Shown here in pieces: positions 1 to 64,000 of a DNA stretch of 64,000 bases. Under the pieces are notes generated by a model. That model made no database searches. It was not told the origin of the DNA and was given only the letters and a program-made list of their open reading frames with translations. The translations under genes were made by a program, and so were the position numbers. Each line of letters begins with the position of its first letter. Positions within the stretch are counted from its first letter, which is position 1. This DNA comes from Hymenobacter volaticus (GTDB lineage Bacteria; Bacteroidota; Bacteroidia; Cytophagales; Hymenobacteraceae): positions 1,341,501-1,405,500 of the forward strand of contig NZ_CP095061.1 of the NCBI RefSeq assembly GCF_022921055.1. Reading direction: 5' to 3'.

Positions 1-1089
1 TGCCTACCACGACAGGTTCGCCGAGCCTAGGAGTGGTGACGGGCATCTGCAACCGCATGGCCGCGGCGGTGGCCCGCTCGATGGGGTCGGTCCAAGCGTG
101 GTTAGCTTCGGTGAAAGCCGCCCAATGAACGGGTAGCATCACCTTTCCGCGTACGTCAACGGCGGCTTGCACGCTCTGCTCGGGCATCATATGGATTTGG
201 GACCATTGCTGGTCATATTGGCCGCATTCTATTAAGGCCAGATCAAAGGGACCGTGGGCGGCACCAATAGCCTTAAAGTGCGGGCTATACCCCCCGTCGC
301 CGCTATAGAAAACCCGCTTGGAATCCGATTTAAGCACCCACGAGCTCCATAGTGTGGAATTGCGGTTGGTGAGGCCGCGGCCCGAGAAGTGGCGGCTGGG
401 CGTGCACACCACCGTGAGGCCGGGCAGCTTGGCTTCGTCGCCCCAATTCATTTCGGTGATGCGCTCCGGCGCTACGCCCCACTTGCGCAGGTGCGGACCA
501 ATGCCCAAGGGCACGTAGAAGTGAGCGACTTTGCTTTTGATGCGCCGGATGGTTTGGTAGTCGAGGTGGTCGTAGTGGTCGTGCGAAATAAGCACGGCGT
601 CGATGGGCGGTAACTGCTCGGGCGTGATGGGCAGCGTGGCATTGTAGCGGGGAGGGGTTAGCCAGGCGCTGGGTCCAAGGTCAATGCTGAGCATGGGGTC
701 AAACAAGATGTTTTTGCCGGCCAATTCCACCAAGCTAGCCGAGTGGCCAAACCACGTCACGCGCAACAAGTCCGGCGATTTGCGCACGATGCTGAGCGAA
801 TCTAGTTGCTGCATGGGCAGCGGGCCCAGTGGGCGTGCGTTGGGTTCTTTGTGGAACAGAAACTTCCACAGCACCTTCACCATGCTGCCCCCGTCAGCTC
901 AACGGTCGGGACCAAGTTCACAAACTCGCCGTCCTGGTAGTGCCCCGACTTGGCGTATACCTGTTTGTCGGCCTTGGTGGGCTTGCCACCAAACTCGGGG
1001 CTGATGCTCATAAAAGCTACCGCAGCCACTAGTAAAACGCCAACCATGCTGCTCGTTGCCATGAAAAAGGTCTTTACTGGTTTCCTCAT
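1..1089 (-). CDS. MBL-fold metallo-hydrolase, UlaG/NAPE-PLD-like (partial, frameshifted)
   Basis: The gene runs off the left edge of the window. The N-terminus carries a membrane anchor or signal segment (about residues 8-28), followed by the segment SPEFGGK, which I recall from this membrane-linked branch of metallo-beta-lactamase-fold hydrolases. Further on, the reverse strand encodes LISHDHYDHLDY, which contains the HxHxDH zinc ligands, then a GDGGY-type segment and a conserved HW near the edge. The substrate is unknown; relatives act on phosphodiester or lactone-like bonds. The reading frame breaks at the C run 888-892: one extra base joins PTVELTG to SMVKVLWKFLFHKEPN. The start overlaps the stop of the upstream SDR gene by four bases (ATGA), so the two are co-translated. 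Confidence 0.8.
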
Positions 1090-1766
1090 GAACCCTTGGC
1101 CACTTTGCCGTGGGCTAGTGCCACCATATCGCGCACTTCCAATATCGATTTGGGGTAGCCTTCCTGCGTTGCCTTTATCATCGCCACGCCCACTTCGCTC
1201 ATGGTAGATACCAGGTTAGGGGTCAGTCTTCGCATAATCGGGTACAGCCAGCCTAAATATTTGTAGAGCTTCAGCACGTTGCGCTGGCCCGGCGTAGCCC
1301 GCATAAAACCCGGCCGGAACATATAGGCGTGCCGGAACGGAAGGCGCAGCAGCGCGTTTTCGGTGCGGCCTTTCACGCGGGCCCAATGCTGGGCGCTTTT
1401 CTCACGACTATCAGTACCCGCACCGGACACAAACACAAAGGTCATGTTCGGATTGAGGCGCACCAGCGTTTCGGCTACGTGCAGCGTGGCGTCGTAGGTG
1501 ATACGCTCGTACTCCGGCTTGCTTAGGCCTACCGACGAGACCCCCGCGCAATAAAAGCAGGCGTTGTAGCCCACAAGCTGGTCTTCAATACCCGCTAGGT
1601 TCTGGAAATCGGCATGCAGTACTTCCTTTACTTTTGGGTGCACGATGCCATTGGCGCGGCGGCCGAGCACCAAAATCTGTTCTACCTCGGGGTTGCGGAG
1701 GCATTCGAGTAGCACGCCTTCGCCTACCATACCAGTAGCGCCCGTTATAATAACTCGTAGTTTCAT
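1086..1766 (-). CDS. NAD(P)-binding SDR-type oxidoreductase (atypical, epimerase-like)
   Basis: This 226-residue protein begins with MKLRVIITGATGMVGEG, a Rossmann-fold TGxxGxxG nucleotide-binding motif. It continues with the pattern of small atypical short-chain dehydrogenases (YCAGVSSVGLS, FVFVSGAGTDS, ARVKGRTENALL). The canonical YxxxK is replaced by an RVKGRTE-type segment, as in other NAD(P)H-binding or epimerase-like proteins of this size. The true substrate cannot be told from sequence. It is the first gene of a two-gene unit with the metallo-hydrolase, overlapping it by four bases. Confidence 0.8.
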   Translation of the reverse strand: MKLRVIITGATGMVGEGVLLECLRNPEVEQILVLGRRANGIVHPKVKEVLHADFQNLAGIEDQLVGYNACFYCAGVSSVGLSKPEYERITYDATLHVAETLVRLNPNMTFVFVSGAGTDSREKSAQHWARVKGRTENALLRLPFRHAYMFRPGFMRATPGQRNVLKLYKYLGWLYPIMRRLTPNLVSTMSEVGVAMIKATQEGYPKSILEVRDMVALAHGKVAKGS

Positions 1767-2089
1767 AGAATGGCTGAGTGAGTCAGGAGTAAGGACGCAC
1801 TACGGCCGTTTCTACTTTAATTGCTTCGCGGATATTTGTAGTTGGCTTGGTTAATAACTGAATCATTATTTGCTCCACAGTCATGCTGAGCTTGACGAAG
1901 CATCTCGTGCGAATCGTTGAGTTAGTTTGGCAGCCTCAGCACGCGAGATGCTTCGGCTTCGTTGCACTGCGCTCAGCATGACGTTCTGGTGGATCGTGAT
2001 TATGTTGGTCAACCACATCTCGAAACCCGTCTTGTATGAGTAGAGCTAGCTTTTGAAGCTTTGATGACTATTCCCTCTTTCTAAAGGCA
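1767..2089. other. Intergenic gap with a palindromic repeat
   Basis: There is no coding sequence here. The gap separates the start of the SDR gene from the 3' end of the next leftward gene. Most of its centre is the dispersed inverted repeat at 1880-1982. Confidence 0.6.
1880..1982. repeat. Dispersed palindromic repeat, copy 1 (imperfect)
   Basis: The left arm starts GTCATGCTGAGC and contains CGAAGCATCTCG. The right arm contains CGAGATGCTTCG and ends GCTCAGCATGAC. The arms pair as an interrupted stem. The same outer and inner motifs recur at 18546-18642 and 47888-47986, and one arm is present near 37366-37393, so this is a family rather than a single hairpin. No coding capacity is seen. Confidence 0.85.
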
Positions 2090-4167
2090 CTACACGCCGC
2101 CTGAGTATTTGCGTGTTGCCCACTCTACGGTCACAAGGGCTAGAATCAGGAAGAACAACCACTTCAGGTTGATGAGGTCCTTTAGGTCTTCCTGAGAATA
2201 GATGACGGGCTTGTAATCGGCCTTCAGAATATCCTGGGTGAGCTGCGCGAATTGCTGCGGATAGTACAGCCGGGAGCCACTGCGGCGGGCGAGCTGATAG
2301 AGCAGATTGTGGTCGGCGCGGGCATCAAGGGCTTCTAGCTGTTGTTCCTGAATTAGTAGCTCGCCCCGGTCTTGTTGGGGTTGGCCGTTGAGGTTGGCGC
2401 GGGCGGCGTAGCGGTAGAAACCGCCGGGCAGCGTGCCAATATGCAGCGGCGCGCCATCTTCGGAGTTGGTGTAGCTGAAGGTGCGGGTTTTCTGCTGCTC
2501 ATCGGTGAGCGTGAGCGTGATTTGCTGGCCGTACGTGCGCTCGAAAATAGCGTTGTAGGTTTCGGCGCCGAAGGTTACGTCATCTTGGGTGCTAAAGGCG
2601 TCCTGCGTGGGGTATACATCGAGGCGCTTTTTGTTGGCGTTCTGCGTGAGTAACTGTAGGGTGCGGACAATGAGTCGGTCGTAGGCATCGGGCCGGTCGT
2701 CGTGCTCCACAGCTTCTTGTAGGCGCCATTGCCAGCTGCCATCGGTAAGCAGGGTGGCTTGGCGCTGTGCTGCGGTACCCCAAAAACCAGCAGCGGCTTT
2801 TGCGTGCGGAGGCGCCCCACCTGCTGGAATAAAGCCGCTTCGGCCCCGCCACTCAGGCGGATGTCGCCGAACGGTACGGGTGCGGGCGGGTAAGACGTGA
2901 AACGGCGCAGCGCGTCTTCCTCGAAAGTAAACCGCGAAAAGCTCGGGTTGAGCACGGGCGTTACTTCGTCGGTTTGCGAGCCACGGGGCAATACGGTGAG
3001 GCCGGCGCCGGCGCTGTTGTAGGCATTGAAGTCGGACTGGGCTCCTAGAATATAGAGGGCCGGGATACGGCGGCTCCGGACTTGTGCTAGCACCTCAGCA
3101 CCCTCGCCGCTGCGAGCGGGTAGCTGGTGCAGGATGGCCACATCGTAGTCCTGGCTTTTAAGCGGGCTAATGCCAGGCAGGTATGTCACGAGGTCGAAGT
3201 TGTCGTTCTGCTGAATAGCCGCCCGTAAAGCCTTTAAGTCGGGGTGGGGGGCGGCACCAGCCAGCAGCACCCGCAGCTTGCCTTTCACAATTTCGATGTA
3301 AGCGAACTTACTGTTGTTGAGCGTCGTGAATTCGCCGGGTTGGGTTGAGACCACCACTTCGTAGCGGCGCTTGCCGGGCGCGGGCGCTACAAGTGTGAAT
3401 GTGGTTTTGGTGCGCCGCTGGCCGGCCGGGAGGCGGACGCGCTGCGTTTGCAGCACCCGGCCGTTCTCTCGCAGTTGCACCACGGCCGTGCCGCCCGCAA
3501 ACCCGTCGTACGTCACTTCGGCTTCAATCGTAAACTTGTTGCCGCTGAAGGCCACCCGGTTGTAGTTCAGCGCCGGTAGGTTCAGGTCTTTCTTGGGCAG
3601 CGTGTCGCCTACGGCTACAGAGTAAATCGGGAAGTTGAACTCCGAGTAAGCAGGGGAGCGGCCTTGGTTGACAATACCATCAGATACGAGCACCACGCCC
3701 GCCAAATTGCGCCCTTCAAACGTTTCGCGGACGCCGGTTAGTAGCTCATCCAGATTGGTAGCTGCGGCATTGAAGCGCACCGAATCGGGGGTTACGGGGC
3801 GGGCAGTAGCGGCGCCGAGCGTGCGGGTTTCCACATTGAAACCCCGGCCCCGCAGCGTCTCGGTGAGCTGCTGCAACCCCGTTTTGGCTTGTCCGAGCAC
3901 AGCCGACGGCGTAAATAAGCCCACTGACTGCGAGTTGTCGACGGCCAGTACCAGCGTGGGTTTCTCGGTGGTGTTGGTAGTAGTTTTGAGGAAAGGCGAG
4001 AGCAGCAGAAAGCACAACAAGCTCACGACCACAAAACGCAGAGCGGCCAGCCCGAGGTTGAGTGCCTTGCTCCAAGGAGCCTTAGCCGAGTATAATAAAG
4101 CCGCATAGCCCGCGCCCGCAGCCAGGCACAGCAGAATAAACCAGGGAGAAGCAGCGACGGAAATCAA
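2090..4167 (-). CDS. Membrane protein with VWA-like domain (BatA-like), frameshifted
   Basis: With one base restored the product is 692 residues. It starts with two hydrophobic segments (residues about 8-27 and 38-60). A von Willebrand A-type domain follows with the MIDAS-like DNSQS motif in LVLAVDNSQSVG and the later LVSDGIVNQG. A long extracytoplasmic beta-rich part comes next, and a last membrane helix (WLFFLILALVTVEW) precedes the C-terminus. This is the layout of large uncharacterised VWA membrane proteins common in Cytophagales. The two halves, 2575-4167 and 2090-about 2780, join if one G is added to the G run corresponding to 2778-2781, giving VFGGTAAQRQATLLTDG. The function is unknown; a role in envelope complex assembly is only a guess. 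Confidence 0.8.
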
Positions 4168-4345
4168 AGACAGGAATAGCGAGTGAGAATACCAAGAACC
4201 CCAAAATAGGCCATAGAGTTGCGTGCAGCAATCGGGGCAGGAGCTAAGGTAGGAAGTTGCAAGGGAGAAGAAGGCAGAAAAATCAATAGCTTAGCCACTA
4301 TATTACTTAGGTAAGAGGCCGATCCTGCAACTATTCTCTGTTAGC

Positions 4346-5637
4346 ATGCAACACTGTTTAACTGCCGCGTTAGTAGCGTTTATATTAGGAACTGCAACCC
4401 TTATATCGAATTCAACTTACGCACAAGCTGCCCCGATTTGCTGGCTCCTGCTCGGCAGCACATGCTTCGCCAGGAGTATGCCGCAGCTAGCAGCACGTAT
4501 CAGCGGGTACTCAAGCAGCAAGCCGGCACAGCCCGCGACTACTACCAAGCTGCCCGTGCCGCCGCCCAAAACCAAGAAAGCAAGATTGCGCTAGAACTAC
4601 TAAGCCAAGCCGTAGACAAAGGTTATTATACTGCAGAAAGCTTGCGAGCTGAAGTTGATTTCGTGCCTTTGCGCACGCAACCTACTTGGAACCGCCTGCT
4701 AGCTCGTGCTCAGGCCAAGCAGAAACAGCACGAAGCCGGTTTCAATCAGCCACTAGTGGCACTATTAAAAAAGATATACCAGCAGGACCAGCAGTTTCGG
4801 ATAGCGGCCAGGGAGGCCGATAAGAAGTTTGGACTCGATTCGCCGCAAATGCGGGCCGCTATGCAGCAACAAGGAGTTGTAGATAGGCGCCTTATCCGGC
4901 AGATTGACAGTCTGATTGCCCGGCACGGGTATCCGGGCAAGTCGTTTGTGGGAGAGTATGAGAAGGATGTAGCATTCTTCGTGATTCAGCACAACCCGAA
5001 CGATAACTACTTGCCCCTGCTCACAGCCGCTGCCGACAAAGGCGAGTTTTCGAAGTCGGCCTTCGCTCTGTTTGACGACCGGACTAGAACGGAGCGCGGT
5101 GAAAAGCAGCTGTATGGCTCACAAACACATTGTTCAGCAGCTGGCAAGTGCCAATTGTACCCTATCGAGGACGAAGCTAACGTTGATGTGCGCCGAGCGA
5201 AACTTGGGATGATACCGCTTGAGGAATACCTTCAGCAATTCGGCATTACATACCAAGTATCCACCGCTACACACAACCCTAACCCGCCAGAAATCTACGT
5301 CGACCCAAGACAAGGAATAGAACAGAAACAAGCCGCGGAAGAGAAATCGGACGTGGAGTTGATTGGCGGCTATAAAGCACTGTATGCCAGTTTGCGTTAT
5401 CCTGCTGCCGCGCAAAAAAAGCAGGTTCGCGGCAGCGTAACCTTGCAGATGGTTATCGACAAAACAGGCATTCCGCAGGATGTGGCAGTGGTGAAAAGCC
5501 TCGGCTACAACTGCGACGAAGAAGCGTTGCGCGTGATGCGTACTGCCCGCTATACCAACTCTGCCGGGCAAGACCACGAAATTCGAGTCAATCTGCCGTT
5601 CCCGTACGAGCCGAAAGCGGCAAATTCAGAGAAGTAA
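4346..5637 (+). CDS. Secreted DUF6624 protein with TonB C-terminal domain (frameshifted)
   Basis: The product is 430 residues after restoring one base. It has a signal peptide ending near STYAQAA and a short helical TPR-like segment (YQRVLKQQ...). Next comes a DUF6624-like region: QDQQFR at the front, then FFVIQHNP, and a YGSQ...P segment. The last 90 residues are a TonB-type C-terminal domain (GGYKALYASLRYP ... RGSVTLQMVIDKTG ... EALRVMRTARY). The frame breaks at the C run 4431-4434; one more C gives AAPDLLAPARQHML, directly after the signal peptide. No transmembrane anchor or Pro-rich spacer is present, so it is not a canonical TonB. It ends two bases from the convergent YiiX-like gene. Confidence 0.8.
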
Positions 5638-5639
5638 GT

Positions 5640-6310
5640 TTACTGCACCTCTACCAACTCTTTGCTCTCGAACATGCGCACTGGCGAAATCACCTTTTCC
5701 GTTAGCGGAATGTGGTTGCCGTAGCGCTCCTTAAGCTTGGCTTGCACGGCGGGGTGGCTAAGGTCGAACTCGCGAAGGGTTTGCAGTTGACCGATTTCGC
5801 GGCCGGTGGCTTGTTGGTACATCTTCCAAAGCAGCTCCGAGCAATAGATTCGGTCGTCGGACCAGCCGAAATACAAGTCGTAGTTTTTGCCACGGTATTG
5901 CTCGCCGGCGGCCCGTAGGCGTTGCAGGGCGGCAGGAGTAAGAACGGTTTCGGCATCGCGCAGGCGCTTTACTACAAACTGGCCGCGTTGGCCCGCGCCG
6001 TCCAGGCTTGGAGGGAAGTTTCGCTTACCGGCTGTACTGCTTCGAATACGCGCCACGCGCCGTTGCGCTTAAACAAGATGCCGCAGTGGCTATAGGGCGA
6101 ATGAGTGGCGAGTTGGATGGCTTGGCTTTGGGCAGAAGTTGAGGTCTGAAAAATTAGGTCTCCGTCGTGAAGCTTAGAGGAGAGATGCGCTACAGCAGCT
6201 TCGGCGCGGCGGGCCTGCTGGAAACGGGTGAGGCGGCGTTGCAGACGCGGGTAGGCTAGTGCTGCTAAAGCCAGCAGCGGCAATAGGAACAGCAGAAACT
6301 TAAGCTTCAT
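5640..6310 (-). CDS. YiiX-type permuted papain-like cysteine hydrolase (frameshifted)
   Basis: The restored product has 223 residues with an N-terminal membrane or signal segment (LKFLLFLLPLLALAALAY). LHDGDLIFQ and THSPYSHCGILF are the usual first block of YiiX/NlpC-P60-like permuted papain-fold proteins. The second block, YDLYFGWSDDRIYCSELLWK, carries the catalytic Cys in the permuted order. Family members are thought to cleave amide or ester bonds at the envelope, but no substrate is established. The break lies at the run 5992-5994: adding one G on the coding strand gives AWTARGQRGQFVVKRL. The gene converges with the DUF6624/TonB gene with almost no spacer. Confidence 0.82.
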
Positions 6311-6392
6311 AGTTAGGCGTCAGCCCAAACAAGTAAGGCTGCTGGCTAAAGATAGAGCGTTTGCTACAGGCGTACCAAACGCTCCATCCAAC

Positions 6393-7568
6393 CTACTGCA
6401 AAGCCAATTCAAGCTGAACCTTCTTCCGCCGCCGAGCAACCAGGGCCACGCAAAACAAGATACCGCCTGCAACCAGCGCCGCGCCCACCCATTCGGGCGA
6501 GGTATAGCCCAAGCCAGCCGCAATAGGCAAGCCCCCTAAGTAAGCGCCTAGCGCGTTGCCGGTATTAAAACCCGATTGACTAAGCGAGGAAGCCAGCATC
6601 TCGGAGCCTTTGGCCGACCGGATCATCAGCATTTGAATGGGGGCTGCCGTCGAGAAAGCCAAGGCACCCGTCAGCATCGTTATCAGAATAGTGGGAATCT
6701 GATAGTGCGCCGCAAAGGGAATGAGCAGCAGGGAAGTAGCCATGGCCAGCAGTAGCCATGTGGTAGCCCGGAGGGGCGACATACGGTCGGTGAGCCAACC
6801 GCCTAGTATGTTGCCGAGGGCCATGCCCATGCCCGCCAACACCATAAGGAAGGTAACGGCGTTGTTGCTGAACCCCGATACTTCCGTAAACAGCGGTACG
6901 ATGTAACTGAACCACGCAAAAAAGCCCCCGTTGCCGAGAATGGTGATGCCAATAATCATCCAGGGTTCCAAGTGCGTGAAGGCTTGAAACTCTTGCCGCA
7001 AGTTGCTTTGCTTGGCCGACAGATTAGGCAACCAGCGCCACACGCTCAGCACCGTCAGCAGGGCCACGACCACAATCAGCACGAAGGGAATCCGCCAACT
7101 GTAGGTATGGCCCAAATAAGTGCCAATCGGCACCCCGATGATGTTGGCAATGGTGAGGCCCGCAAACATGATGGATATAGCCTGCGCCTCCTTGCCCGGC
7201 TCGGCTAAACGACCCGCTACTACCGCGCCCACTCCAAAGAAAGCGCCGTGCGGTAAGCCGGAAATAAACCGGGTCAGAAGCATGATTTCGTAGTTGGGAG
7301 CCAACAACGACAGCGCATTACCGATGGCAAACATGCCCATGAGCAGCGCCAGAATCTTTTTGGGCGGGAGCTTGCCTGTGAGGGCCACCAACAACGGCGC
7401 ACCCACTACGACCCCAAGCGCATACGCCGAGATGAAGTGCCCCGCCTCGGGAATGGTGATGCGCATGGCGCTTGCTATATCGGGCAGAATGCCCATCATG
7501 ACGAATTCCGTCATGCCAATGCCGAACCCGCCCAATGTGAGGGGAATCAGTGCGAGTTTTGATTTCAT
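6393..7568 (-). CDS. MFS transporter, DHA1 family (AraJ/sugar-efflux-like)
   Basis: The 391-residue protein has about twelve hydrophobic segments and begins with LTLGGFGIGMTEFVMMGILP, the hallmark first helix of the AraJ/YdhP/chloramphenicol-efflux group of DHA1 drug:H+ antiporters. A GKLPPKK-type loop 2-3 motif and RFISGLPHGAFFGVG in helix 4 agree with this. The substrate is unknown; sugars or small drugs are exported by relatives. It is a single gene, divergent from the sigma factor gene on its right. A TACCTTTG box on its strand at 7699-7706 resembles a -7 element but has no TTG at the right distance. Confidence 0.88.
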   Translation of the reverse strand: MKSKLALIPLTLGGFGIGMTEFVMMGILPDIASAMRITIPEAGHFISAYALGVVVGAPLLVALTGKLPPKKILALLMGMFAIGNALSLLAPNYEIMLLTRFISGLPHGAFFGVGAVVAGRLAEPGKEAQAISIMFAGLTIANIIGVPIGTYLGHTYSWRIPFVLIVVVALLTVLSVWRWLPNLSAKQSNLRQEFQAFTHLEPWMIIGITILGNGGFFAWFSYIVPLFTEVSGFSNNAVTFLMVLAGMGMALGNILGGWLTDRMSPLRATTWLLLAMATSLLLIPFAAHYQIPTILITMLTGALAFSTAAPIQMLMIRSAKGSEMLASSLSQSGFNTGNALGAYLGGLPIAAGLGYTSPEWVGAALVAGGILFCVALVARRRKKVQLELALQ

Positions 7569-7982
7569 GAAAAGCTTGGCTGCGCTTCGAGTTGCGCGAC
7601 GGATAGGAGGTGAGCACCGGGTCTTTTCGACCGAAGCCTGACAACCCCACAGAATTTGTTCTTGTTCAAAAAAGGTAGCTTTCCGATGAAAGCTGCTGCA
7701 AAGGTACCCCGGCCCGACGTAGAAATATGTCTTTTCGGTGAGTATCCAATGGAAGTCGGCTATACCGCTAAATGTGTATCCGTCTTAAGCTGGACAGCGT
7801 ATAGAACATTTGCCGGTTGTTTTTATATTCAATCACTGAAAAGTGCGCTGTAGTACCCCCTGACAGAACTTGGCCGCGGGAGGGTCGTTGAAGTTGGCAT
7901 CCGATTTATTTGTCTAGGCTCTCCACCCACCTTTGTTGCCTGTAGGACATGCCCCTAATCGTTGATGAATGTTGTTTGTTGA
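7569..7982. other. Divergent intergenic region between MFS gene and sigma factor
   Basis: No credible gene is seen. It holds a small GGTC-TTTTC-GACC hairpin at 7620-7632 and a TACCTTTG -7-like box on the minus strand at 7699-7706. The plus-strand promoter of the sigma gene could not be located with confidence. Confidence 0.4.
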
Positions 7983-8603
7983 GTGGTCCCTTCCTATGGC
8001 ACGCGCGCCGCGGCTAAAGGTGAGGCTGCTCGTGCCCGCAGCGCGTGGGACGATCAAGCTCTGGTACGCGCCATGAGTGAGGGCGACGCGCGGGCCTTTG
8101 CCGAAGTGTACGAGCGATATTGGTATCAGTTGCTGGAAACGGCGTACCGCAAGCTCAATTCGCGGGAAGCTGCCGAAGAAGTGGTGCAAGACGTGTTTAC
8201 GGCGCTCTGGCACAAGCGCCAAACCAATTCCATTCAGCACCTTAAAAGCTACCTGTTCACGGCCGTCCGTTACCGCATCATCGATAGTATCAAGTTGCGC
8301 CTCTCGGAAACCGGCTACCTGCACTACAGCCGCACCCACCTCCCGGAGCCCGACCATAGCACCGAAGATACCATAGCCGCCCACGACTTAACGGGGGCTT
8401 TGGAAGCAAGCTTGACGCAACTGCCAGAACACACGCGGCAAGTGTTTCTGATGAGCCGGTTTGAGCACCAAACCGTGCCCGAAATAGCCGGCAACCTCCA
8501 CCTCTCCCGCAAAACCGTGGAGTACCACCTCACTCGCGCCCTGAAGCTGCTGCGCGTCAGTCTGCGCGATTTTATTGCCGTTCTGCTGATATACGTCTGG
8601 TAG
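7983..8603 (+). CDS. ECF RNA polymerase sigma factor, Bacteroidota PUL type
   Basis: The 206-residue protein has sigma region 2 (FAEVYERYWYQLLETAYRKL and the VVQDVFTALW helix) and region 4 (LPEHTRQVFLMSRF, then the helix-turn-helix TVPEIAGNLHLSRKTVEYH). This is the ECF group that pairs with FecR anti-sigma factors to control SusC/SusD loci. The start is uncertain: GTG 7983 follows an in-frame stop directly, while ATG 8071 (MSEGDARAF) would lose part of region 2's approach; a start between them is possible. The next gene is its likely FecR partner, but a terminator-like hairpin at 8817-8849 lies between them. Confidence 0.9.
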   Translation: MVPSYGTRAAAKGEAARARSAWDDQALVRAMSEGDARAFAEVYERYWYQLLETAYRKLNSREAAEEVVQDVFTALWHKRQTNSIQHLKSYLFTAVRYRIIDSIKLRLSETGYLHYSRTHLPEPDHSTEDTIAAHDLTGALEASLTQLPEHTRQVFLMSRFEHQTVPEIAGNLHLSRKTVEYHLTRALKLLRVSLRDFIAVLLIYVW

Positions 8604-8750
8604 TGCCTACAATTCCAGCAGCTCAAACGGCGCGCATTGCCATACTGCATGACTGTACTTCATGCCGCCAGATCGGTGTAAGCACGCAATATTTCGGGTC
8701 TAGTCTTTGAACCGCTAGAACTACAACATTCTAGATAACCTCAGCACCGA

Positions 8751-8783
8751 CAGACGCAAAGTGTCGCGTCTCGACAGCGTCTG
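8751..8783. other. Two-tier hairpin
   Basis: CAGACGC (8751-8757) pairs with GCGTCTG (8777-8783), and inside it TGTCG (8762-8766) pairs with CGACA (8772-8776). One four-base bulge separates the tiers. No T run follows, so it is more likely an RNA element or binding site than a terminator. Confidence 0.5.
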
Positions 8784-8816
8784 CTAGTAAATCGACCACA
8801 GTCCAAAGTTTTTCGA

Positions 8817-8849
8817 AGCTCAACTGCTATCCGGTAGTTGGGCTTTTTT
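8817..8849 (+). terminator. Rho-independent terminator-like hairpin after the sigma gene
   Basis: AGCTCAACT (8817-8825) pairs with AGTTGGGCT (8836-8844) with one G-U pair, followed by six T residues ending at 8849. It lies about 210 bases beyond the sigma gene and 98 before fecR. Confidence 0.7.
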
Positions 8850-8946
8850 GCGAAATATTTTCACCGCAGGCTAGGGATAACGCACAGTTGGCCGACTATA
8901 GGGAGGAAGGCCCATTCTGTCATTTCAATAACCTATACGCTACTAT

Positions 8947-9971
8947 ATGGATCAGACAGATTTACGGGATATACTAGAACGATACCAGCAGGGAACATGC
9001 ACTGCGGAAGAAAAGCGCTTGGTGGAAAACTGGTATCAGGCACTAGGCAACGAGCGAGAGTTACAGTTGACGCCGGAAGAACAGGAAACCGTCCGGCTGA
9101 ACCTCTGGAATCGGATTGCGGAACAAACTATAGCTACCGAAGAAGATAACCCCGAAGACCGGTCGTGGCTGGGGCGCCCGCTGCGCGATGGGCCGCGGCA
9201 GCCCTACTGGCACTAGGCTTTGGGCTGGGAGCCCGACAATTCTGGACGGCTGCCAAACCGCAAGTAGTTGGCCCCACAACGGCGGCTGTGCAGTGGGTGG
9301 TGTATCCCAACACCAGTCAGCAGGTGGTTGGTATCACGTTGCCCGACAGCAGCCGGGTGCAGCTTTCACCGGGTAGCCGGTTGAAGTACCCGCGCACGTT
9401 TGGGACCAAGCAGCGGCCGGTGTATTTGGTGGGCAAAGCCTTTTTCAAGGTGCAGCGGGATACCACGCGTCCATTTCAAGTGTACACCGCCCAAATGCTA
9501 ACCACCGTGCTCGGAACTAGCTTCACGGTGCAAGCCTACCAAGGGCAAAAAAAGGCAGTAGTGGAAGTGAAAACCGGAAGGGTCCGCGTGAGTCCGCGTG
9601 TGGTAGCGAATGCATCTGCCAGCATCGCCCTGCCGGCCGCCATTGTGGTACTGCCCAACCAACAGGCGGTATACTCGCCTGAGCGCCAGCAACTACAGCG
9701 CGAATTGGTGGCTCAACCGGTACAGTTGAAGTCGCAATCGTTTGTGTTCGACGACCGGCCAGTGCCCGAAGTGCTGACGGCGCTCGAACAAGCTTACGGC
9801 GTGCACATCGTGTTCGACAGCAAGTCGTTGGCTAATTGCACCGTAACGTTGGCGCTGCGTAATAAGTCGCTGTACGGTAAGCTCGATGTGCTCTGCAAAA
9901 CGTTAGGCGCCTCCTATGAAGAAGTGAATGCACAAATCCTGTTTCACGGGCCCGGCTGCCAAGGTAGCTAG
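8947..9971 (+). CDS. FecR-family anti-sigma factor (frameshifted)
   Basis: The restored product is 341 residues. It has a cytoplasmic N-terminal sigma-binding part (LRDILERYQQGTCTAEEKRLVENWY), one membrane helix (WAAAALLALGFGLG), a periplasmic FecR domain (GVTLPDSS-like, LSPGSRLKYPRTF, RPVYLVGKAFFKV) and a C-terminal STN-like domain (FVFDDRPVPEVLTALEQAYG). It would hold the ECF sigma factor until the TonB receptor signals. The reading frame breaks at the C run 9150-9153; one more C yields NPRRPVVAGAPAARWAAAA, placing the helix correctly. Together with the upstream sigma gene and the downstream SusC gene, it forms a trans-envelope signalling set. Confidence 0.88.
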
Positions 9972-10124
9972 CTCGTTTGCCACACCATTCCTCGGACTTG
10001 CCTATGATGTAGATAGCCGCCCTGCCTGCCAACTTCTGCTAGTGCCGCCATTTCGGGTGGTGAGCGTTGCAGACCGCGAAAATTCTTGTCTCGGCATGAG
10101 ACCCCACTCAATTCCCACTTTCGC

Positions 10125-13100
10125 ATGATTCCCTTATTACCCCATTCCCCTTCCGGCCGCTTCCTACGGCGCGTGGTGTTCGCCCAAACGCTCGGCATCA
10201 CGTTGCTGAGTACCGTTAGTTTGGCTTCGCCGCACCCTTCCAAAGCGCAGGATTTCTTGGAGCAGCCTATTACGCTGCAAACCCGCAACCAGCCCATGTA
10301 CGCGGTTCTGAACAAGATTGAAAGCCAATCGGATGTGCGGTTTCAGTACAGCAAGCAGCTGATTGGCGCAAGTCGGCGCGTGTCGATAACGGCTACCGAC
10401 GAGCCACTGGCCGAGGTGCTGCACAAGCTGCTCGACCCGCTACACATCAAGTACGAGGCCGTAGAAGACGACATCATTCTCAAACCGCTGACTACCGCCG
10501 ACATCAACGTGACCGGCCGGGTGCTCGACGAAACCGGCTCGGGCTTGCCCGGTGTGAACGTGGTAGTGAAAGGCACTTCCAACGGCACCCAAACCGGCCC
10601 CGACGGCACTTTCACCCTCACCGCCCCCGACAATGCCACCCTGGTGTTTTCGTTTGTGGGCTACACCGCGCAAGAAGTGGCCGTGGGCGGCCGTACCACC
10701 GTCGATGTGACTATGGCGCCCGACACCAAGGCGCTCAGTGAGGTAGTGGTGGTAGGCTACGGCACGCAAAGCCGGCGCGACGTAACCGGGGCCGTTGCTC
10801 GCGTGGAAGGCGACGAAATTGTGAATCAGCCGGTGCAAACGCCCACACAGGCCTTGCAGGGCAAGATTGCCGGCGTGCAAATCACCACCAGCGGCGCGCC
10901 TAATTCTCAGCCCACGGTGCGCATCCGGGGTACGGGTACTTTGCTGGCCGGCGCCAATCCGCTTTATGTAGTGGACGGGGTGCAAACCACCGACATCCGC
11001 AACCTAAGCAACGCCGACATCGAAACCATCGACGTGCTGAAAGATGCTTCGGCGGCCGCTATTTACGGGGTGCGCGGGGCCAATGGCGTTATCATCATCA
11101 CCACCAAGAAAGGCAAGCTCGGCAAGCCGATCCTGAGCTACAGCGCCACCGGCGGCTTCAAGCAAGCCGCCCGCCTCGTGGACATGGCCGACGCCAACCA
11201 GTACGTGAACTACCTGCGCGACACGTCGCCGACCACGACCATTCCCGACTTCTCGGGCTCTACCGATTGGTACGACGAGATTTTGCGCCGCAGCACCTAC
11301 CAGAACCACAACCTGGCCGTATCCGGAGCTAGTGAGAACGTGCGGTATTACTTCTCGGGCAACTTGTTGCAGGACGATGGCATCGTCATCAACAACAAGT
11401 TTAAGCGCCTCACCGTCCGTTCCAACACGGCATTTGACTTGTCTGATAAAGTCACAATTAGTTCGCAGGCCTCGTTTAGCCACGCTGATGCGCGCGATGT
11501 GAACATCGCCACGGCTTACGGCAATGCCTACCGGGCGGCGCCCATCATCCCCTCGAAAGTGGGCAACTTGTACGGCAATACCTCGGCGTTCGGCAACGTG
11601 GGCAACCCGGTGCTCGATATCGAGCAGAACAACAACAAGCTGATCGAGAACCGCTTGCAAGGCAACGTGGGCATTGATGTGAAACCCGTAACGTGGTTGA
11701 CGTTTCGTTCGGCCATCAACGTGGACTTGAACGCGCTGAACCGCCGCGTGTACGACTACCAGTACCTCAACGACCAGAACACCTTCCTGACCACCGGCGG
11801 CAACCAGCGCAATCAGCGCAGCAACCTCACCATCACGAAAGAGGACCGGTACCGCTACTTGTGGGAAAACACGGCTACATTCCAAAAGACGTTCAACGAC
11901 CAGCACAACCTGACGGTGTTGGTTGGGCAGGTGGTGGAAGAAGGCCAGTTCACGCCTTTCTCGGCATCGCGCCGGGATGTGCCCGCCGACCCCAACCAGT
12001 GGTACCTCAACGCCGGGGACCCGAACACGGCCGTCAACGGCTTCGTCGATCCGCTCGACCCCGATCCGTTTTTGCCAGCTAAGGACCGTCGCATCTCGTT
12101 TTTGGGACGCGTCAACTATGCGTTCAAGGATCGGTACCTGTTTACGACCAACCTGCGCCGCGACGCAACGTCGAAGTTTAACCAGGACCGGCGTAATGGC
12201 TTTTTCCCTTCAGTCGGTTTAGGGTGGGTGGTTTCCGACGAGGCTTTTCTGCAAGACAACAGCGTGCTGAACTTCCTGAAGCTGCGCGCCAGCTTCGGCC
12301 AGCTCGGCAACGACCAGATTCCGGCTAACTCGTACGTTGTGACGGCCAATTCCAACATTCCGTACGTCATCAACGGGCAGCCGGTGCTTGGCGCGACCAT
12401 CACGCAGCTCAAGGACCGGGATGTGCGGTGGGAGACCACAACGGAGTACGATTTGGCCGTGGAATTTGGCTTGCTCGACAACCGCCTGACCGGTGAGTTG
12501 ACGTACTACGACAAGACCACTTCCGACGCGCTTATTCCGGTGACCATTCCGGGTATTCTCGGGGACCCCGACAACCAGTACATCACCAATGCTGCCGACA
12601 TCACCAACAAGGGCATTGAGGCGGGTTTGAACTGGCGTTCCAGCATTGGCGGCAGTGCCGACTGGAGCTACAACTTCGGGGCGAATGCCACCTTCAACAA
12701 AAACCGCATTGCCAACCTCAATGGCGGGCAGGCGCTGTTTGGCGGCACCAACCTCGTGACCCGCTCCGACAACGGCGTGGCGGCCGGTAGCTTCTATTTG
12801 CTCGAAGCCATTGGCGTGTATCAAACGGCCGACGAAATTGCTAATTCGCCTCGCTCTACCTTCGGTACGCCGCAGGTCGGCGACTTGAAGTACGCCGACA
12901 CCGACGGCAACAACGTGATTGACTTGCTGGACCGCCGCTACTTCGGCTCGTACCAGCCGCCGGTCTACTACGGCATCAATGGTGGGCTCAACTACCGCAA
13001 CGTGGACTTCTCGTTTGTGCTGTCGGGCAACCTCAACAACAAGGTCTACAACGCCAAGAAGCAGCTGCGCACCACCGGCACCGACAACGTGGAAGCCGAC

Positions 13101-13436
13101 TTCGCCAACGACCGGTGGACGGCCACCAACCCCTCCAACACCAACCCACGGTCCATTCCGAGCAGCCTGCCCAACTCCACGTACTTCCTGGAATCCGGCG
13201 ACTTTATGCGGCTAACCAACTTGGTAGTGGGCTACACGGTGCCCGGCACGGCGCTAGAGCGGTTCCGGTTGAGTTCGTTGCGGGTGTTTGCCTCGGCCCA
13301 AAACCTGTTCACCATCACCAACTACAGCGGCTTCACGCCGGAGCTGGCGGGTGGTCCGCTCGATTCGGGTATCGAAGCCACTTCCTATCCCATTAGCCGC
13401 GTGATTACGCTCGGGCTGAATGTCAACTTCAAATAA
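10125..13436 (+). CDS. SusC/RagA-type TonB-dependent outer-membrane receptor with STN domain
   Basis: The product is 1103 residues from the ATG at 10125, which opens a signal peptide (FAQTLGITLLSTVSLAS, cleavage near SKAQ). Next come an STN signalling domain (residues about 45-115), a carboxypeptidase-D-like beta-sandwich (VTGRVLDETGSGLPGVNV, about 125-200), a TonB-box-like EVVVVGYGTQ, the plug (RIRGTGTLL, NPLYVVDGVQ) and the beta-barrel to the C-terminal NVNFK. It imports oligosaccharides through the outer membrane with the SusD partner. The STN domain is what contacts FecR, so this receptor probably also senses the substrate. An in-frame TTG at 10086 lies upstream but gives an unlikely signal sequence. 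Confidence 0.95.
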   Translation: MIPLLPHSPSGRFLRRVVFAQTLGITLLSTVSLASPHPSKAQDFLEQPITLQTRNQPMYAVLNKIESQSDVRFQYSKQLIGASRRVSITATDEPLAEVLHKLLDPLHIKYEAVEDDIILKPLTTADINVTGRVLDETGSGLPGVNVVVKGTSNGTQTGPDGTFTLTAPDNATLVFSFVGYTAQEVAVGGRTTVDVTMAPDTKALSEVVVVGYGTQSRRDVTGAVARVEGDEIVNQPVQTPTQALQGKIAGVQITTSGAPNSQPTVRIRGTGTLLAGANPLYVVDGVQTTDIRNLSNADIETIDVLKDASAAAIYGVRGANGVIIITTKKGKLGKPILSYSATGGFKQAARLVDMADANQYVNYLRDTSPTTTIPDFSGSTDWYDEILRRSTYQNHNLAVSGASENVRYYFSGNLLQDDGIVINNKFKRLTVRSNTAFDLSDKVTISSQASFSHADARDVNIATAYGNAYRAAPIIPSKVGNLYGNTSAFGNVGNPVLDIEQNNNKLIENRLQGNVGIDVKPVTWLTFRSAINVDLNALNRRVYDYQYLNDQNTFLTTGGNQRNQRSNLTITKEDRYRYLWENTATFQKTFNDQHNLTVLVGQVVEEGQFTPFSASRRDVPADPNQWYLNAGDPNTAVNGFVDPLDPDPFLPAKDRRISFLGRVNYAFKDRYLFTTNLRRDATSKFNQDRRNGFFPSVGLGWVVSDEAFLQDNSVLNFLKLRASFGQLGNDQIPANSYVVTANSNIPYVINGQPVLGATITQLKDRDVRWETTTEYDLAVEFGLLDNRLTGELTYYDKTTSDALIPVTIPGILGDPDNQYITNAADITNKGIEAGLNWRSSIGGSADWSYNFGANATFNKNRIANLNGGQALFGGTNLVTRSDNGVAAGSFYLLEAIGVYQTADEIANSPRSTFGTPQVGDLKYADTDGNNVIDLLDRRYFGSYQPPVYYGINGGLNYRNVDFSFVLSGNLNNKVYNAKKQLRTTGTDNVEADFANDRWTATNPSNTNPRSIPSSLPNSTYFLESGDFMRLTNLVVGYTVPGTALERFRLSSLRVFASAQNLFTITNYSGFTPELAGGPLDSGIEATSYPISRVITLGLNVNFK

Positions 13437-13445
13437 GCTACGCCG

Positions 13446-15004
13446 ATGTCTTTCCAACTTCCCACTTCTTTCTCGCGCCGTACCGGCACGGCGGCTTTAG
13501 CACTCACTTTGGCGCTGGTTAGCAGCTGCAACGACTACCTCGATGTGGCGCCGCAGGGGCAACTCAGTGAAGATGCCATTCGGACCGACCCCGCCGCCGC
13601 TCAAAAGCTGGTAGACGGCGTGTACAACGTGCTGTATCTCGGCGGTTTCGGCCCCGATGTGCACAGCTTCCAGTTCATCATCCTGACCGATATTGCCTCC
13701 GACGACACCGACAAAGGCAGTACCCCCAACGACTTTGCCGACGCCGCTGCCGTCGACAACTTCACGCTGACTTCCACCAACAGCGTTATCAACAACGTTT
13801 GGAACGGGCACTTCCAGGCCATATCGCGTGCCAACCAAGCCCTCGACAAGATTCCGCTGAGTCCCGCCCGGAGGCCACCAAAAATCAGTTGCTCGGAGAA
13901 GTACGCTTTTTGCGCGCTTACTTCTACTTCAATTTGGTGCGGCTTTACGGGGGCGTACCGTTGCTCGACCGGGTGCCGGCTACTTCGGAAATCAACAACC
14001 CGGAGTTTCAGCGCCGGGCCACTGCCGAAGAGATATATCAGTTCATTGTGAGTGACTTGCAATTTGCAGCGGATAATCTAGCGCCTAAATCAACCGCTCA
14101 AACGGGTCGGACCACCAAAGCCGCCGCTCAGGCCATGTTGGCTAAGGTGTACCTGTATCAGAAAAACTACCAGCAGGCCTACGCCCTGACCAACGAGATT
14201 ATCCAGGGCCGCTCGGGAGCCTACGCGCTGTACCCAAACTACGCCGACGTGTGGCGCACGCCGGGCGCCAACAGCTCGGAATCCATCTTCGAGATACAGA
14301 CGGGCGTTAACGCCGCCTGCAACAACTCGGCGGTCAGCATTTACACCGTGTGCCAGGGCCCGCGCTCCGGTGGCCGCGGCGGGTGGGCCGATTTGGGCTT
14401 TGGCTTCAACACGCCCACGCAAGACTTGGCTAATGCCTACGAACCCAACGACGTGCGCCGGGCCGGCTCCATTATCTTTATCAATCCTACTGCTCCGGCT
14501 GGTCAGCGTTCCACGGGCACGGTGCTTTGGGACGGATTCCGCATCCCGAGCAAGGACTCGGTGGAAGGCTTGCGCTACAGCTACAAAGCCTACCACAGCC
14601 GCACCCGTGAAGCCAACTGCGGCAACAACGACTACCTGCCCAAGAACGTCCGAATCCTGCGCTACGCCGATGTGCTGCTCATCAACGCCGAAGCGGCTTT
14701 GCAAATCGGCAACACCGGAGCTGCTGCTACTAGCCTGAACCTCGTGCGCACCCGCGCCGGCCTGCCAAGTATCGCAACCCCCACGCTCGCGCAAATCTGG
14801 CGGGAGCGTCGTGTAGAACTGGCCCTGGAACAGGACCGGTTCTTTGACCTGGTGCGTCAGGAAAGCGTGCAGCCCGGCCGCATCGTTCCCATTTTCGCGG
14901 CCCAAGGCAAGACCTTCACGAAAGGCAAAAACGAAATCTACCCCATCCCGCAAGCCCAAATTGACCTCAGCGGCGGACAACTCACGCAGAACCCCGGATA
15001 CTAA
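13446..15004 (+). CDS. SusD/RagB-type glycan-binding lipoprotein (frameshifted)
   Basis: After restoring one base the product is 519 residues. The lipobox is LALVSSC followed by NDYLDVAPQGQ, the common start of mature SusD proteins. The SusD N-terminal domain (LVDGVYNVLY, ISRANQALDKIP) and C-terminal RagB domain (FLRAYFYFNLVRLYGGVPLL, YLPKNVRILRYADVLLINAEA, RRVELALEQDRFFDLVR, GKNEIYPIP) are complete. The frame breaks around 13863-13865; one more C gives LSPRPEATKNQLLGE. It starts nine bases after the SusC stop, so the two are one unit and act together at the cell surface. Confidence 0.93.
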
Positions 15005-15016
15005 GCGGCGAGGGGC

Positions 15017-15167
15017 ACCTCGTCCCCTAGCCTCCTCTCCTCGGGGAGAGGGGGAACTAGCTTTTTAGCTCTAAAAATTTAACTGCCAACATTCCCCTAA
15101 AACTAGAGCTGGCTAAACTAGCAGTTAGTTCCCCCTCTCCCGAGGAGAGGGGGCTAGGGGTGAGGTC
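15017..15167. repeat. Long inverted repeat of the CTCTCC-CGGG-GAGAGG type
   Basis: A left arm at about 15017-15062 and a right arm at about 15123-15167 are near-perfect inverted copies with a few mismatches. Each arm also contains its own short palindrome, CCTCTCC-tcgg-GGAGAGG, and ends in a CTAG-rich edge. About 60 AT-rich bases lie between the arms. It sits between susD and the GH144 gene and looks like an inserted non-coding palindromic element; it could fold in mRNA and lower read-through into the enzyme genes. Confidence 0.8.
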
Positions 15168-15178
15168 AACCGGATGCT

Positions 15179-16537
15179 ATGACTACCAAACTCCTTGTAC
15201 TGCTGTGCCTGCTACTGCCAGGCTTGCTCCACGCGCAGCAAAAACCCGCACCTAAAAAAGCAGCTACCACCAAGTTCGACCCGCGGCAGCGGCCCCGCAA
15301 TCTAACCGACGAGCAACTCCTCGACCAAGTGCAGCGGCAAACGTTTCGCTACTTCTGGGACTTCGGGCACCCCGTATCAGGTATGGCGCGCGAGCGGAGC
15401 AACGTGGCCTACGAGTATGGCAACGAGGTAGTAACGACGGGCGGTACGGGCTTCGGCATTATGGCCATCATCGTGGCCGCCGACCGCAAGTGGATTACGC
15501 GGGAGCATGCCGCTACGCGCATCCTGAAAATCGTGAAGTTTCTGGAAAAGGCGGATTCGTTTCACGGGGTGTTTTCACACTGGCTGAACGGGGAAACTGG
15601 CAAGGTCATCCGGTTCAGCCAGAAGGACGATGGGGGAGACTTGGTGGAGACATCGTTTCTATTTGAAGGCCTGATTTGTGCCCGCCAATACTTCACGCAG
15701 GAAACCAAAACCGAGCAGGAATTGCGCAACCATATTCTGTGGATGTGGGAGGGGGTGGAGTGGAACTGGCACACGCAAGGCGGCCAAAACGTGCTCTACT
15801 GGCACTGGAGCCCCAACAACGGCTGGAGCATGAACCACCAGATTCATGGCTGGAACGAGTGCCTGATTACCTACGTGCTGGCCGCGTCCTCGCCCAAATA
15901 CGCCATCGACAAAAAGGTGTACGACCAGGGCTGGGCTACTGGTGACTACTTCCGCAACGGCAAGGAGTTCTACAAAACCAAGCTGCCCTTGGGCTTCGAC
16001 TACGGCGGCCCGCTGTTCTTCTCGCACTACACTTTCCTCGGCCTCGACCCCCGCGGCCTAAAAGACCAGTACGCCGACTACATGCAGCAAAACCAGGCGC
16101 ACACCCGCATCAATTACGCCTACTGCGTCGACAACCCCAAGAAGTACAAAGGCTACGGCCCCAACAGTTGGGGCCTTACCGCCTCCGACAGCTACAAAGG
16201 CTACGCCGCCCACTCGCCCTCCGAAGACCTCGGCGTGATTTCGCCCACCGCGGCCCTCTCAGCTATGCCCTACGCACCTGCCGAGTCGATGGCCGCCCTC
16301 AAGCACTTCTACAACGACCTCGGCGACAAAATTTGGAGTGATTACGGTTTCGTCGATGGCTTCAGTGAGCACCACAATTGGTACGCCAAGTCGCACCTCG
16401 CCATCGACCAGGGGCCCATCGTGGGCATGATAGAAAACCACCGCACTGGTCTGCTCTGGAAGCTGTTCATGAGCAGCCCCGACGTGCAGCGCGGCCTCAC
16501 CAAGCTCGGTTTTGAAAGCCCGCAGATCAAGAAATAA
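15179..16537 (+). CDS. GH144-type glucoamylase-like protein (endo-beta-1,2-glucanase candidate)
   Basis: The product is 452 residues with a signal peptide (LLVLLCLLLPGLLHAQ). The rest matches the glycoamylase-type (alpha/alpha)6 family PF10091: LLDQVQRQTFRYFWDFGHP at the front, VVTTGGTGFGIMAIIVA, DLVETSFLFEGLICAR, WNECLITYVLAASSP and the late DLGVISPTAALSAMPYAP. In characterised Bacteroidota members this family is GH144, which cuts beta-1,2-glucan to sophorooligosaccharides. The assignment to GH144 is from motif memory, not a search. A GH3 gene downstream is the expected partner that would complete the breakdown to glucose. Confidence 0.88.
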   Translation: MTTKLLVLLCLLLPGLLHAQQKPAPKKAATTKFDPRQRPRNLTDEQLLDQVQRQTFRYFWDFGHPVSGMARERSNVAYEYGNEVVTTGGTGFGIMAIIVAADRKWITREHAATRILKIVKFLEKADSFHGVFSHWLNGETGKVIRFSQKDDGGDLVETSFLFEGLICARQYFTQETKTEQELRNHILWMWEGVEWNWHTQGGQNVLYWHWSPNNGWSMNHQIHGWNECLITYVLAASSPKYAIDKKVYDQGWATGDYFRNGKEFYKTKLPLGFDYGGPLFFSHYTFLGLDPRGLKDQYADYMQQNQAHTRINYAYCVDNPKKYKGYGPNSWGLTASDSYKGYAAHSPSEDLGVISPTAALSAMPYAPAESMAALKHFYNDLGDKIWSDYGFVDGFSEHHNWYAKSHLAIDQGPIVGMIENHRTGLLWKLFMSSPDVQRGLTKLGFESPQIKK

Positions 16538-16700
16538 CTCTCTCAGGAACGCTTCTGAAATAATAAATAGCGAAAGACCGTCCTATCCGGCATCCGCTTG
16601 TCGAAGCGTCGCGCCGGGGTGATAATCGTTACTCCCGCGTCAGCATGCCAAGTGTTTCAGCTCCGCTCAGGGTGCGTCCTTTTAATTAGCCGTTCAATTT

Positions 16701-18458
16701 ATGCTCAGAATACTGCTTCTGTTCTTCGCGGCGACGCTGAGCTTAACTGTTCAGGCTCAACCCACTTCCAGTCCTGGCCAGCGTACGTATTGCAACCCGC
16801 TGAACGTAGACTACGGCTATACGCCCATTCCAAACTTCGCTGAAGCAGGTAAACACCGCGCCACTGCCGACCCGGTTATTACGCTCTACAAGGGCGAATA
16901 CTACTTGTTTTCAACCAACCAATGGGGCTACTGGCACAGCCCGGACCTCTACAATTGGAAATTTATTTCGCGCTCCTTTCTGCGGCCTGAGCACAAAGTG
17001 TACGATGATTTGTGCGCGCCTGCCGTGTTCGTGCTCGGCGATACGCTGCTGGTGTACGGCTCTACCCAAGAAAAGAACTTTCCAATCTGGATGAGCACCA
17101 ATCTCAAAGCCAACGAGTGGAAACCAGCCGTCGACCCGTTCCAGATTGGCGCCTGGGACCCTGACTTTTTCCTGGATACCGACGGCAAGTTGTACTTGTA
17201 TTGGGGGAGTAGCAACGTGTATCCGCTCTACGGGCAGCAAATCAGCCGCAAAACTTTCCAGCCAATTGGCGAGCGGAAAGAAATGTTCGGTTTGAACGAC
17301 AAGCAGTTCGGCTGGCAGCGTTTCGGCGAATACCTCGACAATACCTTTCTTGATCCGTTTATGGAAGGCGCCTGGATGACCAAGTACAAGGGCCAGTATT
17401 ATTTGCAATACGGCGCACCCGGCACCGAATTCAGTGGCTATGCCGATGGCGTGCAAGTGAGCGACAAGCCGTTGGGACCCTTCAAGCCGCAGCCCCATAA
17501 CCCGTTTGCTTACAAGCCCGGCGGCTTCGCCCGCGGGGCCGGCCACGGCAACACCTTCCAAGACACTTACGGCAACTGGTGGCACCTGTCTACCATGGTG
17601 GTATCGGTGAAAAACAACTTCGAGCGGCGGCTTGGCCTGTGGCCCGCCGGCTTCGACAAAGAAGGAGTGCTCTACGCCAACACTACCTTCGGCGACTATC
17701 CGCACTACCTGCCTACCGGCCCCGAAGACCACCTGAAAAGCCGTTTCGCGGGCTGGATGCTGCTCAACTACCAGAAGCCAGTGCAAGTCTCTTCCACATT
17801 GGGCGGCTACTTACCCAATTATGCTGTCGATGAGAGTATCCGGACCTATTGGAGCGCGGCTACGGGCAACAAAGGGGAGTATCTACAAACTGATTTGGGC
17901 GACCTCAACACCGTGCACGCCATCCAAATAAACTATGCCGACCAAGATGCGCAGTTCCTCGGCAAGCAGCCCAATATCTATCATCAGTATAGGCTCTGGC
18001 ACTCCCTAGACGGCAAAAAGTGGAAAGTGCTGGTTGATAAAAGCGCCAACAAAACCGACGTGCCCCACGAGTACATCGAGCTACCCGAGCCGGTTCGTAC
18101 CCGCTACCTCAAACTCGAAAACGTGCATATGCCTACTGGCAAATTCGCCATCAGTGGCCTACGGGTGTTCGGGAAGGGGAGTGGCGCCACGCCAGAGCCG
18201 GTAAAAGGATTCGTGGTGCTCCGAACCGAGAAAGACAAGCGGAGCGCCTGGCTCAAATGGACGCCCACAGACAACGCCTATGCCTACAATATCCACGTTG
18301 GCATCAGCCCCGATAAGCTCTACAACTGCATCATGGTGCACGGCCAAAACGACTACTATTTCAAAGGTATGGACAAAGACTTGCCCTACTATTTCACCAT
18401 TGAAGCCATCAACGAAAACGGCATATCCTCCCGCATCCCCGTCGTGACAGTGAAATAA
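16701..18458 (+). CDS. Secreted GH43-like protein with CBM32 and fibronectin III modules
   Basis: The product is 585 residues with a signal peptide ending at VQAQ. Residues about 25-340 form a five-bladed beta-propeller of the GH43 clan: the base Asp in HRATADPVI, the modulating Asp in GAWDPDFF and a candidate acid Glu in DPFMEGAWM. An F5/8-type (CBM32) module follows (NYAVDESIRTYWSA ... LQTDLGDLN ... RYLKLENVHMP), then a fibronectin III-like end (AWLKWTPTDNAYAYNIHV). The substrate is unknown; many beta-propeller relatives of this size sit next to GH144 and GH3 genes. It is transcribed with the flanking locus genes. Confidence 0.85.
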   Translation: MLRILLLFFAATLSLTVQAQPTSSPGQRTYCNPLNVDYGYTPIPNFAEAGKHRATADPVITLYKGEYYLFSTNQWGYWHSPDLYNWKFISRSFLRPEHKVYDDLCAPAVFVLGDTLLVYGSTQEKNFPIWMSTNLKANEWKPAVDPFQIGAWDPDFFLDTDGKLYLYWGSSNVYPLYGQQISRKTFQPIGERKEMFGLNDKQFGWQRFGEYLDNTFLDPFMEGAWMTKYKGQYYLQYGAPGTEFSGYADGVQVSDKPLGPFKPQPHNPFAYKPGGFARGAGHGNTFQDTYGNWWHLSTMVVSVKNNFERRLGLWPAGFDKEGVLYANTTFGDYPHYLPTGPEDHLKSRFAGWMLLNYQKPVQVSSTLGGYLPNYAVDESIRTYWSAATGNKGEYLQTDLGDLNTVHAIQINYADQDAQFLGKQPNIYHQYRLWHSLDGKKWKVLVDKSANKTDVPHEYIELPEPVRTRYLKLENVHMPTGKFAISGLRVFGKGSGATPEPVKGFVVLRTEKDKRSAWLKWTPTDNAYAYNIHVGISPDKLYNCIMVHGQNDYYFKGMDKDLPYYFTIEAINENGISSRIPVVTVK

Positions 18459-18822
18459 GAGGACATATGTTTCACCTGATAAATTTCAGCTACAGTGTCC
18501 ATTCTGCTTGATTTTGCATACTCTCGTCACTAGCACAATCAGAACGTCCTGCTGAGCGGAGTCGAAGCATCTCGCGTGGTGTCGTTGAAGTGCTAACTGT
18601 TTTACCACACGAGCGAGATGCTTCGACTCCGCTCAGCAGGACAATACCACTATAACGACAGCACGTCAGGGTGTTCGGCTGCATTGCACTGCGTTCAGCA
18701 GGACAGTATGAATCTGACGTCAGTAGCGAGATACTTCCATCACGCAGATGCCAGATAGAGCACAACTATCTACTTTCGCATTCACTCACTCTATCATCCT
18801 ACTCACACCCTTTCATTCCCAC
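18459..18822. other. Gap before the GH3 gene, filled by palindromic repeats
   Basis: No gene is seen between the GH43-like stop and the GH3 start. Most of the gap is the repeat at 18546-18642 plus a decayed second arm at about 18673-18706. Confidence 0.55.
18546..18642. repeat. Dispersed palindromic repeat, copy 2
   Basis: The left arm starts GTCCTGCTGAGCGGAGTCGA and the right arm ends TCGACTCCGCTCAGCAGGAC. The inner GAAGCATCTCGCG pairs with the right-arm CGAGATGCTTCG. This copy has CAGGAC where copies 1 and 3 have CATGAC, and a further one-sided fragment with GTTCAGCAGGAC follows at about 18690-18706. Confidence 0.85.
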
Positions 18823-21147
18823 ATGAAAAGTACTTTCCGAACTGCCTTGCTGCTTTCGCTGGGCCTCGCGCTGACCCCACAGCTACAAGCCCAAAAAACC
18901 ACCTCAACTGCCACTGCCACCACCGCTACTGCCGACGACCCCAAGATGAACAAGTTCATTGCGGACCTGATGCAGAAGATGACCCTGGAAGAGAAAATCG
19001 GGCAGCTGAACCTCGTATCGGTAGGCTTCGACGTGACGGGGCCGGTGGTGAGCAAGGACGTGGACGCCAACATTCGGAAAGGCAACGTAGGCGCCGTGCT
19101 CAACACCTACACGCCGGTGGCGGCGCGCAAACTGCAAGAGCTAGCCGTGAAAGAATCGCGCCTGCACATTCCGCTGATTTTCGGCTACGACGTTATTCAC
19201 GGTCACCGCACCATCTTCCCGATTCCGTTAGGAGTAGCTTCTTCTTGGGATTTGACGGCCATTGAGCGCAGCGCCCGCATTGCCGCCGAAGAAGCCGCGG
19301 CCGACGGCATCAATTGGGTGTACTCGCCGATGGTGGACATTGCCCGCGACCCACGGTGGGGCCGCATTGCCGAGGGTGGGGGTGAAGACCCGTACCTCGG
19401 TGCCCAAATTGCCCGCGTGATGGTGCGCGGCTACCAAGGCACCGACATGAGCAAGCCCACCAGCGTTATGGCCTGCCTCAAGCACTTCGCCCTCTACGGC
19501 GCCGCCGAAGCCGGCCGCGACTACAACACCACCGACATGAGCCTCGTGCGCATGTACAACGAGTACCTGCCGCCCTATAAAGCCGCCATCGACGCTGGCG
19601 TGGGCTCAGTCATGAGTTCGTTCAACGACATCAATGGCATTCCCGCCACGGCCAACAAGTGGCTGATGACTGACCTGCTGCGTGGGCAATGGGGCTTTAA
19701 AGGCTTCGTAGCCACCGACTACACCGCCATCAACGAAATGACGGCGCATGGTATGGGCAACGATGCGCAGGTCTCGGCCCTGGCCCTCAATGCGGGTATC
19801 GACCAAGATATGGTGGGCGAAATCTTCCTGAAGAATCTCGCTCAAAACCTGAAAGACGGTACGGTGAAGCAAGAGCAGATTGACCTGGCCTGCCGCCGCG
19901 TGCTGGAAGCCAAGTACATTCTCGGCCTGTTCAAAGACCCCTACCGTGCCGTGACCGACAAGCGCGCGAAGGCCACCATGATGAACAAGCAGTTCATTGC
20001 CGACGCTCGCGACATCAGCCGCAAGAGCCTAGTGTTGCTCAAAAACGATAAAAATACCCTGCCCATCAAGAAGTCGGGTACCATTGCCCTGATCGGGCCG
20101 CTAGCCAACCGCCAGCGCGACATGATTGGCAACTGGAGCGGTGCCGGCGACTGGAAACAAGCCGTTTCGGTGGAGCAGGGCCTGAAAAACGTGGCTGGCA
20201 ACGCTGTGAAAGTGGTGTACGCCCAAGGCGCCAACGTCACCGACGACGAACAGATGATAGCCCGCCTCAATGCCCACGGCGGCGAGCTAAACATCGACAA
20301 ACGCTCCCCCGAAGCCATGATTCAGGAAGCCGTGCAGGTTGCCCAAGGTGCCGACGTGGTGGTGGCTGTAGTAGGCGAGTCGCAGGGCATGACGGGCGAG
20401 GCTGCCAGCCGCGCCGATATTGGTCTGCCAGGCCAGCAACTAGAGTTGCTTAAGGCCCTCAAGAAAACCGGCAAGCCGCTAGTACTCGTGCTCATGAACG
20501 GCCGGCCACTCACGCTGAGTTGGGAAGACAAAAACGCCGATGCCATCCTGGAAACCTGGTTTGCGGGTTCTCAAGCCGGCAACGCCATTGCCGACGTACT
20601 GTTCGGTAACTACAATCCTTCCGGCAAAATCACGGCTACCTTCCCCCAAACGGTGGGCCAAGTGCCGCTCTACTACAACCACAAAAACACCGGCCGCCCC
20701 TACGCCGGCGTGGCCCTCGATAAGTACAAGTCGCGCTACATGGACGTGAGCAACGAGCCGCTCTATCCGTTCGGCTACGGCCTAAGCTACACCACGTTCA
20801 CCTACGGCAAGCCCGAACTCAGCACCACCACCCTAAGCCCCAATGCCACCCTCGACGTGAAGGTAACCGTGCAAAACACCGGCAACTACGACGGCGAAGA
20901 AGTAACACAGCTCTACATCCGCGACATGGTCGGTTCTATTTCGCGCCCCGTGAAAGAGTTGAAAGGCTTCCAGAAAGTGATGCTGAAAAAAGGGGAGAGC
21001 CGCACCCTCACCTTCAAGCTAACTCCAGACGACCTGAAGTTTTACAACACCGACCTCAAATTCGTGTCCGAGCCCGGCGACTTCCAAGTATTCGTCGGTG
21101 GCAATTCCCGCGACGTGCAAACCGCTGCCTTCAAGCTGACGGAATAG
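18823..21147 (+). CDS. bglX: GH3 beta-glucosidase (BglX-type), periplasmic
   Basis: The product is 774 residues from the ATG at 18823, whose first 24 residues are a signal peptide (LLLSLGLALTPQLQAQ). It has the GH3 N-terminal barrel (MTLEEKIGQLN, GYDVIHGHRTIFPIPLG, WGRIAEGGGEDPYLG), the nucleophile Asp299 in GFVATDYTA, the C-terminal sandwich (VVVAVVGESQGMTGEAASR) and a fibronectin III-like tail (LYPFGYGLSYTTF ... RPVKELKGFQKVMLKKGE). Beside a GH144 gene it is probably the enzyme that releases glucose from sophorose and longer beta-1,2-oligomers, as GH3 relatives in Bacteroides do. The in-frame start at 18748 adds an unlikely leader. Confidence 0.93.
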   Translation: MKSTFRTALLLSLGLALTPQLQAQKTTSTATATTATADDPKMNKFIADLMQKMTLEEKIGQLNLVSVGFDVTGPVVSKDVDANIRKGNVGAVLNTYTPVAARKLQELAVKESRLHIPLIFGYDVIHGHRTIFPIPLGVASSWDLTAIERSARIAAEEAAADGINWVYSPMVDIARDPRWGRIAEGGGEDPYLGAQIARVMVRGYQGTDMSKPTSVMACLKHFALYGAAEAGRDYNTTDMSLVRMYNEYLPPYKAAIDAGVGSVMSSFNDINGIPATANKWLMTDLLRGQWGFKGFVATDYTAINEMTAHGMGNDAQVSALALNAGIDQDMVGEIFLKNLAQNLKDGTVKQEQIDLACRRVLEAKYILGLFKDPYRAVTDKRAKATMMNKQFIADARDISRKSLVLLKNDKNTLPIKKSGTIALIGPLANRQRDMIGNWSGAGDWKQAVSVEQGLKNVAGNAVKVVYAQGANVTDDEQMIARLNAHGGELNIDKRSPEAMIQEAVQVAQGADVVVAVVGESQGMTGEAASRADIGLPGQQLELLKALKKTGKPLVLVLMNGRPLTLSWEDKNADAILETWFAGSQAGNAIADVLFGNYNPSGKITATFPQTVGQVPLYYNHKNTGRPYAGVALDKYKSRYMDVSNEPLYPFGYGLSYTTFTYGKPELSTTTLSPNATLDVKVTVQNTGNYDGEEVTQLYIRDMVGSISRPVKELKGFQKVMLKKGESRTLTFKLTPDDLKFYNTDLKFVSEPGDFQVFVGGNSRDVQTAAFKLTE

Positions 21148-21161
21148 ATAGTTGGCATCAG

Positions 21162-21202
21162 CAGAAAGGCCGTCATGCTGTGGAAGCATGACGGCCTTTC
21201 TG
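21162..21202. terminator. Perfect bidirectional terminator hairpin
   Basis: An 18-bp perfect stem (21162-21179 with 21185-21202) and a five-base loop GTGGA lie between the convergent GH3 and fabG genes. The outer part of the stem is CAGAAAGG/CCTTTCTG, giving a short T-rich stretch on either strand. Confidence 0.85.
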
Positions 21203-21235
21203 TTGTTATCCGGCTTATACAACCAACGGAGTTGC

Positions 21236-21985
21236 CTAAGTCAGCATACCACCATCAACCTGCAATACTTGGCCGGTGATGTAGCTGGAATCGTCGGAGG
21301 CGAGGAAGGCGGTGGCTTTGGCCACATCTTCGGGGGCACCGCCGCGCCGCAGCGGAATGGCTTTGCGCCACTCGTCTACCTGCTTCTGGTCGAGAGCATC
21401 GGTCATTTCGGTTTCAATGAAGCCGGGCGCAATGGCGTTGCAACGGATATTGCGTGAGCCTAGCTCCAGCGCCACCGACTTGGTGAAGCCAATGATGCCC
21501 GATTTAGAAGCGGCATAGTTGGCCTGGCCAGCGTTGCCTTTGATGCCCACCACTGACGTCATGTTGATGATACTGCCCGCTTTGGCGCGCATCATAGGCT
21601 TGGTAGCGGCTTTGGTGAGGTTGAATACCGACTTCAGATTCACCGCAATTACTTGGTCCCACTGCTGCTCGCTCATGCGCATCAGCAGGCCGTCCTGCGT
21701 GATGCCGGCGTTGTTTACCAGAATATCCAGTTTGCTGAAATCCGCCAGCACGTCCTCCACCAGCTTTTCAGCTTCCGCATACACCGAGGCGTCGGAGCGG
21801 TATCCTTTCACTTTGGTGCCATGGGCAGCTAGTTCTTGTTCCAGCTGCTGCCCTTTCTCTACGCTAGAGAGGTAGGTGAAAGCCACTTGCGCCCCAAGCT
21901 GGGCAAAATGTACCGCAATGGCGCGGCCGATTCCTTTGGATGCGCCCGTAATCAGGGCCACTTTTCCGTCGAGCAATTTTGTCAT
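21236..21985 (-). CDS. fabG: 3-oxoacyl-ACP reductase
   Basis: The 249-residue product uses the ATG at 21985; a longer in-frame start at 22087 would add 34 residues unlike the family. TGASKGIGRAIA is the NADP-binding motif, NNAGITQDGLLMRM is typical of FabG, and the catalytic Ser-Tyr-Lys lie in NMTSVVGIKGNAGQANYAASK. The C-terminal YITGQVLQVDGGM completes the family pattern. It reduces beta-ketoacyl-ACP in fatty acid elongation in the cytoplasm. It is a single gene, convergent with the GH3 gene and divergent from the flavoprotein gene. Confidence 0.93.
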   Translation of the reverse strand: MTKLLDGKVALITGASKGIGRAIAVHFAQLGAQVAFTYLSSVEKGQQLEQELAAHGTKVKGYRSDASVYAEAEKLVEDVLADFSKLDILVNNAGITQDGLLMRMSEQQWDQVIAVNLKSVFNLTKAATKPMMRAKAGSIINMTSVVGIKGNAGQANYAASKSGIIGFTKSVALELGSRNIRCNAIAPGFIETEMTDALDQKQVDEWRKAIPLRRGGAPEDVAKATAFLASDDSSYITGQVLQVDGGMLT

Positions 21986-22228
21986 GGGGGCGAAGATAGG
22001 TTTCTGGTGGGTAGTTTTTGGTGTTAAGCAGTTGTCAAATGGCGGATGTATTACCTGTTTAACGCCGCCAGCCGTCAACCTACACAAATTCAGTAGCCAA
22101 ATCTAACCCGCTGTTTCCTGACAGTGTTGCTTCAAGCGGGGCCCGGGCACAAGCTGAAGCCATGTCTGGTATGCTCCCGGACGACAAGCAGCACACAAGC
22201 AGCCGCAAGAGGCACTACCTTCGCCCCG

Positions 22229-23470
22229 ATGCTCGAAACCGAAATCTGTATTCTGGGCGCCGGACCAGGGGGCGCTACGGCGGCGCTGCACCTCGCCAAC
22301 GCCGGCCGGCCCTGCCTGCTCCTCGACCGCGCCACTTTCCCGCGCGACAAAGTGTGCGGCGACGCATTAAGCGGGAAAGTACTGAGTGAATTGCGCCGGA
22401 TTGATGCAGTGCTGCCTGCCCGCCTGGAGGCTGCGCCAGTACAACTGCCCTCATGGGGTATCGATTTTTACGCGCCAAATGGCCGCAAGCTGGCTGTGCC
22501 ATTCAAACCCAACTACAATGCCACCACCGACCACGCCGCCGGCCATATCAGCAAGCGCATCGACTTCGACAACTTCTTGATCTGGGAAGTACGCCGCCGC
22601 CCGGAAATCGAGTTCCGCGAAGGGGTCGACATCAGCCAGCACGAGCAGCAGCCCGATGGCCGGTGGCTACTAAAGGACACTTCTGGCACGCCCGTAGCCC
22701 TAACGCGGCTACTGTTGGTGGCCAACGGGGCGCAATCATCGTTTGCGCGGCAAATTGGCGGGCATGCCCTAGAGCCAGCGCACCATTGCGCCGGATTGCG
22801 GGCCTACTACCGCGGCGTGCGCAACCTACATCCCGACAACTTTATTGAGCTGCACTTCATCAAAGACTTTTTGCCCGGCTACCTCTGGGTGTTTCCGCTG
22901 CCCAACGGCGAGGCCAATGTGGGCGTGGGTATGCTCACCGAAGCCGTATCCAAGAAAAAAGTAAACCTGCGCGAGAAGCTCACCGACATGCTGGCTACTC
23001 ATCCGGCCCTAAAAGACCGGTTTGCCAACGCTGAGCGCCTAGGTCCCGTGCGCGGCTTTGGGTTGCCGTTGGGTTCGAAGCGCCGCAAACTGTCGGGTCC
23101 CAACTTCCTGCTACTCGGCGATGCGGCCTCCCTCATCGACCCTTTCAGCGGCGAAGGTATCAGCCACGCCATGGTATCGGGCCGGCACGCCGCCGATTGG
23201 GCCGGCCGCGCCCTCGCCACCAAAGATTTCAGCACCCCTTTTCTAACCGGTTACGACAAGGCCGTGTACAATAGGCTGGGCCAGGAGCTGCGCCTGAGCC
23301 GCGTTATGCAGCGCCTGCTGAACTATCCGTGGCTGTTCAATTTCATTGCCAATCGGGCGGCCAACAACCCCACCATCGCCGAGACTCTCTCGATGATGTT
23401 TCTGGACCTAGATATGCGCGAAAGGCTGCGCAAGCCAAGTTTCTATTTGAAATTGCTGGTTGGAAAGTAG
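22229..23470 (+). CDS. FAD-dependent oxidoreductase, geranylgeranyl-reductase family
   Basis: The 413-residue product begins MLETEICILGAGPGGATAAL, a GxGxxG dinucleotide site, followed by the CLLLDRATFPRDKVCGDALSGK segment with the DK-CGD pattern of the GGR/FixC family. The second FAD motif is LLLGDAASLIDPFSGEGI. It has no membrane helix or signal sequence. Family members reduce prenyl or polyketide double bonds or oxidise aromatic substrates; the role here is unknown, with menaquinone- or carotenoid-linked lipid metabolism being possible. A longer in-frame start at 22124 was rejected because it precedes the Rossmann motif with a non-conserved leader. Confidence 0.88.
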   Translation: MLETEICILGAGPGGATAALHLANAGRPCLLLDRATFPRDKVCGDALSGKVLSELRRIDAVLPARLEAAPVQLPSWGIDFYAPNGRKLAVPFKPNYNATTDHAAGHISKRIDFDNFLIWEVRRRPEIEFREGVDISQHEQQPDGRWLLKDTSGTPVALTRLLLVANGAQSSFARQIGGHALEPAHHCAGLRAYYRGVRNLHPDNFIELHFIKDFLPGYLWVFPLPNGEANVGVGMLTEAVSKKKVNLREKLTDMLATHPALKDRFANAERLGPVRGFGLPLGSKRRKLSGPNFLLLGDAASLIDPFSGEGISHAMVSGRHAADWAGRALATKDFSTPFLTGYDKAVYNRLGQELRLSRVMQRLLNYPWLFNFIANRAANNPTIAETLSMMFLDLDMRERLRKPSFYLKLLVGK

Positions 23471-23483
23471 CGGTAAAAGGCTA

Positions 23484-24193
23484 CTATTGCTCGACGTAGC
23501 GTCGTAGGCTTCGCTCAGCTTTAGGGTTTAACTGAGCGGCTTTTTCCAGGTCGGCCTTGGCTTCGGCAGTTTTGTTGAGGGAGGCGTAGCAAATCCCACG
23601 ATACTCGTAAGCATCAGCGTAAGTGGAATCGAGACGGATGGCTTCCGAAAAATCAGGAACGGCGGCCCTGAAGTTGAGAGTTTGCATGCGGGCAACCCCG
23701 CGGCCGAATAAGGCCTCCTTGTACTGCGGATTGTACTGAAGAGCTTTCGTTAAATCGGTTATAGCCGCTGGGTACTGTTTCATCTTGAGGCGGTTGAGGC
23801 CCCGCTGATACAAGGCACTCGCATGGGTAGGTGCCAAGCGTAGCGCCGTGTTGCAGTCGGCAATAGCCGCATCATAGTCTTTGAGTTGGCTTTTTGCTTT
23901 CGCCCGTACGAGCAGCACCTGAACATCACCAGGCGTACTGGCCAATAAGGCATTGGCCTCCTCTAGCATCGCCCGATAGTCGTTCGAAGACCTCGGCACC
24001 TCAACTGCTGTTTCTGCTGCCGAAGCTGTAGCAGCATTCGGGCCGCAGAACTTACTAGTAAAGGCTCCGCTTTTTCGAAGCGAATTGCCCGTTGTGAAGT
24101 AGTCGCCTGACTTTGCACCTCCACCGAAGCACATTGCGTGAAAAACAATGTGCTGCCAGCAACAGAAAGGAAAACAAGCAGGCGGCGAAACAT
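23484..24193 (-). CDS. TPR-repeat lipoprotein (frameshifted)
   Basis: The restored product is 236 residues. The start MFRRLLVFLSVAGSTLFFTQC carries a lipobox-like Cys, so it is probably a lipoprotein. At least four tetratricopeptide repeats follow (DYDAAIADCNTALRLAPTHASAL, QYPAAITDLTKALQYNPQYK, NFRAAVPDFSEAIRLDSTYA and NKTAEAKADLEKAAQLNPKA). TPR arrays act as protein-docking surfaces. The frame breaks at the run 24040-24042: one extra base joins SSAAPNAATASAAETAVEV. It converges with the flavoprotein gene with 13 bases between stops. Confidence 0.8.
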
Positions 24194-24737
24194 AAAGCAA
24201 GTGGACGAAGCGAGTACAGTGAAAAGAAGCACAGAAAATCCGAGGTAACCAACAAGTAGCCAATTTTATATACTGGCAAACAACCCCAACCTCGTATTTA
24301 AGAAACTGTACTTTCTCTGAAAAGGATGCGCTCAGAGTCCTCATTTTACCTATTCCCTGCCTCAAGAGCAAGAAAAATAACACCAAGTTCATTCGGCGTA
24401 ATAAGTATAGTTCTCTCGAACCTACTTGTTTAGTAGAGCTGCAAGAGCATTACGTGGCGCATTCTTCCGTGAACTGTTCACTCATCAGCCTTCCACCACG
24501 ACTATTGCAACGATGAATTGCCCTTCTGTATAGCTCGTAAGGTACCTGCTTACTGGTTCTTGTAGTGTAATTCGCTTTGGGAATTAAAGGCTAGAGCAAG
24601 CATCAAGTAGTATAAGAACTGATGCCTGGTTCTAGCTGTTGGGTAGATGCGTCGTCTGCCTATCTTTGCCCACCCCGTTGGCGTGGCAGTCAGCCCGACG
24701 CGGGATTTTCCCTTTTCACCTTCAACCTGAAAACACT
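24194..24737. other. Gap between the TPR gene and lpdA
   Basis: No gene is supported. The right end holds a good Bacteroidota promoter for lpdA at 24639-24668. The remainder is unassigned. Confidence 0.5.
24639..24668 (+). promoter_or_regulatory. Bacteroidota sigma-type promoter of lpdA
   Basis: TTG at 24639-24641 and TATCTTTG at 24661-24668 are separated by exactly 19 bases, matching the TTG-N(17-20)-TAnnTTTG consensus of Bacteroidota housekeeping promoters. The predicted start of RNA is near 24675, about 60 bases before the ATG of lpdA. Confidence 0.7.
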
Positions 24738-26132
24738 ATGGCATTGCAATACGACCTGGTCGTGGTCGGCTCCGGGCCGGGCGGCTATGTGGCCGCCATC
24801 CGCGCTTCCCAACTTGGTCTAAAAGTCGGCGTCATCGAGCGGGAGTCGCTCGGCGGCATCTGCCTCAACTGGGGCTGCATTCCCACCAAAGCTCTGCTCA
24901 AAAGTGCTCAGGTGTTTGAATACCTAAACCACGCCAGCGAATACGGTCTGAAGGCCGAAGGCGTGAGCTTCGATTTCAACGCCGTCATCAGCCGCAGCCG
25001 TGGCGTGGCCGATGGCATGAGCAAGGGCATCAATTTCCTCTTCAAAAAGAATAAGATCGACGCCATCATGGGCACGGGCAAGCTGTTGGCGCCCGGCAAA
25101 GTCGAGCTAACCAAGGCCGACGGCACAAAGGACACGGTAGAAGCCAAGCACATAATTCTGGCTACTGGTGCCCGCGCCCGTCAGCTGCCCAACCTACCCA
25201 TCGACGACAAGAAAATCATTGGCTACCGCAAAGCCATGAGCCTCGAAAAACAGCCGAAACGCCTCGTAGTAGTTGGTTCGGGTGCTATTGGTGTTGAGTT
25301 TGCGTACTTCTACCGCGCCATGGGCTCGGAGGTGACAGTGGTAGAGTACCTACCCCGTATCGTGCCCGTGGAGGACGAAGAAGTGTCGCGCCAGATGGAG
25401 AAATCGTTCAAGAAAATGGGCATCAACGTGCTTACCAGCGCCGAGGTAACCAAAGTGGACACCAGCGGCGAAGGCTGCAACGTCACCATCAAAACCGAGA
25501 AGGGTGAGCAGCAAATTGCCTGCGATGTAGTGCTAAGCGCCGTTGGCGTGACTACCAACCTGGAAAACATCGGCCTCGAAGAGCTAGGTATCAAAGTAGA
25601 CCGTGGCCGCGTCATCGTTGACGACTACTACCAGACCAACGTGCCCGGCATCTACGCCATTGGCGACATCATCCCGGGACCAGCTCTGGCACACGTTGCT
25701 TCAGCCGAAGGTATTATCTGCGTCGAGAAGATTGCGGGTCACCACCCCGAGCCGCTCAACTACCAGAACATCCCCGGTTGTACGTACGCTACGCCAGAAA
25801 TTGCTTCTGTTGGCCTTACCGAAGCTGAAGCCAAAAAGCAGGGTTACGACGTCTTGGTTGGCAAATTTCCGTTCTCTGCCTCCGGCAAAGCTTCCGCAGG
25901 TGGCGTAAAGGATGGCTTCGTGAAAGTTATCTTCGACAAGAAGTACGGCGAGTGGCTAGGTGCCCACATGATCGGCTCGAACGTAACCGAAATGATTGCC
26001 GAAGTGGTTGTAGCCCGTAAACTGGAAACTACCGGCCACGAAATCATCAAGTCGGTGCACCCGCACCCAACTATGAGCGAAGCCGTGATGGAGGCCGCTG
26101 CTGCTGCTTACGGAGAAGTAATTCACTTGTAA
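24738..26132 (+). CDS. lpdA: Dihydrolipoyl dehydrogenase
   Basis: The product is 464 residues from the ATG at 24738. It has the FAD site VVVGSGPGGYVAA, the redox disulfide in GGICLNWGCIPTKALL, an NAD-binding VVVGSGAIGVEFAYFY and the C-terminal active-site HPHPTMSEAVMEA, where the His comes from the partner subunit. It re-oxidises lipoyl groups of the 2-oxoacid dehydrogenase and glycine cleavage complexes. No E1 or E2 gene lies nearby, and the gene is a monocistron between its own promoter and a terminator. The in-frame ATG at 24639 falls on the promoter, so it was rejected as a start. Confidence 0.95.
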   Translation: MALQYDLVVVGSGPGGYVAAIRASQLGLKVGVIERESLGGICLNWGCIPTKALLKSAQVFEYLNHASEYGLKAEGVSFDFNAVISRSRGVADGMSKGINFLFKKNKIDAIMGTGKLLAPGKVELTKADGTKDTVEAKHIILATGARARQLPNLPIDDKKIIGYRKAMSLEKQPKRLVVVGSGAIGVEFAYFYRAMGSEVTVVEYLPRIVPVEDEEVSRQMEKSFKKMGINVLTSAEVTKVDTSGEGCNVTIKTEKGEQQIACDVVLSAVGVTTNLENIGLEELGIKVDRGRVIVDDYYQTNVPGIYAIGDIIPGPALAHVASAEGIICVEKIAGHHPEPLNYQNIPGCTYATPEIASVGLTEAEAKKQGYDVLVGKFPFSASGKASAGGVKDGFVKVIFDKKYGEWLGAHMIGSNVTEMIAEVVVARKLETTGHEIIKSVHPHPTMSEAVMEAAAAAYGEVIHL

Positions 26133-26166
26133 GACGTAGCTAAGTTTCAACTTGTCTTGTTCTCTA

Positions 26167-26199
26167 AAGCCTCAGCCTTACTAAGGTTGGGGCTTTTTT
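26167..26199 (+). terminator. Rho-independent terminator of lpdA
   Basis: AAGCCTCAGCCT pairs with AGGTTGGGGCTT through two G-U pairs and is followed by six T residues. It starts 35 bases after the lpdA stop. Confidence 0.8.
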
Positions 26200-26346
26200 G
26201 CTTTAATAAAGGCGCAAGACAGCCACGGGCAATTCAGCATTACCAAGCAACATACACGATGCAGTTCAGTTAGCATAGTACGCGCTGGAACTATGCTATT
26301 GCCCCGCCGTATCCTATGTGTTTCGCTTCCACCCTCTACAAGCCCC

Positions 26347-26538
26347 ATGAAGGTTTCCTATCGTTTGCTGATTACCCTATTGCTGATTGGAGTAGCACTG
26401 GTGCTAACAGCCGCCGTATTCAAAACGCAGCACTACCCCGGCAGTGACTACTTAATACTAGTGGGACTGGCAATTCAGTTTGTGGCAGGAGTACTAGTTG
26501 TTTGGAAGTTCGCCAATCGCCTCGGCAACAAAGAGTAG
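26347..26538 (+). CDS. Small two-helix membrane protein, GldL-like segment
   Basis: The product is 63 residues with two hydrophobic helices (LLITLLLIGVALVLTAAVF and YLILVGLAIQFVAGVLVVW). Between them lies FKTQHYPGSDY, which resembles the FKxxHWPG segment after the first helix of the gliding motility/type IX secretion protein GldL. No GldL coiled coil or cytoplasmic region follows, so this is a small relative at most. The ATG at 26347 is preferred over the in-frame ATG at 26293. Confidence 0.6.
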   Translation: MKVSYRLLITLLLIGVALVLTAAVFKTQHYPGSDYLILVGLAIQFVAGVLVVWKFANRLGNKE

Positions 26539-27082
26539 CCTGCCAACGGGCAGTAGCTTATTTACTGGCTACAAGCTAGAAGAAACGTATGAAGCAGGAA
26601 GTAGCCTTGGCAATCTTCCTAATACTGTGCTCAGCAAAGAACGAGAGCACTAAAGTGTATTTCAGTATACAAAATTGCAGAAATAAGATAGTCACAAACG
26701 GAAGCCGGCCGCCTCGACGGGGGTCGAAGCGGCCGGCTACTTGGTTCGAATAGTGGCGAAACAACTGCATCTAGCAAGCTGTCCGGTATTCGAAAATGCT
26801 ACAAGCGGGGTGGGGTTTGCGCCTGTTCAAACGGAGCGTGGGAATTGGCTACTGGCTAATGGGGGGGATTCATTAGCCGGTAGCGAGAGCAATATTACAA
26901 AGATTTTTTTAACTAGTAAGTGTTAGCTTACTCTTTTTAGTAAGTACATACTCACTTTAAAGAATTTGCCAGTGCAATCGATTGCTTTTCAAAAACTTAC
27001 GACTGGACTATTTTTTCAAAAATTTGAAAATATTTTCTGGTGATAAGTGAGTTATCTTGAAAGTCGGTGCCAATGCCCTTTC
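26539..27082. other. AT-rich gap with a strong GC hairpin
   Basis: No gene is supported over 540 bases. It contains the hairpin at 26703-26738 and, to the right, an AT-rich stretch with TTTTCAAAAATTTGAAAA (about 27012-27029) and repeated TAGTAAGT motifs near 26915-26947. An unannotated small RNA or a binding region cannot be excluded. Confidence 0.45.
26703..26738. other. Strong GC-rich hairpin
   Basis: AGCCGGCCGC (26703-26712) pairs perfectly with GCGGCCGGCT (26729-26738), and inside it TCGAC pairs with GTCGA around a GGG(G) loop. It stands out in an AT-rich gap and lacks a T run. Confidence 0.6.
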
Positions 27083-28390
27083 CTAACGGCTTTGAAGTAC
27101 TCGACTCTTTTCCCGCACTTGCGCCACTTTGCCGTGAATTTCGGTTAGCCCTAGGTTGTGAACGCTACCTAAGTGAGTGGTATGAAACTCACGGTGTGGC
27201 ACATAGTTACCCTCGTTTACGGCGATACCTACCTGCTTGTATGCTTCGCGGAAGGGTACTCCGGCTTGAATAAGCTGGTTGATGTTTTCAACTGAAAAAA
27301 CACCGTCATACTTCGACTGATTCAGCAGATCAGGCTTGATCTTAAGTTCGGGCAGCGCGAACAGCAGGATGTCGAGGATGTCGAGGAACTGCATCATCGG
27401 CTCGAATAAAATTTCTTTCAGAATCTGAAAGTCGCGGTGATAGCCGCTGGGCAGGTTGTTGGTCGCCAGCATGATGGTAGTCGGTAGACCTTGCAGAGCG
27501 TTGCAGCGCGCTCGTACTAACTCGAATACATCCGGGTTTTTCTTGTGCGGCATGATGCTGGAACCGGTTGTAAAAGCAGCAGGTAGTTCCACAAAAGCCA
27601 AGTCCTGACTATTATAGAGTACCAGATCATAGGCCATCTTGGAAAGGGTGGCCCCAACGCCCGCCAGCGCGAAAGCCACGGTCTTCTCGGTTTTGCCCCG
27701 CAGCATTTGCGCTCCTACCGAGCTAACGGCAAGCTGACTGAAGCCCATTTCCTGCGTGGTTAGTTGCCGGTCGATGGGGAAGCTGCTACCAAAGCCAGCC
27801 CCTGAGCCCAACGGATTCTGATCAGCAACAGTGTGGGCGGCTTCCAGCAAAGCTAAGTCGAGCAGCAGATGTTCGGCGTAGGCAGAAAACCACAGCCCGA
27901 AGCTGCTAGGCATAGCCGCCTGAAAGTGGGTGTAGCCGGGCATTAGGTCGGCTTGATGGGCTTCGGCTTTGTGTAAAAGAACATCAACTAGCGCCATGAT
28001 TTGCGTGGCGGCTTGCTCGGTGTAGTCTTTCAGGAAAAGCTGGATGGCGGTCAGCACTTGGTCGTTGCGGGAGCGGGCCGTATGGATCTTCTTCCCCGCA
28101 TCGCCAAACTTCTCAGTTAAGTAAGCTTCTATTTTCGAGTGAACGTCTTCAAAGCTTTCGTCGATAGTGAACGTGCCTTCCGCTATCTGAGCTGCCAGCT
28201 CGGATAGGCCGATCTGAAGCTGCTGATTTTCCTCCTCGGAAATCAGCCCAACTTTGGCTAGCATGCTCGCTTGTGCTTTAGAAGCTTGCACATCGAACCG
28301 CGCCAAATACAGGTCTAGCTCCCGGTCTTTGCCAACCGTGAACTGTTCGATTTTCTTGTCAACGGCAATGCCTTTATCCCAAATTTTCAT
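27083..28390 (-). CDS. argH: Argininosuccinate lyase
   Basis: The 435-residue product begins MKIWDKG and has the superfamily signature GSSIMPHKKNPDVFELVR, which carries the mobile catalytic loop Ser. TARSRNDQV and GYTHFQAAMPSSFGLW are the other two conserved blocks with the substrate and catalytic His residues. It splits argininosuccinate into arginine and fumarate, the last step of arginine synthesis. The length is normal for the shorter Bacteroidota form. It is leftward, in line with argE and argB but separated from them by the rightward VOC gene. Confidence 0.95.
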   Translation of the reverse strand: MKIWDKGIAVDKKIEQFTVGKDRELDLYLARFDVQASKAQASMLAKVGLISEEENQQLQIGLSELAAQIAEGTFTIDESFEDVHSKIEAYLTEKFGDAGKKIHTARSRNDQVLTAIQLFLKDYTEQAATQIMALVDVLLHKAEAHQADLMPGYTHFQAAMPSSFGLWFSAYAEHLLLDLALLEAAHTVADQNPLGSGAGFGSSFPIDRQLTTQEMGFSQLAVSSVGAQMLRGKTEKTVAFALAGVGATLSKMAYDLVLYNSQDLAFVELPAAFTTGSSIMPHKKNPDVFELVRARCNALQGLPTTIMLATNNLPSGYHRDFQILKEILFEPMMQFLDILDILLFALPELKIKPDLLNQSKYDGVFSVENINQLIQAGVPFREAYKQVGIAVNEGNYVPHREFHTTHLGSVHNLGLTEIHGKVAQVREKSRVLQSR

Positions 28391-28574
28391 AGTTCGATTT
28401 CTAAAGAAGCCTGTCTTTGGCGCTTCTGGAGGCTAGGTTTTGCTGTGCGAGCTAAACTGTACGGGCAATAAAAACACCTGTCGCAAAAAGCCCTGTTTTT
28501 GTCGGTTTAGGCCTCGCTAAGAGGGTTGGTGGGGTGGTAAATTTCAAGTGTCATCCACTAAGCCGTAGAAAGCC

Positions 28575-29039
28575 ATGCAAAGAATCACCCCATTTCTGAC
28601 CTACAATGATAAAGCAGAAGATGCTGCTACGTTTTATACCAGCCTTTTCAACGATTCGAGAATTACGAAAACCACGTACTACCCCGAAGGCACACCCATG
28701 CCAAAAGGCAGCGTAATGACGGTTGAATTTGAATTGGCCAACCAACCGTACGTGGCGCTGAATGGAGGGCCTCACTTCACATTTACCGAGGGCTTCTCGC
28801 TATCCGTGAGCTGCACAAGCCAAGCGGAAATAGACGAACTATGGGAAAAGCTCACGGGCAATGGTGGCCAACCCGGCCAATGCGGGTGGCTTAAAGATCA
28901 ATTTGGGCTATCCTGGCAAATCACGCCGGCCAACATAGGTCAGCTGCTGCAAAGCAATGATCCGGCGCGGGCACAGCGCAAAATGGCCGCTATGCTGCAG
29001 ATGTACAAAATCGATATTGCCGCTCTAGAACAAGCCTAA
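28575..29039 (+). CDS. VOC/PhnB-like glyoxalase-fold protein
   Basis: The 154-residue product begins MQRITPFLTYNDKAEDAATFYTSLF and has GSVMTVEFELANQPYVALNGGPHF and CGWLKDQFGLSWQI. This is the PhnB type of the vicinal-oxygen-chelate fold, often named after 3-demethylubiquinone methyltransferase but in fact of unknown function. Usual VOC metal ligands are not obviously complete in it. The gene points right, opposite to argH and to argE, so it interrupts the leftward arginine arm. Confidence 0.85.
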   Translation: MQRITPFLTYNDKAEDAATFYTSLFNDSRITKTTYYPEGTPMPKGSVMTVEFELANQPYVALNGGPHFTFTEGFSLSVSCTSQAEIDELWEKLTGNGGQPGQCGWLKDQFGLSWQITPANIGQLLQSNDPARAQRKMAAMLQMYKIDIAALEQA

Positions 29040-29041
29040 TC

Positions 29042-30109
29042 CTACAATACCAGCCCGTCTAGCAGTTCTATATAACCCTTGATGCCGGCTCGAATCTCGC
29101 TAAGCAGGATATATTCATCGGGCGTGTGGGAGCGGGCAGAGTCGCCGGGGCCAATCTTGATGGTGTCGAAGGGCATCATGGATTGGTCGGATAACGTGGC
29201 GGAGCCGAACGTGCGCCGTCCTTGTGTTAGGCCTTTGTGCACCAACGGATGGTCTAAGGCAATGCGAGAAGAGTTGAGGTGCGTGGAACGAGGGGTTACG
29301 TCGGCCCCTACATGCTCCCGAACCAGGCGCACCACCTCTTCATTGCTGTACAGTTCGTTGGTGCGTACGTCTACTACAAACTGGCATTTGTCGGGCACTA
29401 CGTTGTGCTGCGAACCAGCTTGCACCTGCGTAACGGTGGTTTTAACGGGCCCAAGCAATTCCGACACTTTCGGAAACTGGTATTGCTGAAACCACTGAAT
29501 GTCGGGAATGGCTTTGTACAGGGCATTTTCGCCTTCGTCGCGGGCGGCATGGCCGGTACGTCCGTGGGTTACGCAGTCTAGCACAACCAGGCCCTTTTCG
29601 GCAATAGCCATGTCCATTTGGGTTGGTTCACCCACAACACCCAAATCCACTTTTCCGAACTGCGGCAGAACGCTACGGATGCCACCCGCACCCGATACTT
29701 CCTCCTCTGCCGTAATGGCGCAAATCAGATTGAAAGCAGGATTCTGCTGCTGGAAATACAAAAAAGTCGCCAACAAGCTCACTGCCGAAGCCCCAGCATC
29801 ATTGCTACCGAGCCCAATTAGCTTGTCACCCTCCAATACGGCTCCGAATGGGTCGTAGGTCCAGGTGCTGCCGGGCTTTACGGTATCGTGATGGGAGTTG
29901 AGGAGCAGGGTTGGGTGGGAGGCATCCAAGTTCGGAGCTACGGCCCACACGTTGTGGCCAGCACGTTGGGGCTGTGCGTCGTGCGCAGCCAGGAAATTGA
30001 AAATCAGATCAGCCGTGGCGCTTTCTTCACGCGAGAAAGAAGGCGTTTTGATTAGCTGAATCAACAACTCAATTGCCTCATCGGAAAGACGTTCGATTAG
30101 CTCTGGCAT
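29042..30109 (-). CDS. argE: M20 metallopeptidase, N-acylornithine/N-acylcitrulline deacylase type
   Basis: The 355-residue product has the M20 zinc and catalytic blocks: LLLNSHHDTVKP with the first His-Asp, GLGSNDAGASAVSLL, the catalytic Glu pair in ITAEEEVSGAGG, and GVVGEPTQMDMAIAEKG. A dimerisation domain lies in the middle. Overlap by 13 bases with argB and the adjacent argF'-type pathway make an N-acetyl- or N-succinyl-citrulline/ornithine deacylase the likely role. In this pathway the acyl group is removed after carbamoylation. The symbol is by role and not by proof of substrate. Confidence 0.85.
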   Translation of the reverse strand: MPELIERLSDEAIELLIQLIKTPSFSREESATADLIFNFLAAHDAQPQRAGHNVWAVAPNLDASHPTLLLNSHHDTVKPGSTWTYDPFGAVLEGDKLIGLGSNDAGASAVSLLATFLYFQQQNPAFNLICAITAEEEVSGAGGIRSVLPQFGKVDLGVVGEPTQMDMAIAEKGLVVLDCVTHGRTGHAARDEGENALYKAIPDIQWFQQYQFPKVSELLGPVKTTVTQVQAGSQHNVVPDKCQFVVDVRTNELYSNEEVVRLVREHVGADVTPRSTHLNSSRIALDHPLVHKGLTQGRRTFGSATLSDQSMMPFDTIKIGPGDSARSHTPDEYILLSEIRAGIKGYIELLDGLVL

Positions 30110-30879
30110 AGAATTGTCTTCACGGGCTCGTTGATTTTCAAGGCGTTTTCGATGACTACCGTGGCTACGCCAGCTTCTAGCGCCGCAAAGGCGTTGTCGA
30201 GTTTGGGTACCATGCCGGCGGCAATAACGCCTTCTGCCTTCAGGGCCTGATATTGCTCGGCCGTGATGCGCGGAATCACCGAGGATTCATCGTTAATATC
30301 GGTTAGCACGCCGTCCTTCTCGAAGCAGAAATGCAGCTCCACCGCGTAAGAGCCCGCCAAGGCGCGAGCCAGGGTGCTGGCGATGGTGTCGGCGTTGGTA
30401 TTGAGCAACTGGCCCTGACCGTCATGGGTGATGGCACAAAAAATAGGGGTGAGGCCAGCTTCCAGCAACTGCGTCAGCAGGGCAGTGTTGACGCTTTGCT
30501 CATTTAGGTCGCCCACAAATCCGTAATCAATAGTACGCACGGGGCGCTTGGTAGCCAGGATGACGTTGCCGTCGGCGCCCGAGAGACCGAGGGCATTTAC
30601 GCCCTGTGCTTGCAGCAGCGCTACTACTTGCTTGTTGGTTTTGCCGGCGTAGAACATGGTTACAATGTCGAGGGTGGCAGCATCGGTGATGCGGCGGCCT
30701 TCCACCATTTGGGGCTCGATGCCGAGGCGGCTGAGCATTTGGCTGGCACCTTTGCCGCCGCCGTGTACCAATATTTTAGGGCCTTCGATGCGCACTAGTT
30801 CGCCAAGAAAATAGCGGAGTTGCGATTCATCATCAATAATACCGCCTCCTATTTTGAATATTTTCAGGACTTTGCTCAT
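30097..30879 (-). CDS. argB: N-acylglutamate kinase (acetylglutamate kinase)
   Basis: The 260-residue product begins MSKVLKIFKIGGGIID, the glycine-rich Lys motif of amino acid kinases. It continues with ILVHGGGKGASQML and VEGRRITDAATLDIVTM, which bind phosphate and the acyl-glutamate. It makes N-acylglutamyl-5-phosphate from ATP. Bacteroidota forms may prefer N-succinylglutamate. It overlaps argE by 13 bases and is the first gene of the leftward arm, back to back with the GNAT gene of the rightward arm. A small hairpin at about 30901-30923 lies just before its start. Confidence 0.93.
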   Translation of the reverse strand: MSKVLKIFKIGGGIIDDESQLRYFLGELVRIEGPKILVHGGGKGASQMLSRLGIEPQMVEGRRITDAATLDIVTMFYAGKTNKQVVALLQAQGVNALGLSGADGNVILATKRPVRTIDYGFVGDLNEQSVNTALLTQLLEAGLTPIFCAITHDGQGQLLNTNADTIASTLARALAGSYAVELHFCFEKDGVLTDINDESSVIPRITAEQYQALKAEGVIAAGMVPKLDNAFAALEAGVATVVIENALKINEPVKTILCQS

Positions 30880-31018
30880 CGGTTGGTAAAGGTGAAATGG
30901 GGCATTTACAGCCGTAAAATGCCAGAATATGGGTCCACTAGCTTGTCTTCCGTTTGGAAGGGCAGAATGCTAAAGGTTTTTTAACATGGAGCCGGCAAAG
31001 TTTCCAAAAAAAAACATC

Positions 31019-31026
31019 TAGTTTTG
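31019..31026 (+). promoter_or_regulatory. Possible -7 box for the rightward arginine arm
   Basis: TAGTTTTG matches TAnnTTTG. No TTG is seen at 17-20 bases upstream, so this is only half of a promoter. If it is used, the transcript would carry a leader of about 460 bases before the GNAT gene. Confidence 0.4.
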
Positions 31027-31090
31027 CAACGATTTAGCGGTTCTAATCATTTAAACCGCAGAAACACTTACGCCGCCCCGCGGCATTCGT

Positions 31091-31168
31091 CATGATTCGT
31101 CTCTCCTCTCATGTGCTTTTGCTACGACCTACGCTGGTCGTGCGAATCATGCCAGCTTAAGAGCTGGC
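31091..31168 (+). other. Stacked hairpins in the arginine leader
   Basis: CATGATTCG (31091-31099) pairs with CGAATCATG (31143-31151). Inside it ACGACC (31124-31129) pairs with GGTCGT (31136-31141). Directly after it GCCAGCT pairs with AGCTGGC around TAAG (31151-31168). Such ordered helices in a long leader suggest an RNA regulator, though no known riboswitch class is recognised. Confidence 0.55.
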
Positions 31169-31490
31169 TGCACTGTTTCGCCTGCGTTTTTAGCCTGACT
31201 AGAAACCGGCACGGGGCCTTCCCAAGACTTCCCCGGTTGAAGAGAACTTTTACGAATAACTGACTGACACGAGTGTAAGCCCTCAGTAGTATGCTTTTTC
31301 TGGCAAGTTATCAGCCAGAACTGCCTCCGCTAATCCGCGAAGCAACTTTCTTCGTTTTTAGGATTTTTACTATAAGCCGGTCTTTTTCCCGGTTGCTAAG
31401 TCGCTTCATTCGTAAGCAGCTTATACTTTCTCTCCATTCGTCTTTCCGAGTCCGTTGTCTGGTAGGCAGGCAACTAACCGAGCTTTGACC

Positions 31491-32069
31491 ATGATTTTAC
31501 GCGTAGCCAATGCTGCCGACGCGCAGTATGTGGAAACCCTTTGTCAATGGTATGAGGAATCTGCCAAACAGCGCGGCGTAGGCATCGCCAAGCGAGACCC
31601 TAACTATCTGATTAAAAAGATGGATAGAGGTGACTCCATTATTGCTTTCATCGACGATCAGCTGGCTGGCTTCTGCTACATCGAAACCTTCGAGGACAAC
31701 AAGTTTGTGGTCAACTCGGGGCTGATAGTGAACACCGAGCTGCGTAAGGAGGGGTTGGGCCGGGCTATCAAGCACGAGGTGTTCAAGCTTTCCCGAACCA
31801 AGTATCCGATGGCTAAGATTTTCGGTATCACGACCAGCATGGCCGTGATGAAAATTAACACCGAGCTAGGATACAAACCCGTTACGTTCACCGAGCTAAC
31901 GCAAAGCGACGACTTCTGGAAAGGCTGCTCAGGCTGCAAGAACTACGGCATCTTGATGGAGAATCAGCGCAAAATGTGTCTCTGTACCGGTATGGTCTAC
32001 GACACGCTGAACGACCAGTACAGCCAGCCGGCACAAGCTAGCATCGAAATCTTAAATCAGGAGAAGTGA
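31491..32069 (+). CDS. GNAT acyltransferase, N-acylglutamate synthase candidate
   Basis: The product is 192 residues from the ATG at 31491. It has a GNAT acyl-CoA motif near residues 84-96 (LRKEGLGRAIKHE) and beta-strands around FCYIETFEDNKFVVNSGLIV. The C-terminus has four Cys at 146, 149, 163 and 165 (C-x2-C-x13-C-x-C), an unusual cluster that could bind a metal. It is first in the argG-argC-argD-carA-carB-argF' arm. A homologous gene in Bacteroides arginine clusters has been linked to N-succinylglutamate synthesis, as I recall. No argA- or argJ-type gene is in the window, so this would fill the first step. The in-frame start at 31455 is less likely. Confidence 0.75.
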   Translation: MILRVANAADAQYVETLCQWYEESAKQRGVGIAKRDPNYLIKKMDRGDSIIAFIDDQLAGFCYIETFEDNKFVVNSGLIVNTELRKEGLGRAIKHEVFKLSRTKYPMAKIFGITTSMAVMKINTELGYKPVTFTELTQSDDFWKGCSGCKNYGILMENQRKMCLCTGMVYDTLNDQYSQPAQASIEILNQEK

Positions 32070-32336
32070 GCTGGCAACGAACGTCGTGCTAGGCTACAAC
32101 GCACACAGCGTACTGCTGTCGGCAAACTGCTATCCTGCCTAATCTGGTGTGTGCTTACCAAAGCATCTGGTATGATAAGTATGCCACACTAGCAAGATGG
32201 AGCGCTTGGCTTAGTTAGTACTACGACCAGGTTTTGGCTAGGCGCAGCAGCAGAAAATACAGCATAGTAGGTGGATGCTAGGCGAAGCATGCCGTTCTTT
32301 ACTGTTCACCTCTCGGTTCTTACATCTAACTAACGA

Positions 32337-33524
32337 ATGAAAAAGGTAGTTTTAGCGTACAGCGGCGGCTTGGATACGTCTTATTGCGTGGTGTACTTGA
32401 CCCGCGAAATGGGTTTGGAGGTGCACACGGTTATTGTCAATTCGGGTGGTTTTTCTCAGGAGGAGCTAGCGGCCATCGAGAAGCGTGCTTATGAACTGGG
32501 CTCAACCAAGCACGAGGTGATTGACGTAACCGAGCGATTCTACCAAGACTGCCTGCGCTACCTTATTTTCGGTAACATTCTCAAGAACGACACCTACCCG
32601 CTGAGCGTCAGCGCGGAGCGGATGTTTCAGTCGTTGGCGTTGGCCGAGTATGCGCGGGAGCACAAAGCCGATTACATTGCCCACGGCAGCACCGGTGCCG
32701 GCAACGACCAAGTGCGTTTTGATGTTGCTTTCTCGGTGATTTCGCCAAATACTGAAATCATCACGCCTATCCGCGACCTGAAACTGTCGCGCCAGGCGGA
32801 AATCGACTTCCTCAACCAACACGGCTTCGAGATGAGCTGGGAAAAGGCTAAGTATTCTATCAACAAAGGCATCTGGGGTACCAGCGTGGGCGGCGTCGAA
32901 ACTTTGACTTCCAACCAAGCCCTGCCCGAGTCGGCGTACCCAACGCAAATCAGCGCCACCGAGCCTACCAGCATCGAAATTACCTTCGAGAAGGGCGAGC
33001 CAGTGGCTTTGAACAGCAAGTCGATGAAGCCGGTGCAGCTCATTCAGGAATTGAATGAAATGGCGGGCAAATACGCCATCGGCCGCGACACACACGTCGG
33101 CGACACTATTCTGGGCATCAAGGGCCGGGTAGGTTTTGAAGCACCGGCGCCGCTGATTTTGTTGAAGGGCCACCACTTGCTGGAGAAGCACACGTCGTCG
33201 CGGTGGCAGCTGCTGCACAAAGACTACATCGCCAACTGGTACGGCACGCTGCTGCACGAGGCGCAGTACCTCGATCCGGTGATGCGCGACATGGAGGCGT
33301 TCCTCGCGTCGTCGCAGGAGCGGGTGTCGGGCAAGGTGTTCGTGACGCTGAAGCCGTATCAGTTCGAGCTCCAAGGTATCGAATCGAAGTACGACATGAT
33401 GCGCTCGAAAGTGGCCACCTACGGCGAGGAAAACGACGCCTGGGACGGCCGCGACGCCAAGGGCTTTATCAAAATCTTCAGCAATCAGCTTCGCATTCAC
33501 TCTTCCTTCAACGATGAAAATTAA
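32337..33524 (+). CDS. argG: Argininosuccinate synthase
   Basis: The 395-residue product begins KKVVLAYSGGLDTSYCVVYL, the PP-loop ATP-binding motif of N-type ATP pyrophosphatases. It has HGSTGAGNDQVRFD and SINKGIWGTSVGG. It joins citrulline and aspartate with ATP. The gene is intact and overlaps argC by 11 bases. Confidence 0.95.
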   Translation: MKKVVLAYSGGLDTSYCVVYLTREMGLEVHTVIVNSGGFSQEELAAIEKRAYELGSTKHEVIDVTERFYQDCLRYLIFGNILKNDTYPLSVSAERMFQSLALAEYAREHKADYIAHGSTGAGNDQVRFDVAFSVISPNTEIITPIRDLKLSRQAEIDFLNQHGFEMSWEKAKYSINKGIWGTSVGGVETLTSNQALPESAYPTQISATEPTSIEITFEKGEPVALNSKSMKPVQLIQELNEMAGKYAIGRDTHVGDTILGIKGRVGFEAPAPLILLKGHHLLEKHTSSRWQLLHKDYIANWYGTLLHEAQYLDPVMRDMEAFLASSQERVSGKVFVTLKPYQFELQGIESKYDMMRSKVATYGEENDAWDGRDAKGFIKIFSNQLRIHSSFNDEN

Positions 33525-34494
33525 GGTCGGCATTGTGGGCGGCGCTGGCTACACGGCTGGCGAGCTACTCCGTATCCTGCTGCACCACGAATACGTGGAG
33601 TTGGGCGCTATTGTCAGCTCTTCCAACGCGGGCAACCCGGTGTACCAGGTGCACGACGACTTGGTGGGGGAAACGGACTTAGTGTTTGCCTCGGAGTTGG
33701 CAGGAGACGAGGACGTAGTATTTTTGTGCCTCGGGCACGGCAACTCGCGTGCTTTCTTGGAAAAGACGCCTTTGGCCGCTACTACCCACGTCATCGACTT
33801 GAGCAACGACTTCCGTTTGGAAGCTGACCAGGAATTTGCCGACAGAGAATTTGTCTACGGATTGCCGGAATTAAACAAGAGTCGTATCCAGCAGGCACAG
33901 AGCATTGCCAATCCGGGCTGCTTTGCCACCGCCATTCAGCTGGCCTTACTGCCGTTAGCGGCTGCCGGTAAGCTGACCGATGATGTGCACGTGTCGGCCA
34001 TTACGGGCTCGACGGGCGCGGGGCAGAGCTTGTCGGAAACGGTACATTTCTCGTGGCGCACCAACAATGTGTCTATCTACAAGCCTTTTTCGCATCAGCA
34101 CTTAGGCGAGATAGGGGAGAGCCTCGCGCAGTTGCAGCCGCAACTGGAAATGAATATTCACTTCATTCCGTATCGGGGAAACTTTTCGCGCGGTATTTTT
34201 GCCAGCGTGTACACACCATCGGACCTGACGCAAGAGGAGGCGAGACAACTGTTCAAGGATTTCTACGCCGATGCGCCGTTTACCACGGTGTCGGACAAAG
34301 AGCTGCATCTGAAACAGGTAGTTAACACCAACAAGTGCCTGCTGCACGTGCAGAAATTCGGCAAGCAACTGCTGGTTACTTCGGTTATTGATAATCTGGT
34401 GAAGGGCGCTTCCGGGCAAGCCATCCAGAACATGAATTTGCTGTTCGGTTTGCCGGAAACGACAGGTTTGTTATTGAAAGCGGGGATGTTTTAA
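33514..34494 (+). CDS. argC: N-acyl-gamma-glutamyl-phosphate reductase
   Basis: The 326-residue product begins MKIKVGIVGGAGYTAGELLRIL, the NADP-binding motif, and has the catalytic Cys in IANPGCFATAIQLALLP. It reduces N-acylglutamyl phosphate to the semialdehyde. It overlaps the argG 3' end by 11 bases, so coupling is likely. Confidence 0.95.
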   Translation: MKIKVGIVGGAGYTAGELLRILLHHEYVELGAIVSSSNAGNPVYQVHDDLVGETDLVFASELAGDEDVVFLCLGHGNSRAFLEKTPLAATTHVIDLSNDFRLEADQEFADREFVYGLPELNKSRIQQAQSIANPGCFATAIQLALLPLAAAGKLTDDVHVSAITGSTGAGQSLSETVHFSWRTNNVSIYKPFSHQHLGEIGESLAQLQPQLEMNIHFIPYRGNFSRGIFASVYTPSDLTQEEARQLFKDFYADAPFTTVSDKELHLKQVVNTNKCLLHVQKFGKQLLVTSVIDNLVKGASGQAIQNMNLLFGLPETTGLLLKAGMF

Positions 34495-34523
34495 TCACAT
34501 AGATCAGTCATATCAATACCAAA

Positions 34524-34928
34524 ATGCTGAAAGAAATAGGCCGCTACTATGAATTGCCCTTAGCTAGTTACGCCATTCAACAGATTGTGTATAATGGGCT
34601 GATCAAGCTAATTTTTACCGACACAGACGAGCATGTATCTCTTGACCTCCACGGAGAATTTGAGGTGATTACGTCTGGTCATATCATGAAGTTCTCGCCG
34701 CGTCAAAGAGAGGCTCTGATGCTTTTCTATGATTGGTTTCATGCTGATATCAAGATAGAAGAAGCCAAGGCTGACAAACAAGGCCAGCTGTTACTTATGC
34801 TTAGCAATAGGCAGGAATTAATAGTAAGAGATGGGCCATTTGAGAATTGGCACTTTACTATTCTCAACAAGCGCTATCCGAAGCAGAATTTGTTTGTTCA
34901 TGGTGGTGTGGGTACTACCAATTACTAA
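34524..34928 (+). CDS. Small hypothetical protein inside the arg operon
   Basis: This is a 134-residue acidic protein without signal peptide, membrane helix or Cys. It starts MLKEIGRYYELPLASYAIQQ and ends with LFVHGGVGTTNY. The middle (ISLDLHGEFEVITSG-like, then FENWHFTI) suggests a small beta-rich fold of the kind seen in DUF6188-like or immunity-type proteins, but I do not recognise the family. Its DNA is AT-richer than argC and argD, which fits transfer. The gene lies 29 bases after argC and 24 before argD, so it is co-transcribed with them. Confidence 0.7.
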   Translation: MLKEIGRYYELPLASYAIQQIVYNGLIKLIFTDTDEHVSLDLHGEFEVITSGHIMKFSPRQREALMLFYDWFHADIKIEEAKADKQGQLLLMLSNRQELIVRDGPFENWHFTILNKRYPKQNLFVHGGVGTTNY

Positions 34929-34952
34929 CTGCGACTTTAACACCGTCACAAC

Positions 34953-36116
34953 ATGGAGCTTTTCAACGTATATCCGCTCGTCAACATCACGCCGGTTAAG
35001 GCGCTAGGAGCGAAACTTTGGGACGACAAGGGCCAGGAGTACTTGGATTTCTACGGCGGCCACGCCGTGATTTCCATCGGCCACAGCCACCCGCACTACG
35101 TGCAGCGCCTCACCGAGCAACTGCAAAACATCGGCTTCTACTCGAACTCGGTGCAAATTCCGATTCAGACGCAGTTAGCGCGTAAGCTAGGCGAGGTATC
35201 GGGCTACGACGACTACACGCTGTTCTTGTGCAACTCGGGCGCCGAAGCCAACGAGAATGCACTGAAGCTGGCTTCGTTCCACACCGGCAAAAACCACGTC
35301 ATTGCCTTCAAAGGTGCTTTCCACGGCCGGACTTCCGGCGCGGTAGCGGCCACCGACAACCCGAAAATCGTAGCGCCCTTCAATGCCGGCCACGCCATTT
35401 CCTTTGTGCCGTACGAGCTGAGCGAAGTGGAACGGGTGATGCAGACTGGCGACGTATGCGCCGTCATCATCGAGCCGATTCAGGGCGTGGGCGGCATTGT
35501 TATGCCATCCGACGAGTTTTTGGTAGGCTTAGGCGCACTTTGCCAAAAGCACGGCGTGCTGCTGATTGCCGATGAAGTACAGAGCGGCTACGGCCGCAGC
35601 GGTAAATTCTTCGCGCATCAACACGCCGGCATCAAGCCCAATATTATTTCGGTAGCAAAGGGCATGGGCAACGGCTTTCCTATTGGTGGCATCCTCATTT
35701 CGCCGGAGTTGAAAGCATCCTACGGTTTGTTGGGTACTACTTTTGGCGGCAACCACTTAGCCTGCGCCGCTGCCCTGGCCGTGCTGGAAGTTATTGAAGA
35801 CGAAAACCTGTTGCAGCACGCCACCGAACTCGGGCACTACTTGCGCACTGAATTAGAAGCTAATTCCGGGGCCGAAGAAATCCGTGGGCGGGGTCTGATG
35901 GTCGGCATTAAGTACGACTTCCCCATTAAGGATGTGCGGGATAAGCTGCTGACCGAGCACCACATCTTCGTCGGCAATGCTTCCGACCCGACGGTGCTTC
36001 GCCTACTGCCACCGCTTAATATAACGAAGGCGGAAGTCGACCGATTCTTACACGCGCTGTATGAACTAACGGGCAAATCGGTAGCCATCATTCAGGAGCC
36101 TTCGGCATTGGACTAG
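34953..36116 (+). CDS. argD: N-acylornithine aminotransferase
   Basis: The 387-residue product is a fold-type I PLP enzyme. The Lys in ISVAKGMGNGFPIGG is the Schiff-base residue. LFLCNSGAEANENALKLA and FKGAFHGRTSGA bind PLP phosphate, and IADEVQSGYGRSG carries the PLP-binding Asp. It makes N-acylornithine with glutamate as donor. The start MELFNVYPLVNITP fits the family. It belongs to the rightward arm. Confidence 0.94.
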   Translation: MELFNVYPLVNITPVKALGAKLWDDKGQEYLDFYGGHAVISIGHSHPHYVQRLTEQLQNIGFYSNSVQIPIQTQLARKLGEVSGYDDYTLFLCNSGAEANENALKLASFHTGKNHVIAFKGAFHGRTSGAVAATDNPKIVAPFNAGHAISFVPYELSEVERVMQTGDVCAVIIEPIQGVGGIVMPSDEFLVGLGALCQKHGVLLIADEVQSGYGRSGKFFAHQHAGIKPNIISVAKGMGNGFPIGGILISPELKASYGLLGTTFGGNHLACAAALAVLEVIEDENLLQHATELGHYLRTELEANSGAEEIRGRGLMVGIKYDFPIKDVRDKLLTEHHIFVGNASDPTVLRLLPPLNITKAEVDRFLHALYELTGKSVAIIQEPSALD

Positions 36117-36118
36117 CA

Positions 36119-36167
36119 TTTAGAGCTGTAGTTTTTCTTCCTTTTGGAGAAAAGCTACAGCTCTAAA
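36119..36167 (+). other. Long hairpin between argD and carA
   Basis: TTTAGAGCTGTAG (36119-36131) pairs perfectly with CTACAGCTCTAAA (36155-36167), and the inner TTTTTCTTCC and GGAGAAAA extend the stem with few mismatches. It is followed by AAAAT rather than a T run, but the inner poly-T may act as an attenuator or a processing site in the arg-car transcript. Confidence 0.6.
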
Positions 36168-36245
36168 AATATAGCCTTGGATTGCTTAACCCTGGTTCCG
36201 CAGAGAGCAAGATTTCACTACTAATATTTCCATCAACTGATACGG

Positions 36246-37322
36246 ATGAAGCAAGTAAAGCTGGTGCTAGAAGACGGCACCGAAATCGAGGGTACTGGAT
36301 TTGGCGCTCACACATCGGCCGCGGGCGAAGTGGTGTTTAGTACGGCCATGACGGGCTACCCCGAAAATCTCACCGACCCATCTTTTGCCGGTCAGATTCT
36401 GGTGCTGACTTACCCCATGGTGGGTAACTACGGTGTGCCCGGTGAAGAACTGTACGAGTCGATTTCCAAGATTTTCGAGTCCGACAAGATTCATATTGCC
36501 GGGCTGGTCGTCAACTACTACTCGGAAGAACACAGCCACTGGAACGCCACCAAGAGCCTCGGCGACTGGCTAGCCGAGTACAACATCCCCGGCATTTTCG
36601 GGGTGGATACCCGCATGCTCACCAAAAAGCTGCGCGAGAAAGGGGCTATGCTTGGTAAGATTGTGGCCGAGGAAGACATTCCGCTCCACGACCCCAACCA
36701 GGACAACCTGGTAGCCCAAGTGAGCCCGCCCGGCGTGCAACACTACGGCAAAGGCCAGCACAAAATCGTGCTGGTAGACTGCGGCACCAAAACCAACATT
36801 ATCCGCTGCTTCCTGACCCGCGACGTCGAGCTGATTCGCGTGCCTTGGGACTACGACTTCAACACGCTCGACTACGACGGACTGTTCTTGAGCAATGGCC
36901 CCGGTGACCCTAAAATGTGCGAAGCTACCATCAGTCACTTGCAAACTGCCCTGCAGCAAGACAAACCCATCTTTGGTATTTGCCTAGGCAATCAGCTGAT
37001 GGGCTTAGCTGCTGGCGGCGACACGTTCAAGCTGAAGTACGGCCACCGCAGCCACAATCAGCCCGTGCTGCTTTCCGGTACCAAGCGCAGCTACATCACC
37101 TCCCAAAACCACGGTTTCGCACTGGATACCGACACGCTGCCCGCCGAGTGGACGATGCTGTTCGAAAACTTGAACGACGGCACTTGTGAAGGTATTAAGC
37201 ACAAAACCAAGCCGTTTTTCTCCACACAGTTCCACCCCGAAGCCGCCGGCGGCCCCGAGGATACAGAGTATTTGTTTGACGACTTCCTGAAGGCCGTGGA
37301 AGAGTACAAAGCTGCTAAGTAG
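36246..37322 (+). CDS. carA: Carbamoyl-phosphate synthase small (glutaminase) subunit
   Basis: The 358-residue product has the CarA N-terminal domain (TAMTGYPENLTDPSFAGQIL) and a class I amidotransferase domain. The catalytic Cys is in FGICLGNQLMGLA and the His/Glu in TQFHPEAAGGPEDTEY. It supplies ammonia from glutamine for CarB, feeding arginine and pyrimidine synthesis. In the rightward arm it is followed by a small hypothetical gene, then carB. Confidence 0.95.
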   Translation: MKQVKLVLEDGTEIEGTGFGAHTSAAGEVVFSTAMTGYPENLTDPSFAGQILVLTYPMVGNYGVPGEELYESISKIFESDKIHIAGLVVNYYSEEHSHWNATKSLGDWLAEYNIPGIFGVDTRMLTKKLREKGAMLGKIVAEEDIPLHDPNQDNLVAQVSPPGVQHYGKGQHKIVLVDCGTKTNIIRCFLTRDVELIRVPWDYDFNTLDYDGLFLSNGPGDPKMCEATISHLQTALQQDKPIFGICLGNQLMGLAAGGDTFKLKYGHRSHNQPVLLSGTKRSYITSQNHGFALDTDTLPAEWTMLFENLNDGTCEGIKHKTKPFFSTQFHPEAAGGPEDTEYLFDDFLKAVEEYKAAK

Positions 37323-37365
37323 CCCGGCCTAGAGCGTCATGGTAAGCTTAATTCCGAGGAAGCAG

Positions 37366-37393
37366 TAGAAACGCTTCGACTGTGCTCAGCATG
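37366..37393. repeat. Partial copy of the dispersed palindromic repeat
   Basis: Only one arm is present: ACGCTTCGACTGTGCTCAGC followed by ATGAT, matching the right arm of the repeat at 1880-1982 with mismatches. It lies between carA and the next small gene. Confidence 0.55.
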
Positions 37394-37437
37394 ATGTTCT
37401 TTTTTCCACGTCCACTACTTCTCAACGCACTACTCTC

Positions 37438-37806
37438 ATGCAAGCGAAAAGTCGAGGTTTCCCGAATTGGGGGTATTTGCTATTAGGCGCTCTGGCTTTC
37501 GCAACGTTTTATTTCGTCAAGAACATGGGACAGCGGACGCTCATGAAAGCAGTGCTTGGGGAGCCAGCCGATCTGATTGGCACAGCGATGAGTTCAGCTA
37601 AAGTTTCTCCAAGAATAACTAGTAGAACAGGTAAGATAACCGCCCGAAACTTCAAGGTTGAGAAACTAGGCGCTAAAAAAGATTCTCTCGCCTTTCGATT
37701 CTTCTTGAAAGGTGAAAAGTCTGACGCAACTGTCAAGCTATGGATGGTCAAACGGCCGTCCGACAAATGGGAAATAGTAAAAAGCGACACCCTCTTTACC
37801 AAGTAA
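37438..37806 (+). CDS. Small membrane-anchored hypothetical, possibly Coa1-like
   Basis: The 122-residue product has one N-terminal membrane helix (YLLLGALAFATFYFVKN) and a basic exported region. VKLWMVKRPSDKWEIVKSDT near the end is like the last strands of the cytochrome oxidase assembly factor Coa1 family, whose order here (helix, ALG/VLGEPADLIGTA-like turn, beta-sheet) also fits. The likeness is weak. It sits between carA and carB and may be there by insertion. Confidence 0.6.
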   Translation: MQAKSRGFPNWGYLLLGALAFATFYFVKNMGQRTLMKAVLGEPADLIGTAMSSAKVSPRITSRTGKITARNFKVEKLGAKKDSLAFRFFLKGEKSDATVKLWMVKRPSDKWEIVKSDTLFTK

Positions 37807-37906
37807 AAAAAACTGCCCCGTTCACGCAAGCAATAGGCTGTAGCCGAATTAGCACGGCTGCTTTTTAACATGACCGCTCTGCTGGTCTGCTCCCTCAACT
37901 CTAAGA

Positions 37907-40900
37907 ATGGAAAAACCCAACAAAGTTCTTGTCCTCGGTTCCGGTGCGCTTAAGATAGGTGAAGCCGGAGAGTTTGATTATTCCGGCTCTCAGGCGCTCA
38001 AGGCGCTCAAGGAAGAAGGCATTCGTACCATCCTCATCAACCCCAACATTGCCACCGTACAAACGTCGGACAACATTGCCGACGATGTGTATTTCCTGCC
38101 CGTGACGCCCTTCTTTGTAGAGGAAGTCATCAAGAAAGAGCAGCCCGACGGCATTTTGGTGGCATTCGGTGGCCAAACGGCTTTGAACTGCGCCGTGGCT
38201 TTGTTCCGGGATGGCATATTCGAGAAGTATGGGGTGAAGGTGCTGGGCACGCCGGTGCAATCCATCATTGACACCGAAGACAGGGATATTTTCAAGGACA
38301 AGCTCGACCAAATTGGGGTTTTCACGGCCCGCAGCGTGGCCGTGACGACGATGGAAGACGCCCTGGCAGCCGGTGAGAAAATCGGCTTCCCCATTATCGT
38401 ACGGGCGGCGTTTGCGCTGGGCGGCCTAGGCAGCGGTTTTGCCAACAACATGGACGAGCTACGGGCCCTGGCTCAAAAATCCTTCACCACCTCCGACCAG
38501 ATTCTGGTGGAAGAATCGTTGAAGGGCTGGAAAGAAGTGGAGTATGAAGTGGTGCGTGACCAGTATGATAACTGCATCACGGTCTGCAACATGGAGAACT
38601 TCGACCCTATTGGTATTCACACCGGGGAAAGCATTGTGGTGGCGCCTTCGCAGACGTTGAGCAACCGCGAGTACCACAAACTGCGCAGCATCGGCATTAA
38701 AACCATTCGCCACTTAGGAATTGTGGGTGAATGCAACATTCAGTATGCCCTGGACCCGGTTTCCGAGGACTACCGCGTAATTGAAGTGAATGCGCGTCTT
38801 TCTCGCTCTTCGGCGCTGGCTTCCAAGGCAACCGGTTATCCGCTGGCGTTTGTGGCGGCCAAACTGAGCTTGGGCTATTCGCTGTCGGAGTTGAAAAACA
38901 GCGTGACGCAGACCACAACGGCGTTTTTCGAGCCGGCCCTTGATTACGTGGTGGTGAAGCTGCCGCGCTGGGACTTAGGCAAGTTCGAGGGCGTAAACCG
39001 GCAGATTGGTAGCGCCATGAAGAGCGTGGGCGAAGTGATGGCCATTGGCAAATCCTTCGAGGAAGCTATTCAGAAAGGCTTGCGCATGCTGGATACTGGC
39101 AAGCGCGGCTTCGTGGCCAACCGCCCCGAAACGGTAAACAAAACCACGATTGATAAACTGCTGAATGAGCCCAACGAGGAGCGCATTTTTGCTATCAACC
39201 ATGCATTCGAGGCGGGCTACACGCTCGACCAAGTGCATGAACTAACCCGCATCGACCACTGGTTTTTGCAGCGCCTATACACCATCTTCCAACTTGGCAA
39301 CCAGCTTGCTTCCTTGCGCAGCTCCGGCCTCAATGCTTTGGAAACGACGCTACTGCGGGACGCTAAAAAAGCCGGCTTCTCGGATCAACAAATTGCTGTG
39401 AAATTGATTGGTGAAGGCGACGTGAAAGCCGACGAGCTACTGGTGCGCGCCCGCCGCAAGGCGCTGGGCGTGTTGCCGGTTATCAAGCAAATTGATACGC
39501 TAGCAGCCGAGTTTCCGGCCAAAACCAACTACCTCTACAGCACCTACCACGGCACCGAAAACGACTTGGCGCCCGAAACCGACAAGTCGGTGATGGTGCT
39601 GGGGTCGGGTGTGTACCGTATTGGCAGCTCCGTGGAATTCGACTGGTGCGGCGTGAATGCGGTGCAAACGGCGGCCGAAGAAGGCTACAAGACCATCATT
39701 CTCAATTACAACCCGGAAACCGTTTCCACGGATTACGACGTCAGCGACCGGCTGTACTTCGAGGAGTTGAGCTTCGAGCGAGTGATGGATATTCTGGAAT
39801 TCGAGCAGCCGCAGGGCCTCATTCTCTCCACCGGCGGGCAGATTCCTAACAACCTCGCCACTCGTTTGCAGGAAGCTGAGGCACCTATTCTAGGTACTTC
39901 ACCGGCGCGCATCGACGAGGCTGAAAACCGCCACAAGTTCTCCAGCATCATGGACGAACTAGGCATTGCGCAGCCGCGCTGGAAAGAGTTGACCTCCATG
40001 GACGCCATGTTCGAGTTCGTGAAGGAAGTGGGCTACCCCGTGCTGATCCGACCATCGTATGTACTGTCGGGGGCGGCTATGAATGTGGTTTCCAATGCTT
40101 TCGAGATGGAATCATACCTCAAAGCGGCTACGGAAGTGAGTGCCGAGTATCCGGTGGTGGTATCGGAGTTCATGCAGGAAGCCAAGGAAATTGAGCTGGA
40201 CGCGGTGGCTGCCAAAGGCGAAATCGTGAGCTACGCCATTTCCGAGCACGTCGAATTTGCTGGCGTACACTCCGGCGACGCTACCATGTACTACCCGCCA
40301 CAGAAGGTGTACGTGCGCACTATTCGTAAGCTGAAAATCATTGCCGAGAAGATAGCTAAGCGCTACGAAATCAGTGGTCCGTTCAACATTCAATTCCTAG
40401 AGAAAGACGGCGAAATTCGGGTGATTGAGTGCAACATCCGAGCTTCCCGTAGTTTCCCGTTTGTGTCGAAAGTGTCGGGCAACAACCTGATTAAGAAGGC
40501 CACGAAAGTGCTGCTCGGCTTGAAGGTGGAGCGCGACGAAAGTGAGCGAGTGTACGATCTGCCTTTCGTCGGTGTAAAAGCCCCGCAGTTCTCGTTTACG
40601 CGTCTTCCCGGCGCCGACCCCGTACTGCGCGTTGACATGGTATCGACGGGGAAGTGGGCTGCTTGGGCGATACGGCCGAGGAGGCGTTGCTGAAGTCGAT
40701 GCTGAGCGTGGGCTACAAGATTCCGCAGAAAACGGTGCTGATTTCCGGCGGGCCTATCAAGTCGAAAGTAGCGATGCTGTCGGCCGTAGAACTGCTGGTG
40801 AAGCGAGGCTACATCATTTATGCCACGCAAGGCACGCACCGTTTCTTCGCTGAAAACAACGTGCCTAGCAGCCTACTGTTCTGGCCCGATGACCACATAG

Positions 40901-41136
40901 AGCCCAACGTGCTAACCTACTTGAAAGAAAAGAAAATCGACTTGGTCATCAACATTCCCAAAAACCTGTCGAAAGGCGAGCTTGACAACGACTACAAAAT
41001 CCGCCGTACGGCCATTGACTTCGGCATCCCGCTACTGACCAATGCCCGCTTGGCTAAGTCATTTATCCAGGCTTTCTGCACGCTGAAACTGGAGGATTTG
41101 AAAATCAAGAGTTGGAACGAGTACAAGGCAATGTAG
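37907..41136 (+). CDS. carB: Carbamoyl-phosphate synthase large subunit (frameshifted)
   Basis: With one base restored the product is 1076 residues, the normal CarB length. It has two ATP-grasp halves, each with its own front ([22 protein letters not shown] and [21 protein letters not shown]), and a C-terminal allosteric MGS-like domain ([17 protein letters not shown] ... [14 protein letters not shown]). It forms carbamoyl phosphate from ammonia, bicarbonate and two ATP. The frame breaks at the G run 40648-40651; one G more gives [20 protein letters not shown]. An inactive carB would cost arginine and pyrimidine synthesis, so a sequence error is more likely than decay. Confidence 0.94.
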
Positions 41137-41169
41137 CACGAAGTTCTCGTTTCAGGTACGTTTAACGTC

Positions 41170-41445
41170 ATGCTGCATACAGATTTGCCAGAGCGCTGGA
41201 AACTGAAGCTTCAGCAGTATCTGATTGCAAAAGGAAGCACTAGGCCTGATAGGCTTAGTGCTTCTGAATTTCCGTCAGATACCACTGTTCGTATTCGATT
41301 TGAAGATGATTCGTATGTCAACTTTGAATACGCCTTTACTATTGTAGCGCCTGAGTTTCGAGAAGTCGCCGTTTTCACTGAGCATTGTGGCTACCATGTG
41401 TTTCCGTGGCATCCGAGCCTCGAGTTAGAAATCAAGTGTAAGTAA
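41170..41445 (+). CDS. Small hypothetical protein inside the arg operon
   Basis: The 91-residue protein has no signal or membrane segment. Its sequence (TTVRIRFEDDSYVNFEYAFT ... EFREVAVFTEHCGYHVFPWH) suggests a compact beta-sheet fold. It is not recognised as a named family. It is 33 bases after carB and 4 before the next small gene, so the two look like a pair. The base composition is AT-richer than that of carB and argF'. Confidence 0.7.
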   Translation: MLHTDLPERWKLKLQQYLIAKGSTRPDRLSASEFPSDTTVRIRFEDDSYVNFEYAFTIVAPEFREVAVFTEHCGYHVFPWHPSLELEIKCK

Positions 41446-41449
41446 TGCA

Positions 41450-41860
41450 ATGAAAGCTTATTCAGATCCGCCGCCGAGAAGCTTCGCCGAATGGTGCCAT
41501 GACCTAGGAATTAGCAGTGAAGGCGGAAATTGGGTGTCTGATCAAGTGATGTTGTATGAAGAGTTTTGTTTACTGCCTGATACAAAACTTAGGAAAATAA
41601 AAGAGGGTCCACTTTATGGCTTTTGGCGTCAATATGGTGATGTGTTCGGTGAACCAAGGACAGTACAAGAGTGGCTTGATGATATTGGTCGGGTTATAGT
41701 AGAGCCAACCGACGATGACACAAAAGACTTAACTCTGTTTCTAGGACATGATGAGTTTTGGGAATGGATAGATGGAAAGATTGAATGGAACGAAGCTATT
41801 AACAAGACCGAGAGCAAAGGCTTGATTACTAGTTTGAAGGAGATTTTTACCAATAAATAA
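41450..41860 (+). CDS. Hypothetical acidic protein, possibly horizontally acquired
   Basis: The 136-residue protein is acidic and Trp-rich (FAEWCHDL, GFWRQYGDVF, EFWEWIDGKIEW). It has no signal or membrane segment. The DNA is clearly AT-richer than the neighbours, which suggests recent gain. It lies one base before the argF' start, so translation may be coupled. The family is unknown; small acidic soluble proteins of this style occur among toxin immunity proteins, but nothing here proves that. Confidence 0.68.
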   Translation: MKAYSDPPPRSFAEWCHDLGISSEGGNWVSDQVMLYEEFCLLPDTKLRKIKEGPLYGFWRQYGDVFGEPRTVQEWLDDIGRVIVEPTDDDTKDLTLFLGHDEFWEWIDGKIEWNEAINKTESKGLITSLKEIFTNK

Positions 41861-41861
41861 C

Positions 41862-42806
41862 ATGAAGAACTTTACCTCCTTCGCTGATGCAGGCGACTAC
41901 AGCGCCTTATTGAAGCAAGCTCTTGAAATAAAGGCAAACCCGTACGGCTACCAGCATATTGGCAAGAACAAGACTGTAGGGCTGATTTTCTTTAATCCTA
42001 GCTTGCGTACGCGCCTTAGCTCCATCAAGGCAGCCTACAACTTAGGAGCGCAAGCGTGGGTGCTCAATGCCGGCGCGGATTCCTGGACCTTGGAAATGGC
42101 GGACGGTGCCGTTATGAACGGTGGCACGCAAGAGCATATCAAGGAAGCTATTGCCGTGATGAGCCAATACTGCGACGTGCTAGGCGTACGCACTTTCCCT
42201 ACGCTCAAAGACCGGGAGGAAGACTACCAGGAAGTGGTGTTCAACAAGATTCTCAAGTACGCCTCCGTGCCCGTTATCAGCCTGGAAAGCGCCACGCTGC
42301 ACCCGTTGCAGTCGTTTGCCGACTTGATAACGGTGGCCGAGTTCAAGCAAAAGGAGCGCGTGAAAGTGGTGCTTACTTGGGCTCCGCACGTGCGCGCCTT
42401 GCCCCAATGCGTACCCAATTCCTTTGCCGACTGGTTTTCCGAAATCGAGTGGGTGGATTTGGTTATCACGCATCCCGAAGGCTACGAACTAGACCCAAAG
42501 TTCACGAAAGGCGCGCGCATCGAATACGACCAGAAAAAAGCATTGGAAGGCGCCGATTTTGTGCAGGCTAAAAATTGGAGCAGCTACCAGCAGTACGGCC
42601 AAGTGCTCCAAAACGACCCATCCTGGATGCTGACGCCTGAGCAGATGGTGGGCACCAACGATGCCAAATTCCTGCATTGTTTGCCCGTGCGCCGCAACGT
42701 GGAAGTGTCGGATGCCATTCTAGATTCGCCTAATTCGTTAGTGATTCAGGAGGCCGGAAACCGGGTATTCTCGATGCAAACGGTATTGCATGAGTTACTG
42801 AAGTGA
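41862..42806 (+). CDS. argF': N-acylornithine carbamoyltransferase (AOTCase/SOTCase type)
   Basis: The 314-residue product has the transcarbamylase site FFNPSLRTRLSSIKAA, not the usual STRT of OTCase. The ATLHPLQSFADLIT, ITHPEGYEL and HCLPVRRN blocks are those of the acyl-ornithine branch. It transfers carbamoyl phosphate to N-acetyl- or N-succinyl-ornithine to give the acylcitrulline, which ArgE deacylates later. At residue 90, reported to select the acyl group (Glu in acetyl, Pro in succinyl enzymes), this protein has Gln in GGTQEHIKEA. It is last in the rightward arm, one base after the small acidic gene. Confidence 0.93.
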   Translation: MKNFTSFADAGDYSALLKQALEIKANPYGYQHIGKNKTVGLIFFNPSLRTRLSSIKAAYNLGAQAWVLNAGADSWTLEMADGAVMNGGTQEHIKEAIAVMSQYCDVLGVRTFPTLKDREEDYQEVVFNKILKYASVPVISLESATLHPLQSFADLITVAEFKQKERVKVVLTWAPHVRALPQCVPNSFADWFSEIEWVDLVITHPEGYELDPKFTKGARIEYDQKKALEGADFVQAKNWSSYQQYGQVLQNDPSWMLTPEQMVGTNDAKFLHCLPVRRNVEVSDAILDSPNSLVIQEAGNRVFSMQTVLHELLK

Positions 42807-42928
42807 TGTGTAAAATTCGGGCAATTAATAGGGTTTATACAACTCTTGGAAAGTTCGTTCGTTTAAGGTCACTCAACAAAGTCAGACTCAACAGTCGGAT
42901 TTTGCATAGTTCACCATAACCCCTTTTC

Positions 42929-43246
42929 ATGAAAAAGCTACTTGTTCTCGCCGCTGTGTTCGTAACCGGTATTTCTGCCGCCAACGCGCAAACTTCGACT
43001 ACCACGACTACGACGGTCCCGCAACAGAGCACGACTACCCAGACGCAGCCAGCTACTCAGCCTGCGACTACCACCACCACGACTGCAGATCCTGCAACCA
43101 CTACGGCTCCTGCAACAACTACCACCGTTGAAACGCAGTCTAGCACCAGCGCAACTCCGGCTACCCCAACCGTGCCAACCGACGCTGACGTAAAGTCGAA
43201 AGACAAAAAGAAGAAGTCTAAAGTTAAGACTGATCCTAGCAAGTAA
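42929..43246 (+). CDS. Secreted Thr-rich low-complexity protein
   Basis: The 105-residue product has a signal peptide (KKLLVLAAVFVTGISAANAQ) and then Thr/Pro/Ala/Ser runs such as TTTTTADPATTT up to about residue 85. The C-terminus is a Lys cluster (KSKDKKKKSKVK). No enzyme fold is visible. It might be a flexible envelope protein; the role is unknown. It is a monocistron ending at a strong hairpin. Confidence 0.75.
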   Translation: MKKLLVLAAVFVTGISAANAQTSTTTTTTVPQQSTTTQTQPATQPATTTTTTADPATTTAPATTTTVETQSSTSATPATPTVPTDADVKSKDKKKKSKVKTDPSK

Positions 43247-43274
43247 TTGCTTGGGTGCTTTGCACCTAACTGAA

Positions 43275-43315
43275 GAAAGCCTGGTTGCCATTGCGGCGAC
43301 CAGGCTTTCTTTTTT
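43275..43315. terminator. Terminator between convergent genes
   Basis: GAAAGCCTGGT (43275-43285) pairs with ACCAGGCTTTC (43299-43309), with further GCC/GGC pairing in the loop, then a T-rich run. It serves the Thr-rich gene and possibly the leftward transporter gene. Confidence 0.8.
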
Positions 43316-43384
43316 GCTCATGAAGTACTGCTTTAATCTTCGTCCGGTGCGGCACCGAGAACGGCACTAAACTGTACTACCGTT

Positions 43385-44320
43385 TTAATCTTTCACCGCC
43401 TCTAGTGGTACGGGCGCGGGTTTCGGTTGCTTGGCTTTTCGACTCACCAGAAACACCCCACCGAAAATCAGCAGGGCTTGCAACGCTTTAGCTGACGTGA
43501 GCGTGTCTTTGCCCAAACTCACGGCAATAAGTACGGCCAAAGCAGGCTGCAAGTAGATGTAGGCGCCCAGCAGAGCAGGAGAGGCGTATTTCAGAGCCCA
43601 GTTATTGAGCAGATACGCCAGAATAGTAAGGCACACCACCATATAGATAATGGCAGCCCAGATGCTAAGCGGAAAATGAGCGTAGTCGGGCGTCTGGACT
43701 TGCTGCCAGCCGGCAGGAACCGCCAGCACAGCGCCTACTAAAAAGATGCGGGCCAACACCGTGAACGGGTGATACTTGCGCATCAACGGCATTACAATAA
43801 CTAGGTACACGCCAAAAGCAGTGGCGTTGAGCAAGATGAACAAATTGCCCAGCGTGCCATCTTGGCCGGCCACGGCTACCGGACCACTGCGACCCAAAAT
43901 GATGAGCGCAGCGCCTGCTCCCGCCAGCACAATGCCCAGCAACCGAGGTAGCGTTAGCTTTTCGCCGAGCAGCACCACGGAGGCCAGCACCGTCACGATG
44001 GGCGCTACCGTTTGAATCAGCGAAGCATTGATGGGAGAGGTGAGGTTGAGGCCAGAGAAGAAAAGCAACTGGTTTAGCCCAATACCAAGCACGCCACACG
44101 CCACCGCCCGCAGATTATCGGCGCGGCCAATTATTCGGTCGTGGGGCGCAACCATACGGCTGACAACAGTGAAAAACAGCGTTGCCCCCACTATTCGCAA
44201 CAGCACCAGCCCGAACGGCCCCATGTAGTGCGGCATCACATCTTTGGAGATGCTATAGTTGGCCGCGTAAATCAGGGCCACCAGAAACAGGGCCGCGTGC
44301 ACCTTGACGGAGTTTTTCAT
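43385..44320 (-). CDS. DMT-superfamily EamA transporter
   Basis: The product is 311 residues from the ATG at 44320. It has ten hydrophobic segments in two EamA repeats: ALIYAANYSISK, GLNLTSPINASLIQTVAPIVT in the first, and LKYASPALLGAYIYLQPALAVL in the second. These carry exported or imported metabolites across the inner membrane; the substrate is unknown. A longer in-frame start at 44488 would add a non-hydrophobic 56-residue leader and overlap the rarA upstream region, so it was not used. Confidence 0.87.
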   Translation of the reverse strand: MKNSVKVHAALFLVALIYAANYSISKDVMPHYMGPFGLVLLRIVGATLFFTVVSRMVAPHDRIIGRADNLRAVACGVLGIGLNQLLFFSGLNLTSPINASLIQTVAPIVTVLASVVLLGEKLTLPRLLGIVLAGAGAALIILGRSGPVAVAGQDGTLGNLFILLNATAFGVYLVIVMPLMRKYHPFTVLARIFLVGAVLAVPAGWQQVQTPDYAHFPLSIWAAIIYMVVCLTILAYLLNNWALKYASPALLGAYIYLQPALAVLIAVSLGKDTLTSAKALQALLIFGGVFLVSRKAKQPKPAPVPLEAVKD

Positions 44321-44506
44321 TGCGGGCAAAGTTACGGCAGATGAGACGCGAAGGCACAACAAATCTGTTCCGCACTCGTGGTGCCCGTACGTAGCCTTGC
44401 AAGGCGGTTTTAAGCAGCGAGTTGACACGGTTGGGCACTTCAGGATTAGATTTCCATAGCCTCCGCGCGCCATCTGCCGTACTTTCACAACCTGAATGTA
44501 TATCCT

Positions 44507-45843
44507 ATGTCCACCGGCTCTCTCTTCGACTCCGAACCTACCCCTGCTTCCAACCTGCGCCCCAAAGCCGCCGATACGGCCCCGCTAGCCGAGCGCCGTC
44601 GGCCCCGCACGCTCGATGAGTACGCCGGGCAGCAACACCTTATTGGTCCGGAAGGAGTATTGCGCCGCTACCTGAACGCTGGCCGCCTGCCGAGTTTGAT
44701 TCTGTGGGACCACCGGGCGTTGGCAAAACTACGTTGGCGCACTTACTGGCCGAAGAGCTACACAAGCCGTTTGTGGCGTTGAGTGCCATCAATGCGGGCG
44801 TGAAAGACGTGCGGGACGTAATCGACCGGGCTAAAAAGCAGCGCGGTACCATCTTGTTTATCGATGAGATTCACCGCTTCAGCAAGAGCCAGCAAGATGC
44901 GCTGCTCGGGGCCGTAGAGCAGGGCATCGTCACGTTGATTGGTGCGACCACCGAAAACCCTTCGTTTGAGGTAATTCCGGCCGTGCTGAGCCGGGCGCAG
45001 GTGTATGTGCTCGAACCGCTCAACAAAGAAGTGCTGACCGACCTCGTCGATAAGGCCCTCGCCGAAGACGAGCAACTCAAGCAGAAAAACGTGCGCATAG
45101 CTGAATACGGCGCCCTGCTTACCATCTCCGGCGGCGACGCCCGTAAGCTGCTCAACCTGCTCGAAATAGTGGTGGAGTCCAGCCGGCCCGATCCTATAAC
45201 CGGCGAAATCAGCATCACCGACGAGGTAGTGCAGCAACTCGCGCAGCAGCACCTAGCGCGCTACGACAAAGGCGGCGAAATGCATTACGATGTTATTTCG
45301 GCCTTTATTAAGAGCATCCGCGGCTCCGACCCTAATGCCGCGCTGTATTACCTGGCCGTGATGCTAGAAGGGGGCGAGGACCCGAAGTTTATAGCTCGGC
45401 GCTTACTCATTCTGGCTTCCGAAGACGTGGGTATGGCCAACCCCAACGCCCTGATGCTAGCCAACAGCTGTTTCCAGGCCGTCACGGTAATTGGCATGCC
45501 CGAAGGGGACATTATCTTGGGGCAAACGGTGGTCTACCTAGCCACTTCGCCCAAGAGCAATGCCAGCTACAAAGCTATTCGGGAGGCGCGGGCGCTGGTG
45601 CGGCAGCAGGGCGTGCAGCCAGTTCCGATTCCGCTACGCAATGCGCCTACCAAGCTCATGAAAGACCTCGGCTACGGCGGCCAGTACCAATATTCGCACG
45701 ACTATCCCGGCAACTTCGCCTTTCAGGAGTTCATGCCCGAGCAACTTAGCGGCACCACTTTCTACCATCCCGGCCACAACTCCGCCGAAACGAAAATTCA
45801 GGACCGCCTGCGCCAGTTGTGGGGCGAGAAGTACGGGTATTAG
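44507..45843 (+). CDS. rarA: Replication-associated recombination ATPase RarA/MgsA (frameshifted)
   Basis: The restored product is 445 residues. It begins with the typical APLAERRRPRTLDEYAGQQHL and has Walker A GPPGVGKTT, Walker B ILFIDEIHRF and sensor ATTENPSF. The C-terminus holds LKEIR-like and ECLPEQL-type parts (RVEFMPEQLSG, YHPGHNSAET) of the tetramerisation region. RarA acts at stalled forks. The frame breaks at the G run 44706-44708: one G more gives LILWGPPGVGKTTLA, restoring the P-loop exactly. Confidence 0.92.
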
Positions 45844-46117
45844 CAGCTAGAAAGCGGCTTGTAAATCGGCCTGACAAGAACGCGTAGGCATTTCTGCAGC
45901 TTTATTGTAATGAATGAACACACTTCGCGATAGAGGCTTCAACCAACGGGCGTCATAGCAAGCCGGGTATCATGAAATTTCGTGTTGTGCTTCAATAGTT
46001 CAGGCGGCCCGAATGAATAACTTGCTCGCCAATGTTGTTCTAGTAAAGGCAAATGCAACCTGCTACGTCTATCGTTGCGTCATTCGCTTCCAATCAGTTT
46101 AATCTGTTCTTTTTTTC

Positions 46118-47875
46118 ATGCGACAATTCTTTAAGTACGTGCTGGCGACCATCACCGGCATTTTCATATTAGGCCTGCTTGGGTTGGTGTTGCTGGTGGG
46201 CTTCGTGGCCGCGCTGGCCTCCTCCGACAAGGAAGTGACCGTAGCCAACGACTCGGTGTTGGAGCTGAAGCTCGACCGGCCCATTGCCGAGCGCGAAAGC
46301 CGGGATTCCTTCGCTTCCGCGTTTAGCAACCAAGCCGACAACATTGGGTTAGATCAGTTGAAAGCCACTATCCGCCGAGCCAAGGACGATGGCGACATCA
46401 AAGGCATCTTCCTGAACGTGGAGTTGGTGCAGGTTGGCATGGCGTCTTTAGAAGAAGTACGCAACGCGCTGATCGACTTCAAGAAGTCGGGCAAATTCAT
46501 TGTGGCATATGCCGATGCGGCGTCCGAGAAAAGCTACTACCTCACTTCCGTAGCCAACCGTATCTACCTCAATCCGCAGGGTACGCTAGAGTTCAACGGC
46601 CTGAGCTCGGAGACGATGTACTACAAAAACCTGTTCGACAAGGCCGGTATCCAGCCGCAGATTTTTCGGGTAGGCTCGTTTAAAAGTGCTGTGGAGCCGT
46701 TTTTCCGGGAGAATATGTCGGATTCGGCCCGCCTGCAAACTTCCTCATTCCTAAATTCCATCAACGATTTCACGCTTGGCAATGTAGCCGCGGCGCGTAA
46801 GATTGCGCCCGCTCGCCTCAAAGTCATTTCCGATTCCATGCTGGTGCACAACGCCGACGATGCCAAGCGTCTCGGCCTCGTTACGCACCTCGGCTACTAC
46901 GACCAAGCCCTCGATTACATGAAAGGCAAACTCGGCGTGGAAAAAGACGAGAAGCTCAGCCTTGTGAACCTCGGCGACTACAGCAAGGTCGAGGACGATG
47001 AAGAAAACAGCAGCAGCAACCGCATTGCTGTGGTATATGCCGATGGCGACATCGTGACAGGTAAAGGCGGCAACGACAACATCGGCAGCACCCGCTTCGC
47101 GGAAGCTATCCGCAAGGCCCGCCTCGACGATAAAGTGAAAGCTGTGGTGCTGCGCGTGAATTCGCCCGGTGGCTCTTCGCTGGCCTCCGACATTATTTAC
47201 CGTGAGGTGATGCTGACCAAAAAGGTGAAGCCCATTGTGTGCTCGATGTCGGATGTGGCGGCTAGTGGTGGCTACTTCATTGCCATGGGCTGCGACACCA
47301 TTGTGGCGCACCCGAACACCATTACGGGAAGCATCGGCGTGTTTGGCGTGTTGCCCAACGTCGAGCCGTTGCTGCGCGACAAACTAGGCATCACCACAGA
47401 CCGAGTAACAACCGGTAAGTTCTCGGACTTTCCGACGGTGACGCGGGCCCTTACGCCATTCGAGAAAACGCAGTTCCAAAACGAAATCAACCGCATCTAC
47501 GCCGACTTCACCACCAAAGCTGCCCAAGGCCGTCACATGCCGGTGGAGCGTTTACGGGGCTATGCTTCCGGCCGGGTGTGGTCGGGCTCTGAGGCCAAAG
47601 CTCGGGGCTTGGTTGACGTGTTAGGCTCCTACGATGATGCTCTACGCATTGCGGCCCGCCGTGCCAAGCTAAAGGAAGGCGACTACCGCATCCAGAAGCT
47701 ACCGCGCCAAAAAACCTTCGCCGAATCCATCTTCAGTGGTTTCAGCGAAGAAGCCAAGCTGCGCTTAGTGAAGGAAGAAATGGGGCCGATGTACCCCGTG
47801 TATCAGCAGTACAAGAAGCTTTCGGAAATGAAAGGCGCCCAAATGCGCATGCCGTTCGAGGTGAACATTCAATAA
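46118..47875 (+). CDS. sppA: Signal peptide peptidase SppA, 67-kDa type
   Basis: The 585-residue product has one N-terminal membrane helix (GIFILGLLGLVLLVGFVAAL) and two tandem ClpP-like domains. The general-base Lys is K189 in RVGSFKSAVEPF, matching Lys209 of the E. coli enzyme, and the nucleophile is S383 in VAASGGYF. It digests cleaved signal peptides in the membrane from the periplasmic side. It is a monocistron. All key residues are present. Confidence 0.94.
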   Translation: MRQFFKYVLATITGIFILGLLGLVLLVGFVAALASSDKEVTVANDSVLELKLDRPIAERESRDSFASAFSNQADNIGLDQLKATIRRAKDDGDIKGIFLNVELVQVGMASLEEVRNALIDFKKSGKFIVAYADAASEKSYYLTSVANRIYLNPQGTLEFNGLSSETMYYKNLFDKAGIQPQIFRVGSFKSAVEPFFRENMSDSARLQTSSFLNSINDFTLGNVAAARKIAPARLKVISDSMLVHNADDAKRLGLVTHLGYYDQALDYMKGKLGVEKDEKLSLVNLGDYSKVEDDEENSSSNRIAVVYADGDIVTGKGGNDNIGSTRFAEAIRKARLDDKVKAVVLRVNSPGGSSLASDIIYREVMLTKKVKPIVCSMSDVAASGGYFIAMGCDTIVAHPNTITGSIGVFGVLPNVEPLLRDKLGITTDRVTTGKFSDFPTVTRALTPFEKTQFQNEINRIYADFTTKAAQGRHMPVERLRGYASGRVWSGSEAKARGLVDVLGSYDDALRIAARRAKLKEGDYRIQKLPRQKTFAESIFSGFSEEAKLRLVKEEMGPMYPVYQQYKKLSEMKGAQMRMPFEVNIQ

Positions 47876-47887
47876 TATCAACAGCCC

Positions 47888-47986
47888 GTCATGCTGAGCG
47901 GAGCCGAAGCATCTCGCGTGCTGATGTTGTTAAGTTTAAAATAGCAACATCAGCACGCGAGATGCTTCGGCTCCGCTCAGCATGAC
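47888..47986. repeat. Dispersed palindromic repeat, copy 3 (perfect 42-bp stem)
   Basis: The arms 47888-47929 and 47945-47986 are perfect inverted copies over 42 bases with a 15-base AT-rich loop. The outer GTCATGCTGAGCGGAGCCGA and its complement are shared with copies 1 and 2. It stands 28 bases before the purine nucleoside phosphorylase start and would form a very strong hairpin in any read-through from sppA. Confidence 0.92.
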
Positions 47987-48014
47987 GCTTATCTATTCCA
48001 ACAACCATCCCTTC

Positions 48015-48832
48015 ATGCAGCACCTGCACCAAGCCGCCGATTACCTCCGCCAACGCCTTCATGATTTCACGCCTGAGTTTGGCATCATCCTCGGTACCGG
48101 CCTCGGGGCTTTGGTCAAGGACCTGACCATTCATCACACATTTCCTTATGCCGAGATTCCCAACTTCCCGGTTTCGACGGTGGAAAGCCACTCCGGCAAC
48201 CTGCTAGCGGCTGAGTTGGCCGGCCGGAAAGTGCTGGTAATGCAGGGCCGCTTTCATTACTACGAAGGCTACAGCATGGAGCAAGTGGTGTTGCCGGTAC
48301 GCGTAATGAAGCTGTTGGGTATCCAGAAACTGTTTGTAAGCAACGCTGCCGGCGGCCTGCACCCTGACATGGAGTACTCGGATTTGATGCTGCTCGAAGA
48401 CCACATCAACCTGCAACCCACCAACCCGCTAGTTGGCAAAAACCTCGATGAGCTAGGCCCTCGCTTCCCCGACATGCTGGAGCCCTACGATACCACGCTG
48501 CTGCAACAAGCTGAGGAAGCCGCCCGCACCCTCGGCTTTGCCGATAAAGTACGGCGGGGCGTGTACGCCAGCTTGCCCGGCCCATGCTCGAAACGCCCGC
48601 CGAGTACCGCTATCTGCGCACCATTGGCGCCGACGCCGTAGGCATGAGTACGGTACCCGAAGTTATTGCTGCGGTGCACATGGGCTTGCCCGTACTGGCT
48701 GTTTCCGTCATCACCGATTTATGCTCACCTGGTAAGCTTAAGCGCGTGGCCATAGCCGACATCCTGCGCGTAGCCGCCGACGCCGAGCCTCGCCTCACGG
48801 CGTTGCTACGCGCTGTGATTGAGATGCAATAG
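48015..48832 (+). CDS. Purine nucleoside phosphorylase, trimeric type (frameshifted)
   Basis: The restored product is 272 residues from the ATG at 48015. It has the phosphate-binding [12 protein letters not shown], the [13 protein letters not shown] segment, [15 protein letters not shown] and [36 protein letters not shown] and VITDL bind the purine. It splits inosine or guanosine with phosphate. The frame breaks at 48581-48583: one C more gives [15 protein letters not shown]. The in-frame ATG at 47982 lies inside the palindromic repeat and was rejected. Confidence 0.93.
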
Positions 48833-48868
48833 GTTGCCGCTAATGCTACCTGTCCGTAGCAGAGGTCA

Positions 48869-48906
48869 CAAGAAAGCCCGTTCCTAATCAGGAACGGGCT
48901 TTCTTG
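48869..48906. terminator. Perfect bidirectional terminator hairpin
   Basis: A 17-bp stem (48869-48885 with 48890-48906) and loop AATC lie between the convergent phosphorylase and DUF4249 genes. The outer part is CAAGAAAG and CTTTCTTG. Confidence 0.85.
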
Positions 48907-48981
48907 TATTGGTAGACTGCGTGGTTACGATTAGGCCGTAAAACCCTATGCTCGTTAAGTGTTGGTAGCGCCTTTGAAGAA

Positions 48982-49824
48982 CTAGCGAATGTAGAGGCGT
49001 TTACGTTCAAAACTAAGAACCGTGAACACGCCAATACCGCCTTCCACTGTGCTTTTTATAGCCGATGGCTGCGAAAACGGATTGCCATTGGCGTTGCGCG
49101 CATCGTTCACCGACTGCCGGAACAAGTAGTAAGGCCGATCGAAGTGATAGAGCGTCACGAAAAGCCGGTCGCCGGGGTCGAAGATGTAGCTGGTGCCGAG
49201 CGTGAAGTTGGTGCCGTCGTTGAGGCGGTCGTCCACATCGTAGTCTAGTACAGGGTCGTTGGAAATACTGTCGCGGTGAATTTGCAGACGGTAGTAGTTA
49301 CCCATGCCTACTGGGTCCTTGAAGTTGGTTAGGACGTAGGCTTCGTGGTATTCGGGAGCAAGATCGTTGAATTCATACTCCAGCGAATCGATTGGTATAC
49401 GGGTGGGCATAGTAGCCGTGCCTGTCACGTGGCGCCCTTTCGTGTCGGTCACGTCGAGCTTAAAGGTGTCGCCGGGGCGAGCAATTATTCGGCGTAAACC
49501 AATGTGCGTGAAAGCTTTGCCCGTGGTAGGGTCTAGCCCCGGAAAGAACTGTAACTGCTGTACTTGCCCGTTGGCCAGCGTGATACGAACCGTTACGTCT
49601 TGGGGAATGACGGGGTCGGGGTTGGACAGGTAGGGCACCGTTTCCGTCACGGTCAGGCGCGGAAGTTGGCCGTTTTCAAGGTAGCACTCCACTACCAGTT
49701 GCGCCGGCAAGACGGGCAGATCCACATCAATTTCCTTCTGCAAGTCGCAGCCAGTGAGGGGCGCCAACGCCAGTAGCCACGCAAGGCGCCAAGAGAATAA
49801 ATAGGTTTTCAAGAAAACAGACAT
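48982..49824 (-). CDS. DUF4249 lipoprotein
   Basis: The 280-residue product has a lipobox signal (WLLALAPLTGC) followed by DLQKEIDVDLP, then the DUF4249 pattern: LVVECYLENGQLPRLTVTET, a VRITLANGQVQQL strand pair and GNYYRLQI. DUF4249 proteins are surface-exposed partners of TonB receptors in Bacteroidota, like SusD but with a beta-rich fold. The gene lies 48 bases downstream of the receptor gene. The ligand is unknown. Confidence 0.87.
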   Translation of the reverse strand: MSVFLKTYLFSWRLAWLLALAPLTGCDLQKEIDVDLPVLPAQLVVECYLENGQLPRLTVTETVPYLSNPDPVIPQDVTVRITLANGQVQQLQFFPGLDPTTGKAFTHIGLRRIIARPGDTFKLDVTDTKGRHVTGTATMPTRIPIDSLEYEFNDLAPEYHEAYVLTNFKDPVGMGNYYRLQIHRDSISNDPVLDYDVDDRLNDGTNFTLGTSYIFDPGDRLFVTLYHFDRPYYLFRQSVNDARNANGNPFSQPSAIKSTVEGGIGVFTVLSFERKRLYIR

Positions 49825-49872
49825 AGAAGCAAGAGCAGATAGCGAAAGGACTGAGAGCCGCGCCGTCTAGAG

Positions 49873-52221
49873 TTAAAACTTGAAGTTGTAAGTCACGGCC
49901 GGAATTACGGGAAACAGAGACACCTGCCGGGCCCGATACCCCGTAACAGGAGCATCATCGTCCTCCTTGATTTGGTCGAAGTACACGAAGTAGGGGTTGC
50001 GCCGATTGTAGGCATTGTAGATGCTGAACGTCAGGTCGGATTCCGGGAACCAGCGGGTAGGCTTCATACGCCACACCACCCCTAAATCAAGACGGTTGTA
50101 GGAGGCCAAGCGGTAGGAGTTGCGGTCAGGATAAATGGGAACCGCGGCTACTTCGCCCCCAAATACGTCCTGCACTGCAAATCGGCCCGAGGGTAGGGTA
50201 GTCGCGTTGCCGGTGGTATACACAAAGGAGCCCGTCAGGTTAACCCGCTCGCTAAGTTGGTGGAGGATAACGGCCGTAATGTTGTGGCGCCGGTCGTAAT
50301 TAGGGTAGAATACGCGCCCTCCGTTGATACCACTGGTTTCGCGCTGCGGCGGAAACTGGCGTTTGCTCCACGACAAGGTGTAGCCGAGCCAACCCGTGGT
50401 GCGGCCGGTTTTCTTTTCCAAATACAGCTCGTTGCCGTAGGCCCACCCTTTGCCAAATAGAAATTCGGAATCCAGATCCGGATTCACAAACAGCTGCGCG
50501 CCATCTTTGAAATCAACCTGGTTTTGCGCCCATTTGTAGTACACTTCATCGGTCAGCAAATACTTGCCGTCGCCGAGCAGAAAGCTGATGCCCGTGGCCA
50601 CTTGCTGCGAGCGTTGCGGCTTCACCGACAGACGGGATGGGTACCAAATGTCAGTGGGCAGCGTTGCCCCAGAGTTCGTGACCAAGTGCACGTACTGATA
50701 CATGAGGGCATAGCTGGCTTTCAGGGAAGTCTTGGGCGTGAGGGAGTACCGTGCCGCCCCTCGGGGCTCAATGCCGCCGTACGATTGGGAGCCGCTCTGA
50801 AAGCCGGTCAGCCGCACCCCGTACTCGAGTTGCCACTTGTCGGAAGGTTTGAAGTTGTCGGAAGCATAGACGGCAGCTTCCTGCCCGCGGTAATTTACAT
50901 CCGAGCCAATGTTGAGGCGGCCGTCGCCGGAACCGGCTTGCAGGCGACCCACCCCGAAACGGTGCGTGGTGGCTTGCACGCCAAACTTGAGGGCATGCTT
51001 GTTATTAGGAGCATAGTCGAGGTCGGTGCGAACGGAATAGTCGCGGATGTCGGAGGCCAAGTTGAAGCTGAACTGGTCCAGCTTATTGGTCACGTCGTAC
51101 TTATAATCGGTTAGGGAGATGGTAGTATTGAGGTAGAGCCGCTTGTTGAACACGTGGTTCCAGCGGGCCGCACCCACCGAATTGCCCCAGGTGAAGTTGA
51201 AGTCGAAGCCTCCCTGCGAAGCAAAACCAAAAACGTCGCGCCCGTAGTACCCACTCAAAAACACCTGATCTTTGGGACCGAGCGTGTAGTTAGCCTTGGC
51301 GTTGAAGTCGTAGAAATAATAGTCGGGAATGGGGTTGTACTCAGGGTCGTCGTCGTTGAGCTTATTGATTTGGCGCGTGAAAACGTCGAAATACGTACGG
51401 CGGCCCGAGATGATGAAGGAGCCCTTATCTTTTACAATTGGTCCTTCCACCGTCAGGCGCGACGAAATCAACCCGAGTCCGCCGCTCACGCCTATCTTCT
51501 CCTTGTTGCCTTCGCGTAGCTTCACATCTATCACCGACGACAGGCGCCCGCCATACTGCGCCGGGAAACCGCCTTTGTATAAGTCCACACTGGCAACAGC
51601 ATCGGGGTTGAACACCGAAAACAAGCCGAATAAGTGGCTCGGATTATACACCAGCGCATCATCAACGAGCACAAGATTTTGGTCGCTGGAACCCCCGCGC
51701 ACAAACAAGCCGCTGGTACCTTCCCCGCCGTTTTGCACGCCGGGCTTAAGCTGTAAGGTTTTCAGAATATCAACTTCACCAAATAAGGCCGGCAGGAGCT
51801 TGGCTTCTTTGGCCGAGAGACGTTCCACGCTCATTTGGGTGGTTTGCAGCTTTTGCTCTAGCGTGCCAGAGCCTTCCACCACCACTTCGTTCAGCGTGTT
51901 GGTTGATTCCACCAAGCTAAACGATACTTTCTGGTCGCGCGCGAGGTTCAGTTCCCGCGTCTGATTTTGGTAGCCAATAAAAGAAACGACCACCTGGTAC
52001 CGGCCCGCCGGGAGTACCAGCGAGTAAAAGCCCGCTGCGTCGGTGGTAACGCCTGTCCCGAGTGCGGGTATCGTAACGGAGGCTCCCGGCAGCACTTCCC
52101 GGGTGATGCCGGCTCGTACATAGCCACTCAATTTGTAACCGCCCGTCGACTGAGCCGTGGTGGACGAGATAAGTAGAAGATTGAAAAAGCCGACAACAAG
52201 TAGTAGAAAGGGTAACCGCAT
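49873..52221 (-). CDS. TonB-dependent receptor with carboxypeptidase-D-like N-domain
   Basis: The 782-residue product has a signal peptide, a CarboxypepD-like domain (GYKLSGYVRAGITREVLPGA, about residues 25-110) and a TonB plug (LVLVDDALVYNPSHLFGLF and VASVDLYKGGFPAQYGGRL). The rest is beta-barrel, ending in VIPAVTYNFKF. With DUF4249 it forms a SusCD-like import pair. No enzyme gene is next to it, so the ligand could be a metal chelate, peptide or sugar. A TACCTTTG -7-like box lies 27 bases before the start. Confidence 0.92.
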   Translation of the reverse strand: MRLPFLLLVVGFFNLLLISSTTAQSTGGYKLSGYVRAGITREVLPGASVTIPALGTGVTTDAAGFYSLVLPAGRYQVVVSFIGYQNQTRELNLARDQKVSFSLVESTNTLNEVVVEGSGTLEQKLQTTQMSVERLSAKEAKLLPALFGEVDILKTLQLKPGVQNGGEGTSGLFVRGGSSDQNLVLVDDALVYNPSHLFGLFSVFNPDAVASVDLYKGGFPAQYGGRLSSVIDVKLREGNKEKIGVSGGLGLISSRLTVEGPIVKDKGSFIISGRRTYFDVFTRQINKLNDDDPEYNPIPDYYFYDFNAKANYTLGPKDQVFLSGYYGRDVFGFASQGGFDFNFTWGNSVGAARWNHVFNKRLYLNTTISLTDYKYDVTNKLDQFSFNLASDIRDYSVRTDLDYAPNNKHALKFGVQATTHRFGVGRLQAGSGDGRLNIGSDVNYRGQEAAVYASDNFKPSDKWQLEYGVRLTGFQSGSQSYGGIEPRGAARYSLTPKTSLKASYALMYQYVHLVTNSGATLPTDIWYPSRLSVKPQRSQQVATGISFLLGDGKYLLTDEVYYKWAQNQVDFKDGAQLFVNPDLDSEFLFGKGWAYGNELYLEKKTGRTTGWLGYTLSWSKRQFPPQRETSGINGGRVFYPNYDRRHNITAVILHQLSERVNLTGSFVYTTGNATTLPSGRFAVQDVFGGEVAAVPIYPDRNSYRLASYNRLDLGVVWRMKPTRWFPESDLTFSIYNAYNRRNPYFVYFDQIKEDDDAPVTGYRARQVSLFPVIPAVTYNFKF

Positions 52222-52247
52222 CCGAGGAAAGTAAGAGCTAGCGCCTG

Positions 52248-52255
52248 CAAAGGTA
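52248..52255 (-). promoter_or_regulatory. Possible -7 box of the TonB receptor gene
   Basis: On the minus strand the sequence is TACCTTTG, matching TAnnTTTG. A TTG at 17-20 bases is lacking, so the call rests on the -7 box only. Confidence 0.35.
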
Positions 52256-52329
52256 GGCAGCGTAGTACCTAACGCCCTGCCTTACTGGATAGTTTGTAGC
52301 CCAGCTGTTCCTTTCCTCTTTAGTGGCGC

Positions 52330-52638
52330 TTAACTCAAGAACGGTTGTACTGCTTGGTTGAGCTGCGGGGCTGCTACCACGCCTGCCTGCCGCCACACCG
52401 GTTGTCCTTTATGAAACAAGATCAGCGTTGGAATGCCCTGCACTCTGAACTGCTGCGCTGCCGCCGGGTTACGGTCCACGTCTATCTTGATGATTTTGAG
52501 CTTGCCCTGATGCTGGGCCGCTACTTGCTCGAGAATAGGCGCCATCGTTTTGCAAGGGCCGCACCAGTCGGCATAGAAGTCAACCAGCACAGGCATGCCA
52601 GGGCTATTGATGAGTTCAGAAAAAGATTTTTTGGGCAT
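52330..52638 (-). CDS. trxA: Thioredoxin
   Basis: The 102-residue product has the active site W25-C26-G27-P28-C29-K30 in FYADWCGPCKTMAP, the cis-proline in VQGIPTLILF and the KIIKIDVDRNP segment. It has no signal peptide, so it acts in the cytoplasm as a disulfide reductant. The gene is single and leftward. Confidence 0.93.
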   Translation of the reverse strand: MPKKSFSELINSPGMPVLVDFYADWCGPCKTMAPILEQVAAQHQGKLKIIKIDVDRNPAAAQQFRVQGIPTLILFHKGQPVWRQAGVVAAPQLNQAVQPFLS

Positions 52639-52813
52639 GACAAGTAACAGTTGGATGGATGCAAATGAAAGCGCTGTTTCAACAGCTCGGAACTTCAGTC
52701 AATGAGTTTAGTAGCTTTCTCTTGCAACCTGTGTTGATGGAACGATAGGAGACTAAGTAGGTACATACTACGAAACCACCCGGGCCCACGTTCTGAAACT
52801 AGCAAACCTTATC

Positions 52814-52844
52814 GCAAAAAGGCCCGATGCAGGAGCACCGGGCC
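52814..52844 (-). terminator. Rho-independent terminator on the minus strand
   Basis: Read leftward, GGCCCG-GTGC pairs with GCAT-CGGGCC with one mismatch, and five T residues follow (52816-52820 as A on the plus strand). It lies 24 bases beyond the stop of the secreted hypothetical gene. Confidence 0.72.
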
Positions 52845-52867
52845 AGTTGCTGCGTATGGTTGCTGCA

Positions 52868-53323
52868 TTATTTCTTTTTATCGGCTATTATGGTCGTGAC
52901 ATCGTTAGCCGTTTCCGGGAACGAGAATTTCCCGCCAACTACTTTCTTGCCACCTACTTGGCATTCCCAGGTATAGGAGCCTGGAAGGGCACGGGCCGCC
53001 TCTCCGGTATCGGCCTTGAAATAGTCGGGCTCGGAAGGCTCCGACGGAAACACTACGTCAATGCCATTCTGACCACCGGCAACCTCTTTCACCAAGATGT
53101 AGGCTTTGCCACTGGTATTATTGGTGACCACAAACTTGGCGGTGTATGTGCCCAATGTGCCAAACTTATCCATCACGCCCAGTTTCATGAAGGCATCCGT
53201 AGAAACCATCCAGGTTTGAGCGTGTGATTCGGTGGGTGAGAGCACCATACAGGCCAGCCCTAATCCGGCGACCCGCAGCAATGAGGTGAGACGATTAGGC
53301 AAAACAAGAGTAGAAACACCCAT
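52868..53323 (-). CDS. Secreted hypothetical protein
   Basis: The product is 150 residues from the ATG at 53323, with a signal peptide (VAGLGLACMVLSPTESHAQ). The mature part is beta-rich (TYTAKFVVTNNTSGKAYILVKE ... GSYTWECQVGGKKVVGGKF), resembling a single Ig-like or small sandwich domain. No family is recognised. The longer in-frame start at 53413 would place a hydrophobic stretch before the signal peptide. Confidence 0.72.
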   Translation of the reverse strand: MGVSTLVLPNRLTSLLRVAGLGLACMVLSPTESHAQTWMVSTDAFMKLGVMDKFGTLGTYTAKFVVTNNTSGKAYILVKEVAGGQNGIDVVFPSEPSEPDYFKADTGEAARALPGSYTWECQVGGKKVVGGKFSFPETANDVTTIIADKKK

Positions 53324-53525
53324 GGGTAAAACGGTAAAGTGATAAGGCAAAAAAAGAACAGAAAAGTGAAAAAAATAAGGCTGTTTGCTGTTAAACCACT
53401 CGAGCCCAACCAAATATAGGAGTATTTCGACATGCCTGATGCTAGTGAAGAGGTTTTTTTATCTCCATCCGGGAAACTACTATGTCAAGTCTGGATGTTT
53501 TCAATAAGCTATTTATCACTGTCTT

Positions 53526-53858
53526 ATGCGTCGTCGCCTGCTAGCTGGTTCCCAATCTGAATTATCTGCGTCTGCTGCCCCATCTGCCAGCAACTGCTGC
53601 GCTTTATGCGAGCGGGAAGTGCAGCAGTTGTCGCGGCACCACCTGATACCGCGTGAGGAAGGTGGCCGGCACGGTCCTACTGCTGACCTTTGCCAGCCTT
53701 GCCATAGCAGTGTGCACTTGCTGCTCGACAACAAAGAATTGGCTCGGCAGTACCATACTATTGAAGCGTTGCGTGGTGCTGAGAAGTTGCAGAAATACTT
53801 GCACTGGATTCGCCGCAGCCGCGTAGAGCGGATTTCCAACCGGCGCGGAAATAAATGA
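53526..53858 (+). CDS. Small HNH-type nuclease-fold protein
   Basis: The 110-residue product has two zinc-binding Cys pairs (CALC and CQPC) around a core SRHHLIPREEGG and a final CHSSVH. This is the His-Me finger of HNH endonucleases with the usual HH start. It is a stand-alone small protein without a DNA-binding or defence partner. Such small HNH proteins are common in Bacteroidota chromosomes; the biological target is unknown. The next gene follows on the same strand. Confidence 0.82.
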   Translation: MRRRLLAGSQSELSASAAPSASNCCALCEREVQQLSRHHLIPREEGGRHGPTADLCQPCHSSVHLLLDNKELARQYHTIEALRGAEKLQKYLHWIRRSRVERISNRRGNK

Positions 53859-53939
53859 TTTTGAGAAGTAGCGAAAGAGCGTAATCCTGCTGCTGGCTTA
53901 ATTTTGCTGCTTAGTCAATTTCCTCTTAAATCTTTTGCC

Positions 53940-54992
53940 GTGCCCAAGCAGTTCGTTGCGTTTCAGAAGCTCCGCCAGCAGCCGACCATTGTTGTTGACA
54001 GCGTGGGCTTAGGTGCTGCTCTCACGCTAGCGCACTGGCGCGGAGCGGCTACACCAGAAGTGCTACGTGACGATACCAGTGCTGGCTCGGTGCTCCGGGC
54101 ACTGCACGCCCCCGAAGCGTCTGGAATGGAAGCTACCGCCGTTACAGCCAACCATTTTGATGTGGATGGTTTTGTGGGCGTATGGAGCTTGCTAAATCCT
54201 GAACTAGCCTTGCGCCACGAGCACCTGCTCCGTCTTACTGCCACGCTCGGCGACTTTCGGGAACTGGATTGGCAGGACCCTTACGCCGACCATGCGTTGC
54301 GGTTGGTTTGCTGGCTGAATGCCAAGGAAAAGGCGTTGTTCTATGTGCCGTTTGGGGCACCTGCGCTGCGCCGCCGGGAAGATGAGGCTTCGGCCGAGAA
54401 GTTCGAATGGTTTCTGCCGCGCTTTCAACAAGTGGTAGAGGACCCTGAGGCTGAGCGTTCGGTGTGGGAGCCAGAATACGAGCGGGTCAAACAAGCTGCT
54501 GCTGTGCTGCAAAGTTCAAGTGCTGCGCTTACTCGGTATCCAGAAATTGGGTTGGTAGTGGTGCAAGCGCCAGTGCCGCTGCCTTACTACGCGCTGTTTG
54601 GGCCTACCGCTGGCTACGATATGGTGCTCAGCATCTACGATGGGCAGCGCTACGAATTCGAGTACAAATACACCACCTGGATAGACCTCGAAAGCCGGCC
54701 TACCTTGCCCCGCTTACCGCTTGATACCCTGGCCGCTCAACTCAATGTCCTGGAGCAAGCACCGCACCGCTGGACCTTTGATGGTATAACCGATACTGGC
54801 CCGCTGCTGCGCTTAGCTGGCAAAAGCCTTAGCAAGGCGCAGCGCTACGCCGACCCCGACCAGCGGCCGATTCACGTTTCATCGATCAAGCCTAAGGAAT
54901 TAGAGCAGGTGGTGGTGTCGCACTTCCAAGAAAGATATGCCGCTGTAGAAGCGAAGCGCTACTGGACGTGGGCTGAAATAAAAGCCATTTGA
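53940..54992 (+). CDS. Uncharacterised protein with NHFDVDG motif (DUF6687-like)
   Basis: The product is 350 residues from GTG 53940, which fits the family start (VPKQFVAFQKL) better than TTG 53904. A TAATTTTG box at 53899-53906 would overlap that longer start. It has VVDSVGLGAALTLAHW near the N-terminus and TANHFDVDGFVGVWSLLNP at about residues 70-90. The latter recalls the DVDG motif of DHH-type phosphoesterases, though a full DHH set (DHH, GG) is not seen. No membrane segment. I recall a DUF6687 family of this shape but could not check it. Confidence 0.68.
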   Translation: MPKQFVAFQKLRQQPTIVVDSVGLGAALTLAHWRGAATPEVLRDDTSAGSVLRALHAPEASGMEATAVTANHFDVDGFVGVWSLLNPELALRHEHLLRLTATLGDFRELDWQDPYADHALRLVCWLNAKEKALFYVPFGAPALRRREDEASAEKFEWFLPRFQQVVEDPEAERSVWEPEYERVKQAAAVLQSSSAALTRYPEIGLVVVQAPVPLPYYALFGPTAGYDMVLSIYDGQRYEFEYKYTTWIDLESRPTLPRLPLDTLAAQLNVLEQAPHRWTFDGITDTGPLLRLAGKSLSKAQRYADPDQRPIHVSSIKPKELEQVVVSHFQERYAAVEAKRYWTWAEIKAI

Positions 54993-55014
54993 AGACGCAC
55001 CGAACTGTTGCGTA

Positions 55015-58000
55015 CTACACCTCTTCGCCGAAACCTACAATCTGCAGCGAGCTAACGCCACCAACGCCTTTGCGCACGTTAATTTGGGTGCTCACGCGTT
55101 CTTTCAGCGCCTCGACGTGGGAGATGATACCAATAGTTTTGCCAGTGCCCTGCAAGTTCTCAAGGGCCGAAAGGGCCACGTTCAACGTGTCGGGGTCGAG
55201 GGTGCCAAATCCTTCGTCGATAAAGAGCGTGTCAATTTGGGTGCGGTGACTAGCCAACTCCGATAACCCCAAGGCCAGCGCCAAGCTTACCAAAAAACTC
55301 TCCCCGCCCGACAACGAGTTCATGGTGCGGCTACTGCCGCCCTGGTACTCATCGACGATGAGCAAGTCGAGGTGTTCTTCGGGATTGCGCAGGATACGGT
55401 AACGGTCGGTGAGGCGGTGCAAATGGCGGTTGGCCAAGTCAGTGAGGCGAGCCAAAGTCAAGCCTTGGGCAAATTCACTGAACTTCTTACCGTCGGCCGA
55501 GCCGATGACGTCGGCGAGCTGGCGCCAGCGGCGGGCTTCTTGCTGCTGTTGCTCTAGTTGCTCCGCTAAGGCGGCGTGGCGCTCTTGGCCACTGCGGTGG
55601 TCGTGCAGGCGCTGCTGCCGCTGGCCTAGTTGCTGATTGAGAGTGGCTAGCTGCTGATTACTGGCACTTAGCTGCTGCTCTATCGACTCCAAGGGCTCCT
55701 CAGTAAGGGCACGAGCTTGCTCTTGTTGGAGCTGCTGCGCTAAATCGGTGAGGGTCTGTTGGGTGACGGCTAGCGCCTGCTCGTGCCGCTGAAGCTGGTC
55801 GGCTAGGCGACGCACTTCGGGGTCGGGGAGGAGTAGGGCGGTGAGGGCGGTAGGGTCGGGGGCAAGACCGGCGGCCGTGAGGGCGGCCGTGAGCGTGGTG
55901 TGCTGCTGCTCCCGAAGCAACTGCTGCGTCTGGGCATCTTGCTCCCGCTGTTGCTGCTGAGTGTTGGCTAGCACTAAGGCGGTTTCGTGCTGTTGAAGTG
56001 CTTGTTCGGCTTGCTGGCGGCGGGCTTCCGCTTGCTGCACAGCTTCTTCGAGCTGCTGGCGAGCCTGCGCTACATCGGAACCAGCAAAAAGCTCTTCACG
56101 CTGGCGTTGTTGCGCCTGAATGGCGTTGTATTGATCGAGCACCGTTTGCTTACGGGCGCGAAGCCAGGCGTCCAGTTCCACTTTTTGCCGCTCGGCTTCA
56201 TCGGCGGCTACGCTCACGCCGCTTAGTTCGGTGGCGGCTTTCTCGCGTTGCTGCTGCGTATTGGTGAATTCCTGAATGCGTAGTCGGGCCTGCTCCATCA
56301 AGGCGCGGCCGTTTTCGTCGGTGAACACCATCCCGAAGTTTTCGAGCTGGCTCTGAATCATCATCTTGGCAGCTGGGCCACGTTCTTCGGCATCGGCTAG
56401 CTCGGCTTCCAACTGCAGTACTGCCTGAGCGTATTCCTGTTGCTGCTGCGTGGCGGCTTCCTGCTGCGTGGTGGCCTGCGTGAAGTGCTGGTTGGTGGTG
56501 GTATGCTGGTCGCGCAGCTCTTTCAATTCCTGCACCAAAGCTCTTACCTCTTCTGCGGCGGCTTTCTCTCCCGCTTCGGGCAAAAGCTGGATGGTATCTG
56601 TAGGCACCGCCGCGGGCTCAGGACCAGCTTGCTCCAGCATGGTAACGTAGGTGTTGAGGCGATTGAAGCGCGTGCCTAGGGCGCGCACTCGCTGACTCAT
56701 ATCGTCTTCGCGCTGCCGGTCGTGCTGGAAAGAATCCTCGCTTACGCCGAGCACTCCCGCCAGATACGGGTGTTCTGTAGCTCCACACACCGGGCACGGC
56801 TGGCCGGGCTCCAGGAGTTGGCGCGTGTCGGCGTGCGACAAAATCAGCTGTTGCATCTGGAGGCTGCGGCGCAGGTCGTCCCAATGCTGCTGGTCTTTCT
56901 CTTGTTCGCGTACTAAACTGGCCACATGGTAGCGTAGGCGGTGCAGCCAGGCGGTGCGGGCGTCGAGAGCGGCTTGCTGGCGAGTGGTGAGGGCCTGCAA
57001 GCGTTGGTTGGCTTCGGCGGCAACCAGCTGATAGCGGGTAGCTGCCTCGGTGGCTTGGGTTTGGCGTTGGCGCGCTTCGTGCAAGCGCTGACGCAGTTGG
57101 CCAAGCTCGGCTTTCAGGTGCTCCCACTGCAGCAGGCTGGCTGAAAGGTCGGGTAGCGTTTCGTGTAGCTCACTGACGTTGGCGTTCAGCTCCAGCCACT
57201 TGCTTAGCTCGAGTACTTGCTCACGCAGGGCGCGGGTACGGGTGGCGGCTTGTTCGGCTGTGGCTTTTAGTGCCTTACACTGTTCGTTTTTTTGCTCGTA
57301 CTCATCTTTCGCCAACTGTAGCTGCTTGTTGGCTTCCCGCATCGAGTTATCCAACTGCTCGGCTTCGCGCAGCTTGGGTTCTTGCTGCTGGCGGGTAGTC
57401 GTGGCCGTTTCGTAGGCTTGCTGCGCGGCGGTGCGGGCGGCGGCGGCCGTGTCGCGCAGCTGTTGCAGCTGCGGAAGGCGCTGCCGAAACTGCTCGGCTT
57501 CCTGGCGCAGGCGGGTTATATGCGCATCAGACTGCCGGAGCAGGGCCCAATCGGTGGCGAAGGGAGCCGCTTGGGTGTGCAAAGCCAAGCGCTGCTTTAG
57601 CGGAGTAAGGGTATCGGTTTGGGCCGTAAGCTGGAGCTGGCGGGTCTGGCTTTCTTGATGGCGCGCGCGGAGCTCGTGCAGGCGTCGCAGCCAAGTCTGG
57701 GTTTCCTGAAGCTTCTGCCGAGCGGTAGTGGCTTCTTCGAGCTGTTGTTGGAATTGCTGAATTTCAGTTTCCAGAAACGCCACTTCTTCGGGAGAAAGCA
57801 GCACCACGCCCGCCAGACCGGCGCGCAGAGTTTCCACCTGCTGAGCTTCCTGCTTGGCTTTCTCGAAGGCCACCCGTGAAATGTCGGAGTACTTTTTGGT
57901 GTCGGTGATTTTTTCCAGCAACTGCGCCCGCTCGCCGGCCGTGGACTTCAGGAACTTGGTGAAGTCGCCTTGCGCCAGCAATACCGAGCGCAGAAACTGC

Positions 58001-58449
58001 CGGTACTCTAGTCCACTCAGCTCCGCCACCCGCAGCGGCACTTTCGACTTGTAGGTTTCCAGAAACGGCCAGGTTTCCTCGCCATTCTCGGCTACTTGCC
58101 GCTCGCTCAGCTCCATCCGCGGGTCTTGCAGCTTGCCGTCGGGGCGCTTGCGGGCGCGGTATTGGCCCCACTTCGAACGGTACTGCTGACCGTTTACTTC
58201 AAACTCCACTTCGGCCCAGCTCTCGCCGGTACCGTGGCTCATCACCTGCTCGGGGCCGCTGGTTTCGTGGCGCGGCACCTGCCCGTAGAGGGACAGTGTA
58301 ATGGCATCGAGAATGGTCGTCTTGCCCGCCCCCGTAGCCCCGGTAATAGCAAACAGCCCCGCATCCGACAGCGGCGACTGGCTGAAATCCACGGTGTGCT
58401 CCCCGCGCAGGGAGTTGAGATTGAAGAAGCGGACGCGGAGAATTTTCAT
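55015..58449 (-). CDS. sbcC: SbcC-type SMC-like exonuclease ATPase
   Basis: The 1144-residue product starts MKILRVRFFNLNSLRGEHTVDF. It has Walker A GATGAGKTT at residues 37-45, two long Gln-rich coiled coils, the zinc hook C552-P-V-C555, an ABC signature LSGGESFLVSLALALG and Walker B DTLFIDEGFGTLDPD. With SbcD it cuts hairpins and DNA ends. No sbcD gene is next to it; the upstream 350 bases hold no gene. It converges with the DUF6687-like gene. Confidence 0.93.
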   Translation of the reverse strand: MKILRVRFFNLNSLRGEHTVDFSQSPLSDAGLFAITGATGAGKTTILDAITLSLYGQVPRHETSGPEQVMSHGTGESWAEVEFEVNGQQYRSKWGQYRARKRPDGKLQDPRMELSERQVAENGEETWPFLETYKSKVPLRVAELSGLEYRQFLRSVLLAQGDFTKFLKSTAGERAQLLEKITDTKKYSDISRVAFEKAKQEAQQVETLRAGLAGVVLLSPEEVAFLETEIQQFQQQLEEATTARQKLQETQTWLRRLHELRARHQESQTRQLQLTAQTDTLTPLKQRLALHTQAAPFATDWALLRQSDAHITRLRQEAEQFRQRLPQLQQLRDTAAAARTAAQQAYETATTTRQQQEPKLREAEQLDNSMREANKQLQLAKDEYEQKNEQCKALKATAEQAATRTRALREQVLELSKWLELNANVSELHETLPDLSASLLQWEHLKAELGQLRQRLHEARQRQTQATEAATRYQLVAAEANQRLQALTTRQQAALDARTAWLHRLRYHVASLVREQEKDQQHWDDLRRSLQMQQLILSHADTRQLLEPGQPCPVCGATEHPYLAGVLGVSEDSFQHDRQREDDMSQRVRALGTRFNRLNTYVTMLEQAGPEPAAVPTDTIQLLPEAGEKAAAEEVRALVQELKELRDQHTTTNQHFTQATTQQEAATQQQQEYAQAVLQLEAELADAEERGPAAKMMIQSQLENFGMVFTDENGRALMEQARLRIQEFTNTQQQREKAATELSGVSVAADEAERQKVELDAWLRARKQTVLDQYNAIQAQQRQREELFAGSDVAQARQQLEEAVQQAEARRQQAEQALQQHETALVLANTQQQQREQDAQTQQLLREQQHTTLTAALTAAGLAPDPTALTALLLPDPEVRRLADQLQRHEQALAVTQQTLTDLAQQLQQEQARALTEEPLESIEQQLSASNQQLATLNQQLGQRQQRLHDHRSGQERHAALAEQLEQQQQEARRWRQLADVIGSADGKKFSEFAQGLTLARLTDLANRHLHRLTDRYRILRNPEEHLDLLIVDEYQGGSSRTMNSLSGGESFLVSLALALGLSELASHRTQIDTLFIDEGFGTLDPDTLNVALSALENLQGTGKTIGIISHVEALKERVSTQINVRKGVGGVSSLQIVGFGEEV

Positions 58450-58801
58450 GCAAGTAACTGGCTAGAAGATGCCAGTGGAAACAGGTAACAAAGCAGCCAT
58501 AAAAAGACGTGTAGCTGCCCCGATTGAAAAGGTGGCTCAGCGTACTCGAAGAGAAAAACCAACTAAGCGTCGCTGCAGCCTAAACGAAACGCAAGTAAGG
58601 CAAGGCTCCGTACCACGAAGTTACTGTGAAATAGCTGCACCTCGGCAGGATGGATTTTACGTCACCAAACATTCATACAAAGCACTACCGCAGGTTTCAA
58701 CATGCCTGATCAAGTTGAATACCAGCCATAGTGCCGCAGTTGAAAATGCGCTCTGCCCGGTAGGAATAGGAGCAAACCACTACTCAAGCTCACTTTTGGT
58801 T
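58450..58801. other. Gap upstream of sbcC
   Basis: No gene is supported. Open frames that cross it lack family features, and no sbcD fragment is seen. It separates sbcC from the GH43-like gene, both leftward. Confidence 0.5.
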
Positions 58802-59803
58802 TTATTCTGGGGCGCCAAAGTTTGGCGAACCATCCAGGTTCCAGGTGAAAGGCTTCGCTCGGACTTGGCGGGCCCAACCGGCTTGGCTACGGCGAGCGGC
58901 GTGGTAGATGATGTAGTCCTGCTGGTTGATTTCAACGAAGCAAGCGTGGCCCGGACCGAAGATGGTATCCGTTTTCGAAAACACGGGCTGGGGCTCTTTG
59001 CGCCACGAAGTCGGGTCCGGTAGGTCGCCGCCGAGATAAGTGAGCTGGCCTAGGCAATACTCGTCGGTCCAGCTGCCGCTGGCCGAGTACACAATAAAGA
59101 TGCGGCCGTTACGGGTTAGCACTTGCGGACCCTCGTTCACGTACGGATAGCCTTGCTTTTCCCACTCGTGTTCGGGCCGAGAAATGCACACTCGGTCAGA
59201 GGAAATCGTCCAGGGGTTGCTCATGCGGGCGATGTAGATGTTTTGGCTGACGTTGGTAAAGCCTTCCCACCCCGACCATATAAAGTACTTCTGCCCATCT
59301 TCGGTGGCCAGTACCGTTCCGTCAATAGCCCATCGGTCGGTCGGAACATCAAGCTTCCCTTTGAACTCGTACTCGCCTTGCGGATCACTGGTGGTGCCTT
59401 CTAGGGCGTACAGTCGCTCTTCGCCGTTTTTGGCGTTGTAAAGGGCAAAGTAGATGTACCATTTCCCGTCGATCAACTGCAACTCGGGCGCCCATATTTC
59501 CACAAACTCGGGTGTGGTGCCTTGTTTGCCTGGCCATACTTGTACAAGCTTGGCGGTAGCCATTTCCAGTAAGCTAGAAAATTTGCTTATCAGAATTGCT
59601 TGCTTCAGCCGGTCAACGGTGCAGTAGTACAGGCTGCCTTCGTGCGAAACAACCCAGGGGTCTTCGCCATCTGCCACCAGCACGTGCGTTTGGTCGCCGC
59701 TGGGCGGTAGCGCCCGCGCATTTTTAGTTAGCTCGTTTATTTCTGCTACGGTCATCGGCGCTAAATGCGCCTCCTGATAAATATGGTCGTCAGGTATATG
59801 CAT
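58802..59803 (-). CDS. GH43-family glycoside hydrolase, cytoplasmic
   Basis: The 333-residue product has no signal peptide. GH43 residues are visible: the base Asp in GEDPWVVSHEG, the Asp in WAIDGTVLATEDG and the acid Glu in YVNEGPQVLTRNG. The blades (WAPELQLIDGKWYIYFALY, KYFIWSGWEG) are in the usual order. Family members cleave arabinose or xylose linkages; the exact one is unknown. It lies downstream of a dioxygenase gene on the same strand but behind an inverted repeat. Confidence 0.87.
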   Translation of the reverse strand: MHIPDDHIYQEAHLAPMTVAEINELTKNARALPPSGDQTHVLVADGEDPWVVSHEGSLYYCTVDRLKQAILISKFSSLLEMATAKLVQVWPGKQGTTPEFVEIWAPELQLIDGKWYIYFALYNAKNGEERLYALEGTTSDPQGEYEFKGKLDVPTDRWAIDGTVLATEDGQKYFIWSGWEGFTNVSQNIYIARMSNPWTISSDRVCISRPEHEWEKQGYPYVNEGPQVLTRNGRIFIVYSASGSWTDEYCLGQLTYLGGDLPDPTSWRKEPQPVFSKTDTIFGPGHACFVEINQQDYIIYHAARRSQAGWARQVRAKPFTWNLDGSPNFGAPE

Positions 59804-59844
59804 GCCTGTGCTAAGCTGAAGTATCGATGCTGTTATGGTTAAAG

Positions 59845-59930
59845 AGTAGAAGCTAGAGAACTCGTTCTCTTCCTAGCTGCTAGATGCGCTACATCAGGCG
59901 AAGAGGCGAACGAACTCTCTAGCTTCTACT
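59845..59930. repeat. Inverted repeat between PhyH-like and GH43 genes
   Basis: AGTAGAAGCTAGAGA (59845-59859) pairs with TCTCTAGCTTCTACT (59916-59930), and inner GTTC and GAAC bases extend the pairing. It could terminate the dioxygenase transcript or be an inserted palindromic element. Confidence 0.65.
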
Positions 59931-59947
59931 TTCTTGGTCTACAGAGC

Positions 59948-60792
59948 CTACGCTTCACCCATCATCAATCCTTCAATAGTATGCCCCTGCTCGATAATCT
60001 CTAACTCGTCGACTATTCGGCAAGTAAGATGCTGCTTGAGGCTTTCGGGTAGGGTTTCGTAGAAGGTTCTCGTGATTTGCAAGTCGTGGCGCTCGGCGTT
60101 GTTGGCAGTCGGCGCATCTACCCCGAGTACCAGCGCAGGGCGGGACTTATCGGAGTGATTAGCCGTGCCGCGGTGGATGGTCAGGGCCGAACGGGCCGAA
60201 ATGTCGCCCATCTGGGGCATTTTGCGCTGAGCGCGTTGCTGGTAGCGGGGGCTGTTGGATTTGGGCGGAAACATACCGTGCTCGAAGTCGATGGGCAGGT
60301 CCCATTGCGTACCGGGGGCTACTTCGAAAGGCCCCATATTCTCGGTTACATCGACGGTGGTGAGGTTAAAGGCCAGCGAGTTGAGCCGGCGGCCGATGAT
60401 GGTATCGTCGGGGCGGGAAAGTCGCGGTGCCAGGGCTGGTTGACGGCCCCGGGATTGGGCACATCGAAGCCGATTTCAACAATTTTGTAGTCGGGCCCAA
60501 GCACAGCCTCACACACGGCCGTTACCCATGGGTGTGTAGCGAGTTCCACGAAACCGCGAATATCTTCGGGGTGAATCTCGACGTAGTGCCGCTTGGGGCC
60601 ACGGCCAAGGGCGCCACCAGGGCGCTTAAGGGCAGCTTCGTACAGCACGGCAATGTCTTCGCCGAGTTGCTGCGCCCATTCGCGACTGAAGGCTCCTTTC
60701 AGGCCAATGATACCGTCGCCGTAGAGCCCGCCCATGATTTGCGCGACGTCGTAGGTGGTTTGGGTAGGGTTTTTTAGCTGCGCTGTTTCCAT
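59948..60792 (-). CDS. Phytanoyl-CoA dioxygenase-like protein (frameshifted)
   Basis: The restored product is 281 residues. The Fe(II) motif is HRD in NQPWHRDFP, and the partner His may lie in the LTIHRGTANHSDKSRPAL segment, which also has the Arg for 2-oxoglutarate. These are hallmarks of PhyH-type non-heme dioxygenases. The substrate is unknown. The frame breaks at 60415-60417: one base more gives FPRPDDTIIGRRLNSLAFN. A good promoter (60816-60845) precedes it. Confidence 0.87.
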
Positions 60793-61200
60793 ACTGCTCT
60801 GCTGTTAGGCTGTTTAAAAGCTAATCTAGCTCCGTCCCGCATCAACAAGGGCACAAGAGAAGCCGGTCGATGTTTGCTGCTTAACGCATTTCAAGCATTT
60901 TTGGTGGCACTTGGTATTGGAAATACAGCGTAATGCAGGAATAAGACTACACATACTCAGCAGTAGTTTTGGCGCCTGTAGCCTGGTACACCAAGGGCGA
61001 TAATGACCCCAATGGCCCTTGCCGAAAGTTCCGCAAAGCATCTGCACTTCGGTTGCCACAAAGGAAAATGGGCGGTAGCGGCTACTCGCCGTGTATAATG
61101 CTACTAAGCGAGAGTTGAGCAAATAGCAGAAAAGTTAGGTGAACTTGTAATCCGCCACGCATTACCTTTCCAGCTTCAATACCACTCCTCAACGAAGCTG
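60793..61200. other. Divergent region between PhyH-like and GH92 genes
   Basis: No gene is supported. The left end holds the leftward promoter at 60816-60845. On the right, TACCTTTC near the GH92 start has a TTG only 15 bases away, so that promoter is uncertain. Confidence 0.45.
60816..60845 (-). promoter_or_regulatory. Bacteroidota-type promoter of the PhyH-like gene
   Basis: On the minus strand, TTG and TAGCTTTT are separated by exactly 19 bases, one mismatch from TTG-N19-TAnnTTTG. The box lies 24-53 bases before the start codon. Confidence 0.6.
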
Positions 61201-63498
61201 ATGAAACGACTGCTCCTGCCTGCCGCATTCCTCCTCGCGGCGCTGCCTACCTTTGCCCAAAAGCCGAAAGTCGCCGAGAACCTTGTGCAGTACGCCCACC
61301 CTATAGTAGGAACGGCGAAGATGGGACACACTTTTCCGGGCGCAACTGTGCCTTTCGGCATGGTGCAGCTCTCGCCCGACACCGATACGCTTAGCTACGA
61401 GCAAGACGGCAAGTACAACCCCGACATGTACAAGTACTGCGCTGGCTACCAGTACCAAGACAAAACCATCGTCGGTTTCAGCCATACCCACTTTAGCGGC
61501 ACCGGCCACTCCGACCTTGGCGACTTCCTCGTGATGCCTACCACGGGTCCGTTGCAGCTCAACCCCGGTACGGCCACCCAACCCGAGCGTGGCTACCGCT
61601 CTGCCTACTCCCACAATACCGAAGTAGCCGAGCCCGGCTATTATAAAGTGAAGCTCGACGACCACAACATCTTGGCCGAGCTGACCGCCACCAACCGGGT
61701 GGGGATGCACCAATACACCTTCCCGCAGTCCGACCAAGCCCACCTGATTCTGGATTTGATGGCCGGCATCTACAACTATCCCGACAAGAACGTCTGGACC
61801 TTTGTGCGGGTAGAGAACGACACGCTGGTGACGGGCTACCGCCAAACCAACGGCTGGGCCCGTACGCGCACGGTGTATTTCGCCATGGCTTTCTCGAAGC
61901 CCTTCACCGATTACGGCAGCCGCAACTACGGCAAGAAACAGGCATACCGCGGTTTTTGGGGCAAATTCGACCAAACCAAGAATTTCCCCGACTTGGCTGG
62001 CGAGCAGCTGCGTATGTACTTCAACTTCAAAACCACGGCAGGGGAGAAGCTGAAAGTGAAATTTGCCCTCTCGCCCGTGAGCACCGTGGGGGCCCTGCAA
62101 AACCTGCGTGCCGAAGCTCCTGGTTGGGACTTCAACAAGGTGAAAGGGCAGGCCCAGCAACTGTGGCAGCAGGAGCTAAGCAAGGTGGTAGTGGAGTCGC
62201 CGAAGAAGGTAGACAAAGAGAACTTCTACACGGCCATGTACCACGCCTTTCTGAGCCCGACCACCTACATGGACACCAACGGCCAGTACCGTGGCCTCGA
62301 CCAGAATACGCACAAAGCGGATGGCTTCACCAACTACACCACCTTCTCGCTCTGGGATACGTACCGCGCTTTGCACCCGCTCTTCAACCTGCTCCAGCCC
62401 AAGCGCAATGCCGACATGGTGCAGTCGATGCTGGCCCACTTCGACCAGAGCGTGGAGCGCATGCTGCCCGTGTGGAGCCACTACGCCAACGAAAACTGGT
62501 GCATGATTGGTTACCACAGCGTGCCTGTAGTGGCCGACGCCGTACTGAAAGGCAATGCCCCTTTCGATGCCAATAAGGCGCTTGATGCCTGCGTAACCAC
62601 GGCCCGCACGCAGCGCTACGATGGCATTGGTGAGTACATGCAGCTTGGCTATGTGCCGGAAGACAAAAGCGGCTCGTCGGTTTCGAAAACCTTGGAATAT
62701 GCCTACGACGACTGGTGCATTGCTCAGATGGCCCAGAAACTCAATCGGCAGGACATCTACCAGGAATTCAGCAAGCGCGCCCAGAACTGGCGCAACGTCT
62801 ACGATCCGCGCATCGGCTTTATGCGCCCCAAGCTTGCCGACGGTTCGTTCCGCAAGGAGTTCGACGTGCTGAGTACCCACAACCAAGGCTTCATCGAAGG
62901 CAACGCCTGGAACTATAGCCTTTATGTGCCCCACGATCCTGCTGCCCTCATCACGCTGATGGGCGGCCAGAAGCGCTTCATCGAGCACCTAGACTCGTTG
63001 TTCACGATGCACCTGCCCGATAAGTTTTTTGCCGAAACCGAGGACATCACCCGCGAGGGCATCATCGGCAATTATGTACACGGCAACGAGCCCGCCCACC
63101 ACGCCGCCTACCTCTACAACTGGACCGACCAGCCGTATAAAACCCAGGCCCGCGTCCGGATGATTCTGCCCAAGATGTACCGCCCCACCCCCGACGGCCT
63201 CGGCGGCAACGACGATTGTGGTCAAATGAGCGCCTGGTACATCTTCTCGGCCCTCGGTTTCTACCCCGTAGCCCCCGGTTCCCCCGACTACGCCCTCGGC
63301 AGCCCCGCCATCCACGGCGCCACTCTGAACTTGGAAAACGGTAAGACCTTCCGCATCACCGTTAAAAACCAGAGCGACAAGAACGTCTACGTGAAGGAAG
63401 CTCGCCTCAACGGCCAGAAACTAGCCAAACCCTTCTTGAATCATCAGGATATTTTAAACGGCGGCGAACTGGTATTTACAATGGCTGCGCGGCCGTAA
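61201..63498 (+). CDS. GH92 alpha-mannosidase
   Basis: The 765-residue product has a signal peptide (LLLPAAFLLAALPTFAQ). NLVQYAHPIVGTAKMGHTFPGA, AGYQYQDKTIVGFSHTHFSGTG and TTFSLWDTYRALHPLFNLL are typical of GH92. The catalytic acid is likely the Glu of SVSKTLEYAYDDW and the bases lie in GNDDCGQMSAW. These enzymes remove alpha-1,2 (or other) mannose from yeast mannan or N-glycans with Ca2+. No SusCD is next to it, so it probably acts in the periplasm or outside on its own. Confidence 0.94.
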   Translation: MKRLLLPAAFLLAALPTFAQKPKVAENLVQYAHPIVGTAKMGHTFPGATVPFGMVQLSPDTDTLSYEQDGKYNPDMYKYCAGYQYQDKTIVGFSHTHFSGTGHSDLGDFLVMPTTGPLQLNPGTATQPERGYRSAYSHNTEVAEPGYYKVKLDDHNILAELTATNRVGMHQYTFPQSDQAHLILDLMAGIYNYPDKNVWTFVRVENDTLVTGYRQTNGWARTRTVYFAMAFSKPFTDYGSRNYGKKQAYRGFWGKFDQTKNFPDLAGEQLRMYFNFKTTAGEKLKVKFALSPVSTVGALQNLRAEAPGWDFNKVKGQAQQLWQQELSKVVVESPKKVDKENFYTAMYHAFLSPTTYMDTNGQYRGLDQNTHKADGFTNYTTFSLWDTYRALHPLFNLLQPKRNADMVQSMLAHFDQSVERMLPVWSHYANENWCMIGYHSVPVVADAVLKGNAPFDANKALDACVTTARTQRYDGIGEYMQLGYVPEDKSGSSVSKTLEYAYDDWCIAQMAQKLNRQDIYQEFSKRAQNWRNVYDPRIGFMRPKLADGSFRKEFDVLSTHNQGFIEGNAWNYSLYVPHDPAALITLMGGQKRFIEHLDSLFTMHLPDKFFAETEDITREGIIGNYVHGNEPAHHAAYLYNWTDQPYKTQARVRMILPKMYRPTPDGLGGNDDCGQMSAWYIFSALGFYPVAPGSPDYALGSPAIHGATLNLENGKTFRITVKNQSDKNVYVKEARLNGQKLAKPFLNHQDILNGGELVFTMAARP

Positions 63499-63513
63499 GG
63501 CTTTTGTTGAGAA

Positions 63514-63990
63514 ATGAACAACAAATTACTTCTAACAATATTTGTATCGTCAACCAGCTTGGTGTTAGCTGATATATTGACTCCAATAGATATAAATAGC
63601 CTCGAAATCAGCTTTTTGTTTTTGTCAGCTTCCTTGATAAGTGGTATAGTTTATATTGGAAGTGCAGTGTTCAAGTGGCGTAAAAGCGACTCTCTAACAG
63701 CTATAGTTTTGATTGCTGGTCTATTGTCTTTACCTGGAATTGTATTCGTTTGGGATGGAGGCTGGAAAACACAGTCAATTGAATATCAACATCGCCATTT
63801 ATCAAACAGAGTAATAGAATTTCAAATGATGAATCCTGGCGCTGGAAGTTATAGAAGACGTTTTGTAGATAAAATAAAACTAGTGCCAGGAATAAGTTGG
63901 CTAAGGGAAGTTGATGCAAATAAGATAGATACTGCTAATTGGAGTAAGGTTGATATTGACGTAAATGACTTAGGGCTGAAGTATCCTTAG
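63514..63990 (+). CDS. AT-rich membrane protein of unknown function
   Basis: The 158-residue product has three hydrophobic segments in the first 90 residues (LLTIFVSSTSLVLADIL, FLFLSASLISGIVYIGSAVF, TAIVLIAGLLSLPGIVFVW). A polar C-terminus follows with GSYRRRFVDKIKLVPGISWL. The DNA is markedly AT-richer than GH92, 15 bases before it, which suggests recent gain. No family is recognised. Confidence 0.65.
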   Translation: MNNKLLLTIFVSSTSLVLADILTPIDINSLEISFLFLSASLISGIVYIGSAVFKWRKSDSLTAIVLIAGLLSLPGIVFVWDGGWKTQSIEYQHRHLSNRVIEFQMMNPGAGSYRRRFVDKIKLVPGISWLREVDANKIDTANWSKVDIDVNDLGLKYP

Positions 63991-64000
63991 CAATAGCGTT

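Follow-up and report, generated by a model that had tools for sequence, protein, structure and literature searches.

Frame breaks in short G/C runs of a Hymenobacter volaticus assembly point to a long-read artefact

The genes that appear broken in this stretch of the Hymenobacter volaticus genome are, with a probability of about 0.96, the product of consensus deletion errors in a long-read assembly that would have under-counted G/C homopolymers by one base. The window, by which we mean the whole stretch of 64,000 nucleotides that was analysed (G000:C1:1341501-1405500), seems to hold only a part of this feature, which, judging from the letters and from the proteins of relatives, is almost certainly an assembly artefact reaching far beyond it. 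At each affected site the assembled sequence would be one letter short, so that gene callers would see half-genes, and the cell's own genes would be intact.

The assembly (G000) comprises 7.13 Mb with a completeness of 97.3, and its GC content is slightly lower than that of its relatives. It lies on 10 contigs, one of them of 5.3 Mb, which suggests that it was built from long reads. By RarA, the nearest of the 61 genomes of the genus searched, G000 included, is G071 (98%), in which most of the window has a syntenic counterpart with a DNA identity of 84-92%. Hymenobacter translucens, with 87% over RarA, is the best match found among named relatives. The breaks in the window were tested with the proteins of five relatives, namely G071, G053, G023, G007 and G009.

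Broken genes in the window

The eleven breaks listed in the preliminary description are all present in the letters, and a twelfth, in a sigma factor gene, had been missed (Table 1). The description held that each break separates two conserved halves offset by one base, and called for a comparison with the proteins of close relatives. With the G071 proteins this picture was recovered at ten of the eleven breaks, where a homologue encoded in a single frame in G071 is matched in the window by abutting halves in two frames, the window being one base short modulo 3. The proteins of relatives likewise match carB, rarA, FecR and SusD, which had been named among the broken genes, in two frames of the window. 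Most of the positions given also stand, although the FecR change lies about 20 bases away from the reported 9150-9153, the SusD change had been set slightly too early, at 13863-13865, and the break given as 60415 can be placed anywhere in a stretch of several tens of bases.

Table 1. Genes with a frame change in the window (window positions; lengths in amino acids are those of the G071 homologues)
Gene or product	Position	Strand	Frame change	Remarks
Metallo-hydrolase-like gene, 377 aa	2..1089	-	within about 841-892	cut by window edge; NF001911 match below cut-off
Unassigned protein, 692 aa	2093..4167	-	within about 2779-2785	no NCBIfam match; G007 homologue also in one frame
DUF6624/TonB_C protein	4295..5637	+	near 4426-4434	weaker support than other breaks
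YiiX-family permuted papain-like enzyme	5640..6310	-	near 5993	Peptidase_C92 match split in two at profile position 64-65
ECF sigma-70 factor	7927..8603	+	near 8037	TIGR02985 in G071 homologue; absent from the preliminary list
FecR-like protein	8941..9971	+	within about 9174-9183	
SusD/RagB protein	13446..15004	+	within about 13868-13883	one-frame homologues in G071, G053, G023 and G009
TPR-repeat protein	23484..24259	-	near 24041	
carB, carbamoyl-phosphate synthase large chain	37907..41136	+	within about 40642-40654	only copy found
rarA, MgsA/RarA AAA+ ATPase	44507..45843	+	within about 44706-44728	
Purine-nucleoside phosphorylase	48012..48832	+	within about 48557-48599	
Unassigned protein, 281 aa	59948..60792	-	within about 60361-60417	no NCBIfam match

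The break at 4431 appears less certain than the other ten reported. No counterpart of its gene was found in the syntenic stretch of G071; a signal-peptide-like start lies in one frame and the mature DUF6624/TonB_C part in another, and three of the five homologues examined (L172-L174) match from the junction onwards, at 4426-4432. One G007 protein suggested a further break, the thirteenth, near 53.9 kb; this candidate was rejected, the same two separate ORFs being found in G071, G053 and G023. Splits near 30990, 37489, 45974 and 47903, each seen with one relative, were attributed to short ORFs or shadow ORFs of 87, 153, 102 and 79 aa and left uncounted.

A side observation concerns window positions 8815-18567, where about 9.8 kb carrying FecR, SusC and SusD genes are 95% identical to G053, other matches to this genome along the window being at about 73-90%. 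The G000 and G053 lineages may have exchanged this module recently.

One-way offsets at G/C runs beyond the window

In a wider comparison, 504 kb of G000 were set against 480 kb of G071 in both directions, a region about eight times the size of the window in which about 281 coding kb of G000 were comparable. Among 248 G071 proteins matched there, 36 show a total of 37 frame splits. Two paralogous queries share one of the positions, which leaves 36 distinct sites, spread over 35 G000 genes. All of these sites, located in the stretch of C1 from 1.30 to 1.63 Mb, are one base short modulo 3 in G000 (sign test, 3e-11, for one pair of genomes). When, conversely, 269 G000 ORFs were matched to G071, 12 splits came out, each of them in this sense and none in the opposite one. 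The identical type and direction claimed for the breaks of the window thus hold at every site over the comparable coding sequence. The rate is roughly one break per 8 coding kb and, with a coding share assumed to be 0.87, extrapolates to about 800 breaks in the whole assembly.

The idea that the window holds a decay cluster of its own was rejected, because the same type of break is found outside at about half the density. The window holds 11 sites in 51.6 coding kb (the break at 4431 uncounted) vs 25 in 229.2 kb outside, a difference of borderline significance (Poisson, 0.03; Fisher, 0.08), and is not clearly special in this respect.

The missing bases are associated with G/C runs. The longest homopolymer lying no more than six bases from the gap is a G/C run of at least 3 at 32 of the 36 sites, where its residual length is 3 (11 sites), 4 (13), 5 (7) or 8 (1). 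Among the remaining four, one shows CC, one shows GGGG next to a T run that is longer, and two are aligned ambiguously in the vicinity of A/T runs. Placement of the gap is ambiguous at six of the 36 sites, the local alignment containing more than one gap. When grouped by the inferred true length of the G/C run, the shortened fraction rises from 1% for runs of 4 (11/1095) to 7% for runs of 5 (13/185) and 33% for runs of 6 (7/21). The same coding sequence contains 1271 G/C runs of 4 or more and 1932 A/T runs of this length, and no unambiguous loss was found at the latter; the difference in loss is significant even with two A/T losses granted (Fisher, 4e-11).

A census of runs of 6 or more, made independently of genes, counted 54 G/C vs 461 A/T runs in 859 kb of G000, whereas five relatives, over 800 kb, have 98 vs 416 (Fisher, 1e-4). 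The contiguous 504 kb show this shortage of long G/C runs clearly, scattered stretches of C1 show it less strongly, and 80 kb taken from C2, C3, C4 and C8 do not show it. Few long G/C runs were also counted in the single relatives G023 and G007 (80 kb each).

Several of the affected genes belong to the bacterial core. In G000, ftsA, mreB and carB are split, and a second or intact copy of them was looked for and not found; these genes are in one frame in the four (ftsA), five (mreB) and seven (carB) relatives searched. For the only copy of mreB found (G000:C1:632224-633206), the match falls into two pieces that differ in frame, and the break in ftsA leaves a run of eight G. Homologues of the succinate dehydrogenase flavoprotein and of DNA polymerase IV are also split, as is the gene of a LolD-like ABC ATPase that scores below its NCBIfam cut-off. 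Neither rpoB nor dnaE is broken, an outcome that the break rate allows for but that gives no support to an error. Partial SusC-family loci, found on C1, C2, C3, C7 and C8, hint that the breaks are genome-wide: 16 of the 49 loci scored (out of 143 candidates) are partial in G000, one of them at a contig end and not all of them necessarily frameshifted, vs 0/49 in G071 and 3/49, low-scoring, in G053.

A similar test was applied to stretches of 80-100 kb each of seven other Hymenobacter assemblies. G010 (C1:260001-360000, L182-L186) is one base short at 14 of 14 sites, of which two are 12 bases apart and may be a single one and six are supported by one reference protein each; a five-base G or C run adjoins the junction at 8 or 9 of the 14. 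In G005 (C1:990001-1090000, L177-L181), three of four breaks are one base short, in only 17.7 coding kb. These two assemblies have 5 and 4 contigs and completeness values of 93 and 94, respectively, as would be expected of long-read assemblies with limited accuracy. The G005 homologue of the window gene at 61201-63498 was also seen in two overlapping pieces. G046, G066, G053, G023 and G007 gave 1, 4, 3, 2 and 0 sites; three of these ten are one base short and seven one base long, each from a single reference protein. The signature is thus absent from most of the relatives examined, and it is not limited to the window.

Explanations of the missing bases

Mismatch-repair defects raise homopolymer indels, and a recent wave of slippage deletions at G/C runs in a repair-deficient (hypermutator) strain would have left the genes truly broken. 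A very recent loss of this kind would be compatible with dN/dS values that have changed little. However, none of the 36 sites lies in the opposite direction, no unambiguous loss was seen at the 1932 A/T runs, as opposed to the 1271 G/C runs, and the strain would have lost ftsA, mreB and carB at once and, by extrapolation, have suffered some 800 breaks besides. We regard this alternative as very improbable.

Ordinary pseudogene decay under relaxed selection, which would account for gene halves out of frame, has even less in its favour. The median dN/dS is slightly higher in the 36 broken genes than in the 198 intact ones (0.056 vs 0.045), as it is among genes of 150 aa or more (0.059 in 35 broken vs 0.044 in 175 intact), a difference that is not significant (P 0.15). 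Pooled pN is 0.050 before the break and 0.033 after it, contrary to what decay would leave behind; purifying selection on the broken genes is not significantly relaxed, and it is not weaker after the break. A decay spectrum of mixed insertions, deletions and stops was sought in the G000-G071 matches and not found, the offsets being one-directional. There are four in-frame stops in the G000 matches (three in ORFs of 143 aa or less and one in the start extension of a longer ORF) vs a raw count of seven in the G071 matches.

Programmed or slippage-rescued frameshifting, by which the runs would be read through and full proteins made, is as remote as decay, for although the breaks lie on homopolymers and that of ftsA leaves eight G, the relatives encode these proteins in single open frames with no conserved slip-site or two-frame layout, the genes are functionally unrelated and the residual runs are mostly of 3-5.

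Phase variation at homopolymer tracts usually involves long tracts, changes in both directions and few surface genes. The losses in G000 resemble it in that a one-base change in a homopolymer switches the frame, but they differ in affecting short runs, in one direction only and in housekeeping genes. Long tracts varying both ways were looked for among the 32 G/C sites; 31 of them have a residual length of 3-5 and one of 8.

The preliminary description had read the breaks as indel errors of the assembly, and this reading is supported by the one-way offsets at G/C runs, the split single-copy core genes, the lack of a significant relaxation of selection and the small number of stops. Deletion by error can be strongly inferred from these sequence comparisons, which display what is known of long-read errors: homopolymer offsets in one direction, a rate that rises with run length and a spread that is blind to function, core genes included. 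The missing bases were probably lost in the reads or in their consensus.

It is doubtful whether, besides run length, the errors carry a footprint of base modification or of a context misread by the platform that could be read from the assembly alone. With runs oriented as C, a G follows the affected run at 20 of 24 sites of residual length 3 or 4, against a background of 0.43 for C-runs in G071 (P 9e-5), and at 23 of 32 sites when all residual lengths are taken (P 0.001), the sites having been chosen by the longest-run rule. A scan of G000 stretches, window included, for depleted k-mers that would reveal a miscalled motif gave no clear error motif and none with a C-run followed by G. Its top matches, such as CCCAG, were rejected as error motifs, as they look like differences in codon usage or between species. 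CCCAG/CTGGG words occur in G000 at about half of the number expected from relatives, and CTAGC is more common, perhaps owing to codon preference or motif avoidance.

Known counterparts and consequences

Studies of other bacteria describe similar errors. In three strains of Propionibacterium freudenreichii with PacBio RSII, Illumina and Nanopore data, 3, 5 and 8 differences separate the assemblies, and each of them lies in a G/C homopolymer of 4-10 bp that is one base shorter in the PacBio-derived assemblies (PMC11649196). In another study, 2900 errors were counted in one long-read assembly, and most of the indels were false deletions that split genes; in the Pss508 assembly, deletions were about twice as frequent after A/T runs as after G/C runs (PMC12007338). 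The losses in G000 resemble both cases in being, in all likelihood, false single-base deletions in homopolymers. Unlike those of Pss508, which are biased to A/T, they fall at G/C runs, and this restriction leans towards a PacBio-like platform. Such a platform is no more than a candidate, because the rate in G000 greatly exceeds the 3-8 differences of PMC11649196 and homopolymer deletions are also named for Nanopore in the introduction of that paper.

By extrapolation, some 800 breaks would be present in G000, whose completeness is nevertheless scored at 97%. A cheap warning for such assemblies that does not need reads can be obtained by combining the direction of the frame offsets relative to a single related genome with a count of G/C vs A/T runs. 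Studies of gene loss, pan-genomes and pseudogenes that include G000, and probably also G010, would count many false losses.
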